A DNA stretch of 64,000 nucleotides, taken from positions 10,235,001 through 10,299,000 of the forward strand of contig OY997596.1 in the NCBI GenBank assembly GCA_963921825.1. Direction: 5' to 3'. The notes under the pieces were generated by a model. It saw nothing but the letters and a program-made list of their open reading frames with translations. It was not told the origin of the DNA and made no database searches. The translations under genes and the position numbers were made by a program. This DNA comes from Erodium maritimum. Its lineage: Eukaryota > Streptophyta > Magnoliopsida > Geraniales > Geraniaceae. Shown here piece after piece: positions 1 to 64,000 of this stretch. The first letter of the stretch is position 1; each line of letters starts with the position of its first letter.

Positions 1-415
1 ATTCTAATTTTCCGTCAACCAAAACGTCATGATCATGGTGGTTTTTTTATCCGTAAACTAGAATGCCTAGATATTCAAAACAGTAGTTTGTGTTGTACGA
101 TATTTAGCAACATATAATATTTGTTTCTTCTCAAACAATATATAAAATCTCCTCCATGACAAACTCTCAAACTAGGTGTGCAATATCCGCAAACTAACTT
201 GCTTATTTCCGCAAAACTTAAATAATCTACTTTGCCTGTTACTATATACTACTGCTTGTGTATCAATTTGAGTATATTATAACTATCTGATTCTATGTGT
301 GCTGTATATGCAATCAAAAATTATTACATCCTCAAACTGATCCTTATTTCGATGAATATCAGCTGCAGGCACATACAGTGACTATACTGCAGAATCAGAT
401 CTCCAAAACACTGTT
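1..415. other. Non-coding 5' flank of the transposase gene
   Basis: AT-rich sequence with no convincing gene. It carries CGCAAA-type units on the plus strand, with starts at 166 (CTCAAA), 188 and 210 spaced exactly 22 bp apart, and looser variants further left (near 51 and 130). The transposase reading frame is closed by a TGA just before about 356, so an upstream exon, if any, would have to be spliced in. No terminal inverted repeat could be identified here. Confidence 0.5.
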
Positions 416-1995
416 ATGTTTTCTGCTGGAGGAACCAGGATATACTTGCCATCCTGCCAGCCTGAACGAACCCCGTTTGTAGGAAAGGAATTCAAGACAC
501 TTAATAAGGCGATATATTTCTACCAAAATTACGCTAGACTTTCTGGATTCACTACAAGAAGGTCTACCGAGAAGAAGGATAAAACAAACAACATAAAGCT
601 AAAGTACATGGTATGCTCCAAACAGGGTGAGATCCCCGAACAAAACAGTCCTCAAATTTCAAAGCCTACAAAAAAGAGGAACAGATTGCTCACAAGAATT
701 AATTGTGAGGCAATGATAAGGTTCACATTTGTTTCGGAGGAATTGGGATACAAAGTATCAAAATTTGTTGAAGGTCATAACCACCCTATGGTTGGAGCGG
801 AGCACAGACATGAGATGAGAGGTAACCGACACATGGAAGGCAACCATGTTGAGTATATGAACTTTTGCGAGAGATCGGGAATAGGTCCCTCAAAGGCACA
901 CAGACTAATCAGTGAAACACGCGGAGGCCCCAGCCATGTTGGAGCTTTGAAGCAAGATTTCTACAACTACCACAGGGACTTGAAAGCCTATATTGGAGGA
1001 AGTGATGTTCAGATAATCCTTGACCAGTTCCGTGACAAGAAGGTAGCCAACAACAAGTTCTACAATGAGTACAATGTTGACCCAAGCGGAAGCCTCACTA
1101 AACTATTCTGGTGTGATGAAATAGCTATCAAGAATTATGAGCTTTACGGAGATAATGTTTCCTTTGACACAACTTACAGGACTAACCAGTAAGTATAACT
1201 CGTATTCGCTAATCCATTGAAAAAGAAATTTTGAACATTATTCTTTATTAACGATTGATGTTTTGTAGGTACTCGATGCCATTTTGTCCGTTTACAGGAG
1301 TAGACAACTATGACAAATCTGTGACTTTTGGGCTGGGACTGGTAACACATGAGGATATCGAGTCTTTCACTTGGATGTTTAACGCTTTTCTGAAAGCGAT
1401 GAATGGGAAGCAACCAATGTATCTTGTCACGCCCCAATTTCAGCGAACCGAACTCGGGACGCGAACTTTTAAAAACATGAACACTTGAAACCTGTTTTCA
1501 ATAAAAGCTTTGACATTTCCATTTACTTCTCAAAATAATAGTATTTACAATACAAAAACGTCCCAACAAGTGGACAAGGTACAACATCCGTCACTAGACT
1601 CAACAAAAGTAAAGACCAGACTCCGCTCCAAGCTCCATGAACTTCAAGAGCTAACCTAGTCCGTCCGGTGATCAGTACCTGTAGGAAAAGAAGCTAGGGG
1701 TGAGCGTTCGCTCACCTCCACGGATAACAAACTGACTATGGCATAATTAGCAGAAAAAGCCAGTAACACTAAAACCAAACCCAACGCCGGGACTACAGTC
1801 CCCAACTCAAGTACTCAACTGACCCACAACCCGTCACCTTCCTCAACAGACTCGACACTCGATAAAAACAGTGTAGACCCGACACAACTATCGACGACCT
1901 CCTCAAGGACTCGAACGAAACGACACAACACCAAACAAGATCACAAAGGATCGCACACCAGCTGCTCAGTAACCAATCTCAATCAGGTCAGGGTT

Positions 1996-2290
1996 CGACC
2001 TATCGCAATTCCTCGACACGAAGTCGGATCAGGCTGTCGACCTTTCAAACTCGCAATTCCTCGACACTAAGTCGGATCAGGCTGTCGACCTTTAAAACTC
2101 GCAATTCATCGACACTAAGTCGGATCAGGCTGTCGACCTTTAGAACTCGCAATTCATCGACACTAAGTCGGATCAGGCTGTCGACCTTTAAAACTCGCAA
2201 TTCATCGACACTAAGTCGGATCAGGCTGTCGACCTTTAGAACTCGCAATTCATCGACACTAAGTCGGATCAGGCTGTCGACCTTTAGAAC
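1996..2290 (+). repeat. 48-bp tandem repeat inside solo LTR A
   Basis: Six copies of a 48-bp unit. The anchor GTCGGATCAGG occurs at 2023, 2071, 2119, 2167, 2215 and 2263, exactly 48 bp apart. Units differ by a few substitutions. The repetitive antisense reading frame over this stretch is a by-product of the period being a multiple of three. Confidence 0.93.
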
Positions 2291-2424
2291 TCACCACCCC
2301 AGGTAACCACAATCACAATCACAGGCAAGTTCAATCACACAGGCACTCAAGGCCACTCAAGACACCTCAACAGTCAAGACTCGGGTTCAACAACCCCACG
2401 GGCACTCGCTGCCACTCAAGACAC

Positions 2425-2585
2425 CAAATTAAATAAACGGCTCTCATGGCCACCCCGACTCAACAATTAAATACGGGCTCTCAAGGCCACCCAAGCTCAA
2501 CAATTAAATACGGGCTCTCAAGGCCACCCAAACTCAACAATTAAATACGGGCTCTCAAGGCCACCCAAACTCAACAATTAAATAA
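2425..2585 (+). repeat. 37-bp tandem repeat inside solo LTR A
   Basis: About four copies of a roughly 37-bp unit containing GGGCTCTCAAGGCCACCCAA followed by ctcaacaattaaatac. The same unit is found in LTR C (10080-10410) and, inverted, in LTR B (7715-7900), where copy numbers differ. Confidence 0.88.
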
Positions 2586-5500
2586 AATGCACGACAACCT
2601 CCGGCATACTCGATGCCTCCAACGGTCCTAAAATCACTAGTTTCACAAACAACCTCCGGGCATGGTCATATGCCTCCAGTAATTCAATTATCGCTAAGTT
2701 CTCTGTTCCTACGACACTACTAAGTGTCACATGCTTTTCTCTTGAACGCTACAATCCCGTATCATGCTTTTCTAATAATTAAATAAATCTACTCAACCCA
2801 CGACACCCCGGTGTCACATGCAATTCTACTATTAACTTTCCCTAATCAGGGCCGAGATCCGGCTACTTTTCCCTACCTCGTATACAATCCCAAAAGCGCT
2901 CCAACAACACCCGAAGCACACTCAGTCACTCGCCGAGCTTCCCCTTGCCTCGGTCCGTAGCACGATCTAAAAGAACACAAATTTAAAGTACTTTTAAACT
3001 AGTACGAATAAACCAAAAATTTACATACTTAACGCCCAAACGTAACCCCGACAATGTCGGTCACTCCCAAACTTCCCAATTATTCGATATTGCCGAAAAA
3101 GGACCCGTAAGGGCCAGATTCGCCCGACATGGCGAATCTGTCCGGTTTTGGTTAATTGCCTTCCGGGGCTCCAAAAGCCCCCGTTTTCGTTTCTACGGTC
3201 TTAAAATAAATCAAGGAACTCAACGCACTTGACGGAATCGAATTCCGACTTCTAAATCAATTAATTAACGTTTAAAGTTTCCCAAAACCCGTTAATTACA
3301 ACTTCTCCAAATTAATTCCAAATTTCGATTCGATTAGGAATAAGTGGTCCGGGGGACGTTTTAAACCACCCGAACATTAAAACCCGAGCAATCGAGCACG
3401 TGGGCCCCACCCAAGAGGCTTGGCCAAGACCCTAGGGTTTGAGGGAGGGCCTCGGCCACCAAGTGGTGGCTGCTGCCACCTCCGGCCAGCCACCACATGG
3501 CCGGCCGGCCACCACCCACGGTGGCCGGAGCTCCTCCCGAGCCTCCGGTCACCGGAAAACGTGAAATTAAACCCCCAAACACCTCTAAAACGTCTCCAAC
3601 ACCTCCCCACACTCTACACAACCCTAAGCCTTAGTTTATAACCAAACCCTAGCTCTTGAAAATAATCAAAACGAGAATCGGTTCGGGTATTACCGTAGAG
3701 GAGAACGAGGGGAACGGGATTGCTCTTTGCTTTGACTCGATCCAAGGGCTCGATCACAAACCCTAGCTCAACCTCCCTTCTTCTCTCTTCTTCTCCTTCT
3801 CCTTCTCTCTCTAAAACCTCTCTTCTAATTTCTAATTTAATTAAACTAACAACAAAACTAATTTTCCTCCTTTAAAACCTCATACTCGGCCAACTATTCC
3901 CATCCACCCATTTTCCCTCCAAAAATTACACCACCATATAATTGACAAGTGTCAAGGTGGGTCCCTCACCTTTTGGAAAATATCTACTTGATATTTTCCA
4001 ATCAGATTCGCGAAAAACAGACGTTTCAGGCCCCGAACGGGCACTTTTCCCAAGAAATTTTTAAACTGGACGGGCTTCAAGGAAACGGCCCAACTAAGAC
4101 CGCTACGACGACGGCTAAGCTTTTCGGGTCCAAAACGGTCCTCGAATGGACCAAAACGTCGCTCGGGTGACTTTTCCAGCGAAAAAATCAATCTTTCCCA
4201 AAATGACCAGAAAGTTTCCCTGAGTCCCCCGTAACTCATTTTAGTCGATAACGGGGTCAACTTAAGTCCGGCATGACCCTCGGGGTCAATTTAAGTTAAG
4301 TTAAGTGTCTGTCTTAAAAAAATTTAAATTCTCCTGTTTTTCGCAGGTTTGACTGACGTTGACCAGAAGTGGTTATTACATATCTGGTGACAGATCAAGA
4401 CCCAGCAATGAAAGTTGAAATACCGAAAATCATGACAGAGACTAAGCACAAACTCTGCATGTGGCACATTACGAATAAGATTCGTCTTTCAGTCTCTATA
4501 AGAAAATCATATACTCTGTATCCACATCTTGTAATGCTTGTTTACACAAAACGTTTTATTCTTAATATGGTTCTCATAGTTAACTACTATGCGATGAGTT
4601 TATATCTATTCTCAAACTGTTATGTCTGTTTTCTCAATCTATGAACACAAAATATCCATACGCCACAGTATTGTCAATTTCTATTATTTATTTGTTCGAC
4701 TTTACAAATCTTATGAAAAATGTTACAGGTGCCTGTAAGTATAACAAATGATACAGACTTTGAGAAAAGGTTGGATTCCATAGTATACAACAACTTTATT
4801 GGCCCTGATGAGTTTGATGAAGAGTGGGCTAGCATCATTGAAGACTTCAATTTGCGAGACAACACTTGGCTCAATGGCATATTCGATCTGCGACACAGTT
4901 GGATCCCAGCATACCATAGGGATTTCCCAATGGGGTTGTTTATGAGAACAACATCAAGGTCTGAATCAGCCAACCGAGCCTATCAACAACTCACAGATCA
5001 GTACCTAAACCTTGTTCACTTGATCTGGCGGTGTGGAGTGGTGATAGAGAACCAAAGGAGTGAGCATTTCAGTCTTATGATGCACAGCTACAATTCATAT
5101 CCGGTGCTGAAGACAAACACGTGGTTTGAAGCGGATGCTTGGACGGTATACACACACACTATGTTTGCTGACATACAAAAGCATATAGTTTACGCTCTCA
5201 ACCGCTGCAGCTTGCCAGGCATGGATGACACCATTGTCTATAAAGTCAGGAATTCGTCGATTATTAAAGATGGTAAGGAATTCAGGGTGACTTGGACGAT
5301 GAGTACAAACAACTTTGAGTGCAATTGCAACAAGCTTCTAACAACGGGCTATATATGTTCTCACATATTCTTTGCGCTGCAAAACACAACGTTAAGGAAT
5401 ATTCCTAGGACGCTGGTAAACCCGAGATGGTGTAAAGACACAAACTTGACAACTACATTGTCTTCTAATGGTGTTGCACCTGAAGGTCCTACTCTGAAGG

Positions 5501-5913
5501 ACGATGAAGTTATGGATGCAGTGAAAACCAGGTTTACTGAAATGATTGGGACAGAAGATGCAGCAATTTCAAGTATTCGAGGATTGTTGGACACTTTAAA
5601 TCGATACAGAGTTAAGACGGTGGATGACATAGTGAATGAGAATAGACTCAATAGAACAAGTTTCATAGCATCGGTGACAGGGATCAAATTACCAGAAATA
5701 GTCACTGTCCAGCCACCAAATATCACAAACACCAAGGGCTCTCGCTTGCGATCTGGGAGTAGAATGATCAAAAATAAAGAAAAGGCAATCAATGCTAGTA
5801 ACAAGCGAAAGCGGCTATGCGCCACATGCCGCACATTGCAAGACCATGACAAAAGGAACTGCCCTCTGAATGTGAATAAGAAGAAGAAGAAGAATAATAA
5901 TAAGAAGAAGTAG

Positions 5914-6006
5914 AAATGATGTATATTTTCATCTGCGGATTTCGTTGTTACAGTTTGCGAATATAGACAATAAGTTTTGCGAATAAATAAATGATGTTTG
6001 ATGATA
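5914..6006. repeat. 3' flank of transposase with inverted CGCAAA units
   Basis: The TTTGCG form (reverse of CGCAAA) ends at 5937 (as TCTGCG), 5959 and 5981, exactly 22 bp apart. The array therefore continues downstream of the transposase stop codon, in the opposite orientation to the array at 166-215. Confidence 0.75.
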
Positions 6007-7714
6007 CATTTTGTAATAACCACTCCCGGTCAACGCTAGTCAAACCTGCGAAAAACGGGAAAATTTAAAAAATTTAAGACAGACATTTAATTGAACCTAG
6101 AATTGACCCCGAGGGTCATATCGGACTTAAGTTGACCCCGATATCGACCAAAGTGAGTTCCGGGGGACTCAGGGCAACTTTCTGATCAATTTGGGAAATG
6201 TTGACTTTTCGTTGGAAAAGTCAACCGAGCGACGTTTTGGTCCATTCGAGGGCTGTTTTGGATCCAAAAAGATTATCCGTCATCGCAGCGGTCTTAGTTG
6301 AGCCGTTTCCTTGTAGCCCGTCAAGTTTCGTAATTTCTTGAGAAAAGTGCCCGTTCGGGGCCCGAAACAGCCGAATTTCGCGAATCTGATTGGAAAATAT
6401 CTAGGAGATATTTTTTCCAAAAAGGTGTGGGACCCACTTGCCACATGTCAACTATGTGGTGGTGTTAGGTTTATTGGACAAAACAAATGAAGAGACATTA
6501 GTGTTAGTTTGTAAATAAAGAAGAATTGATGTTAGTTTGGTAAATATGGAAAGATGGTGTATTTTTAAACAAAGAAAAGGGGATGGCAGAGTATGTGTTC
6601 GGCAATTGTTCAAAAAATAGAAAAAAAAAGAGAAGTTTAGAGAGAGAAAAGAAGAGAGAAGGAGGAGAGAAAAAGAGAAGGTGTGTTGGGGTTTTGCCAC
6701 TATTCCCGACGATCAAACCGTTGGATCGTCTCAACGATCGAAGAATCGAGCTCCCGTCATCATTCCCTACGGTGAGCACCTATCCGATTTTCGTTTTGGT
6801 ACGTTTGAATTTTAGGGTTTGAGTTTAAACGGTTTGATTAAGGTTGGGTTTTGTTTAAGATTGGTTTAAAGATGAATGGTTGAGGTTTGTGGTTCGTTAG
6901 GAACGTTTTGGGGTGAAAAGGAAATTTTCCTAATTGTGGGCGGGTGGGGCCCACATGCCCGAGTATCGGTTTTTCGTGTTCGGGTGGTTTAGGACGATCC
7001 CCAAGTAGTTAATCCACACCCGGATCGAAATTTGGAATTAAAATGCGAAAGTTGTATTTATCGGGTTTAGAAACTTTAAACGTTAAATTAATTGACTCGG
7101 AAGTCGGAATTCGATTCCGTCAAGTGCATTGGGACCCTTGAATTATTCTAAGACCGTAGAAACGAAAACGGGAATTTTTGGAGCCCTGGAAGGGTATTTA
7201 CAAAACCCGGGCAGATTCGCCATGTCGGGCGAATCGGGCCTTTACGGGTCCTTTATCGACAATGTCGAGTAATTGGGAAGTTTGGGAGTGATCGACATTG
7301 TCGGGGTTACGTTTGGGCGTTAAGTTTATCGAATTTCAGTTTATTCCTGCAAGTTTAAAATGCGTTAAAAATTGTGTTCTTTTAGATCGTGCCACGGACC
7401 GAGGCAAGGGAAAGTTGGGTGAGTGACTGAGATCATCACCCGAGCTTATTGGTTGGCTTTTGGAGAACACGCACGAGGTAGGGAAAAGTAGCCGGATCTC
7501 GGCCCTGACTGGGGAAAGTTAACAGTAGAATTGCATGTGACACCGGGGTGTCGTGGGTTGAGTAGGTTTATTTAAATATTAGAAAAGCATGATACGGGAT
7601 TGTAGCGAATATTGGAAATGCATGTGACACTTAGTAGTGTCGTAGGAGCAGAGAACTTAGCGTCATTAGAATTACTGGAGGCATATGACCATGCCCGAAG
7701 GTTGACTGTTTAAT

Positions 7715-8350
7715 TTACGTCTTGGGTGGCCATGAGGGCCCGTGTTATTATTGTTGAGTTTGGGTGGCCATGAGAGCCCGTGTTATTATTGTTGAGTTTG
7801 GGTGGCCATGAGAGCCCGTGTTATTATTGTTGTGTTTGGGTGGCCATGAGAGCCCGTGTTATTATTGTTGAGTCTTGGGTGGCCGTGAGAGCCCGTGGTA
7901 GTATTATTGGTGTTTTGGGTGGTCGTGAGTGCCCGTGGGGTTGTGAACCCATACTTTACCGTTGGTGTCTTGGGTGTCCATGAGGGCCCGTTGGGTTGTT
8001 GAACCCGTGTTACTTTAGTATTGGTGTCTTGGGTGACCGTGAGTGCCGTTGGGTTGTTGAACCCGTGTTGCTTTATTGCTGGTGTCTTGAGTGACCGTGA
8101 GTGCCGTGGGGTTGTTGAGCCCGTGAGTTACTGTTGGTGTGTCTTGAGTGGCCGTGAGTGCCGTGGGGTTGTTGAGCCCGTGAGTTACTGTTGGTGCGTC
8201 TTGGGTGGCCGTGAGTGTCGTGGGGTTGTTGAGCCCGTGAGTTACTGTTGGTGTGTCTTGGGAGGCCGTGAGTGCCCGTGGGGTCGTTGAGCCCGTGAGT
8301 TACTGTTGGTGTGTCTTGGGTGGCCGTGAGTGCCCGTGAATGGTTTGGGG
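7715..8350 (-). repeat. Expanded tandem repeats in LTR B
   Basis: The left part (about 7715-7900) has roughly 37-bp units containing GGGTGGCCATGAGAGCCCGT. The right part (about 7900-8350) has longer units of about 60 bp built on GGCCGTGAGTGCC, GGGGTTGTTGAGCCCGTGAG and TTACTGTTGGTGT. The open frames here are repeat artefacts. Confidence 0.88.
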
Positions 8351-8485
8351 TTGTTGAGTCCATGTTTTACTGTTGGTGTCTTATGTGGTCATGAGTGCCT
8401 GTGGAGTGTTGAACTGGTCTTGTTACTGGTTGTTGAACTTGCTTGTGATTGTGATTGTGATTGTGCTTGTGATTGTGGTTGCGGA

Positions 8486-8715
8486 TCCCGGTAGGTTGCA
8501 AGCATTCTTTGGCTGGCCTGACCAAGTTTGAGTATCAACAGGTTGCAAGCATTCTTTGGCTGGCCTGACACAGTTTGAGTATCAACAGGTTGCAAGCATT
8601 CTTTGGCTGGCCTGACACAGTTTGAGTATCAACAGGTTGCAAGCATTCTTTGGCTGGCCTGGTCCGAGTTTGAGTATCACAGGTTGTAAGCATTCTTTGG
8701 CTAGCCTGATCCGTG
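8486..8715 (-). repeat. About 48-bp tandem repeat in LTR B
   Basis: Four to five copies of a unit containing GGTTGCAAGCATTCTTTGGC followed by tggcctgacacagtttgag. It corresponds to the inverted arrays at 1996-2290 in A and 9640-9870 in C, although the unit sequence has drifted between copies. Confidence 0.85.
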
Positions 8716-9639
8716 TTCCTGTGAGTGGGAGAGGTTACTGAGCTGGTATGCGATCCTTTGTGATCTTGTTTGGTGTTGCGTAGCTTTCGTTTGAGTCCTT
8801 GGAAGAGGTCGTGATCGTTGAGTCGGGTCTACTTTACGTGTCAGGGTGTCGAGTTGGTCAAGGAAGGTAATTGTGGGTGTGTGTTCAGTCGGAGTACTTG
8901 GGTTGGGGACAGTGATCCCCGGGGTTGAGTTTGTTGTGGGTGTTACCGACTGTCACACCCCAATTTCAGTAAACCGAACTAGGGACGCGAACGTTTTAAA
9001 AACATAGAAACACTTGAAACCTGTTTTCATTAACTCACTTTAAAATACCAGTTTAGTTCAACAAAATAATATTTACAGCTTAAAATACGTCCCAACACGT
9101 GGACAAAAGTACAAGGTATCCGTCACTAGACTCAAAAGACAAAACCCGGACTCCGCTCCTAGCTCCACAAGCTTCGAGAGCTCACCTAGTCCGTCCCACG
9201 AACAGTACCTGTAGGAAAAGCAGCTAGGGGTGAGCGTTCGCTCACCACCACAGATAACAGACTGACTACGGCATAATTAGCAGACAATGCCGGTAACACC
9301 AATAATAAAGTCAACACCGGGGGACACTGTCCCAACCCAAGGACTCTGACTGAACATACACCCACTGTTACCTTCCTTGACCAACTCAACACTTTGACAC
9401 GTAAAGTAGACCCGACACAACCATTGACGACCTCTTCCAAGGACTCAAAAGAAAGTTACGCAACACCAAACAGCATCACAAGGGATTACACCCCAAACAA
9501 GATCACGAAGGATCGCACACCAAACAAGATCACAAAGGATCGCAAACCAGCTGCCAAGAACCTCCCTCATCAGACTCAACCTCAAACTCGTAAAGTAAAA
9601 CCGACACAACAAACAATGACGACCTTCCCCAAAGACACG

Positions 9640-9870
9640 AACACGGATCAGGCTAGCCGAAGATGCTCAGAACCTGCCAAGCCTCGTACGCGGTCAGGCC
9701 AGCCGAAGAATGCTCGTAACCTGCCGGGACCCGGTCACGGATCAGGCTAGCCAAAGAATGCTCATAACCTTTCGGGATCCGAACACGGAACAGGCTAGCC
9801 GAAGAATGCTCAGAACCTGTCGAGGCTCGAGTTTGGTCAGGCCAGCCAAAGAATGCTCGTAACCTGCCAA
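9640..9870 (+). repeat. About 48-bp degenerate tandem repeat in LTR C
   Basis: Roughly five copies of a unit containing CAGGCTAGCCGAAGAATGCT followed by cagaacctg. It is the counterpart of the 48-bp arrays in A and B. Confidence 0.8.
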
Positions 9871-10079
9871 AATCCACACCACTCCCCGACACACAGTCGG
9901 GTCGGGCAAACACAACCAAAAACACAAGCATGTTCAACAAACAGGCACTCAAGGCCACTCAAGACACCTCAACAGTCAAGACTCGGGTTCAACAACCCCA
10001 CGGGCCATCATGGCCTCCCAAAACACAACCACTTAACTCACGGGCTCAACAACCCCAAGACACCAATAATAACACACGG

Positions 10080-10410
10080 GCTCTCATGGCCACCCAAACT
10101 CAACAGCAAACACAAGGGCTCTCATGGCCACCCAAACTCAACAATAAATAACACGGGCTCTCAAGGCCACCCAAACTCAACAATAAATAACACGGCTCTC
10201 AAGGCCCCCCAAACTCGACGATAAATAACACGGACTCTCAAGGCCACCCAAACTCAACAACAATTAACACGGGCTCTCAAGGCCACCCAACTCAACAACA
10301 ATTAACACGGCTCTCAAGGCCACCCAAGACTCAACAACAATTAACACGGCTCTCAAGGCCACCCAAGACTCAACAATAATAAAACGGGCTCTCAAGGCCA
10401 CCCAAACACC
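10080..10410 (+). repeat. 37-45 bp tandem repeat in LTR C
   Basis: Eight or so copies of a unit with GGGCTCTCAAGGCCACCCAA and a variable AT-rich spacer (caacaataaataacac). It is more expanded here than in LTR A. Confidence 0.87.
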
Positions 10411-12732
10411 AAAAGATCAAACAACCTCCGGCTTAACCAAAGCCTCCAACAGTCCTAATATCAACAGTTTCTCAAACAACCTCCGGGCATAGTCATATGC
10501 CTCCAGTACTCCTAATATCGATAAGTTCACAAACAACCTCCGGGCATGGTCATATGCCTCCAGTAAAACTACTACGCTAAGTTCTCTGCTCCTACGACAC
10601 TACTAAGTGTCACATGCTTTTCCAACAATTACTAAGTTCCCGTGACATGCATTTCTAATATTCGCTACGTTCCCGTATCATGCTTTTCTAATATTTGAAT
10701 AAACCTACTCAACCCACGACACCCCGGTGTCACATGCAAATCTATTGTTAACTTTCCCCAGTCAGGGCCGAGATCCGGCTACTTTTCCCTACCTCGTGCG
10801 TGTTCTCCAAAAGCCAACCAACGAGCTCCGGTGTGATCTCAGTCACTCACCCAGCTTTCCCTTGCCTCGGTCCGCGGCACGATCTAAAAGAACACAATTT
10901 TAAACGATTTTAAGCTTGCAGGCATAATGCTGAATTTTAATAAACCTGACGCCCAAAAGTAACCCCGACAATGTCGATCACTCCCAAACTCCCTAATTAC
11001 TCAACATTGTCGATATTGGACCCGAAAAGGCCCGATTCGCCCAACACGGCGAATCTGCCCGGGTTTTGGAAACGCCCTTCCGGGGCTCCGAAAATTCTCG
11101 TTTTCGTTTCTACGCTCTTAGAATAATTCAAGGGTTCCTAAGAACTCGACGGAATCGCTTTCCGACTTCCGAGTAATTTAATTCGCGTTTAAAGTTTCTA
11201 ACCACAATTTCCGAATTCTCCCGAATTACAAACCCTAATTCTCTATTCCTCAATACAAAAAGGGAAATTCCAAGACTAATCAAATTTGTAGTGAATTTCC
11301 CAAATTCAAACCAATAAGCACATAATAGTCTTTGAAAAAAACGAAATAAAATAAAACCCAACTCTCAAGAATTACCACAACACCGGCGTCACTTCTTTGT
11401 GAAGATGACAAAACTTTCAATGCTTCACTATATGAGCAATCAATGCTCCAGCAACCAAGAACTTAGAAAAGAATTTAAAAAAAGGGAATAAAGAAGCTCA
11501 AACACTTCACGGTTTGCTTAATATCCCTTTCCTCTTTTCTTTTTTTGTTTTTCTCTGCTAACCCCACAACACAATAAAATCAACAACTCTAACCTTGTTT
11601 GCTCGGTTGACTTCGAGATCACAGCCACCAACCAAGTGACTCCTTTATTGTCTCTTCCTTGAAATATGATGACCCTTTATTGCTCCATCAATTGATTTTG
11701 TATCAAAACAATCAAAACCTCCTCTGTCCAAAACTGAAGCCGTCCCATCCTTCAAGCCAAAGCCTATGCTCACTTCCCTTTTGTCCAAACAGATCAAGCC
11801 GCCACACTGAAGAAGCCAAAGAACCAAAACTTTGGTTTCTCTGTACACGACCATCCACTTCAAGATGCTGCCGCCCCTCTCTTTTGTTCTTTCCAAAATG
11901 TCACCCAAAACCCTAATGTTTCCACTATTTGTACCCAAAACCTAACACCACCACATATTTGACATGTGGCAAGTGGGTCCCACTTATTTTGGAAAAATAG
12001 CTTCTAGATATTTTTTCAGTCAGATTCGCGAAATTTGGCCGTCTCGGGCCCCGAACGGGCACTTTTTCCAAGAAATTACGAAACTTCACGGGCTACAAGG
12101 AAACGGCTCAACTAAGACCGCTGCGACAACGGCTAAGCTTTTCGGATCCCAAACGGTCCTCGAATGGACCAAAACGTCGCTCGGTTGAATTTTCCACCGA
12201 AAAGTCAACATTTCCCAAATTGGTCAGAAAGTTGCCCTGAGTCCCCCGGAACTCACTTTGGTTCAACTTAAGTCCGGTATGACCCTCGGGGTCCAATTCT
12301 GGTTCAATACAGTGTCTGCTCAAAAATTTTAAATTTTCCTGTTTTTCGCAGGTTTGACTGGCGTTGACCGGGAGTGATTATTACACCGACATTGTCTGCT
12401 AGTTATGTCGTAGTCAGTCTATTATCTGTGGTGGTGAGCGAACGCTCACCCCTAGCTACTTTTCCTACAGGTACTGATCACAGGACGGACTAGGTGAGCT
12501 CTCGAAGCTTGTGGAGCTAGGAGCGGAGTCCGGGTTTTTATCTTTTGAGTCTAGTGACGGATACCTTGTACTTTTGTCCACGTGTTGGGACATATTTTTA
12601 AGTTGTAAATATTATTTTGATTAATTAAATGGAGATTTTAAAGTGTTTATCCAAAACAGGTTTCATTGTTTTATTGTTTTAAAATGTTCGCGTCCCGAGT
12701 TCGGTTCACTGAAAATGGGGCGTGACACATTT

Positions 12733-13217
12733 ATTTGAGTTTTCCGAATTAATAAATTTCGTTTCTGCACATGTTTAGATTTATATGAAATTTAATATAA
12801 TATATTGTACACACATAACGCAAGACAAGGACACAAGGACCTGCCCCGCTGAGTAAAAATAGGAAGAAGAAGTGGACTGATGGAGATTATCGATTGCGGA
12901 TTTGGCTTTTTCTGTTTGCGGATATAGGTCATCTGTTTTGCGGATTCAATATGACAAATTGTTTGCTAATATTTCAAATTTCGTTTACTAAAAAATATAT
13001 AATGATTTGAGAATTTAATACTTTCGTTTTGCGTACGAAAGGGAAGTGAAACGGTTTGTGGTAGACCAATCAACTAATGACAGCTTCGAAACGTGGGTGA
13101 GAATTAATTGCTCCACTAACCCACGATGCCCTACATGTTCCACTATATATACCCAAATAGAGTATCCTTTTATACTTAACCCTCAACTCTTCGAATACCC
13201 AATTTTACTCTGAAAAA
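12733..13217. other. Non-coding stretch upstream of small gene 1
   Basis: The sequence resumes from the 3' flank of the transposase after LTR B. From 12893 to 12995 it carries inverted CGCAAA units (TTTGCG-type, ending at 12898, 12920, 12942 and, in weaker form, 12967 and 12989). A TATA box follows at 13144. The segment 13022-13217 is duplicated at 13831-14029 ahead of small gene 2. Confidence 0.65.
13144..13151 (+). promoter_or_regulatory. TATA box of small gene 1
   Basis: TATATATA, 67 bp upstream of the ATG at 13218. The same box lies at an equivalent distance upstream of small gene 2. Confidence 0.6.
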
Positions 13218-13535
13218 ATGGCATCGTCAAGCAGCAGGAAGCGTAAAAGCTATGAAGATGAACTCGACGAACGCGAAAGGAAGCTGAAGGAGCAGAACAA
13301 GAAGGACAGAAAACAAAAGCGTCTAATCAAACACGAGAAGTTCGTGACGAGCTTCAAGGAAATCAAGCACAAGCTTTCTGAGATCGAGCTTGTGCTTCAA
13401 ATATTGGCCTCGGATGTTGGCGAGGAGCTGTGCACTGACATGAGCACCGAAGAGGTGCTTGCAAACACAGCCTTCACCAGGAAGATAACCGAAGTGATCA
13501 TAGTTGTGAACAAGGCTATGAAACTGGTGGTATAG
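13218..13535 (+). CDS. Small basic coiled-coil protein, family 1 copy a (105 aa)
   Basis: An unrecognised protein of 105 residues. The N-terminus is Ser- and basic-rich (MASSSSRKRK, NLS-like). It is followed by a strongly charged helix (residues about 12-40, E/K/R-rich with KEQNKKDRKQKR) and a second predicted helical part (41-105) with heptad-like Leu/Ile/Val spacing and one Cys. It shares about 76% identity, by my count, with the protein from 14030. A TATA box 67 bp upstream and the conserved leader (ccaattttactctg before the ATG) support the start and real transcription. It sits inside the MULE between transposase and the Ulp1-like gene, flanked on both sides by CGCAAA arrays. The function is unknown. 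A DNA-binding or accessory role for the element is only an inference from charge, position and duplication. Confidence 0.72.
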   Translation: MASSSSRKRKSYEDELDERERKLKEQNKKDRKQKRLIKHEKFVTSFKEIKHKLSEIELVLQILASDVGEELCTDMSTEEVLANTAFTRKITEVIIVVNKAMKLVV

Positions 13536-14029
13536 GGATAGCAAACCATATTCTCTTCATTCCTTTTGTCTGTTCTTAACCAGTTTAAAGTAATTAAAAA
13601 AATCGTTTTCCTTAAAATAGTTTATATTTCACTTTCGATTATATATAATTCCGTTATTTATGTTACACGCGAAACAGATTATTAGAATCAGCAAACCATG
13701 ATCTCTGTATCCGCAAACCAGAATCTATGTTTTCACAAACTTCCGTCCTTAATTATAGTCGCGAAACATAATAAAAGTATCCGCAAACTACAAGATCGTA
13801 TACGCAAACACCAAGTAAAGAGAATATACAACTTCGTTTTTGCGTACAAAAAGGAAAGTGGACCGGTATGTGGTAGACCAATCAAATATTGACAGCGTGG
13901 AAACGTGTAGGAGAATTAATTGCTCCACTAACCTACGATGCCCTAGATATTCCCCTATATATACCAAATACTGTATCCTTCTATACTCATCCCTCAACTC
14001 TTCCTATAACCAATTTTACTCTGGAAAAA
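13536..14029. other. Spacer between small genes 1 and 2: array then duplicated promoter
   Basis: The 3' flank of gene 1 is followed by plus-strand units at 13690, 13712, 13734, near 13761, 13782 and 13803. Then comes the duplicated promoter block 13831-14029. The duplicated block and the gene behind it show that a unit of about 0.8 kb was tandemly copied. Confidence 0.65.
13956..13963 (+). promoter_or_regulatory. TATA box of small gene 2
   Basis: TATATATA, 74 bp upstream of the ATG at 14030, in sequence homologous to the promoter of small gene 1. Confidence 0.58.
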
Positions 14030-14347
14030 ATGTCGTCCTCAAGCAGCAGGAAGCGTAGAAGTTATGAAGATGAATTCGACGAACGCGAAAGGAAGCTGAA
14101 GGAGCAGAACAAGAAGGACAGAAAACAAAAGCGTCTCATCAAGCATGAAGAGTTTTTGATGAAGTTCAAGGCAATAGGGCGTCAGCTTTCTGACATTGAG
14201 CTTGAGCTTGAAATTTTGGGTATGGAAGTAGGCGAACAGCTGTGCACTGACATGAGCTCCGAAGAAGCGCTTGCAAACTCAGCCCTGAACAAGAAGATAA
14301 CCGAAGTGATCATTGCGGTGAACAAAGCTATGAAACTAGTGGTATAG
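14030..14347 (+). CDS. Small basic coiled-coil protein, family 1 copy b (105 aa)
   Basis: A tandem paralogue of the 13218 gene, also 105 residues. The helix core KEQNKKDRKQKRLIKHE and the C-terminus NKAMKLVV are identical, and about 25 scattered substitutions lie mostly in the middle. I chose the ATG at 14030, although the frame is open back to 13889, because it aligns with the start of copy a and follows the same leader (ccaattttactctgg). There are no stops or gaps, and protein length is kept exactly, so the pair has diverged mainly by substitutions. No known family is recognised; a nuclear DNA- or chromatin-binding role is possible from the RKRR-type start. Confidence 0.72.
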   Translation: MSSSSSRKRRSYEDEFDERERKLKEQNKKDRKQKRLIKHEEFLMKFKAIGRQLSDIELELEILGMEVGEQLCTDMSSEEALANSALNKKITEVIIAVNKAMKLVV

Positions 14348-15052
14348 GCATAGCAAACCCTAGTCTCTTTTGTTTCCCTTTATCTGTTCTTAACCAAATC
14401 TTATTAATCAATAACAAAATCTTTTTCCTTAAATACGTTTATATTTCGCTTTCAAGTTATGTATGATTCCATGATTTGTGTTACACGCGAAACAGAATAT
14501 AAGTATCAACAAACCATGATATCTGTATCCGCAAACCAGAATCTCTGTATTAGAAACTTTAAGTCAATAAAAATAGGCATAATAATAGGCAAATTTACAA
14601 TATTAGCAAACCAGTATATATGAATCCGCAAACTACAAGTCCGTATCCGCAAAAAACATGTTAAAGAAAAAAAATATCAGTATTAGCAAAACAGGATCTC
14701 TGTATCCGCAAACTACAAGGCCATATATGGCCATTATACCCATCATCGTCTTCCTCCACATTTTCTTTATCCTCCTCTTTCTCATCATCGTCATCGTCAC
14801 TGATGATAATAGGGCAATCCTCTTTCTATTATGGTGACATGACATAATTAAAAATAGGTCTATGATGACATGATTTGTAGGGTTAAAAAATTGATTTAAA
14901 CTTAACCAAACAGCGGTGAAAAGACATAACAACGCATTAAATGAGATAAGATCTTGGTGCATTCAAGGAGGATTTTAGTAATGATGTACTGTAACCGTGG
15001 TAACTTAACCGTCAGATTTTGAAATCATACCATCTGATTTTGGGGAACGATT

Positions 15053-15062
15053 GACACGTGTC
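15053..15062. promoter_or_regulatory. G-box palindrome upstream of small gene 3
   Basis: GACACGTGTC, containing the CACGTG G-box core bound by plant bZIP and bHLH factors, 285 bp before the ATG. The same decamer occurs 284 bp before the ATG of small gene 4. Confidence 0.5.
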
Positions 15063-15247
15063 CTCTACAAGATCTTATCGTATCACATTCCGATAGACGT
15101 AAATCAGCATTTAGTTTGAGAATTATGAGTTATTGATTGCGAAAATAATATATATGTTTTGCGGAATCCTTACCAGTAAACTAATCTATATATAATTAGA
15201 ACTCTACTTTTAACGAAATAACGATAATGCCACCGCAAGATTTCAAC

Positions 15248-15255
15248 TATAAATA
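15248..15255 (+). promoter_or_regulatory. TATA box of small gene 3
   Basis: TATAAATA followed by cccccac, 92 bp upstream of the ATG; conserved upstream of small gene 4. Confidence 0.62.
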
Positions 15256-15346
15256 CCCCCACCCCTATATTTCTTAACCCTAGAACTCTTCTTCAATTTC
15301 AAAACCTCTTCTCTAATAACTTCAAACCACCAGATCTGCAAAAGAG

Positions 15347-15694
15347 ATGGCCTCCAACAGGAAACGCACCAGATCTCAAGGTAACGTCTGCACCGAAGAA
15401 GCTGTGGAACGTACCATTGAGGAACGTTCTAAGAAGATGCGTGAGATGGAGCAAGCGGCTATGGATACGACAATGGAGATTCGCAAAGTGAAGATGGCAC
15501 TAATCCAATGCCACTTTTTTCTGATGGAGGAGAAGGTGGAAAACCTTATCCATGATCTGGAAGTGCTTGACATGAGGAACGACAATGCAAAGCTTAACGA
15601 AGATAGAGACAAGATGATGACGGCACTGAAACAGATTCAGGATTTCTTCAAAACCATGGCCATAGTAGAAGACGAAGGCACATCCGGCCCATGA
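15347..15694 (+). CDS. Small coiled-coil protein, family 2 copy a (115 aa)
   Basis: An unrecognised 115-residue protein. It starts MASNRKRTRS (basic, NLS-like). A long charged helix follows (residues about 17-105: E/K/R-rich, with Met/Leu/Ile at heptad-like spacing), then a short acidic tail ending EGTSGP. The MAS-x-RKR start resembles the two family-1 proteins, but I cannot align the remainder with them. A homologous gene follows at 16519. A TATA box, a conserved G-box and a conserved 5' leader (aacttcaaaccaccag before the ATG) support expression and the start. The gene is inside the MULE, and its 3' side carries a CGCAAA array. Function unknown. Confidence 0.72.
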   Translation: MASNRKRTRSQGNVCTEEAVERTIEERSKKMREMEQAAMDTTMEIRKVKMALIQCHFFLMEEKVENLIHDLEVLDMRNDNAKLNEDRDKMMTALKQIQDFFKTMAIVEDEGTSGP

Positions 15695-16225
15695 AGGATG
15701 TAATCATATTTTCACTTGTATCATGTCAATCGTCTTTTGATGTTTTTGTTTTGGGTTTTGAAAACTTGGTTTCTCAATGAAATGATGATTAGTATCTACC
15801 TATTCTACTGTTAAAGTAATCTATATAAATTCGCAAAAGACATATTATGTATTCTCGAAGACGTAGTTTTAATTTCGTAAATGTGAACATGATTGCTCGC
15901 AAACGAAAATTACTGAAATGATAACATGTTTGCACACAACTAGAGCATATCAGCAAAATACAGACAATAATTAAATTCGCGAAACATAATAACAGTATCC
16001 GCAAACAACAAGTCCGTATCCGCAGACAATGATCTCTGCATCCGCAAACTACAAGTCCTTATCCGCAAAACTAAGTGCGATAAGACTAACCAACGCATTA
16101 AATGCGATAAGATCTTCTTGCATTCGATTGGGATTTTACTAATGATGAAATATAACCGTGAAAATTTAACCGTCTGATTATCAAATCATATCGATTACAT
16201 GATACGTCTAATTTTCGTAACGATT

Positions 16226-16235
16226 GACACGTGTC
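16226..16235. promoter_or_regulatory. G-box palindrome upstream of small gene 4
   Basis: GACACGTGTC, at the same distance from the ATG as in small gene 3. Confidence 0.5.
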
Positions 16236-16420
16236 CTCTACAATATCTTACAGTATCACATACTGGTACACGCAAATTAGCATTTAGTTTGAGAATTATG
16301 AGATACGGATTGCGAAAATAAGGTATATGTTTTGCGGAATTATTATTAGTTAACTAATCTGTCTATAATTAGAACTCTACTTTAAACATAATAACGATAA
16401 TGTCACCGCAAGAATTCAAC

Positions 16421-16428
16421 TATAAATA
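16421..16428 (+). promoter_or_regulatory. TATA box of small gene 4
   Basis: TATAAATA followed by cccccac, 98 bp upstream of the ATG at 16519. Confidence 0.62.
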
Positions 16429-16518
16429 CCCCCACCTCTATATCACTGAACCCTACAACTCTCTTTCAATTTAAAATTCTCTTCTCAAATAACTTCAAAC
16501 CACCAGTCTGCAAAAGCG

Positions 16519-16836
16519 ATGGCCTCAAACAGGAAACGCACCAAAGGGGAAGGAAACGTTTGCAACGCAGAAGCTATGGAACGTACCAGAGAGGAAGCCG
16601 CTTTGGAGTCTAAAATACAGTTACGCAAAATAAGGTTGGCACTATGCCAGATCCACTTTTTGCTGATGCAGGAGAAGGTGAAAAGCCTTGCCAATGAACT
16701 GCAAGTGCTTGACATGAGCAACTTGACTGAAAAGCACAAGGAAGATAGGGACAAGATGATGGCGACACTGAAAAAGATTCAGGACTTCTTCAAAACAATT
16801 GAGGTAGACATGGAGCAGGGCACATCCGACCCATGA
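16519..16836 (+). CDS. Small coiled-coil protein, family 2 copy b (105 aa)
   Basis: A tandem paralogue of the 15347 gene, 105 residues. It shares the MASNRKRT start, the central QEKV/EEKV helix, the EDRDKMMATLKKIQDFF-type motif and the GTSDP end. Copy a has a 10-residue longer N-terminal helix, so the two differ by an in-frame indel. The frame is intact. Both copies keep an acidic C-terminus and a basic N-terminus. No homologous family is recognised. Its place between transposase and the Ulp1-like gene suggests an element-encoded accessory factor, which is inference. Confidence 0.7.
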   Translation: MASNRKRTKGEGNVCNAEAMERTREEAALESKIQLRKIRLALCQIHFLLMQEKVKSLANELQVLDMSNLTEKHKEDRDKMMATLKKIQDFFKTIEVDMEQGTSDP

Positions 16837-16971
16837 AGGATGTAGTTATATTTTCCCTATTATCATGTCAATCGTCTTTTTAGGTTTTTGTATTTTGTTT
16901 TGAAAACTTAGTTTCTCAGTGAATGTATGACTAGTATCTGCTTATCAATATGAAAGTCACCTACATTTAAC

Positions 16972-17340
16972 TCGCAAACGATATTGCATAATCTGAAACA
17001 AGGAACCCCACTTTCTCAAACCAAGGATTGAAAATTCGCAAAACAGAAAAACAGTTCCGCAAACTAGACACTGTATATTCGCAAAACAGAAAACACATTA
17101 CCTCAAAAAACAGAGGAACCCCAGTTTCGCAAACCAAGGATTGCCTCTTCGCAAAACAGAAAAACAATACCCGCAAACTAGACACTATACATTCGCAAAA
17201 CAGAAAACACATAACCTCAACCAACAACTTGTTTATCCTACAATACAACATATTCAGAAACAAAAGATCTTATAAATTCTGAAAATAGTACACAGATTAT
17301 TCTCAAACAATATATCATAAATTCTCAAACAAAAAAAATT
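16972..17340 (+). repeat. 22-bp-phased CGCAAA array downstream of small gene 4
   Basis: CGCAAA starts at 17037, 17058, 17080, 17128, 17150, 17172 and 17194. CTCAA-type variants at 17102 and 17216 fill the phase, giving a spacing of 21-22 bp with one 26-bp jump. Between cores the sequence varies, alternating cgcaaaacagaaa and cgcaaactagaca forms. Confidence 0.88.
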
Positions 17341-18098
17341 GTCGTTTCTGAAAAAAAACACCAGTAATCAAAAAGACTAAGCTTTATGACGTTCGCATGG
17401 TAATAAGGCTTTATACTTGACACTAAATTTGAATGTGGTCTTCTTCTTTTTGAAATAATCTTTGATATTCTCCTCAATTCCTAGCCACAGGTTGTTCTTC
17501 TCAAATGCGATCAACTTAAAGAGGAATCTTTTCCTCAATAACTCGATTTGTGCAGCCTACAAAATCAAAATTTAAAGATCAAATCTATACGCATTGCTAT
17601 ATACTGACAAAGAAATAATTGTTGGTTTAACTTACATCATTAACGTTCAATTCTCCTGCCCAATTCCCATTGCCAAGATACGATTCCATGTGCCACATAG
17701 CATACACCCCACAATCCATATGATTGTCGTTAGATTCCCATGGTACATGTAACCGATCAATCTTACCGTTGAAAATTTTCTGAGCTAGAGCTTTATTAGT
17801 TTTTGATATGAACTTGCAAATTTTAGACCTCTACGCAAATCAAAAACACCAAAGAAAAATAAATAAAAACAGAAATGAATAGATAGACAGTAATCAAACA
17901 CATACTCAATGAGAAAAGAATACGTACTAATGTATAGTGAATTTTTTCATAACGAACATCATCATCAACCGTTCCTTTCACATTGTCAATAATAATTGAA
18001 TTTCCATTCTTCATATCGATGCATAACAGTGTGAAGTGATTGCTCTTAAAAGCAACTATGAAAACTTGTAGAAAATATATAAAATGCATCAGCATATC

Positions 18099-18322
18099 AG
18101 CAAAACACATATTCACTATCAGCAAACTACATTTTCATTATCAGCAACACATAGAAACTGTTTCTCAAACCAGGGTGCGCATATCCGCAAAACATGTATT
18201 CAGTTTCCGCAAACTTGATAGAAAATATTCGCAAACAAGAAAATCCATACCCTCAAACCAGATATTGCGTGACTCAAACAGGTAAACGTTATTCCTCAAG
18301 CAATGGTGCGTATAGACGCAAA
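18099..18322 (+). repeat. 22-bp-phased array in intron 6 of the Ulp1-like gene
   Basis: Units start at 18099, 18121, 18143, 18164, 18186, 18208, 18230, 18252, 18273, 18295 and 18317: eleven consecutive units 21-22 bp apart. Cores are CGCAAA or the variants AGCAAA, CTCAAA, AGCAAC. The exons to either side lack the motif. Confidence 0.9.
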
Positions 18323-20407
18323 ACATACAAACCTTACCTGCAACCAACATATTGAATATTCTAAAACCAACCATGTATTATACTTACCAAGTCCAACTTC
18401 TTCCATGAAAAAGAATGGAACTCCTTAGTTTCAAATTTGAAAATTTCGTCAAAAGCTACATCTTTTTTATGTGCCGAAAGCGTAGCCTACAAAATAAAAA
18501 TATTAATAACAAAAACATATTAAAATAATTCAAACTATAAACGTAATCAACAAAAAAATTGCGCAAACTATCCTTACACTAAGAGTAGCTGAAAAGAAGA
18601 ACCGGTTAGGTGATGAATCACTCTTGATAGTTTCCAGATGATTCAGATAGTGACACCACCCATTAACGGTTTCTAGTTCAATTCATGCATCCTTTTTGAA
18701 AGAAATAAAGCCCCCCTTGGTAATATAATTTTCAGAGCACTGAAACATAAAAGCCCTGCATTCACAGAGAGAAAAAGCCTATTCACTGTATTTGCAAAAA
18801 TAAAATATGAAAACAAAATAAGGGGAAAAACATATTTTACTTACCAGTCCTCGGTTTTGCTTTTATTCAGCACTCAATCAGCAACACAATCCTCAACCTC
18901 TAGAATATCGGACCAATAATCTGTTTGACGATCAACGTACGGAGAACACCGAAATTTAGACGGTGCAATCAAACGAGGTAAAGGTTGTTTGTCTGGGGTT
19001 TCCCTTAATAAAGATGCCTTAATACATCCAATTGACGTAAAACTATTGCCACTTGCAGCAGGTTTCTTAACAACAGGGGGATTTTTCTTAACACCACCTT
19101 GAACTTTTTTTGCTACAACAGTACGGGGTACTTTCTTCTCGGGGACAGCAGTGGGGCCTTTCTTACCGGGTGCACGAGCGAGAGCTCTCTTCTTCGGTGG
19201 ATCAATAATTGAGCCAGGCTCCACATGACCAACACCATCAGTCGACTTCTTAGGAGGATGCATGAGCCCTTTTTTATCAGGAAGAGGTATGCCAGCAGGG
19301 CGTTGTACTATGGATTCACGCAATATTGTCATTGCAAGTTCAGGATTCTCGTCGACTGTCTCAGAGACCTCTTTCCCACCAATAGAACGATTGATATTTT
19401 GGTCAACCCGTGCAGTAACAATTGGCGGGGGTTGAGTCTTGCAAGCTTGATTAACAGGTGGATCATTGTTGACATTTTTTTCGACAACAATTATATTGAG
19501 TGGCTCGGGTTGCTCTTGAAGTGTCTGAAAAAAGTCATTGACAGACGGAGACCCGTTGACATTTCCTTGTCTGCATTCTATAGTAAGTGGGTCAAATTCC
19601 ACTACAAGAGCCCAACAATCATCTTTGTTAACAACATCGGGAGCTTCACATTCCGTGATTGGATTATCAACAACCATGTCACAAGCTTGCTTCCCAATAC
19701 CATAAGCAACAGAAATAGCGTCAAACTCATCGCCAACACTGTTATTCTTTTCTGGCTCAGTTTATTCTGCAACAATATTATCCACAGGGGCTGCATCATT
19801 ACTTGCGAACAATTTCCGTACCACATTATCGCATTCAGGGCTTGACAATGTAGTGGATCCAGCAGGGCATGGAGAAAGAACATTGGCAGGCGATTTTTGG
19901 GATGGTGAAAGAAGTCTAAATGATGGTGGAGTAACGGCACGAGCAGGTGGCTTCTCTCCTCCTTTGTACCCTTCCCCAACGCGTGTTGCTGCTTCAATCA
20001 ATTTCTCAATGGTCTCAATAACCCCGGGTAGATTAAACCATGAGTCTTGTGACAGCAACACACTTTGTGTGTCAGGCATGGCCTCTTCGGGATTTTTTTT
20101 CCCGGTCAAACCATCAAACAGGGTGGACATTGTCTTGAAACACTCAGTATTGGGATCAGCGATGTGCCCTTCAACCAACAACTGATGCCATTCCAAAAAA
20201 CCTTATGCAACCTTATTCCCTGCTATTCGAAACCTTTCTGCAATCCTCTGAATACGATAAAAAGAAGCATGTTAATGTGATTAAATGCAAACAAATAAAA
20301 CACAGGGTATGCATCAACTACGAAACACATCTTCAAACCAAAATGTGCATATTTTCACACAATAAACCTAGGCACAAATCACATGCAGCAAATACTCAAA
20401 ACTGTTT

Positions 20408-20911
20408 CGCAAAACAGAGTGCGCATACTCGCAAAACAAAGAATCACTATCCGCAAACTAGGTAAAGCATACACGCAAAACATAAATTCACAATCCGCAA
20501 ACAGGGTAAGCATATTCGCAAAACATATATTCACAATCCGCAGACTAGGTAAAGCATATTAGCAAAAAGGTCAATCAATAACAGAGAATGCATCAACTAA
20601 AACACACATCTACAGACCAAAATGAGCATATTTTAAAACTGTTCCTACCAGAGTACGCACTATCGCAAAACATACAATCACTATCCGCAAACTATTAAAA
20701 CCATACTAGCGAAGCAAAAATTCACTATCCGCAAACTAGGTAAAGCATATTCGCAAAACATATATTCACTATCCGCAAAACACAATATCACTAAACGAAG
20801 AACATATATTCACTATTCACAGAACATATATTCACTGTTCGCATAACATAAATTCACTATCTGCAAACCAGGTAAAGCATATTCGCAGAACATATGTTTA
20901 CTATCCGCAAA
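20408..20911 (+). repeat. 22-bp-phased array in intron 3 of the Ulp1-like gene
   Basis: First block: units at 20408, 20430, 20452, 20474, 20496, 20517, 20539 and 20561. Second block: 20664, 20686, 20708, 20730, 20752, 20774, 20796, 20818, 20840, 20862, 20884 and 20906, all exactly 22 bp apart. Intact CGCAAA cores alternate with degraded ones (CGCAGA, CACAGA, CGCATA, TGCAAA) that remain in phase. Frequent unit texts are CGCAAAACATA and CGCAAACTAGG. Confidence 0.93.
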
Positions 20912-22353
20912 AAAAAAACAAGTCAATCAATAAACGTAACTGTACATTTGAAAAACATAATTCCCCCACAAAAAAATTAATTAAATAATAGAATACCTCT
21001 GCAGAACCCCTTTCACTATGAAAATGGGGAGTATTCGGGGCCGGCGGATCTCCACCATTTCTATCACCACTTTCATTATTCCTATTTACATTAGGTGGTG
21101 GATGTTGAGCAACATTATCTTCCTCCCTAACACGGGGAGTACCCTCCCTCCGTATGTGACTCATTCCAAATGACTCACACTGTAATTCATCACCGACTCT
21201 TCTGTTCACCAATGCAGTATTCCATCCAATCAAAGACGGTCACGCCCTAGGAACCTCACACGTGCTGACTTCAACACGATCAAGATAAAACAACTGCATC
21301 ATTGAAAGGAAAAGACATGTCACATGAATATACCATAAGAGTTTATTAAATATAAAATACAACACATTAAAATGAAAAATAAAACTTACCAACAAGAGAG
21401 TTATTGATCCAGAAAAACTCTTTGAACCTTCGGGTTGATTTAACCAGATTTTTTTTGTATCCACAAGTTTCTTGACTAAAAACTTGCACCAATTAAAGTC
21501 TTGTATGTGAGATACATCAACAATAGAACGGAAGCATGACTAATTCACATAACCCTCATTCCCAGAATCGATCATGCAAGTCACAAACAACATCATGAAG
21601 TTTCTTTTGAAATCATCTCCCCCTTGAAGTTGCTTCTTCATCTGATCAACCAACTGCTTACTGGTGATAAGATGCTTGATCTCGCCTTTGTCTTTTGTAT
21701 CGAACTGTCGCTGCCACAATTTAAGTTCATCACTACACAGGGTGGCCAACTTATCGACTATGGCGTCGCGCACACCATTTGGGATGCCCAAAGTTTCATG
21801 CACTTCATTCTCTGTGATACGCAATTTGGCATCTGGCAATTCCAATGATGAGCTAAGATGATTATACTTAGACACCAGGTAATATCCAATCTTGCTTGGA
21901 ATGATCTTCACAGCCAAATGAAGAATGTGCCCAAACCCAATTTCGCGCACTGCTTCTTGTTGGCGTTTATTCAAACTCTCCACCAACTCAACCAATCTCT
22001 TTGGAGATGACCTGGTCTTCAATATAGCATCCACGCCAACCTTATCAGATAACGGGACAACTCTATCAGACTCACAACCCTTGGTGCGCTTAACATTCTT
22101 CTTCTCAATAGCTAATTCTCCACTTCTCTTCTTTCCAGCTTTAGCAGGTCGGACAGCTAGATCGAGACATTCACGAACCTCAGCTACCTTCTTCTTCTTA
22201 ATTGAAAGTCTTTGTTTATTTTTATTCTTAATAGACTTCTGCTCCTTCAACATATTAGCAAGAGTCGTATTTCCTTCACCAACATCAGCCTCTGTGGATG
22301 GCCTATCCATTAAAAGAAGAGGTACCACTGTATCCGGAGTTTTATCTATAATT

Positions 22354-22800
22354 CGCAAACAAGGGTTAGCATTTCAGAAAAATAGACAATATACAAAAAC
22401 ATTGCATATTCACGAGAAAGAAAAACAGTGACCGCAAACAAGATACTATATATTCGCAAAATATAAATTCACTATCCGCAACTACATAAATCTAATTCGC
22501 AAAACATATATTCACTATCCGCAAACAAGGTAAAGCATATTATCAAAACAGGTCAAACAATAACAGGGTATGCATCAACTACAAAACACATCTGCAAACC
22601 AAACTGTTCATATATGCATACAATAAACATACGCACATACCAAATGCAGGATTATTCAAAACTGTTTCTCAAACAAGAGTGCGCACACTCGCAAAACATA
22701 AATTCTTTATCCGCAAATTGGGTAAAGAATAATCGCAAAACATGAATTCATTATTCGCAAAACAGAAAAACAAAGTCCGCAAAACAAGATACTCGCAACA
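22354..22800 (+). repeat. 22-bp-phased array in intron 1 of the Ulp1-like gene
   Basis: Units at 22433, 22455, 22477 (CGCAAC), 22498, 22520 and 22542 (ATCAAA), then 22690, 22712, 22734, 22756 and 22778, spaced 21-22 bp; an isolated unit lies at 22354. The intervening 22560-22680 is degraded. Confidence 0.9.
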
Positions 22801-23048
22801 CAGAAACCCCAAAACCTCAACCAACAACTTGGTTTTCCTCACAAGTAGATCAAAATCATCTCATAGTTGAATAATTTCATGGTATTTCATTATTCACTTG
22901 AAATGGTGTACACTAAAAGCAAAACACAAGCACTCTGAAAACATAGCACCTATAAAAAATCCGCAAACTACAAACACTATATTCTCAAATTACCTGATTC
23001 GCTGTCCCTATTGCAGAATGTTGTAGATTCAGCAACCTTGTTGTTCAT

Positions 23049-23483
23049 TCTCTACAAACGGATTACTATAATCAAAAAGCTAGATAACCAAACGAACAAG
23101 ATTGAATCAAAACCCTAAAAACACCAAAAATTGTAACTCACCACAATGAACTATTGAAATTCACTTCGAAATCGCGTAGAAGACGAATATCAAGGCAATG
23201 GAAGCTCAAAAAATCAGATTCCGAAATGTTCGTTTCGCTAAAAACTCGATTCTGCAAGTGTTTTGGTGAGCACGAAACGTTTCTGTGCGAACGGGTAGAT
23301 AAAAGTACGTTTATACCCCCGAACCATAGCAGATCATTTGAAATGAATCCCACGCGCGACTTATTTACGACGCGTGCCACTGATGACGCGTTCAAATCTG
23401 CGCCATCGCGAAATTCACATCGGACGGCCATCACGCAGTGCGCAGGTTCGTACCAAATCAGGTGGTTCGCACCTGATTGCTCT

Positions 23484-23486
<3 letters not shown>
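23049..23486 (-). promoter_or_regulatory. Right terminal region of the MULE and probable promoter of the Ulp1-like gene
   Basis: A CpG-rich stretch (for example acgcgcgacttatttacgac) unlike the AT-rich interior. At its outer edge CAGGTTCGTACC (23443-23454) and GGTTCGCACCTG (23464-23475) form an imperfect inverted repeat, 10 of 12 positions pairing. It then runs into a TA microsatellite. It probably contains the terminal repeat and promoter. I could not check it against the left end, which is not in the window. Confidence 0.5.

Positions 23487-23521
<35 letters not shown>
23486..23521. repeat. (TA)n microsatellite
   Basis: About 18 TA dinucleotides immediately outside the presumed right end of the MULE; a likely insertion target. 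Confidence 0.95.
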
Positions 23522-23522
<1 letters not shown>

Positions 23523-25779
23523 CAAAAGTAATTTTTAAGTAATTTTTTTAACATAATTATTGAAGTGTAGTTGAGGGTATTTTCGTCATTTTAGCTGACG
23601 GAGGGGATTTGAGTTATATTTCGAAACTTAAGGGTATGCATCCGTTAACTTTAAACTTCAGGGTAAACATCAGTTAAATGGGCATGGTTTTTGGTAGGTA
23701 TTGGTAGTTTTCCCTATATAAAAATTTGATTTTTTTATGGTAAATCTTGAAAATTTGAAGGTGAATGAAGGGTAATTTTGACATTTCATGGTTTGAAGAA
23801 CCAATGACATAGTTTTGAAATTTTGATTGTTAGTGAAGGTTTGGACTTTTTACTCTTTTTGGATGAAAAGATAACAGAAAAGTAACAGATTGGTACTAAA
23901 CTGTTATTAAATGTTTGTAATGGTACTAGAAACGAAAAAAAAACAGTCCAGAATATTATAATATAAATAAATTTTATACATGGTATTATATTAAAATTTT
24001 CCATAAAAAATACAGTTTAAGATATTATATTGAAAATAAAACTTTAACACGACATTAAAATAAAATTTTCTTTTTATAAATTTATGAAATTATAATTAAA
24101 ATAATAATAAAATCAATATTAACTCTGTTTAAACTAATATTATGGGTTAAATACAAAATATTACCCTAAAGTTCACGTACAAATAATTACCCTAAAGTAT
24201 TAGTCACTATTAATCAAGTACCGGATAAATTTTAGATCAAATTTTCGACATTTTTCGATTCATAAATACATGTAAATAATTTGTGACTAATTCATAAGGT
24301 ATAAAAATGATCTGTGATCAATTCAAAAAGGCATATACATTACATGTGACCAAAACTTAGGATACCTGATTTGAACACTTTTAAACTTTGGGCAATTTAC
24401 TATTCGTAACCAACATTTAAGTAGGGGTGGCTAAATTACCTGTCCCCGACGAAGACCCGATATCCCCTCTGCCGCTAGCCTTCCACTGGGCGGATGGCGG
24501 GATGACCGGCAAGGATTGTTGGGATGGATTCAACGATGACGGCTTCATATGTGTTCAAACGAGAGTCTAGGGATTAAACCTATATATTTCAGTCTTTCTT
24601 TACATCTGAAACCTACCATGGTTGTTTCTGAATGCTTTTGTTCTTAACTTTCATAAGAAGAAAAAATGGTTAAAATTTGTCCATCTCTGTATCTTGTTTG
24701 TGAGTAATTTCGTTTGCAAATTTTATTTTCAAGACCTGTATGAATATGCCGCAATTTTGTCTGTGTGGGGCTAGGGATCGGGTCGGGTATACCCGCCCCG
24801 TTGGTTTAAGGGATTTTTTTTTCATTTACCCCTAATACTACTGTAGAACATTTCCTTTTAACCTAATTGTTTCCGTTTCTCTTTATAACCTTATTCAAAT
24901 GGGTGAATTATCTTTATAACCTTATTATATGTTTGATTTTGAAAAAAGACCTTCATGGTTAATGAAAGCTTCGTATACCTCTTTTTCCCTGCAGTTTTCA
25001 GCAAAGCCCCTAATGTTTTGGTAGGGTTGACCCGAAACCTAAAAGTAAAAATCCAACCTAGTTGAGAAACGAGCACCGTCGTCGACCACCACAGCCCCGA
25101 GTGTCGTCCACCGAGCCTTGTTCCGACCATGTTGTGTTCTTCTTCAAGCCTTTGTCATGCTCTTCGTGTCTGCCAATAAAGTAAAGCCCAAGTGAGCAAC
25201 CCAAGCTTGCATTTGTATTTTCAGTTCTAGGTTTGAGATAATTTTCTAATTGTGGATGGGGAAAGCAGTATATTATGTTTTAATATGTATAAACTTAGTG
25301 AATTAAACAAAGGATTGGAATGGGGTGGTTTAATGGGAGCTTAGATGCGTTTTTTCATGGTTGTGGGCACTTTCCGTATTGCACGAACTAGTACCGACGA
25401 TCGAGGGAATAAAGTTGTCGATCAGGAATGACATAGAGTTTTTTCCGTTTTGGTAATCGTCGCTGATCGACAGGACAATCCCAGCGATCTCCAGGTGACA
25501 TGTAAGGACCTAAAGCCAATTTATCCGATCAATTGGCCTAACCCGTCGAACGACGAATGACATATTAGTCCATGGTTCCAAAATCGTCGATCGTCAGGAC
25601 AAATCAGGCAATCAAAGGATGACCTATTATTCCATGTCCCATATCTTGTCGATCAATGACCCAAAAACCATTGATCGCCAGATGACATATAATTGCATGT
25701 TCCAACCCCGTCGATCGCCGGACCACATGTGTCGATCGATTGTATGCATCTTCCTAAATGAACCTGCTAATTTAATAAT
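23522..25779. other. Intergenic, AT-rich, decayed repeats
   Basis: No gene seen. Short open frames are AT-rich and lack recognisable domains. From 24422 to about 24835 a segment begins TAGGGGTGGC and ends in ACCCCTA with an internal GGGTCGGGTATACCCGCCC, resembling a small hAT-type MITE. The flanking 8 bp do not match, so I do not call it firmly. Around 25551-25740 there is a degenerate repeat of about 62 bp. Confidence 0.45.
25551..25740 (+). repeat. Degenerate ~62-bp tandem repeat with CGTCGATCG cores
   Basis: About three units can be aligned, each with a gatgacatattagtccatg-like start and a CGTCGATCG or TTGATCGCC core. Related CGATCG-rich phrases recur near 30870-30980 and 34750-34990 without clear periodicity. 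Confidence 0.5.
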
Positions 25780-27819
25780 ATGTCTCTATTGTTAATTACT
25801 CAAGTTAATAAGGTTGTAATTGTTACAGGAATGGGTGAAGTTGAAATCCTTGCTACTTACGGTGGGGAATATAAGCTATGGGATGGGAATTATAATTGGA
25901 TATCAACAAACAATAAACTTATTAGCCTTGTTGTTGATTATAGTGCCAATGCAACATTGAACGACCTCCTGTATTCTATAATCGGGGTGAAGGAAAATGA
26001 TACATAATTGAAACTTAGTTACATACTTTTTATGCTCAGTTTTAGAGGAGTTATCCCGCCAATTGAGATTATAGATGATATGGATGTTCGGGCTTTAGTA
26101 TTAGAAAACAGGAACCTAGTTTCTAGAACCATGTTACGTGTAGAGCTGATCAACAAAGATATCAGTGGTGCAGAAGTTGAACCGGTGGTCCACGGTAATA
26201 CGGTAGTAGCTGAACGGTTGTAGTTGAACCGGTTGTTGATGAACCTGTTGTAGTTGAGTATGGTGAATATGACCATGTTGAGCATGATAGTTATTTTAAT
26301 GTGGATATTTTTAGTCGTACAGAGAATGTTGCTAACCTAGTTATTCGGCGTGAACGTAAAGCATGTCATTCGGAAGCACAAGCATCATCTCTTACGCCAC
26401 CATCGGTAAGTTTGGATAATATCAAAGAGAACGGTCAAATGGTGGAGTATGTTTATGGAAACCAGTAGTTTCCGTTAGATATAGTGGATCCAGAACAAAC
26501 CATGATCGATTTTAGAGATGGGTCAAATTTAGTAATTGGTAAAGAGTTTATATGCAAGAAAGCAATGATTCAGTATCTAAAAGATATTGCAAGGAAGGGT
26601 AATTTTAGGATAAAGTGAGATACATCTTCAAAGTTGTTATACATTGGAAAATGTCATGGTGCTAATTGTAGATGGAGAGTGCATGAAGGGAAAAAAATAT
26701 GGGATTGAATAAATTCTCCATTAGAACCTACGTGTCTTGCATACTTGTTTGTCCAGTGAACGCAACTCCCAACAGAGTCAAGTAAGTACGGAAACGATTG
26801 CTAGTATGTTGGTTGCAGAATATAGTAGAAGAAAAAAGATGTTCACTCCAAGGCAGATTCAAGACCGTTTGAAGAGTATAGGGTATGGCGCCATAAAATA
26901 CTGGAAAACTTGGAAGGCAAAAGTATTGGAAAACATTAAACTTGTAGGGAATCCTGATTTAAGTTATGGATTACTCTCTGCTTATTTGCATCAAGTTTAG
27001 AAGATGAATTCAAGCACAGTAACTCATTTTGAGGTGGATGTAGAGAGTAGATTTAAATATGTTTTCATAGCGTATCGCTCATGCATTGACATATTTAACC
27101 TCGTCTTGAGAAAGGTTATTGTAGTAGATGGTACGTGGTTGAAAAAAAAGTATAAAGGGGTAAAGCTAATTGCAACAAGGAAAGATGGTAATCATCACCA
27201 ATATCTTGTTGCTTGGGCTATGGTTGACTCCGAAAATAACGCTTCATGGACATAGTTCTTCACGAAGTTGATGCTGGAGATACCGGATGAGGAGGACTTA
27301 GTTATCCTTTCTGATAGATGTAGAATTATCATCAATGCAGTGTCAACCGTCTACCCAAATGCTCAACATGGCCATTATATGTGGCATCTCTCCCAAAATG
27401 TCAAAACTCATTGCCTTTGTGTTGGAAAGTTCTCAAAGTCAACGTATTTTTTCAAGAAAGCTGCTGATGCGCACACAATGAAAAAGTTCAATGTTGCATA
27501 CGAAGAGTTGAAAGAATTTTTCCTCAATGCGGCGGAGTATCTGGAGACAACGAACATAGATTGTTATCAATGGGCTCACTCTGAATGTGCTCAGTATGAT
27601 ATCATAACAACGAACGATTCTGAGTCTATCAACAATACAATACAAACAGAGAGAGAGTGGCCTCTGATTGAGCTGTTAAACACCATGCAGAAAACAAATA
27701 TTCAGTGGTTCATGAATCATATAGATTTGATAGACAAATTACTTGTAGCTGAATCGCCTGTAATTCTGAAGGCGGAGAGTATCATTTCAAAAAGGAACGC
27801 CAAAGCGAAGGAAATGTGA
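25780..27819 (+). pseudogene. MuDR-type Mutator transposase pseudogene
   Basis: A second, older Mutator transposase of the MuDR class, distinct from the FAR1-type copy at the left. Visible parts are an N-terminal region with a YGGEYKLW phrase (25780-26007), an acidic linker, the zinc/DNA-binding module CHGANCRWR ... LHTC (about 26650-26750), and the MULE core with VVDGTWLK (about 27125), YLVAWAMVDSE and ILSDRC (about 27310). The HxxC motif has Tyr for Cys (HGHYMWHL, about 27375), and the C-terminus has TTNDSESIN. Several in-frame stops (26005, 26221, 26998, 27253) and at least two frame changes between 26200 and 26740 show it is dead. No terminal repeats or target duplication were found. Confidence 0.83.
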
Positions 27820-28365
27820 ATAACACCACTGAACTTAAAGTTGTCACTAGCGCGTCCATCTCCCTGGCCTCCAACATCGCACTCTCCTCGACCCCTCTCT
27901 CGATTCTGGATATGGCTAATCGAGTGGGTCTTTTTTTTATTTTTTTCAGATTTCGTCTTTATAGGGTCAATGACTAGTGAGCAGAGAATTATGGATTTTT
28001 CCAGGGAAGGAAGAAACCCCGATTCACGTATATCCTCCCAATACAACTATTGCAGTCTAAGTTCGATCGCTTTACCCCCGAGATGCAGGGTTTAGGCACT
28101 ATCGTGCACAGGACTTCCAGTTCCATCTTCTCTTCCCCCATATTTCCTTCCTGCCTATATGCGTTTTAATACCGCCTGTGACGGTTTTGGTATTACAAAA
28201 AATGCGAATGGTTTTTATCTGTATTTGTTATTTATTCGTGGCCAAAAAGGTTGTTCCCTGACACATATCAATGTATTTGAATTTTGATATATAAAATTAC
28301 ACACTTTTAGTCCAAAAAAAAATTGAGAAGGTGTTCTGTACAATTCCCCCCTGATCAAATACCAT
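27820..28365. other. Spacer between MuDR pseudogene and phosphatase gene
   Basis: No gene recognised. A C/T-rich patch (27850-27910) and AT-rich sequence lead into the phosphatase promoter. Confidence 0.4.
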
Positions 28366-28372
28366 TATATAA
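28366..28372 (+). promoter_or_regulatory. Probable TATA box of the phosphatase gene
   Basis: TATATAA, followed by a C/T-rich leader with ctctcttctctgttctctc, typical of plant 5' UTRs. The transcript start would be near 28400. Confidence 0.45.
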
Positions 28373-28619
28373 CTCCTTTTAATCCAATCGAGCAATACAA
28401 TTGGAGATACTCCTAGTCTCTCGCCTCACGATTCCCAAAACCCTAGTCAGACCTCTCTTCTCTGTTCTCTCATATCAGCTCCATCTCCGATCCCGGCGCC
28501 GGACCAACAGCGTTCAACCCAAGCGCGACCTCCTCTCCTCTCCGATCTCTTTCTCATCTCATTGCCTCCGGTTTCAGATCTCCCTATCACAAGCCAACCA
28601 CAGGCGTATCTTACTTCTG

Positions 28620-29114
28620 GTACCGTACCCCACATTACTTCTCTTCATTCTGATTGTGAACATTGTTTCACTTTCCGCCATCCGATCACGAAATAAATAT
28701 TTGATCTGCGTTTTTCAGATATCGATTTATTTGCCATTGGGTTCTTCACACATACTGATTATTTGTTTTTGATTAATCCTGTTTTTCCTGTTTTGAATTG
28801 CTTTTAGGGTTTTTTTGTAATGTGAATCGTGTGTATAAGGTTTGGTTTGGAGGATCAATACTTCTCTTCATTCTGATTGTGAACATTGTTTGAGTTTGAG
28901 CCATCCCATCACGAAATAAATATTTGATCTGCTTTTTTCAGATATCTGTTTATTTGCCATTGGGTTCTTCTTCACAGATACTGATTATTTGTTTTCGATT
29001 AATGCTGTTTTGAATTGCTTTTTGGGTTTTCCTGTAATACTAATTTTGTGTCTAATTCTTGTAATGTGAATGGTGTGTGTATAAGGTTTGGTTTGGAGGA
29101 TCAATACTTCATAG
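28620..29114 (+). other. Putative 5'-UTR intron of the phosphatase gene
   Basis: A donor at 28620 (ttctg|gtaccg) and an acceptor at 29114 (cttcatag|ctcata) would remove the duplicated AT-rich segment and place the leader 30 bp before the ATG. This is a sequence-based guess without transcript support. Confidence 0.4.
28636..29107 (+). repeat. Tandem duplication of ~223/249 bp in the phosphatase leader
   Basis: Copy 1 (28636-28858) and copy 2 (28859-29107) both start tacttctcttcattctga and end gtttggaggatcaa. They share cacgaaataaatatttgatc and tatttgccattgggttcttc. Copy 2 carries a short extra stretch near 29030-29065. Confidence 0.9.
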
Positions 29115-29143
29115 CTCATACCCTCTCAGAGAAGTTATTGACA

Positions 29144-29683
29144 ATGGATCATTATGCTGGGTCAATGAAGAAGCAAATATCAGCTGTTCTACGGGCCCTC
29201 AATGTGACCAGAGCCTACAAAGAGGACAAGGATCCTTGCCAGATTGAAGATGGCCTCTTCCTAGGTTCTGTTGGAGCGGCCGGTAACAAGGATGAGCTGA
29301 AAAAGTTAAATGTTACCCACATCTTAACTGTGGCCAATTCATTGGTTCCTGCACATCCAGATGATTTTGTCTACAAGATAATTCCTGTCAAGGACAGGGA
29401 ATATACAAATATGACCGAGCACTTTGAAGAGTGTTTTGATTTCATAGATGAAGCTAAAGCAACGGGCAGTGGTGGTGTGCTGGTTCATTGCATGGGGGGA
29501 ATGTCCAGAAGTGTGACTATTGTTGTTGCTTATCTGATGAAGAAGCGTGGTTTGAGTGTATCTCAAGCTTTGAAGCATGTGAAGAATGTGCGCTCAAAGG
29601 CATCTCCAAACACGGGTTTCATGTTGCAGCTGCAAGATTATCAAAAATCTCTTGAATCAAATTCTGGGGAGAAGACTGATTGA
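29144..29683 (+). CDS. DsPTP1: Dual-specificity protein phosphatase, DsPTP1-like (179 aa)
   Basis: A small plant dual-specificity phosphatase, expected to remove phosphate from Tyr and Ser/Thr of MAP kinases. The signature HCX5R is at residues 115-122 (VHCMGGMSRS), with nucleophile Cys116 and Arg122. The likely general acid is Asp84 (VKDREYTNM). Other conserved blocks are GLFLGSVGAA, HILTVANSL, FVYKIIPVKD, VAYLMKKRG and ASPNTGFMLQLQDYQ. I start at 29144 because the protein then aligns with DsPTP1; the frame is open back to 29015, but that part reads as leader. The length is close to the family norm (about 200 aa), with a shorter N-terminus. The coding region has no introns. My recollection is that plant DsPTP1 genes carry coding introns, so this may be a retrocopy; that needs checking. 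No disabling mutations are seen. Confidence 0.9.
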   Translation: MDHYAGSMKKQISAVLRALNVTRAYKEDKDPCQIEDGLFLGSVGAAGNKDELKKLNVTHILTVANSLVPAHPDDFVYKIIPVKDREYTNMTEHFEECFDFIDEAKATGSGGVLVHCMGGMSRSVTIVVAYLMKKRGLSVSQALKHVKNVRSKASPNTGFMLQLQDYQKSLESNSGEKTD

Positions 29684-31565
29684 TGAATACATTATGGTTT
29701 CCTTTAGTTGCATATCTATTTGATAGGAAACTATGCTTTTCTTTTTTGTTAAGAGCACAGTTATCCCGACATTGATAATATTTTGTTTGAAAATATTCTA
29801 AGTGTCGAGGTTTTATCTGGTAATTGAAGGGCACTAAGGCCTGCATGTAGTCATTTTTATTGATTAGCGGTCCGAATTTAAGAATAGAGAAGCCTCATTT
29901 TTTTAATTCATTTTGAAAAAATGGGGCTTTTTTGGGATCTGCTATCTCATGGATGAAGTATGATATCTGGACTGGAAATACACTTGTACTTGTCATTTAG
30001 CTTGTTTTGTTAGTATTATCTTATGTCCGTTTTCTTTCTGCCTGTTTTTGGTTGCATGCTAAATTTATTTCTCTGATTAGGCTAGCCATGGAATTGCTAA
30101 AGTTGATTATGTTTAAGCTTCTGAATCCAAGTTCTATTGACTAGGACTAATCGCAGAGGGCATGAGACCGGGAAATAGGCAGGCATTGACATCTGGTGGT
30201 GTCAGTTCGGATTTCAGACCCACTGGCATGACTCCTGCCATTGAAACCTGAGACCGAGAGTTTCGACCCCAGAACTCGGTTTTGGAAAAGGAATTCTATC
30301 GGGTAATCAGTAAAATCGGACCCTGATATCACTTACCACTCGACTTCCATATCGTTTGTTGATGTGGTAGTGAGATCAACAGTGTAGGACGTTTTGAGAG
30401 TTTGCAAGCAACCAAACCCTAATTTCTCAGTGATGAAACGAGTTTTTCTCAATCTTGGCATCAGTGATGAAACGAGTTTTTCTCAATCTTGGGCGATTCT
30501 CACTTGTAGGACGAAGAATTTATCGTCTAATGAATGCCCCGCCAAGAGATCTGGAAGGGGATCACCCATCTCTGACTTAAGAAATCCCAGAAGATGAAGA
30601 ACCACGAGATGAAGAGTCTTCAGGAGAAGAAGAGCCACCAGATGACGACTATCCCATCAAAGCGGATAGTAAAGAGTATGGTTATGCGGGTGACATCGAA
30701 AAAATCGAAAGCAGTGATGAGGCATCCCGACATTCTACGCAACAACTCTAGACACTAATGACAACGAGGAAGATAAAAAGAAAGAGTAATTGTGGTCACA
30801 ATATGCTTATTGAATGTTTTTTTTATGAATGTTTTGTTATCATGTATAGCGGGAACTGGTGATCGTCCAGTAGTTGTGGACGATCAAGACTATGCACAAT
30901 TAAATGTACTCGATTGACCAACGTATTCAGACGATCGAGACTCATAGTAGACCTATACCAAATAAATACAGACGATCATGATTAACAGTGGAAACACATA
31001 ACTCAAAACTTCATATTAAACATCTGACATATTATACACAACCCTTCTTGTTACAGAGACCAACACATCTTGAAAAATTAGTGGTCTTACCGATATGAAC
31101 TTGTGCAATGTTACTTTAATCTTGTGGTGGGGATGTGAATGTCACTATGAATTCTTTAAGTTACATCATGAGGTGATCCTCGGTAGCCAATTTCACTATT
31201 GTCAAGTCCGCTTTATCGACGTTTCTAATCTTATCCATCAGTTGTATCACATTTAAATGGATCTATATTGTATTTAAGTTTCTCGAATTTTAACAACCTT
31301 CGCTCATGATGAAGTTCCAGCAGTTGTTATGCAATAATCTGCTCACATTGAATCTCCCTCGCAGATGGAACTTCTCGGGCATTCCGATTGTTATGAATAA
31401 TCGGGTTTGTGTGGATTTACAGAGATGTGAAGATTAGGCGAAGATCAATTAGGTATTTATAAGTGAAGAGGTGGGGTTGAATTTGGGGTTATTAGATGGT
31501 AATGTAAGGAATACATTCATTCCCTTCCCAAGAAGATATTCATTTGTTCAGTATGCCTATCATGT
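29684..31565. other. Intergenic, no intact gene
   Basis: The phosphatase 3' UTR is probably within the first 200 bp. Around 30429-30500 a roughly 33-bp stretch (gatgaaacgagtttttctca) is duplicated in tandem. At 30595-30752 one frame reads as an acidic coding-like fragment (DEESSGEEEPPDDDYP) ending in a stop, possibly a gene or transposon remnant. The rest is AT-rich with nothing recognisable. Confidence 0.4.
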
Positions 31566-34500
31566 TGGGAATCGATAGAGAGCATGAACATACATTCGCA
31601 GCGGAAGCAAATAACTTGAAACCATGAATAAAGAACTACCACGATTAGATTCACAAAACAAAACCGAAATCACCATTTCTTACCAAATCAAGAACACCGG
31701 GTAAGGAATGATCGGGCTTGAGTCTCAAAGACACCTACGTATCCTTTTAGGAATCAAAGCCACATAGTTCTAAGCTTAGAGGACTCAAGAACACAACAAT
31801 GGAGGAAAAAACAAGGCTTGGCCAAAACTACCTTAACCTCTCTCTCTCTCTCTCTAAAATCAAACGTTCTCCCTTCTCTCTTCCTAAACCTACATCTGTC
31901 GCCGCTCTCGGCGGTGGCCTCGTGGCTTCGGCCACTGAGGTCACTGCCAACTCTCACCCTAACCTTCTTCTCCTCTTCCCCTCTGCTTCTTCCCCCTCCT
32001 CTTATCCCTTCTTCCTCAGCCTCTGCCTTCCTCCAGCGTTAGTCTTTCCCCCTTTCTTGGCGTCCGACCTCTTTTCTGGCCGTGGAACTTCCTTCTCCGC
32101 CTCTCTAGGCAGAGATCGTTGTAGATCGGAGTTTTGGAGGCGATTTTTGGGGTGGTTGGCTTCGTCTTCTCGGAGCTACCTTCGTTTCTGAAAGCTTGTG
32201 CCTTCGGTGTTTCTCTCCAATGTCGATCGTGGTACGCGTTTCTGTCAAGGATCGTTGTGACTTTTGGTCTGCTCTCACCGTGGTGGAAGTCTCTTGCTCG
32301 CGACTGGTAGTTCCGCCCATAGATCTGGCCCTTCTGTGGCAGATATATAGCTTCTGCACTTGGGCTACCCTTAGTCCCCCCTCTCGTTTCGGATCTCCTT
32401 CTAAGCATTCTTAAGGTCATGAGATTATGGGATTTTTGGTTCGGCTCTCTTCCTCGGGTATTCTCTCGGTGCTGGCTGGAGATGTGCTCTTCTAGAGTGA
32501 CCTGTAGATTGTTAGTGCGTTCTGGTGGGGATCTACTGCGTTAGGGTGAGGTTTCTTTCTTGCTCTACCTTTTTTGGTTTAGTATATCCCCCTTCTTCTT
32601 TCTATTTCTATAGATGTGACATATGTTCTACCCAGCCTCTTCTTTGGTTCGGGCTAGTCGGTTGGGGTTGGCCACCGGCGAGGGTTTTGGCTTGTTTGCC
32701 TCGTTTGATGTTGGTCTATAGTTTAGATTGTTAGTTGGTTTCTGGTGGTTTCCATCGGATCAGTCTCCGTCGTCGCGGTGCTGCCGCCGACATTTGTCAT
32801 TCTCCCTCTTAAGGGGTCTGCAGCCCTAATGAGTTGGGATATGCTATGTGCCTTTTAAGGTTCTGCTTTGAAATTATTCTGGTGTGCCTTTGAGCAGCTC
32901 CTTGGTTTTCATTTTGTGTTCCCCTTTCTGCAAAATTGTGCTTAATGGTTGTCATACTTGGGTAATTAGACCTTTTTTAGAAGTCGTTCTTCATGGTTGA
33001 CAAATACAGGTTTTAGACCTCAATCTGTTAGTTCTTTTCCTTCTGGTTGTTTTATAGGTATAATTCGGTCTTCTCCCCTTGTCGGGATCTTGTTGTTTTG
33101 GCTTTACCTTCAGTGTGTTGAGGTTCTTGGTTGTGGTTGGTTTGAGGTTCCTTTAGCTGAACGCTCTTTGGTTATAGCTTCACCCATGCTCTTAACTTCA
33201 AAGAGCAGGTTTTTTAAATATGATTTGCTGATAAAAAAGGGCTTGGCCGAAACTACGAGGACAGAGAAAGCGTTGGTGTTTTCTCTTTTTGTTTCTTATT
33301 TGTTATGTTAATAAGAATTGACCATTAAATCATATCTCCCATCAACATAATAAACAATTAGTATATTAGGACAAAGATGATGTAAAGTAGATGTAGTTGG
33401 TAGAGAGTTGGTGGTTGAGGATCCAATTCTATCATCAACTATTTAATCTAACTAAATAGTTAGAACTGTTTAGTTAAGACTTAACTAGTTGGTTCCATGG
33501 GCCTTTGGTGGAATGGGGCGCCAATGAGCCTCTCGGGTGATGGGCACGTGGCCATTCCCGACAAGATCCTGTGACGCGCTCATTGCCTCTCACGTCTTCC
33601 ATCCCGGATATGTCCAACATTATCCGACGAGATCGTTACCAAGAATCCAAGTCTTTTCTCAATCCGTAAAGTCCTAATTACTTACGGGCTATGACCCATA
33701 ACCCAGTTTTTGTCATGTCCTGTGTCAACTTTCCGCTTGACCATTCTCCATTAGTGTTTTAACGAGTTTCATCCTCCGGTGTGACCCTTAGGTTTATGCA
33801 TTTCGGTAGATCAACGTAAAATATCATTTTACTTAATCCTACATAAGTGGCAACTAACGAGACTTTAGTATTTCTTGACATTGCATAATGAATCGACCCT
33901 TGTTGATTCTAACCTTTCTGTTGTATATGTCACTATCCTTTTATCCCTAGATATCTTGATTGAGATAAGGCATAGAAACGTCATCCTTATTATTCGCAAT
34001 CAATGTTCCTTGATATTTGAGAATTGAGATGACTGAATCTTTGATACCCAGTATCATGTGCATGCCCATGTAATTATTTCAGTCACTCTCGATCAAGCGG
34101 TCGAGAAGTGATATCTTTCTCATACCGTAGTATGAGGGATAAATCCCTTAGCCGTCTTTCATGTCACTCATGTACTCCGTCCCCAATTCAATCATGGTCG
34201 TTATGGAAACCCTGTCACATGCAACGTTGGGCTCAGGTCAAACTCAGTTGTTTACTGCATAGTAATCACAAAGACTCTTTGGTCTAAGGATACATGACAA
34301 GCTACGACATTGAATATGTTCATGACTTGATCTATGGAACATATTCATGTCGGATCGTCCAATATCATGTCTCACATGATATCTATGATCAGAACCCGGA
34401 ATCTCATTCCAATGACTAAATAGAACGTAAGTCATGAAGAGTCATCTTTCATACTAGTCGCTTCTAGTGAAACTTTGTTGATTAGGGACTCATCGAGTGT

Positions 34501-34720
34501 GGTCTATCTTGATCTATGGTTCTAATTCGCATGGTGGGCATAGATCATAACACACATCACTATATTACTTCAACACATAACTAATACATAAAGTCTCTTT
34601 ACTTGTATTGCTAACGATGATATATACGTTTGGATATTTACGATTGAACTACGGGAACTAAGACTAACAAATCATAGATGTTCAGTCCTATGACATAAAG
34701 TCTGGTTGGACGAGACTTGA
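31566..34720 (+). other. Possible retroelement (LTR-like) segment, limits uncertain
   Basis: It starts TGTTGGGAATCG and continues with non-coding, moderately complex sequence (gcagcggaagcaaataac) typical of plant LTRs. No coding domains, primer-binding site or matching end with a target duplication were found, so this is a weak call. It is interrupted by the retroposon at 31832-33239. Confidence 0.3.
31815..33256 (+). mobile_element. 1.4-kb retroposon with 17-bp target-site duplication
   Basis: GGCTTGGCCAAAACTAC (31815-31831) recurs as GGCTTGGCCGAAACTAC (33240-33256), 16 of 17 identical. The intervening 31832-33239 begins with a C/T-rich leader (31832-32060), as in plant LINE 5' ends, and ends in a short A-run (33233-33238). 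That is the layout of target-primed reverse transcription. The interior has a C-rich front with an open frame (31799-32191, Ser/Pro/Leu-rich, unrecognised) and no reverse transcriptase. It is probably a non-autonomous LINE derivative or a retroposed transcript. Confidence 0.6.
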
Positions 34721-36700
34721 CACAAAATGAAAAAGGGGTCAAACAGTTGGTCGAACGACCAAACATTCCAGACAAACGAGATTAATAGTTGACACCTACC
34801 CAAGGAACCTGGTCGATCTCCCAACTGTCTTGATGATGATATTCACACTAGACCTTTATAGAAGGTATAGGTCAATCGATTAACTTCCTGGAGATCGAGG
34901 TATGCACTTAGACAACCAAGTCTACTTGATCGATCGACCAAACATTTTGGACGATTGAGATTAACATATGAACCCTACCCAAGGAACTTGGTCTATCGCC
35001 CAAACTAAATTTAATATATCATTCAGTTCTAGAAGAGAAATAATTCAACAGGTCAATTTCTTATGCATGTATAAAGAGCACACCTCAATTTTTACAAATA
35101 CCTACAATCTCGAAAACCAGTGCGTATCAAACTCTAAAATAAAAAATATAGTAAGTCATAGTAGTCATAATATATAAAAATACAATATAAAAAAAAGTCA
35201 TAATAATCATAATAAGTTGTAATAACAACTAAAGAAGTAGAAGTGTGGTAAAGAAAAATTAGTCGTTATTCATTTCTTATTTGATATTCTTAAAGCATGA
35301 TTCATACGTCATTAGAACATTTCTTCTTTTTTGTATAATTTGGATATTTCTTCCTCATAATGTCGCAATTCTCTCTTTTTCTTGTCTTTCTAGTTCGTCT
35401 AATCGCTCAAACCACCACTTAGGCGAAGAAGGTTGAGGTAGAATACATTTAGCAGCAAATACAGCTTGAGATTGAGCCTCAGCTTCGTCTTCAATAACTT
35501 CAGCTTGAGCAAGTTGACTTGAAGAACTAGGTTTTAGGTGGTAGTTGTTGCGTTGAAGAATATTGGTATATTTCTTGCATGCATCGACTGATTCCCACTA
35601 TCAAGGGCTATGGTCGGTGGACACTTATAAAGATAAGGGGTGGTGATCTTTTTCGGGGCAAGATATGATGTTATTTTGTATTCCTAACAACGTTATGTCT
35701 TAGCGTCTTACTCGAGTGAATTGTCGACCATTATGCGATATATGGCTTTACCAAAAACAAAACAAAAAAACAAATTAAACTCATTATAATAATTAATTAA
35801 GATAAATCATTTAGAATCAAGAGATATGTATGCTAAGAGATGAATCTCTCGAATGTGTTACCAAAAATAAAGATGATATGGTTGATCGATAATGATAGGT
35901 CTCGAAAGGGACTTCTTGGTCGACCAACCCAACTTCCTCTTGTGAAGGTCTCAATCAATCAAAGTTGCCAAGATTTTTTAGGTCTTGATCAAGACAAACT
36001 TTGTCGGATGATGGAGACCTGTAACTATCCGGTGATTGAAAATCAACCTATCTACATCAATGTTGTAACTTAAACCTCTAAACCTAATCCCTATGGACGT
36101 TTCTACATCTCAATCGATTAGAATGAGCCCTAATACGTACTTCGGAGAAGAACGTGATTGTGTGTGTGGCTGCGTAACAAGGTGGAGTTGGCGATGGCGA
36201 CGACGATTACAGATAAAAAAGTGGTCATCCAGTTAAGTGAGTTGAGGGGTGAACTTGAGAGAATTTGAAGAATTGAGAGACGTTGAAGAGATGAGAAGAA
36301 TGGTGTTAAGGCTGAGGATAAAGAGAAAGTAACATGGTGAAATAGTTTTAAGGGGTAAAATAGGGTTTTCGTTGTTTGGTTTTAAAAAATATAGGATAAA
36401 TGTATAGAGTTTAAGGTACAAATGGTTTATGATTTGCAGGTCATTTCATAAATCTACCCCAAGAAAAGGTCACATAGAGACAAAAGGTAGGTAAAATCTG
36501 GAGGATCTCGCTTAGATATGTAGATATAGACGAGTGTGGAGGTCCAATATTTGACGGTTGTAACTTGTAACACTTGGTCTGATCCAATCATGGAAGTGTA
36601 GTTTCCAACAACGCTTGAGCATGTATTCAAGATCTTGGTTCGTCCGGCGTATCCTCCAGCATCTGGGTTCTCTGGCTAGACTCCATCTCACACGTGTTCG
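34721..36700. other. Intergenic, AT-rich, with a coding-like fragment
   Basis: No intact gene. On the minus strand, about 35570 to 35345 reads through as Q/A/E-rich sequence ending SPKWWFERLDELERQEKERI before a stop. It looks like a decayed exon of an unrecognised gene or transposon. A second short frame (35840-36073, plus) has no recognisable domain. Confidence 0.35.
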
Positions 36701-36716
36701 TTATCGGAATTGTGGA

Positions 36717-37850
36717 ATCAACGTCTACTTTATAAGAAGAGTGGGGGACATTGTTGAGTGTTGAGTGAATGTTGAGATAAGATTTGTTGCTGAATCAAAG
36801 AACCATAAATGGCAAGATTGTTATTCTTGCGTTCAGGTTTGGAGGAGAGAGAATACGACTGACTATGCCAACCACATTGAAAGTCGATATCCTTTCAATT
36901 AGAGGAGTCATCGACAAGATGCATAGATCCAGTCAAGGTGAGGAGGAGCAAGGTCCTTAGAAAAGATAGTTTCCGAGGTCGTTTTACCAGGCGGAGAGGA
37001 AGTCAACATCTGCTTTATAAGTAGAATGGGGGACATTGTTGAGTGTTGAGTGAACGTTGAGAGAAAATTTGTTGTTGAATCAAAGAACCATAAATGGCAA
37101 GATTGTTATTCTTGCGTTCAGCTTTGGAGGAGAGAGAATATGACTGACTATACCAACCACATTGAAAGTCGATATCCTTTCAAATAGAGGAGTCATCGAC
37201 AAGATACGTAGATCCAGTCAAGGTGAGGAGGAGCAAGGTCCTTAGAAGGGATAGTTTCCGAGGTTGTTTTACCAAGCGGAGAGGAAGTCAACATCTGATT
37301 TATAAGTAGAATGGGGGGCATTGAGTGAATGTTGAGAGAAGATTTGTTGCCCAATCAAAGAACCATAAATGACAAGATTGTTATTCTTGCGTTCGTGTTT
37401 GGAGGATACAGAATATGACTCACTATACCAATCACACTGAAAATCGATATCCTTTCAAATAGAGGAGTCATCGACAAGGTGCATAGATCCAGTCGAGGTA
37501 AGGAGGAGCAAGGTCCCTAGAAGGGATAGTTTCCGAGGTCGTTTTACCAGGCGGAGAGGAAGTCAACATCTGCTTTATTAGTAGAATGGGGGACATTGTT
37601 GAGTGTTGGGTGAATGTTGAGAGAAGATTTGTTGCTCAATCAAAGAACCATAAATGGCAAGATTGTTATTCTTGCGTTCGTGTTTGGAGGAGAGAGAATA
37701 TGACTCACTATACCAATCACACTGAAAGTCAATATCCTTTCAAATAGAGGAGTCATCGACAAGGTGCATAGATCCAGTCGAGGTGAGGAGGAGCAAGGTC
37801 CCTAGGAGGGATAGTTTCCGAGGTCGTTTTGTCGGGCGGAGAGGAAGTAG
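36717..37850 (+). repeat. Tandem repeat, four units of ~285 bp
   Basis: The phrase GTCAACATCTGCTTTATAAG and its variants start at about 36717, 37002, 37287 and 37562, giving periods of 285, 285 and 275 bp (the last lacks a ttgttgagtg). Each unit contains gtgggggacattgttgagtg, atggcaagattgttattctt and ggaggagcaaggtcc. A partial fifth unit ends near 37850. Open frames here are short and not conserved. Confidence 0.92.
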
Positions 37851-38474
37851 GGCCGGAAAAGACGTCTTTGGAGAAGGCAAGGCCCGAGCCACACTAGATG
37901 TCACCACATCAGCTGTTCAGGGAGTTTCAGATCTCACCGATTTCACTCTTGTTGAGTTTGATGATGTGAATGATATCCGGATCTTTTAAACTCATATGGC
38001 CACACCTTAACACATCAATTGTACGTCCCATGCGTAAAGCATTACTGAAATTATGACGTCTAAGGAGTTGAAAAACTTACACAGGTCACAGAAAGTTCTT
38101 CAAATTTATAGATACGTGCCAACAACAAGCTACAACGTATGAATATAGTAGCAAAACTTCACATGATGCATGTTTACACAGGAACAATAACAATCAATCA
38201 AATGGCCAGAACTAAAAACATGCTTTGGAAAGTAGACCTACAGGTATCGTTCTTCTCCATCAACGATGTGATTGTTACCAATGCAAAAAAAATATAGATT
38301 ATGCAGTGCTCCCTCTCACCTAAAATCATAATATAGGTGAACTATGCACAGTTGCAGAACGAATATTGATCAAAAAGAGTAACAGTCAGTGCGGTCCCTC
38401 GGAAGGATCCTCTTTGATAAGTTGCAACTTAATCTCCTCGCTACATTTAATTGATATTCACTTCGAATCTCAGG
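37851..38474. other. Spacer between the tandem repeat and NAA15
   Basis: A short frame exits the repeat (to 37989, ending VEFDDVNDIRIF) but has no recognised domain. The remainder contains the NAA15 3' UTR side (on the minus strand) and nothing else that I can identify. Confidence 0.4.
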
Positions 38475-41400
38475 TCAAATAGTCAGGTCTTTAAATGATT
38501 CAAGGTTTCCATTTGATGCAAGGTTGGTTGCACTAGAACCACAGCCTTGATGGTTCAGACCCCCATTTTCAATATTTTTGCATACCTGGTTATACTTAGA
38601 GTTCAGAATAGCAGAGCTCCGTTTTCCTTCGAAGTATGTTGAATAAGGGAAGTACTCAGTGCAGCGAATCTTCCACCCTATCACAGAACAAGAGTGGCCC
38701 TTTAAATAACTTGTTCAACCAAAATAACTCTATGTAGCATTCACTACCAAAATCAAGTACAAGAGGCAAAATGCAATGCACAAACTTACTTGATGCTGCA
38801 TCGGCATCATGAAAAACTGTTCCCAAGAGTTTGTGCACAGTGATACAGTCTTTCAATTTCCATTCCGTCACAGTTCCATTGCTGATAAGAGTAGAAAAAG
38901 AACTACTTTAATTCATGATCTGCCTTTGAGACATTAAAAAAACAGGAGATTGCAAGAACACAACATTTAAGGTAGACAGTGCAAGTATAGGCATTACTTT
39001 GGCAAAATCTTGTTGGTTGAGTTCTCGATGAGTTCCACAGCCTTGGTCTTGTCAGATTGCAGGATGTATAGCATTTCTGCAGCAGCTGCTCTATGCATCA
39101 AGGAACCTTTAAAAAGTAGAGAATCAAAGGCATTGTGAATTTAGAAATGATGAGGCGTGGACAAAATGAGCGTATACATGATATAAGATCAAATAATTAG
39201 TTACCCTCGTGTTTCTCAAGGAAAATAGCATTTGCCTCTGCCAATGATTTTCCATGCAATAGACTACAGGGGAAAAAAGGTTTATTAAGCAACAATATAG
39301 TAGTGGTGACAGACCATAAGAGAGGAAACTTAGAAGAACCTGATTGTAGGGCGCTCTGCTTTCAGGACATTCCATATAAGCTTCTCGGCATCGGTGGCTG
39401 GAGAGCACATTGAATCCACCTTGTGGAAGAATCTAATCTGCAGTAAATGAACAGGAAAATAAGCAGCAGCCAAATTTGGACCAATCAAGAACATCAATTA
39501 TTATTTCCTGACTTAATTGGCTCAATTGAAAAATTTTACATACCAAGCAGGAATGTGAATCCGGGTTTTCAGCATCCAGCCTTAGTAGCTGCTTCACAGC
39601 CTAAAGACACATTAAGAATAAATGAGAATACCAAACATAAATATATAAGGTGTGAGATTACTACTATTCAGCCAAAAGGTTTGCATCTACTGTTTCTGAC
39701 TTGTAAATATCACGTCTTTGAAGTAATTAATTACAAAAACTCAGCCTCCAGGGTAAAGAACAACCTATAGACTCCCGAAAAGAACGTTAAATACCTGAAA
39801 CGCCAACAAGATCTTTTGCTTTCTCATATTAACTTCAAATGAAAGCAAGTGTGTCTCCAATGAATCAGGCGAATTTTTCAGCAGCAACTTCAGGTATTTT
39901 GTAGCTTCCAACATTGGATCCTCAACCTAGATAAGTATATATCCAGATGGGTGTATGTTAGAACAGTACAACCATAAGATTTACAGCAGCAAGAAATCTG
40001 GAAATGAAATGAAAGGATCAATAACTAACCTGCAACAGCTTTTCCCCGTTTGGATCTGGATCAACAGGTTTAACATTTCGTTTTCCAGACTTTGAGACAC
40101 CAGTAGAACTTGATTCATCATTTTTGACCTCTGCCTCCTACATATGTTAACATCAGAATCAGATTCTCTCTAGTAGATAGGTTAAGCAGAAGCTATGGAA
40201 ACAAAACTACATACTTTCTTAGCTCGAGCTTCTGCTTTTCTCTGTTTTTGTCTCATTTTCTTCTTCTGCGAAGGAAGCAACTTTGACATTTCATCATCTT
40301 CTTCTGCTGTTGATTTTGTTGGAGAATCATACAACTTAATATAACATCTGAAAATCAAAATGTAAGAAAGCCAAATATCAAAACCTGACAAATGGATTCA
40401 AGGAGCTTTGAAATATTCATCAGGATGAATAAGAAGACCTGAAGAAAAATATCCCATTGTCCCCATTGTGTATTATATAGAGAATTACTGTGTGAAAGGT
40501 AACATGCATCATTTTGGTACCACGAACACAAATTGACAAGCAAATCACCGAACATTAATTGCTAACCCACTAAAAAACGTATGGTGAAAGATGGATAACC
40601 AGAAGAGCCAATACCAAACAAAACTATTGTCGAGATCCATTAAAATTATAATATAAGGTTTTAATAGAAATATCATACCTGATAGCTCCAGCAGCAGCTT
40701 TGTGAAAGTACGCATGTGAATGCAATCGATCTTGAAACTTTAGCATTGCCACATAAGCACGCAGAGTCATTTTTCTTAGGCAATAAGTATGAAAGTCAAA
40801 TTGGTCTTCTGCTATATCAGAATAGTGCTTCTCAACAGAAAGAAACTTCTTCAAAGCTCGTCCTAGATCCCCTTGACGGAAGTAACTTTCTCCAGAAGCA
40901 AGTTCATACCTTCCATAGGTTATAATTCAAGAAATTTAGTAGGTGTACTCAAATATCAATCCTGAAAATAAAAATTAACCGCTGATGCATAGAAACAGAC
41001 CACATGCACTGCATATCATGAAGATTGTTCTGTTGATCCCCGTCTTTAGTAAACAAGAAAGCAGTTTTCTCTGCCACTGACACCTTACAAAGAGGAAAGC
41101 AAGTTTCATATTACACTCCTAATACAAGGAAAAATAAATAAACATGTACGCATTTAATAATGCTGCAGCAGCTGCCACAACTAAAAGATGAAAATGCAGC
41201 TTGAAAACCTGATCGGCTTGAAGCATCCGCTTAACACATTCACTATTTGTATATCGATCTGCAAGATCCATGCACCTAGCTTCATCTGCTAATGCTGCAG
41301 CAGCTGTGAAGTCACCAGCATGCTTCAGTATTCGGCTCTGTAATCAGAAGATAGCACCAGTCACAAGTGCAGAAAATATTTAATTGCTTACACACCGTGA

Positions 41401-44400
41401 GAATAATAAATTTTAATTTATATGTCATTTATGACATAACTTGTGTGGTTAACAAAAGCAATCTCAAAGAGAGATCTGCTGGTACTAAATGAAAGCCATC
41501 GTTGATAATGGGATATTTTCTCGATGCCGTAATTTACATGAAGGGCACAATACTTAAATCCTCAATTGATTAGAGTAGTAGCCTCCATTAAAAATTTAAA
41601 ATAAAATTAAAAGACTTTATTAGTTCAAATTGAACGTATTTCTGTCCACATGGCCAAAATAAATAAATAAACAACTGGCACTGATGTTTTGTGATAACCA
41701 ATCTATAAATATTTTAGAATTCGTTGCCAGGGAAACAGAATATGGATCATTTATCATTATCATTTCCAGGGAAACTAATGTTACTAAAAAGAAACTACAT
41801 CAGAGCATGCACAATATCCAGTACATAATGGTAAAACTAATTGTTGTAGAAGTTTTTGATTTGAATAAGTAACATTTTCTTATATTCACTCTAGTGCGTC
41901 CAAAAACCAAACACAAACTCTTAAGTACTAGATTGAGATCATGACAACTGTCAGAAAAGTGACTATGTCAAACGCAGCCAGATGAAACACAAGAAGAAAG
42001 ATCACATACTAAAAATATATTTAAAATAGATTATACGACGTACCTTGACCAAATACAAATCAATCACAGTAGGAGTGTGCTCCATAGCCTCATCAATCTT
42101 GGCAAGAGCCAGGTCATATTGGCCCCGTCTGTCATAATGCTGCATCAGCATAAACTCTTGAGCAAACTGAAGAGAAAAAATAAATAACAAGCAATCCAAG
42201 CAAGTTGCAGACCAAACCTGGGCCAATAAAGACAAAGTCCACAGAAGTGTTGAAGGGGCCTCCTTTTCTGTTCTGTCCTCAAGATTAGGAAAACAAAATA
42301 TACAAGTCAACAGAAATAAATGAAAATATAATAGGTTCTTGATAAAAAAAATAAAAACATTAAAGTAGCAGTACAACAACTCCACCAAGTTGCATGCATA
42401 GCGTACTTAACTATCAAATGCAAATGTTGGGTTCATGCCTCAGGTAGACATGGAAAGAATTCTGATACAGATTATAACATACATGTACTATAATAAATGG
42501 GGGAAAACAAATTTACCAAATACTAGTCAAATGAATGGATTGGAAAGAGATAATAAAAGAACAACATCATTAGATGGAACATTCTATCCCTTGGTGTTCT
42601 GAGATGGAACTGGTTAAACTTTCCACAATATCAAATACATAAAACAAATTATTACCTCCCAGGATATCCTCCAGTTACCCTAATTGACTCCTCTAACTCA
42701 AGAATAAGTTGTTCCAAAACATCTGCCTGAATTGAAGAGAAATTGAATAAACTTAGGCAAAGACATTCAATGGTAAATCACAAAAGGCACTGCCACATTC
42801 AACTAAAGCTTGTCACAACTAATAAAAATCACAAACTGACCTTTCTTGGGTGAGTATACAAAGGAGAAAGATCTGAAAATAGAGAAGGAACACCCTGAAC
42901 ACAGCCATAAGAAATTATTAGATGTTGAAACTATACAAGCCAGTCACTGGGCAAGACTAGGGCACATTATTACCTTGGTAAGGAGAGGCCTGATATAATT
43001 GTCTGCTGCTTCCCGAAACTTTTCACCTTGGAGAAAATCAAGAGGTATTCTCTGAAAATACAAAAAAAAAGACGCAAAAGGCAAACCTTAGGAAAATCCA
43101 GAATACGTTCTAAATATCAATGCCAATAGAAATGACAACTAAAACAAGAATAATGATCACATCTAAACATAAGCAACAGATAACAAAAAAAAACAGGACA
43201 TTCCATTTAGCAAAATGTTTTTTTTTCAAAGTAAACCGGAGTATAAAAAATTGAATCTAACTTCCTATTAAAACTTCATCCACACTTCCCCATATCTTCA
43301 CTGTCACATCATTCAGCCATACACTAGATGGACACTGACCTTAACAGCAGCTGACCAACTGTATTGCTGCCCAAGGGACTTGTACAATGCATCTAACTGG
43401 TCAATTTCTTCAGAAGAATAGTCACCATTTTCTGAATAAATCCCAAGACATTTTTGCAGACCATGGTAATAACTGAGCAAATGAAAAGGAAAGTAATAGT
43501 GTAAGTTAATCAATTAAAAAAACAGCCAGAAGCGGACTGAATATTTATGATAGACGTGTCTACTAAAATAATGCTCTACTAATTGTTTCCGGTGACTAAA
43601 AGATCTTAAACTATAATCTTCTATTTCTCTAACCAGTGCTTCTTCCTTGATTTTTTTTCTCTTGAACTTCTTATAGCCACCTACTTTATTTGGTGTTTGA
43701 TAAAACTGAAAGAGCGTAGTATAATACATTCAACTGAAAGAAGGAAGGATATAAACGTAAACAACAACAATATACAACCAAAATTGAAAGATCTGCTTTC
43801 GAATCTCTCACAGGTTTGAAAAAAAAAACATTACTGTTTATTATCCAACCATTTAATAGAGAAAAGAAAATGGATTTCCAAAACGTAAACCCATGTATTT
43901 TAACAGATAATCCAAGCATGAAAACTAAATGAAAATTGCATAAGGAAATACCTATAGTTGTCAGGATTCATAGTAAGTAATGTCCTGTACAGCTTTGCAC
44001 CTTCCTCTAAGCGACCAGCCTTAACTAAGAGAGTAACCTGTTGTTCTTTGAAACCTAATTTATCAACCTACAAAGTTTGTCCATAAAAGATATCATTAGA
44101 AGCTCACTATGTTCTAAAGACCTAACATAAAATCCCAGGTATATGTGTGATGTGTGTGTATCAGACACACTTACAAATTTAAACTCTTTCTTCTGCAGCT
44201 CCTGAAGTGCTTTCTCTAGAAACCCGCATTCCTCCATCAAAGAAATCTAGACAGATAAATAAGTAGAAAATGACAACAATGAATTCCTGAATATAACAAT
44301 TAATCAACTATGTTTCAGAACATAAACAGTATATAAGATAGATTCATTTAGACAGATACCTAAGTAGACATCATCAAATACTATTGCATTTTTAAGGTTG

Positions 44401-45254
44401 CGACAAGCATTTATAAGTTCTGCATAACAATGATTATGTAGTTGAGTCTAAGTAAAGAAACTAATGACAGTAAGCCACACAAACATATCTAAGCTATAAA
44501 ATCAATAAGCGAGGGTTTTTGAATGAGCAAGAGATTATACGGCTAGCATTATAGACTGTACCTTGTATAAAAGCATTTCACCATGTTCACACCGTTCATT
44601 GTCTGGGGGATAGTCATCTTCTAGTGTCCCTTCATATGCTTCTAGAATATCAATTGCTTTTGAACCACTAGCATGTAGCATGATAAGTTCATTAGCGTGC
44701 TAAAGTAACCCAAACTACCAGTTCAAAAACTACATTTAAAAACAAAGTTAGTATGCAAGAGAAAACACGAAATCAGATTCCGCAGATAACAATGGTATGA
44801 GGTAACTTGAACCAGCATTATAAGGCGGATGCAAAATAAAACTAAAATTACTGAACTTATTTTCCTGTTCAATTTACACCAAAAATGCTTTCATTCTCAA
44901 ATTCAAAACATTTCTTAGCATATTTTAATCGAAAATGCAACTGCGTCTTTCAACATAACACGTGCAGATGAATGGTTTATCAAAGGATGCACATTCCATC
45001 TGCATAGTTTATTCGAGAACAGCAATTCAAGAGCTATAGTTGCTAAAAAGTTCAAACCAGTAACAAATTTCAGTGAATTCCATTTGACGCCTATAATTGA
45101 ATTAAAGGGATTTAGCATGCAAGCTCGACTGTTCTCAGTCACTTTATTCAAAACAAAAACATGTAAGATAGGGAATAAAATTCAAGAAAAAAACTCTCAG
45201 AAAGCCAAAACAATAAAAGAGCATATTTGCATACACACATAAACAACTTATAGG

Positions 45255-45292
<38 letters not shown>

Positions 45293-48200
45293 ATTTGCCG
45301 AATGATATTCAGTTATAGCCTTCAAGCCACCCCAGGTAGCAGCTAGTAAAAGATACATCTCACAATTGCTAAGTAATGCCATCAGAACCACTGAAAACGT
45401 CTAAAGCTCTTAGCATCTTCATATATTATTTTTTAAGATTTGAAAAAAATGTGTGAGAAATTTGTGAATCCATTTGAACTCTACGCATTCCCAAACGAAA
45501 AGGCTTTATCATGGTCGGCTAAAAACTAGAGTAAATCATGTCTGGCATTAATCATTCCAATGTGTCACCATAAGTTGGTAGCAGAAGATAGCACGCAGAT
45601 AAGTTATTAAGGCTAGGACTTCTAACCAGTGACCTCAGATAAAAAGGACTAATAATCCCCCTGAGCATTATACTCCTAGAAGCTAACAAAATGAATGATT
45701 ACACTACTAAAAAATGAAATGCAACTGAAAAGAAAGAAAGAAACAACAATATTGGAGTAGTACTTTGAGTTTAAATGATGGGCAACAGCAAAGCCAATCC
45801 AGTTCATGCGATGACTTGGTTTCAGCGTAAGAAGTTGTTGTCTAGTTTCAACAAAACCATTCAAATCTCGCATTTGTGCCTGCAGCATAAAGATCAATGG
45901 CTCAACTGCTTCATAAAGAAACTTACAATTTAGATAGAGGCTGCAAAGAATTATGTGGAACAGCATATATGCAAGCAAGTTATATACACAAGACAACAAG
46001 TGTAATAAGTTGACTCCAAATGTGCTATTTGGATAGATGTTGCATGAAAATCTGCATCTGTTTTATTGTCTTAATTTATCCTGCTTCACTGTTGAAAACC
46101 AACTATACAGCCAAGACATATTGCTACCACACACCTTCCCAATAAGGCCTACTCCAACCTTTACAGAGATTTTAGAGTATATTCAAATTCTGGGATATGG
46201 AAATCTCACCCTATTTTTATATTCAAGGAGAATTTAGTTCCACTTACCCCAAATTAAATTCACAACAGTATTTGAATCACAATCTAAAGCTATAAGGGCT
46301 AGCCAAATTTCACCAACAAAGGCCTGTCAGTTTAAAGAGTTTTGAAACACTTATTAATTTTGATTCAGCTTTAATGAATAAAATATAAAATTTACGGTTC
46401 AAAGTGAAAAGGTATGTACAGCTTTAGAATGACAAGAAAAAGGTAAAAGATAAAAGATAAACAGAACATCAGCAGCTGTGAAGACAGTGGTTGATCGTGA
46501 TAAAGGGACTGCTTCATAACAATTACACTTACACACCCCAATCTACATGCCCATTCAATTTCAACCACATATACTTCTAGAAGCTAAGATAAAGATGCCC
46601 ATGAGTGCCGTTAGAACTATAAACAGATTGAATCTCCCCAGTTTATCCATGATCACGACTGAAAGACCAGCATATGATTGCATACCTGCAAGAGTGACAG
46701 GTCTCGTAGTATTTCAATATTGTCTGGATCTATCCTTAAAGCATTACGATAGCATTTGATTGCTTCCCTGTAGTCTCTGTCTGACCGATAAAGAAGACCA
46801 TATACATGCCAGCAAACATGACTCTTCAGGTCATTCTGCATTAAGAAAATAATTTGAGTTTCCCAAGTGATAGATTTGAGGACATATATCTATATGTATG
46901 TATTCAAAGAGTCAGAAAGAATGTATCAACCTTAAGCCCTTGTCGGACCAGATCGTATGCTTCAGACTTACGGTCCATGCAATTCAATGTTAATCCTTTC
47001 ATTGACAAAGTTTCTGGCGACCAGGAGGAACAGAAATCAATAAACATTTTGCACAAAAATTATAGATCAAATAAGAAAGATGACAGGAACAATGTCAAAC
47101 TTTGTGTTCTTTAGTGCTATAAGAATTTTAGCAGACAAATTAAAAAGTTCAACACGAAGGATAACCCAATATGTATTAAGCCCAAAGCTATCGTGTCAAC
47201 AATGAGGAATATTTTGACACAAACATCCACAAAATAGAATACACATCCGATCAAGAGTATGGCATCATTAACTAATGCCCCCAGGGCCCAAGCAGTACCA
47301 TTTTGTATTCTCTAGTATCATCCCAAAGTAATCTGTTCTTGGTGATTTTATATTATTTTCTTGCAGGTTTAACCTAACAAAATAAATTAATCGGAGGGCA
47401 AAGGTTACTACTTACTCAAACAATAGTTCAGTTAAAATTAGGAGAATTTCCAACGCGTGGTATTGAGAGAGAATCCCACCAAAGTAAACATCTATGGACA
47501 GGATAAGCATACATTATATAATTGGTAAGTACTTTCGCAATGCTCAAAAATACCTCCATGATCGGGAAACTTCTTCAATATAGCATCTGCTGCCTTCAGT
47601 CCTTTCTTGTACTGCTTCGCTTCATATGATTTCTGCAGTAACAATAATCCCACAATTAAAAACAGACAAGTGTTTCACAACCTATAACAACAACATTTCC
47701 ATGCACCATAACCAAAACCAGTGAATAAAACAACATTTCAATGGTTAGAATGGATGTGATTCTATTTTTCTTTTTTAAAAACATTCAAATTATGTTTAAC
47801 ATAATAGATTCAGAACCCAGAATTTCAGCTAACTGAATTTGCAGCTTCAATGTAAAAAAAAAACCATTGAATATACATGCAAACCCGAAGTAGACATATT
47901 AATGACCCCTTTTTTTGCATTAGCAGAGTCAATTAAAAAGTTTTGCATAGACCCAAATCACTAAATGTTCAACTTCAGAAAAAGCAAGGAACTTCAATAT
48001 AAACTGTGATTCATTAATAAAACTAGAAGAACTTCCTCATTTCATCCCTTGGCAAACCCATGTAAAGTTTAGCTAAACAAGGCATACATTGGTGATTTTG
48101 AAGCCTAGAACCGAACTCTACACTTTCAAAATATCAAAATTCGCAACTTGGAAGACACTGTCAGTGAACCAATCAAATCATACAGTCTCCATTGCCCTCT

Positions 48201-48445
48201 TATCTGAAATTTCAAACTTCATATGACAAAAAAACAGTGACCCCACAACCCCATAACTAATCTCTTTTTCCTCCCTTCAGACAGAAAGAAAAAAAGGGGT
48301 CCGAAAACGAAAGACGAGCATGAAGCTCGATCATTTGGTTGCAATCCATAATATGCAGTGATTGAGAAGATAGAGGAAGAATCGGGGAGCTTACGACAAT
48401 GAGCTTGAAGAGGTTGGCCTCCTTGGGAGGCAGCGAAGCGCCCAT
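38475..48445 (-). CDS. NAA15: NAA15, auxiliary (ribosome-anchoring) subunit of the NatA N-terminal acetyltransferase
   Basis: A TPR-rich scaffold that holds the catalytic subunit NAA10 at the ribosome for co-translational N-terminal acetylation. Exons on the minus strand: 48445-48395, 47632-47554, 47013-46931, 46835-46686, 45879-45764, 44667-44562, 44246-44175, 44067-43952, 43472-43340, 43051-42974, 42894-42841, 42726-42656, 42272-42218, 42139-42044, 41337-41209, 41083-41001, 40909-40679, 40347-40215, 40137-40030, 39926-39795, 39600-39544, 39437-39340, 39263-39205, 39106-38998, 38881-38790, 38677-38475. The sum is 2694 bp: 897 residues plus stop, the usual length. All introns are GT-AG and phases agree. 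Landmarks are [14 protein letters not shown], the TPR phrase [18 protein letters not shown], the basic stretch [17 protein letters not shown] and a C-terminal [12 protein letters not shown]. There are no stops or frameshifts; this is the best candidate for an essential host gene here. Confidence 0.96.
45254..45293. repeat. (GA)n microsatellite in NAA15 intron 5
   Basis: An almost pure GA run of about 40 bp with one or two interruptions. Confidence 0.93.
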
Positions 48446-48668
48446 TGTTGCGGAGAGAGAGAGCTTGGGGTGGAAGGTAGGTGACGTGAGCTGCTGTGAA
48501 GAAGGGCTGCGATGGTGATTGAGATTCCAGAGAGAGAGAGAGACTGGTGTGGTGGCGTTTATCTGCTGCAACCCTACTCTGCCATCAACAACGAAAACTG
48601 TGTTACTGAGTTGGGTTCTCGACTCGTTCTCTCACGTGCGCACCTAGAAACATTTTTTTGGAAAAATG
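48446..48668 (-). promoter_or_regulatory. NAA15 5' UTR and proximal promoter
   Basis: On the minus strand a C/T-rich leader (ctctctctctctggaatctc) precedes the ATG by under 100 bp. Only about 220 bp separate the ATG from the retroposon at 48685, so the upstream promoter must lie across or within that insertion. No TATA box is obvious. Confidence 0.45.
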
Positions 48669-49988
48669 ATTATTTGTTGCTCTTTTTTTCGAGAGAAACG
48701 ATGATATTATTAGTATACAAGCATTCTGATGTCTTCGGGAGCCGGAGACACTATACATAGTAGCCAAACTAACAAAATATGAAAGACATATGCAGATAAA
48801 TAAATTTTGCTCTTAGTCATAGGGGCGGTCGGAGGGGTGGGACTGCGGTAGCGTCCATGGACACCGATACAGTATACTACAACCATAAGATACTGATCGA
48901 GCAGATCAGAGGATAAACAAGCAGTGGTGGACCAATTACTCCCCCGGTAAGTCAGCGTGTGTCGTCCTCCCTTGACTGATAATGGTAGGGCTCCTGAACG
49001 CGGGATTGCAGACTCTGAAGTGGTAGAGAAGTAACTCATCAACTATTGGTGGTACCAATGCCACCTATACGCCAGGGAGAAGGTACAGTCGACCAATCCC
49101 TCCCTGGCCTTCCCAGCACTCACTCCTGGAGGCGAGGGTGCTTAAAGCCCCCCGCCGGTGCAGATGCCATAAACCCACGACCAAGCCCAAAACCTCCCCG
49201 GCCCGATCCCGCGCAACCCTAATCCCTTCTGGCACCGTCACCCCTTTCCCCTTCCTTCGTCGCCAAGTAACCGCCTCCGGCGTCTCCACCAGCGTGAGTT
49301 CCGAATCCGATGAAACCGGGATTGGGGTGTCTTCCTCCCTCATGGCCACCGGCAGTAGAGGGGCAGCAACCTCACCACCACCGACCCGACCAACTCCCAC
49401 CTCCGCCGAACTCCTCCCAGCACCACCGCCCAACCTTCTCGGCCGAGGGCCTTTCACTGGCGTACGGCGGAGACAACTCGGTCCCGACCGAACCCGGCCA
49501 CCAGGGACCCAGCCATCCTCCTCTCCCGATCGGGGCAAGAAGTGCATCACCGTATACCCCTCCTCCCGGTCCGCCATCTCTCCCACGGAGATCACCAGGT
49601 CCTCCTCCCTCACCGTCTCTTCCTCCGGCATCGGGTCTTCCCCTCCCATCGTCTCCTCCGCCGGTACCTCCGAGCCTGACCCGTAAGCCGAGCACTGATC
49701 GTCCAACTTCGACAGTCGTGGTCCCCAATGGACCCCCTCATAGCCGCCCTGCTCGCCGCCCTCCATACCGCTCGACAACGCCATGAAAACCACAGCAAAA
49801 TCGCAAAACACCCTAAACCCTAGTAGAGGAGATAGAGGCGATGCGCGTACCTTATGCAAGTAAACTCCCCATGCACCGGTAAGGTGATCACCCTTCATCA
49901 CGAAAACCAAGGCCATGGCAAGAGCCATGGCCGCCGACTGCCTCTGCTCCATCATAGGGTTTAGGCGCAGACATTATTTGTTGCTCTT
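48669..49988 (-). mobile_element. 1.29-kb retroposon upstream of NAA15, with 16-bp target duplication
   Basis: ATTATTTGTTGCTCTT flanks the insertion on both sides (48669-48684 and 49973-49988). The insert (48685-49972) is in minus orientation and ends in a short A-run (ttttt at 48685-48689 on the plus strand), so it inserted by target-primed reverse transcription. It begins close to an ATG, suggesting a nearly full-length copy. Its 3' half is related to 63113-63620 near the window's right edge, so it is a repeat family. No reverse transcriptase is present. Confidence 0.82.
49065..49955 (-). CDS. Unrecognised Gly/Glu/Arg-rich ORF of the retroposon (296 aa)
   Basis: The open frame occupies most of the retroposon, starting 18 bp inside its 5' end (MMEQRQSAAMALAM). 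A second in-frame ATG at about 49783 (MALSSGMEGG) follows an intron-like stretch. The protein is rich in Gly, Glu and Arg/Pro with no domain I recognise. An acidic segment (EEETVREEDLV) precedes a basic, Gly-rich one (RTPVKGPRPRRLGGG). High GC may keep the frame open by chance. It may be an ORF1-like protein of a non-autonomous LINE, but no zinc knuckle or RRM is visible. Whether it is expressed is unknown. Confidence 0.4.
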   Translation of the reverse strand: MMEQRQSAAMALAMALVFVMKGDHLTGAWGVYLHKVRASPLSPLLGFRVFCDFAVVFMALSSGMEGGEQGGYEGVHWGPRLSKLDDQCSAYGSGSEVPAEETMGGEDPMPEEETVREEDLVISVGEMADREEGYTVMHFLPRSGEEDGWVPGGRVRSGPSCLRRTPVKGPRPRRLGGGAGRSSAEVGVGRVGGGEVAAPLLPVAMREEDTPIPVSSDSELTLVETPEAVTWRRRKGKGVTVPEGIRVARDRAGEVLGLVVGLWHLHRRGALSTLASRSECWEGQGGIGRLYLLPGV

Positions 49989-50227
49989 ATTTTTTAGGGT
50001 TAAATATATTATGGTATTTTTAAGTTCTTTTTTAAAAAAAATACATAAATATTATTTTTTTTAAATTAATTTTATATATTTTTTCTTTCTTTAATAAATA
50101 TATTTTTGTTTTTTTTAATTTTCATAATAATTTTAAGGGTAATTTTCACCTCGCTACTTTAACTATTAATTTTTTTTCAGCTTAATAACGTAACTATTTT
50201 TAGTGGCACTTCAATATAGGGGTGGGC

Positions 50228-50249
50228 ATTGGGTGGTTAACCACCCAAT
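50228..50249. repeat. Perfect 22-bp palindrome near the hAT left end
   Basis: Two 11-base arms, ATTGGGTGGTT and its reverse complement, abut without a loop. A related imperfect copy (ttggttaacggttttaacca) lies about 130 bp further in. Subterminal repeats of this sort are where hAT transposases bind. Confidence 0.8.
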
Positions 50250-51029
50250 TGACCCCATCCCGAGCCCAACCCGATATTACCAGTTTGGGAGAATTTTGAA
50301 CCAGCCCCGACCCAAAAACCGAACTTTCAGAATAAAACCACCCAATTCGATAGCGGGTTGGTTAACGGTTTTAACCAACCAACCACTTCACAATTTGGCC
50401 TTGATTTAGGCCCACATATATGAGCCCAAAACAGGCCCAAAACTAATTAATCAACTTTTGAACAAGTAAAAATCACATCACATAACAAAGAGACATAATA
50501 TAACTCCTTTTTTTTGCAGGGAAAAACCATTAAAAGGGGATCAAATATGGCTAAAAAGCCCTCATTTGATCCCCCTTTAATGATGAAAAAAATCTGCCCC
50601 TAAAACTAATACATCAGTTCATCTTGAAATCAGTTCACAAACATTACAAGAATGGAGTTGTCTAAACAAAAGTACAAAAGTCAGACCTATTACAACTTCA
50701 TCAAAAGTATATCTATTACACCTTCACTTCATTTCACATGACCTTGACTCCATTCTTCAAAAGTACCTACGAAAAAATGAATACAAGTCAGTACAACAAC
50801 AATAGATTAACTCAAGAAAAGTAAATAGTTTAATTCACAAGCATTGGATTAAATAAACGTTATATGTATACCAATACCATAGCTGAGACTTAGAATATCA
50901 TTGGGTTACCAAGTGGACTGGACGTCTCACTTAGAGTTGCAAATAAAAAGTGTTAGTAATTACCAAAACTTGCTAAAACACATTTAACATACATCAAAAT
51001 TAGTTAAAATATGAGAAACAAAATCATAC

Positions 51030-53842
51030 CATAATCTACAAGTTGAAGAGCATCCATCTCCAACTCCAATTCAACTGTTGAAAAGAGAGCTGGTGGATTT
51101 TTGAGCCAATCCTGAGTACAAATTAGAGCCTGCACAATATGTGTACTCAAAGTACTTGTGAAATCATCGAGTATCCTACCCCCATTACTAAAAGTAGACT
51201 CGCTTGGCACTGTTGACACTGGAATGGCTAGAACATCTCTAGCCATTTTTGATATAATAGGATAGTGATGGGCATTTGCTTGCCACCAAGCCAAGATTTT
51301 GAAAGTAGAAGAATCTGGCTCTTCCCTCTTTGATAAGTACAACTCCAACTCATTTTTCAGTGCACCTTGTTCCATAGTTTTCTGCCGTTTATAGGCAGCA
51401 AACTTTTGGTATTTATAAGGGTTTTCAGCAACTGAACCGGCTGTAACAGCAGCAGTTTCTGTTGTTGAATCAGCACAAGGGGCAGATTCCTTCACATATT
51501 GAGCATACAAGTCATTCAAAGACTTAGTCACCAAAGGCACAAGTATGTTGGTGGCTGGCAGTGGGTACATGGACTCAATGAGGTGGGTCACATAACCAAG
51601 TTTTTTACGGGGATCAAATATGGGTGCTATAAATGTAAACAAGTTCAACTTCTCCATGTCCCCAAAATACTTATTGAACTTCTCCCCCATTTTCATAGCC
51701 ATTTTTCTCATCTCAACATTATCACTAGCCAAACCATCACCAATGAATGTATAAATTTCAGAGATTTCATCTAAAATCATATTCGATGTAGCATATGATG
51801 AACCTGAAACCCTCACAGTGACCTCATAAAATAGCTCTAGGAAACTCATGACAGAATTGCAAACTTCTCAATCCTCAAGTTCTAATCTGCACAAAAAAGA
51901 CCCATCCTTGAGAACCTTACTATCCATCTCCACATTAAGAACAGGGTCTAGTGCATTGTATATGGGGAATGCTCTATCCAATCTAGAGGCGGACTTGAGC
52001 ATCAAGTAGGTCGAATTCCACCGGGTTGGGACATCTAAGGATAGCAACCTCTTGGTTGCATATCCAGCTTGCATACAAGCTAGCTTGAACCTTGTAGGTC
52101 TCATGGGAGAGGATTTAATGAACCGAACAGCATATCTAATCCTCTCTACAGATTTACCCGTCTTCCCTAGCCTTTCAATAGCCCTTCTAGAAACAGAATC
52201 ACCCCCAAGCTGCCCTAACCCATCACTCACAATCAAGTTTAGGATATGTGCAATACACCTCATATGCATGTATTTTCCATCCAACATAGAATTACACAAC
52301 AATGATTGTTGCCTATTCAAGTATCGTATGGCAGTATCATTAGCACTAGCATTGTCAACAGTAATAGTCATTATCCTATTAAGCCCCCAAGAATTAAGAC
52401 AATACTCAATAGCTTTCCCTATGTCTTCCCCTTTATATGAAGTGATTGGGCTGAAATTTATAATCTTCTTGTGCATAACCCAATCATCATCAATAAAATG
52501 AGCAGTTAGACACATGTAACTGATTTGTTGGACACTTGTCCAAGTGTCCGTGGTCAAGGAGACCCGAGGGGTAGATTTACTGAAAAACTCATGCAACTTG
52601 AGTTTTTCAGCTTCATACAGTTTAAAAAATCCCCCTCCTAACAGTGTATCTAGTAGGGCATGCAAACATAGGACATACTTCAGTCAAGAACTGTTGGAAC
52701 CCAGCACCCCCTACGAAACTAAAAGGCAGCTCATCCATCAAAATAATTCTAAGTAATGCATCCTTAGAAGCTTGTTGATTAAAATGCCAAGGCATAAGTT
52801 GTTGTCCATCTCTACCTTTTTGTACACGCCTAAATGCTAAGGCTTGTTGGGTTGGGTCTGATTTCTTAGGATGCTTAGGACATATCTTGACATGCCCGTG
52901 TAAGGTACTAGTTCCATGCTTATTAGAATCACACAAATATTCCTTACCAAAATGCTTACATCTAGCCTGACATAAACCATCAGCATCTCTAAACCTATCA
53001 AAATCATTCCATGCAGTAGATTTCTGGCGAGAAGTCTTAGGAATGATACCTGAGGATGCAACAGTTGTTGCATCCTGCCCACCTACCACTCCAACAACAT
53101 CATCAGATCCCTCTCCAATAGCTGGTGTAGATGGTGACTTAAATGGTTCAGAAACACCCTGTGAAAATAAAAAGATTAGGTTAGGACTTTGAATCATAAA
53201 ACTTTGAATCAAAACTTTGAACTTCAAACTAAATAAACAGATAATCAATTTCAACTTTTAAATAAAACTTTGAATCAAAAAATTAGAACAAACTTTGAAT
53301 TAGAATAAACTTGTAAGATATTTAACTTACATCAAACATAAATTAACATCAAACAGAAATTGAAACATTTAAAATAAATAAAATCATGTTAGAACTTTAA
53401 AATAAAAGTTTGAATCAAACTTTGAACTTTAAAATAAATAAAATAGAATCATGTTAGAAATTTAAAATAAAAGTTTGAATCAAAATCATGTTAGAAGTTT
53501 GAATCAAACTTTGAACTTTAAAATAAATAAACAAATAATCAATTTCAACTTTAAAATAAAACTTTGAATAAAAAAATCCATACAAACTAAACTAAACATC
53601 GATTTATCTTACAAACTAAACTAAACATCGATTTAAACATACAAAATGAAACTTACATCAAACAGAAATTTAGAATCATGACATAGAAATTAAACCTAAC
53701 ATGAACATCGAAAATCAGAGGAAGCATAAATTAAACCAAACATAAATTAAACCTAACACACATAAACATCTAAAAACAGAGGAAACATAAGCCTAAACCA
53801 ATGAAATCTAAAGGATACCTCAATAGAAGTTTGAGTTTCCAT
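51030..53842 (-). pseudogene. hAT transposase with one frameshift and one nonsense codon
   Basis: Exon 1 is 53842-53819 (METQTSIE) and exon 2 is 53158-51030, joined in phase by GT-AG ends; a short last exon may lie near 50930. Domains in order are a BED zinc finger (W-NDFDRF ... CKHF ... H-x4-C, about 53000-52880), the hAT core with LTTDTWTS (about 52560) and VDNASAND (about 52345), and the C-terminal dimerisation region with STVPSESTFSNGGRILDD (about 51190). At about 52622-52627 a T6 run where five T would keep frame shifts the reading. At 51868-51870 TGA replaces the Trp expected between LELED and EVCNS. Otherwise the protein reads through, so inactivation looks fairly recent. A basic BED-type N-terminus and SESxFS motif place it in the Ac/Tam3-like group. 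Confidence 0.9.
53190..53760. repeat. Degenerate AT-rich repeats in hAT intron 1
   Basis: Recurrent phrases such as aactttgaatcaaaactttg, tttaaaataaataaa and catcgatttaaacat occur at irregular spacing of about 20-70 bp. They fill most of the intron 53159-53818. Confidence 0.65.
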
Positions 53843-55251
53843 CGCAGCAAAGATGGAGACCCAAATATTATACCTCCAGATCTTTCGTTAGGCTCGTAAT
53901 TATACCCATCTCGGCTTCTCTCTTCCACCTTAAGACCAAGGGTAACAACACCCAATAGACGTCGGAAATCTTGGCATTTAATGCTCGAGATTTCCATCGG
54001 ACAGAGCAGAACGAGAGAGAAAGGAACATACATGAGAAGAGAGAGTAAAAAACAATTATCAGTACAAACTAGAGGTGACAAAAGGGAGGATAAAAGTTTT
54101 TGAGGTGATGGAAAAACAAAAAATATACCTTTTTCTTTTGCATTTGAGGCTTCAGAGGCGGGCGATGAACATCGGGGGAGAGGCAGAGTTGACAGATCTC
54201 CCATCTTCTTAGCAGAAGAGATGGAAAAGAGGATCAGCTACGAAAAAGGAGATGGAAAGAGGGTTCGTGTCGTCGTCTCCCTTGAGATTGCTAGGGTTTC
54301 TTTCAGATAGAGGGGGAGAGAAATCGAGATACAGAGAGAGGGAGATGAATCGAGATAGAGAGAGTGAGGCTAGGGTTTCTGTCAGATAGAGAGGGAGAGA
54401 AGGAATCGATCGACATAGAGAGAGAGAGAGAGAGAGAGAAGGAGGTGAAAGAGTCGTGCCCGTGCGTGCGTGAGTGAGAGGCAGAGAGGGTAAGGGTCAA
54501 GACTCGGTGTGTCATACCATACGTGTGTGGTTTGGGCTTCTCCACGTGGACGAATATGGGCCCTTGAATCTGAACCATTGACAAACACAAAATGAAGGGC
54601 CAGATCGACACCAATCTGGCTATCCGTGTGACAATAAACCTCTGGCTCAGCATGTGCCACGTGTAGTCGGCTACAGTACCGGGTTGGGTTGGTTTATTCC
54701 GGTTCTTGTGCTGCTGAACCGGAAACCACCCACCAGGTCGCCGGTTCGGCCCTTTCTCCACCGGAAAACCAACCGGAGATTCCGGTTCCGGGTTTAACGG
54801 TGGTGGTTCCGGCTGGTGGTGGTCGGGTTTACCGGTTTCGGATTTTTTTGCCCACCCCTACTTCAATACTCTAAAATGCATTTTTTTCACTTTCATACCC
54901 TAATATTTTTTTGGTACCTCACTACCCTAGAATGTATTTTTTTTTTCACTTTCATACCCTGAAATGCATTTTTTGTGGCACCTCACTACCCTAGAATGCA
55001 TTTTTGTAACATTAAAAACTGATATTTTAAAAGAAATTTTGAAAACCAATGGCTTGCTTTTGAAAATTTGAATGTTAGTGAGGGGTATTTTGGACCTTTT
55101 AAGTGTCTTGGATGGAAATTTGATGGAAAGTTGACAGTAGGTACTAAAGTGAAAAAAAATCCAATTCTAGGGTATTGAGGTGCCACTAAAAATAGTTAGG
55201 GTATTGAGGTGAAAAAATTAATAGTTATGGTATTGAGGTGAAAATTACCCT

Positions 55252-55640
55252 AAAATTTTAATTGAAAAAAAATATGACCCTTCATGTTCTTCCCCGAGCT
55301 CAGATTCAACCACATCAACACACACCTCTCTTTGAAAAATTCATACACATCGACACAGATTCAACCACAACTCAACCACAAATCTATATACATCGATATT
55401 TCTCATAAATCAGGAGGAGGAGACAAATTGATTCAAGAACAAAATGGATTAAAGAACAAATTGATTCAGAAACTAATTAATTTATTGATTCATAAACAAA
55501 TTGATTGCAACCATGCGAAATATCAGATTCAGGAGGAGGAGACGAACGGACATCGAAATTGAGAGTTGAGACGCTGAAATCAAACCATCGTCGTGACTTG
55601 AACTCGCCTTGTTTGTGCTTGTGTTTTCTTCTGCTCCTTG
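55252..55640. other. Spacer between MITE and solo LTR D
   Basis: AT-rich, with locally repeated aaattgattca phrases (55430-55510). No gene recognised. Confidence 0.4.
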
Positions 55641-56309
55641 CCTCTTGTCACGCCCCAAATCCAGTTTTGACCGGACTCGAGACATGAACTGAAATAATAA
55701 ATAAATGAAACGAAGGTAAAGTACTAAAGCTTAAAGTAATAAACTGTAAGTCATAAATTCGAATAAAAAGAGTCAACAACTCTTAAGTGAATCGTAAAGA
55801 CAGTAAATAGTTCAAAACGTTGTACGTCACTAGATACTACTAGACAAGACCCTCGCCAGCTCCCAAGCTCAGTTGTGTCCTGCTAGCACAAGTCCCGCTC
55901 AACACTTGAAACACCACAAAGTAAGGGGTGAGCTTTCGCCCAGTAGAGAAAGTAGTTAAGGTAATGAACATCGGCTCATCACCACGAGTAATCGTTCAAT
56001 TAGGGCATACTAGTACTTCATAACTAACTCTCAAACCGGGGTTCATAGCCAAACTTACAACACACCTCTTCCACAAAGCAAAACATTAACCCAAACAGCA
56101 ACCGTATCACACACAAAAGCAACCAACACACGTCTGGTACCGCAGTCCCCGAATTACCATCATACCATACCATAAAGTCATCGTATAATCTCGGATAGCC
56201 CCTCGGTCCAAAGGAGACACATGTGTCGGGGCGACCGGAAACGTTCCCTAAGAACGCATCTCATTGGAGGACCCGGAAATGTTCCCAAAGGACCATAGAT
56301 CATCGGGGT

Positions 56310-56470
56310 GGAACACGACCCGTAGGCCCAATCACGACCCGTAGGCCTCATACGACCCGTAGGCCCGACACGACCTGCAAGCCCAAACACGACCCATAGG
56401 CCCAACACGACCCGTAGGCCCAACACGACCCGCAGGCCCAAACACGACCCGTAGTCCCACTCATTTCCAA
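56310..56470 (+). repeat. ~20-bp tandem repeat in solo LTR D
   Basis: About eight degenerate copies of ACGACCCGTAGGCCCAA, with spacing of roughly 18-21 bp. Confidence 0.85.
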
Positions 56471-58139
56471 CGTCTCCGGCTATCACAACCCGTTCCATTT
56501 ATGTCGTACCAGATCACGAAGCCTCGGTCCCGACACCTTCTCGTCACGTAGAATCGGGGTAACATCCCAGACCGGAAATCCCTCAGGCCGACGTCTTCCT
56601 GTCACGTAGAAATCAGGGCCTCACGCATACTGGACCGACACATACTTCGGTCGTACGCATTCCCGTCACGAATACTCGGGGTATCAAACACGCCATCTTT
56701 GGCCTCGATACACTACACCGGAACTATCCCTCGGTGTAAGTACCACTCCGGTAACACACATCAAGAGTATAACACACATCTCAAGATATAGTTCGACCCC
56801 GGTATACCAACCAGACCAAACTCACCATAACACACAAACCGGTCTATCAACCACCCGGTCATATCACAAACAAGGATTCACATTACAACAAACACGGCAC
56901 ACTTGCCCACACACAGTCACAATCATGCAACACCGAGTACAATCTTATTTAGACTCTCACACAGCGGTTATAGCACACAACACGCAATCCTAGGGCTCGA
57001 CATGGCCCATCTACCAGCACAACAATCCCAAACTTACGGCTCGACATGGCACGTAAGATATCCCTCAGTTCACTCGTTCCTCACATTCTAATCATCCCAT
57101 GCTAACAATCAAAACAAGTGATTGCAACCTACTTGTTACTAGACTCGTCCGGTTATTTTATAACATAAACGATCGTTCTAGTTTTATTATTACCTAGCAT
57201 GCATACTAGTAACTTTCCGTAATTAAACCGGTATTCGCTACTTTTCCCTACCTCAAGAAGAACCAACAGTTGCGTCCCCTAACTGCTGACATCCGGGCCT
57301 ACCTCCGGTCTTCTCCACGATCGAGGTCCAAGCCTGGGTTTAACAAAAGGACAGTAATCAGTCCCGGTCCAGTTCGTAATAGTCCTCAAATTTTATTAAC
57401 GGTTCAGTCCTCTAAATGATCTGATTTAAGTCATTTAGAAAGTCCGAGGTCCTTGAAATTATATGATTTAAACCAATTAATTAATTAATTAAATTAAGTA
57501 AATTGGCCCGACCCGAATCCGACCCGGATCCAGAACCCGGACCTGCCCCGGAACTGACCCGAACCCTGCCCTAGACCCGACCCAGACCCGGCTCCGACCC
57601 GGGTCCAGACCCGAGTCCAGGAACCTAGGCCTGGCCCGAGGCTTGGTCCGGCCCGAGATCGTCCTGGGCCCGAGATCGACCCTGGCCTGCTCAGACCAAC
57701 GGCCCGTTTCACGGCCCAGGTTTAGACTAGCCCAAGGCCCAGTCTGGTCTGAAACTCGAGCACGGGAGAGGGGCGGCGATGGTCTTGCTCCGGCGAGTTC
57801 TCCGGCCTTGAAAAGGGCGGCGTGGTGGCAGGGAATCCCGGAGAAGGGATGGTCGTGGCTGAGAGAGGCGTCAGGGAGGTGCAACGGTGGTCAACGCGCG
57901 ATCCAACGTTTCCCCGTCTCAGATCTGGCGAGAGAAGGGGGTCGCCGACGTCGATTCCGGTTTAATCCGACCCAAAACCCACTCGCCAACTCTCGATTTC
58001 CAGGAAAGGAAGGTCGGAGAAGGTGAGCCGGCCGGACAGATAGCTCACCGTCTCAGGTTTCCTCTGATACGGCGTGTTGAGGTTCGAACGGGAGAGGGCG
58101 ATGACGACTGGCTCCGGTTCAACGAGGACGAAGAAAGGG

Positions 58140-58153
58140 GGGGGGGGGGGGGT
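58140..58153. repeat. G homopolymer in LTR D
   Basis: A run of about 14 G (aagggggggggggggggg-like), a likely sequencing and assembly weak point. Confidence 0.75.
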
Positions 58154-58558
58154 TTCTGGTGCGAGAGGGAGTCGAGGATGGAAGGGAAAGGTCCGGAGAG
58201 AACTTGGGTCTCCGACGTGGCTCGGACGACGAGCGAGCGATCGGATCTGAGACAGAGAGAGGCGAGGGAGAAGAGACGGCGTCCCTTGGGATTCGTGAGT
58301 GCTCTGAAGTAGGAGATGATCGAGTTAGGGTTGAGGGTTCGTGCACTGGGCTTGGGTCCGACTTCGTGCGGTGTGGGCTTGACCCGCGACAGCGAGCTGG
58401 GCCCGGTCCTCTACCGGTCCAATTCAGCCCAGCTGCTCCCTTTTTTTTTTCTTTTCTTTTGCAATCGCTCCAGAATTCAACCGTTTTTCAATCTCGACGT
58501 CCCAATCGAACCAATTGAAATAATAAAACTTTTAAACCAGGGCGGTCTTTATACCTCT

Positions 58559-59530
58559 TCTCCAAGCCTTAACTACGAACAATCTAAAGTCTTTCAACAC
58601 ATATCCATTGAAAATATGAATGGCTTTGTTGAAGCCTTCCAAGGATTTGAAGTGTATGAAGCCAAGCCACCTTCCTCTGGGTCTTGTAAGAGTCTCTACC
58701 TTGTAGATTTCCCCACACTATTGAAAAAGATTTGTATCCAAGTAGCTGAGGTTTGAAGAGGAAGATTGTGCACAAAACCCCAATGTTCATCTTGTTGTGA
58801 CTGACTTCCCAATCCTCCTAGATTTGGTTGATCCCTTTGTGGCGAGACCACGATAGATTTGAGTTGTCCTCCTTTTGTCACCACTTGTCTTTCGGAGCCA
58901 GGGGGAGGTCCACTGGAGGATGAAGAAGCCAGTGAAAATTCCGATAAGCTGAAGAAGCTTACTGTAGAGACATTGTAGCAACTTGAGGGAAAAACCTTTT
59001 TTCTTAGAAATCGACATTTTCTCAAGGTATAGTAGAACTAAGAGTGAAACACGACACGTCCTCCCATGTGGAGTCATCAGACGCTAAATCTGATCATTGG
59101 ATAAGCTTTTGAATTACTGCCATGTTGCGTTTTGACCATCCGAGTTTGTACAACATAGGAGAGCCAAACTTTGATTTGACTAGCAGTTGTTACTCCAGAA
59201 ACACTAAGACTAGTTTGTGGCCGTATCCCAAATGATCTTTCAATATCGACACATAAAAAATGGGATGGAGTTAAGAGTGCTCTAGACGTTTGTTTGACTG
59301 TTCATTTAAGGATGATGGATTGTCGAGTGTTCGAGAGTTATGTTCCTCCTTTGAACAACTCCTTTCAAAAGTTGAACATGATGGTAATCAGTGCAACTTA
59401 AACACTCTGTCCAAGAAGGTATGAGCAAGTTGTGTGGCAAAGAATTGATGTTTGGGCAAATAAAATGACCGAGCTGGATGGGACGATTAACCATGAACAA
59501 GATAGTCGTAACCATGAGAAGATGGGAGGC
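58559..59530 (-). pseudogene. Ty3/gypsy pol remnant (integrase and chromodomain end)
   Basis: On the minus strand, scattered in several frames, I read integrase phrases FLDRVFKLH (59418-59392) and TLEHSTIHHP (about 59330, the AYHPQTDG region). Further on is STWEDVSCF (about 59073-59050), the end of the chromodomain-like LVKW...ATWED motif. Stops and frameshifts are frequent. It may be the internal part of an old chromovirus-type element. No LTR belonging to it is identified. Confidence 0.6.
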
Positions 59531-59575
59531 CTTTAGAAACTAATGTAATGAAACTGTAAATTATCTGTACTCAAG

Positions 59576-59657
59576 GTGGACGTGCCGGAGTGGTTATCGG
59601 GCATGACTAGAAATCATGTGGGCTTTGCCCGCGCAGGTTCGAATCCTGCCGTCCACG
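59576..59657 (+). tRNA. trnS-AGA: tRNA-Ser (anticodon AGA)
   Basis: An 82-nt class II tRNA. The acceptor stem GTGGACG pairs with CGTCCAC, and the discriminator is G. The anticodon loop ctAGAaa gives AGA (Ser). A long variable arm follows (GTGGGCTTTGCCCGC). The T-loop GGTTCGAATCC also serves as the Pol III B box, and TGCCGGAGTGGTT is the A box. There is no intron and no CCA encoded. A T-rich run (ttctttttc) just downstream is the Pol III terminator. All stems are intact, so it is probably functional. It decodes UCU (and UCC/UCA by wobble after A-to-I editing). Confidence 0.97.
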
Positions 59658-59658
59658 T

Positions 59659-59667
59659 TCTTTTTCT
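59659..59667 (+). terminator. Pol III terminator of the tRNA gene
   Basis: TCTTTTTCT directly after the tRNA 3' end; T4 or longer is the normal Pol III stop. Confidence 0.8.
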
Positions 59668-60560
59668 TTTCTCTCTTATTTAAATGGACTCACTTAATTA
59701 TAGTTTGTCTCCAAAAGTTCACGCATGACTGTGACTGTTTCTGAACAAACTATAGCTCCATCTTATCATCTACACTTTCCAGATGAATCTTGTTGTACAT
59801 TCAATTTTCCTTACAGGAAAGAAAGATTATTGACAGAGCCTTACATTCAAAATATATGAATACAGAAATTAATTTAATAACAAGTCTTTAGTTTGAATTT
59901 TTAATCAAGGCTTTAGTCCACTGATATAAAGTCATGTTAGCAGCACTGCTTCATGAACTTTATGCATACATGATACATACAAGAGACATTCCTAAACTAA
60001 TACCTTTCTAGAATATTAAGTTTAAGGATACCAATTCAGACAAGGTGTTAAAAGAGGAACACTCTCAGAAATTCCTTTTTGACTAAGACCTTCCACAACG
60101 AAGGTTTTTACCCGGAATCCGCCAAAAAGTGAGTTTAGACCGATTCGACCGTCTAAAAATTCATCAACGTCGATTCGGATCGAATCTTCAACATTGACCT
60201 ATAGAGAATCGTCACGCGGCGACGATTTAATATTTGATTTAAATTGTTTCCTTAATTATTAACCTATTAATGATTAATTAATTAATTAATAACCTATTTA
60301 ATTATTCCTTAATTAGTAACTATTCAATAATGTACTTAATAATAGAAATTTAATTCTTTCCTTAATAACTAAAATTTAATAATTTCTTGATTAAGATTAT
60401 ACTAATTTATGATTCATTCTTTAATATTTTATAATTTAATATTATTTATTTAAGATTATAATAAAAAAGATATTTATAATTTAATATTTCATAATTATTA
60501 TAAGGTATTTTTGTATTTATTAATTTAAGAATAAGATTATCTAATTAATAAAACAATTTA
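59668..60560. other. AT-rich intergenic
   Basis: No gene. From about 60220 to 60560 it is very AT-rich with repeated ttaattaattaa and aataattta phrases; this sequence continues beyond the LINE at 63041. Confidence 0.5.
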
Positions 60561-63040
60561 TATGTTTAAATTAATTTTTTTTGAGGAAATATGAGATTTT
60601 ATTTAAATATCGACAAGAATGATATTTTGAAGAGGCTCGGGAATATGACCTCTTTGCCAATTCCAGACAGGGGAAGAACAAGCCGCCCTGGCAAGCCAAT
60701 GAGCTGCTTTGTTTGCTGTCCGTCTTACAAAATCGAGTTGCACGCACTCGAGTTTAGCTAAAAGGGAAATACAATCTGTCACAATTGTTCCTAAAGGAGA
60801 TAGCAATCGCCCTCCTTTCCTGATCATATCCACTATGACCTTACAGTCGTTTCGCACATACGCCCTTTGCCTTGGATACTGTAGTAGCCATGTCAGTGCT
60901 TCATGAATCGCATATGCCTCCATGAGACCCGGGTTCTGAGATCCGTGGAATGATGCAGAACGGGCCCCTCTGAGTTGTCCCTTGTCATCTTTGCATGTCC
61001 AGCCAGTTCCTACCTTATCTGCCGCCGCAAAGAACGCTCCATCTGTATTTATGGCCCAAGTCACTTGAATGGGACGTTCCCAAGATTCCGCTGCATCTAT
61101 ATGTGACTGTCGGGGGATTGCCTGTGCTTGAAGTTTCCTTTTCCTGGCTTCCAGCCAACATGCATGTAGATGAAAAGCTGTTTGGAAGATACTGGCGGCC
61201 GGTTGTGCGATACTTTCCCAGACTACTTTGTTTCTGGCCTTCCACAACTCTCTCAAAATACATCCTATCAGGCCACCACTCGCCGGAGGATTGAGCTGAA
61301 GCGTGCTCTGCACCCAGCTGACTATATCCTGAGCATCTTGGGGGGTGTTCAGTCTAGACTTGGCCCATCATTCTGCCGCTACAGGACATTAGACCAGGAG
61401 GTGCAGCTCGGATTCATTTGCCCTTGAACAGACCGGGCACTTCGCCTCCATAGCCACATGCTGTCTCCTAAGGTTGTCTGCCACCTGTATGACACCCTGA
61501 ACATGTTCTCCACAGAAAAGTCTGCACCTTCGGCATCACTTTCATCGTCCAAATAGTCGTCCATACTTCCGTCTGAGCCTAAAATGACGCCTACTCCTGT
61601 TGACCCAGGCTATAAGCTGACCTCACGGAATACTTCCCCAGATAATCCCACGCCCAATACCATGAATCTGATGTGGTCGTCCTGCTGATCGGGACTGCCA
61701 GTATCGCTCGCTGGTCTTCCAAATTGAATAGGTTACTGATCACCTCTATGTCTCATCGCCTCTCGTTAGGCCTCATCAGGCCCGACACTGGGGTGTTATC
61801 GATACCCGGTCCCATCGATTGCACTCTCGCCACTACCCCTGTTAGCCACAGATGGTCGCGTATCGACGTAGTTGTCCCTGGGCCAATCGACCTTCGTGCT
61901 CCACTTTTAATCAGATCTTGCGTAGATAGAATGCTCTGCCAGATATAGCTCTGATTCGTTTTCCGGACCGCCTCAAACACCGAGGACTCTGGATAGTACC
62001 GAGACTCCAGCACCCTCACTACCAAGCTGGATTCCTCTGTCACGAGCTTCCATAGTTGCTTCCCCAGTAGAGCCGTATTGAAATCGTACAAGTTCTTGAA
62101 TCCCAGCCCTCCCTCCTCCTTCGAGCGAGACATAATCGCCCACGACTGCTAGATGACGCCTTTCCTGTCCAGGCCCGGTAACTTCCACCAAAAGCGGGCT
62201 AACGCTACATTCATTTTGTCCAGGGTTCCTTTTGGAAGCCTCATGACACTCATCGTGTATGTAGGGATTGCTTGTAAGATAGATTTGACTAAAACATCCT
62301 TACCCGCCCCATTTAGCAATTTCCGGTCCCATCTCTGAATCCTCTGAAGGACCCTACTCAACACATAATGCAGCCCCTGTTTCCTGTTGCGTCCCATCAT
62401 GTTCAAAATCCCCAGATAGGGAGACGGACGTGTCAATTCCGAGATCCCAGAATATGGACCTCTTCTCCCGTCTGGTAATCGTCGTGTTGGTACTAAAGAA
62501 CAATGATGACTTTTTTTGATTAACCACTTGCCCCGATGCTTCCTCAAACATTCGAAGAAGATTCCTCAATCGTCCAATTTCCTCTAATGTCGCCTTGCAG
62601 TAGACATAACACTCGTCTGCAAAAAAACAGATGGGTGAGCGAAGGCGCCCATGAGGCCACTTTAACCCCGTGTAGGTCTCCTCCGCTTTCTGTCTCCTGG
62701 AGGAGGCGTGAAAAACCTTCCATGCAAAATAGGAATAGATATGGGGAAAGCGGGTCCCCTTTCCTGATTCCTCTCTCCGGTTGGACGAACTTCGCCTGCT
62801 GGCCACCTGCCACAATGTTGTATGTTACCGAGTATGTGCAGCGTCGAACAAGTGCTATCCACTCCTCCTCAAACCCGAATCCACGCATCATATACCATAA
62901 GAACCCCACTCCACTCTATCATAGGCCTTACTCATGTCTACGTTTAGAGCCACCCACCCCTCTCGGCCCTGTCTCTTATGCTTCAGGAAGTGTAGGGTTT
63001 CGTATGAGAGAATGATGTTATCCTTATGTTTAAATTAATT
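60561..63040 (-). mobile_element. 5'-truncated LINE (L1-type) with 16-bp target duplication
   Basis: TATGTTTAAATTAATT occurs at 60561-60576 and 63025-63040. The insert (60577-63024) is in minus orientation; its A-tail appears as tttttt at the left, and it begins within the reverse transcriptase at the right. The clean truncation and A-tail are standard for target-primed reverse transcription. Confidence 0.93.
60603..63020 (-). pseudogene. LINE ORF2 remnant: reverse transcriptase and RNase H
   Basis: Reading on the minus strand, the RT palm comes first (from about 62930): GFEEEWI, PERGIRKGDPLSPYLF and the catalytic box, which here reads FADECYVYC (about 62620), Glu replacing the second Asp of FADD. 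Next are thumb/connection phrases (RWDRKLLNGAGKDVLVKSIL, ARFWWKL, GGLGFKNL, to about 61750). Last is an RNase H domain in an intact frame (61313-60603) with NTDGAF, LMEAYAIHEAL, RNDCKVIVDMI and VRRTANKAAHWLAR, carrying the Asp-Glu-Asp metal ligands. At least three frame changes (near 62545, 62145 and 61750-61313) and a stop after RKGVI break it. The N-terminal endonuclease and ORF1 are missing because of the 5' truncation. Confidence 0.9.
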
Positions 63041-63112
63041 AATAATACAATCGATATGTTTAAGATTATTTGTTTAAATTTATATTATTTTATTCATAAT
63101 AAAAAAATCCTT

Positions 63113-64000
63113 CGTTTTTTTAGAAAAAAACAATTGTATATTATAAATAACGAGTGTTTACAAGCAGATAAGCAATAAAATACTGGAATTGAAATGACAC
63201 AATTGTAAACGAGTTCCCGCGATGGAGGACGCTCAAGTAGGAAAGTAAAGAGCTCAAGACATCGACCGTCTCCTTGAAATGTTTGGAAGGGGATACTGTG
63301 ATAGTGTTTGACGACCGATACAGCGAATCCATACTAGAAGCTAGGAAAGAGCAGACTCATTGCCAAAGAAAAACTATGGTGGACTAAGTACTCCTCCGGG
63401 TTGTCAACGTGTGTCGTCCTCCCTGGACTAATAATGGTAGGGCTCCATAATGCGGGATTGCTGACCTTCGAGCAGGTAGGGGAATACCTTGCCGGTTCTT
63501 GGTGGGGCCACCACTGCCACCTAGCATCCATAGGGGTGGTGAAACCGACCGACCCCCCTTTGGACCACCTCGGACTCATTCGGCGAAGCGAGGGGGCTTA
63601 GATCCCCCCGCCGTTATGTTTGATGCTCCATCCGAGTGGGTGGAACCTTCTGTTTCCGCTTGATCGGACCTAAGTATTGTAGAATACACAACCACCCCCC
63701 TCGTCTGGCCTAGTTCGACCCTATACTTCCCCGGCTTCCATCTGACCGGGCCCTGGTCTCCCCGGGCCATGAGTCTCGCTTATAGTGGGCCCCGGCCCAA
63801 CGACAGACGTTGGAAGCCCATGTTAATTGGCCCACCAACTAGACCTCATCCCAACAACAAATGGTGGGGGCCTGCTACTTGTGGCCCACAAACCGGAGCC
63901 CTAGCGGCTCATTCCCCTCACGTCGCCACCATGTCGTCCGCTCTCGGTGTTCGATCGGTACTATCGTCTCGCATGGTTCCGGCACCGGCAAGTTAGAAAC
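63113..64000 (-). mobile_element. Second member of the 49-kb retroposon family (cut by window edge)
   Basis: After an A-run (tttttttt near 63114-63121 on the plus strand), 63380-63620 matches 48930-49160: the shared phrases are gtgtgtcgtcctccc, taatggtagggctcc, gcgggattg, ccaccactgccacc-like text and a cccccgccg end. The remainder to 64000 is GC-rich like the ORF part of the other copy, but its frame is broken here. The 5' end is outside the window. Confidence 0.65.

Follow-up and report, generated by a model that had tools for sequence, protein, structure and literature searches.

A 22-bp-phased CGCAAA array in a FAR1-type MULE of Erodium maritimum: a putative row of protein-binding sites

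Known systems and the present locus

The TnpA protein of Spm, a CACTA element, binds a short repeated motif at subterminal sites. Both TnpA and the MURA protein of MuDR are element-encoded products that activate or hypomethylate their own elements, and MURA acts on terminal repeats (PMC10398659). Sequence-specific anti-silencing has been described, in the literature covered, from the VANDAL elements of Arabidopsis (PMC5735166, PMC10398659). The VANC21 motifs of these MULEs are short, dense, in one orientation and non-coding (PMC5735166). More generally, VANDAL motifs occupy introns, intergenic DNA and terminal non-coding DNA, the arrays gain and lose units, and the accessory protein has a variable region with tandem peptide repeats (PMC5735166, PMC10398659). 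The words spacing, periodic and helical are absent from the main text of PMC5735166. In KIU and Kaonashi, whose VANC genes bear Ulp1, the second gene of the MULE ends in an Ulp1/C48-type domain (PMC13317346). MuTAnT elements insert beside (TA)n and have many short derivatives of 200-1,600 bp, while AutoMuTAnT is 4.9 kb long with a single gene (PMC4486113). The Jittery clade, for which one ORF is listed, has a FAR1 domain at the transposase N-terminus (PMC6446971).

The element described here resembles the VANDALs in the features given for them above, from the dense, mainly one-orientation motif to the tandem peptide repeats of an accessory protein. It differs from them in four respects: a terminal inverted repeat is present here but absent or degenerate there; the DUF1985 of VANC is not detectable here; the pitch is fixed at 22 bp; and the target motif diversifies among VANDALs, whereas one core is found here in three element types and four divergent copies. 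A second gene that may end in an Ulp1/C48-type domain recalls KIU and Kaonashi; the C48 match is marginal, DUF1985 is undetected and eight small genes are added. Insertion beside (TA)n and short derivatives recall MuTAnT; the 22-bp array, the Ulp1-type gene and the small genes are not described in the portions of PMC4486113 covered. A FAR1 domain at the transposase N-terminus is known from the Jittery clade too, but at least ten genes are found here, and the motif sites, unlike those of Spm and MuDR, run through introns and intergenic DNA. No report of a 22-bp CGCAAA array was recognized in literature that takes in few subscription journals, and its absence is not claimed.

The element and its ends

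The window, that is the whole stretch of DNA analyzed, is 64,000 nucleotides of Erodium maritimum (OY997596.1, positions 10,235,001-10,299,000, forward strand, assembly GCA_963921825.1). A sequence-only reading of the window had described an array spread through a MULE. The array does span a FAR1-type MULE, but the element begins about 6 kb to the left of the window, where sites continue, and ends at 23485. A short terminal repeat of about 22 bp lies beside (TA)n at both element ends, the left copy about 6.07 kb upstream of the window; because both ends lie in (TA)n, a target site duplication of 8-11 bp is unreadable. Insertion in (TA)n is also seen for loci L018 and L005, and L012 is near (TA)n. 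TGCGAAC occurs within the terminal repeat at 18-19 and 8 bp, and in L012 the second TGCGAAC is replaced by TGCAAAC. Two nested insertions provide internal controls, the first having no phased array and the second a single CGCAAA, at 9541.

23464..23485, minus strand, right terminal inverted repeat, adjoining (TA)n
1431..4380, no strand given, nested insertion 1, not present in the consensus of 30 copies, junction overlap of about 11 bp
6012..12722, no strand given, nested insertion 2, about 10-bp overlap at the junction

Density and pitch of the motif

Over the 64-kb window CGCAAA occurs 58 times and TTTGCG 11 times. Counted on both strands, the motif is found 87 times in 12,061 bp of non-coding element DNA, 6 times in 7,835 bp of coding sequence, once in 9,661 bp of nested insertions and 4 times in 50,443 bp outside the element; the array is thus nearly confined to non-coding DNA. 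The non-coding sites are dense and mainly in one orientation (73 of the 87 are plus-strand CGCAAA), and a first-order Markov model predicts 7.9 +- 2.4 in the non-coding DNA, with a maximum of 14 in 100 simulations whose boundaries were slightly different. An earlier count of about 49 plus-strand copies at 13.6-23.0 kb becomes 52, and the scarcity then noted further to the right is borne out by three CGCAAA and zero TTTGCG beyond 23.5 kb. Motif density in host sequence is low.

The periodicity is evident from pair distances, confirming that the phased array is real. Non-coding element DNA contains 32 same-strand pairs at 21 or 22 bp; in 2000 trials with positions jittered by +-40 bp the average was 2.0 such pairs and the highest count 9. 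Moreover, 84 of 144 pairs within 200 bp lie no more than 1.2 bp from a multiple of 21.85 (11% expected). The top hexamer-lag combination of the element is CGCAAA at lag 22, with a count of 24, the next other hexamer there reaching 8; the same scan of host and nested sequence gave no comparable combination. Across the whole genome (763 Mb) there are 8,976 pairs at exactly 22 bp versus 212 for the reversed pattern, and the remaining spacings in the 11-41 bp range show no excess when combined.

Sites extend from -5863 to 22962, through introns and intergenic DNA over about 29 kb. They are not confined to the ends, and the full element has none within about 200 bp of its left end or about 520 bp of its right end. 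The segments in the window are as follows.

166..215, plus strand, array segment lying 5' to the coding exon of the transposase, two exact cores (188 and 210)
5954..5981, minus strand, array segment with two exact cores (5954 and 5976)
12915..13033, minus strand, array segment upstream of the small gene at 13218, cores at 12915, 12937 and 13028
13692..13844, plus strand, array segment, cores at 13712, 13782 and 13803, with 13839 on the minus strand
14493..14712, plus strand, array segment with motif sites
15832..16069, plus strand, array segment with motif sites
16973..17216, plus strand, array segment containing a 114-bp higher-order duplication
18099..18322, plus strand, array segment within an intron, 4 cores exact, degraded cores in register
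20408..20567, plus strand, intronic array, 6 exact cores
20664..20911, plus strand, array within an intron, 6 exact cores among twelve registers of 22 bp
22354..22525, plus strand, array segment upstream of the Ulp1-type gene's main first exon, motif sites
22690..22967, plus strand, array segment, run of 5 exact cores spaced by 22 bp, followed by a single core at 22962

Several of these runs had been described in somewhat stronger terms. The "twelve sites" of 20664-20906 are indeed twelve registers, with the inexact cores degraded in place, and the "eleven sites" of 18099-18317 form a phased run that includes the 4 exact cores given above. The runs placed at 5937-5981 and 12898-12942 exist, on the minus strand.

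The same core and pitch, with different spacers, are found in two short element types bounded by terminal inverted repeats, and are thus common to three element types. In four short elements, about 290 to 1,363 bp in length, 7 to 12 sites are retained and the longest ATG ORF is of 32-76 aa. At the left end of two short elements, L012 and L018, most sites point the other way from the terminal motif. The array might have been an ordinary satellite also present outside the family, but the family's terminal repeat was found in 5 of 6 distinct array loci fetched by pattern. As far as sampled, the array is peculiar to this MULE group and to the short elements derived from it.

The repeat unit and its conservation

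The unit consensus is about TATYCGCAAAMYA, one per 22 bp. Spacer identity is 0.332 between adjacent units, 0.321 between distant units and 0.282 at random, so that, as had been proposed, the core and the pitch persist while the spacers of about 8 bp do not. Identity is higher at lag 43/44 (0.47), units of a higher order, 44, 66 and 114 bp long, are present, and array copy number varies between element copies; some arrays grew by duplication of 44 bp or longer. The unselected position 22 bp downstream of a site reads CGCAAA again (C 55, G 48, C 59, A 72, A 70, A 66; n = 93).

Degraded cores stay in phase, as the sequence-only reading had stated: of the 43 pairs of a site and a CTCAAA variant that lie within 70 bp, 33 are in phase. 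Genome-wide, the partner 22 bp upstream of CGCAAA is CGCAAA itself in 8,976 cases (the pairs above), TGCAAA in 1,777 and CTCAAA in 1,451. Because such in-phase units without CpG are common, the suggestion that the CpG of the core makes binding methylation-sensitive is not supported. The view that the sites mark one face of the DNA holds only approximately: 22 bp is about 2.1 turns, and a twelve-site array therefore winds about one turn around the helix.

Conservation was compared in young and in more divergent copies. In 30 young copies (about 3.5% divergence), core conservation is 0.9647 versus 0.9649 at other non-coding positions, and thus no higher, which counts against selection; intact hexamers amount to 0.846 in cores versus 0.826 elsewhere in non-coding DNA, and CpG decays similarly in cores (0.940) and at other non-coding CpG (0.946). 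Four more distant copies, 73-76% identical in the Ulp1-type exon, retain the motif upstream of that exon. Among these divergent copies 88 of 136 cores are intact versus 25% of other CpG hexamers. This comparison pools 20 ordered pairs from only five sequences; L074, one of the five, is non-homologous in part, and the aligner gives preference to matching cores.

The CpG observed/expected ratio is 1.09 in non-coding element DNA (0.95 without the cores), 0.63 in coding sequence, 0.67 outside the element and 0.89 in the nested insertions. The high non-coding value would fit low methylation, but it is given little weight because the nested insertions reach 0.89.

Genes of the element

The element has at least ten genes, including the transposase, the Ulp1-type gene and eight small genes. 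Four small proteins had been noted; four do lie in the window, but the other four of the eight are to its left.

416..1430, plus strand, transposase 5' exons with FAR1 DNA-binding domain, cut by the nested insertion at about 1431
4729..5913, plus strand, transposase 3' exon, start estimated by eye
13218..13535, plus strand, small gene, 105 aa, N-terminal basic stretch
14030..14347, plus strand, small gene, 105 aa, 76% identical to that at 13218
15347..15694, plus strand, small gene, 115 aa, ORF
16519..16836, plus strand, small gene, 105 aa, ORF
17380..18486, minus strand, Ulp1-type C-terminal exons, about 17380-17560, 17640-17831, 17928-18065 and 18388-18486, spliced by eye
18845..22310, minus strand, Ulp1-type gene, main exons 22310-21390, 21293-20997 and 20247-18845, splice sites by eye

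The MULE transposase domain (PF10551, E 3.2e-27) was matched on a 30-copy majority consensus with splicing placed by hand. The FAR1 N-terminus also matched; a CxC...CxH pattern is visible by eye, and no SWIM model matched. The small genes at 13218 and 14030 have a pairwise dN/dS of 0.27, and the latter has 150 scored matches in the genome. Sites flank the small genes on both sides, with opposite orientation upstream and downstream in 6 of 8.

The Ulp1-type gene has five in-frame stops in the window copy, and its third exon encodes basic tandem repeats of about nine residues each. The C-terminus matches Peptidase_C48 with E 5.9e-4 and 20.2 bits, just under the Pfam cut-off of 20.7, and the His, Asp and Cys positions are seen by eye only. 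No Pfam match to DUF1985 was obtained for the element proteins, and none among the 150 DUF1985 matches listed falls at the window's Ulp1-type gene. In the profile comparison, which used ten DUF1985 pieces of the same genome, homology of the Ulp1-type N-terminus to DUF1985, plausible by eye, did not rise above the range of shuffles: the score was 16.0 where shuffles reached 20.7 (n = 60), and 15.3 in a second comparison where they reached 17.0 (n = 100). By Pfam and profile comparison, then, no sequence relation to the DUF1985 of VANC is detected, in agreement with the earlier view of a sequence-unrelated system. Solved-structure searches gave chance-level matches only.

What the array may be for

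Judging from sequence, we give a probability of about 45% to reading the array as a row of sites for a DNA-binding protein encoded by the transposon family itself. Its purpose, by analogy with VANDAL and VANC, would probably be self-activation or anti-silencing; as a lead to function, the comparison with VANC is a good one. Protein molecules would sit side by side at intervals of about two turns along introns, intergenic DNA and gene flanks. The many occupied sites would mark the element and hold or switch its chromatin in an expressible state, an action modelled on VANC at VANDAL elements and TnpA at Spm. A need for such marking in trans may be why short derivatives retain sites. As to the binder, our guess is the Ulp1-type protein, with a small lead over the eight small proteins and the FAR1 domain of the transposase.

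The sites might instead bind transposase, as internal variants of the terminal repeat that assemble, enhance or titrate it with no role in chromatin. We consider this unlikely, though the GCGAAC of the terminal repeat is one base from GCAAAC, L012 actually has TGCAAAC in the second position, and short elements that depend on transposase in trans retain sites. The spread of sites over 29 kb of introns and intergenic DNA, with none near the full-element ends, argues against it, as do the pitch of 22 bp rather than 18-19 and 8 and the mostly opposite left-end orientation in L012 and L018. Recruitment of a host transcription factor, insulator or architectural protein is somewhat less probable still; regulatory elements might well flank the small genes in opposite orientations, but CGCAAA is rare in the sampled host sequence, and 97 of 100 array places listed resemble this transposon group by eye.

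A neutral minisatellite, in which functionless 22-bp units spread by tandem duplication and conversion, we hold to be about as improbable as a host protein. The higher-order units with their lag 43/44 identity, the variable copy number and the young copies without core conservation speak for it. Against it, the spacers of adjacent units are no more alike than those of distant ones, degraded cores keep phase, arrays are almost absent from coding DNA, and types with other spacers have the core and pitch in common. Phased short A-tracts that bend or stiffen DNA are suggested by a core ending in AAA or AAAA and by a spacing of 21-22 bp, near two turns; yet bending needs none of the C, G and C kept at +22, the A-tracts have little length, and a 22-bp spacing gradually loses helical phase, leaving this explanation very improbable.

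The reading that the family encodes its own binder can be extended, more doubtfully: MULEs would possess an independent second system of sequence-specific anti-silencing or self-activation, one that lacks DUF1985 and belongs to a FAR1-type, TA-targeting lineage. The 22-bp "ruler" would then be an address tag common to complete elements and their very short derivatives, and an oligomerizing element-encoded protein (small or Ulp1-type) would read it, covering the DNA at two-turn intervals.

Significance

The question is testable, given a 22-bp ruler and thousands of array pairs in one genome, and tests are further aided by derivatives of a few hundred bp that contain little beyond terminal repeats and sites. 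If the reading is true, a MULE of another type, one whose pitch is rigid and in which no VANC domain is detected, would share the anatomical hallmark of VANDALs; this would suggest that plant DNA transposons have repeatedly come to mark their own non-coding DNA.

Anatomy of the element

The window (C9:10235001-10299000 of a 763-Mb assembly) contains most of a FAR1-type MULE. Its left end lies about 6.07 kb before the start of the window (loci L061 and L062), its right end at window position 23485. Without two nested insertions, the element is about 19.9 kb long. Each end carries the inverted repeat GGNNNGCNATCAGGTGCGAACC, about 22 bp long, next to (TA)n.

Features of the element, genes from left to right and then insertions
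Left of the window: four small proteins, 88-104 aa
Between the two groups of small genes: transposase, with FAR1 and MULE domains
Right of the transposase: four further small proteins, 105-115 aa
17380-22310, minus strand: multi-exon Ulp1-type gene
1431-4380: nested insertion, junction overlap about 11 bp, missing from the 30-copy consensus
6012-12722: nested insertion, junction overlap about 10 bp, missing from the 30-copy consensus

The two insertions contain inverted stretches related to each other and tandem repeats of 37-57 bp, and the ends of both start, by eye, with TGTCACGCCCC. Outside the element, a 285-bp tandem repeat occurs in four copies (36714-37848).

The element's 3' transposase exon has at least 105 scored matches (931 first-look candidates in the genome), those listed being 89-96% identical when self and one short fragment are left out; for the Ulp1-type gene, the main exon gives at least 148 (747 candidates), those listed being 73-97% identical with self left out.

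The phased array

The sequence-only reading described a phased CGCAAA array spread through the non-coding DNA of the element, and the counts uphold it: the array is real. Counting CGCAAA on both strands, the element has 87 sites in its 12,061 bp of non-coding DNA and 6 in its 7,835 bp of coding DNA, a split that is approximate because exon borders were set by eye. The nested insertions, a good internal control, contain a single site in 9,661 bp, and sequence outside the element has four in 50,443 bp, a low density in the sampled host DNA.

Within the non-coding DNA, 32 same-strand pairs are spaced 21 or 22 bp apart, against a mean of 2.0 and a maximum of 9 in 2000 trials with positions shifted by up to 40 bp. 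The predicted periodicity also emerged from a scan of every hexamer built from three or more letters, at lags of 12-60, in which CGCAAA ranked top at lag 22 (24) and second at lag 44 (16); the best hexamer-lag pair in host sequence reached 5. The site profile is TATYCGCAAAMYA, including a stretch of about 8 bp that is almost uninformative, and 22 bp downstream of sites six unselected bases read CGCAAA again.

Distribution in the genome

Pairs at exactly 22 bp number 4,640 + 4,336 genome-wide, compared with 119 + 93 for a backward-pattern control. Pooling spacings of 11-41 bp gives 11,899 pairs versus 3,318 for the control; without the 22-bp pairs 2,923 remain, which does not exceed the control, and a few element types add lags of 18 or 40. 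Among 100 listed places with 22-bp pairs, the L018 type accounts, by eye, for 68, the L012 type for 22 and the window type for 7; the other 3 matched none of these. The family terminal repeat is present at five of the six distinct loci fetched by pattern, the exception (L010) being a lone pair; as far as sampled, the array is specific to its transposon group.

Short elements carrying the array
L012: about 290 bp, 7 sites, longest ATG-started ORF 32 aa
L005, two elements: one of about 376 bp with 10 sites, longest ATG-started ORF 76 aa; one of about 378 bp with 7 sites, longest ATG-started ORF 67 aa
L018: about 1.36 kb, 12 sites, longest ATG-started ORF 73 aa

The L012 and L005 elements consist of hardly more than terminal repeats and sites. 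The two at L005 (C1:4486000 region) are adjacent, each with both terminal repeats. Three element types have core and pitch in common and unlike spacers, with consensus ATcCGCAAAc.A.Aaat, AAATCCGCAAACCATATACAC and ATTTCCGCAAACCAgaTtc (89, 38 and 24 units).

Selection and duplication

The fixed pitch goes beyond chance and simple recent duplication. Spacers of adjacent units are 0.332 identical (32 pairs), compared with 0.321 for distant and 0.282 for random ones, in agreement with the proposal that spacers vary freely while core and spacing persist; this persistence despite unlike adjacent spacers speaks for selection. At lag 43/44, spacer identity rises to 0.47 (21 pairs), so some arrays expanded by 44-bp duplication. 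Also on the side of selection, degraded cores hold phase, as had been claimed: with 13% expected among site-variant pairs at most 70 bp apart, the in-phase fractions are 33/43 for CTCAAA, 17/29 for AGCAAA, 8/11 for TGCAAA, 5/15 for CACAAA, 4/8 for GCGAAA and 2/7 for CGTAAA.

Selection is further favoured by four copies whose Ulp1-type exon is 73-76% identical and which retain the motif upstream of that exon. Intact cores there amount to 88 of 136, versus 25% of 2,522 other CpG-bearing hexamers, a count that pools 20 ordered pairs from five sequences, one partly non-homologous, with an aligner that favours matching cores. In 30 young copies, ten cores were kept no better than other non-coding bases (0.9647 versus 0.9649); this comparison has low power at 3.5% divergence, yet it is the cleanest test of selection, and its outcome was negative.

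Candidate binding proteins

The best explanation, to which we give a probability of roughly 0.45, is that a protein encoded by the element docks along the array and that the element uses this for self-activation. The anatomy agrees with a protein that would contact introns, intergenic DNA and gene flanks at one site every two turns of the helix. One candidate is the Ulp1-type protein, the end of which resembles Ulp1/C48 protease with a score just under the Pfam cut-off. Its third exon (18845-20247, minus strand) encodes about five basic nine-residue repeats, each with one KK pair, that are kept in two divergent copies; the window copy has five in-frame stops within exons 1-3.

The small proteins are also possible binders. 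Their eight genes (88-115 aa) lie in a single transposon, at 13218-16836 and L061:928-5208, and the proteins have no Pfam match above its cut-off. Purifying selection acts on the pair 13218/14030, with a dN/dS of 0.27; two further pairs have values of 0.84 and 0.82. The first small gene (13218) has a stop in 4 of 28 copies, and intact copies of the small genes are numerous genome-wide. For six of the eight, the nearest upstream site is oriented TTTGCG and the nearest downstream one CGCAAA; for the other two, the nearest site is CGCAAA-oriented on both sides.

The FAR1 domain of the transposase could likewise bind the sites, and a transposase-binding role for the array is the main rival, because GCGAAC of the terminal repeat is one base off the array's GCAAAC; that repeat contains TGCGAAC at 18-19 and 8 bp spacing.

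Relation to VANDAL and other elements

The docking reading gains its anti-silencing step as a lead from VANDAL. Arabidopsis VANC21 binds short motifs that lie densely and in one orientation in non-coding DNA, whether intronic, intergenic or terminal, and its binding is followed by methylation loss (PMC5735166); Spm and MuDR likewise have their methylation lowered by their own proteins, TnpA and MURA respectively (PMC10398659).

By the features tested, the element is not itself a VANDAL. Unlike VANDALs it has terminal inverted repeats, and DUF1985, the VANC domain, was not detected in its accessory protein by profile comparison with the genome matches as reference. At least 150 matches in the genome exceed the Pfam cut-off for DUF1985 (841 candidates, 150 of them scored), and none of the 150 listed is at the window gene; the matches mark many VANC- or KIU-like genes. 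The element is similar to KIU elements (PMC13317346) in having a gene of Ulp1 type, here with a protease match just under the cut-off, to MuTAnT (PMC4486113) in its location in (TA)n and to the Jittery clade (PMC6446971) in its FAR1 domain.

Judging from anatomy, the array may act like a VANC target, and binding of an element-encoded protein would then be followed by methylation loss at the element, by analogy with VANC21, TnpA and MURA.
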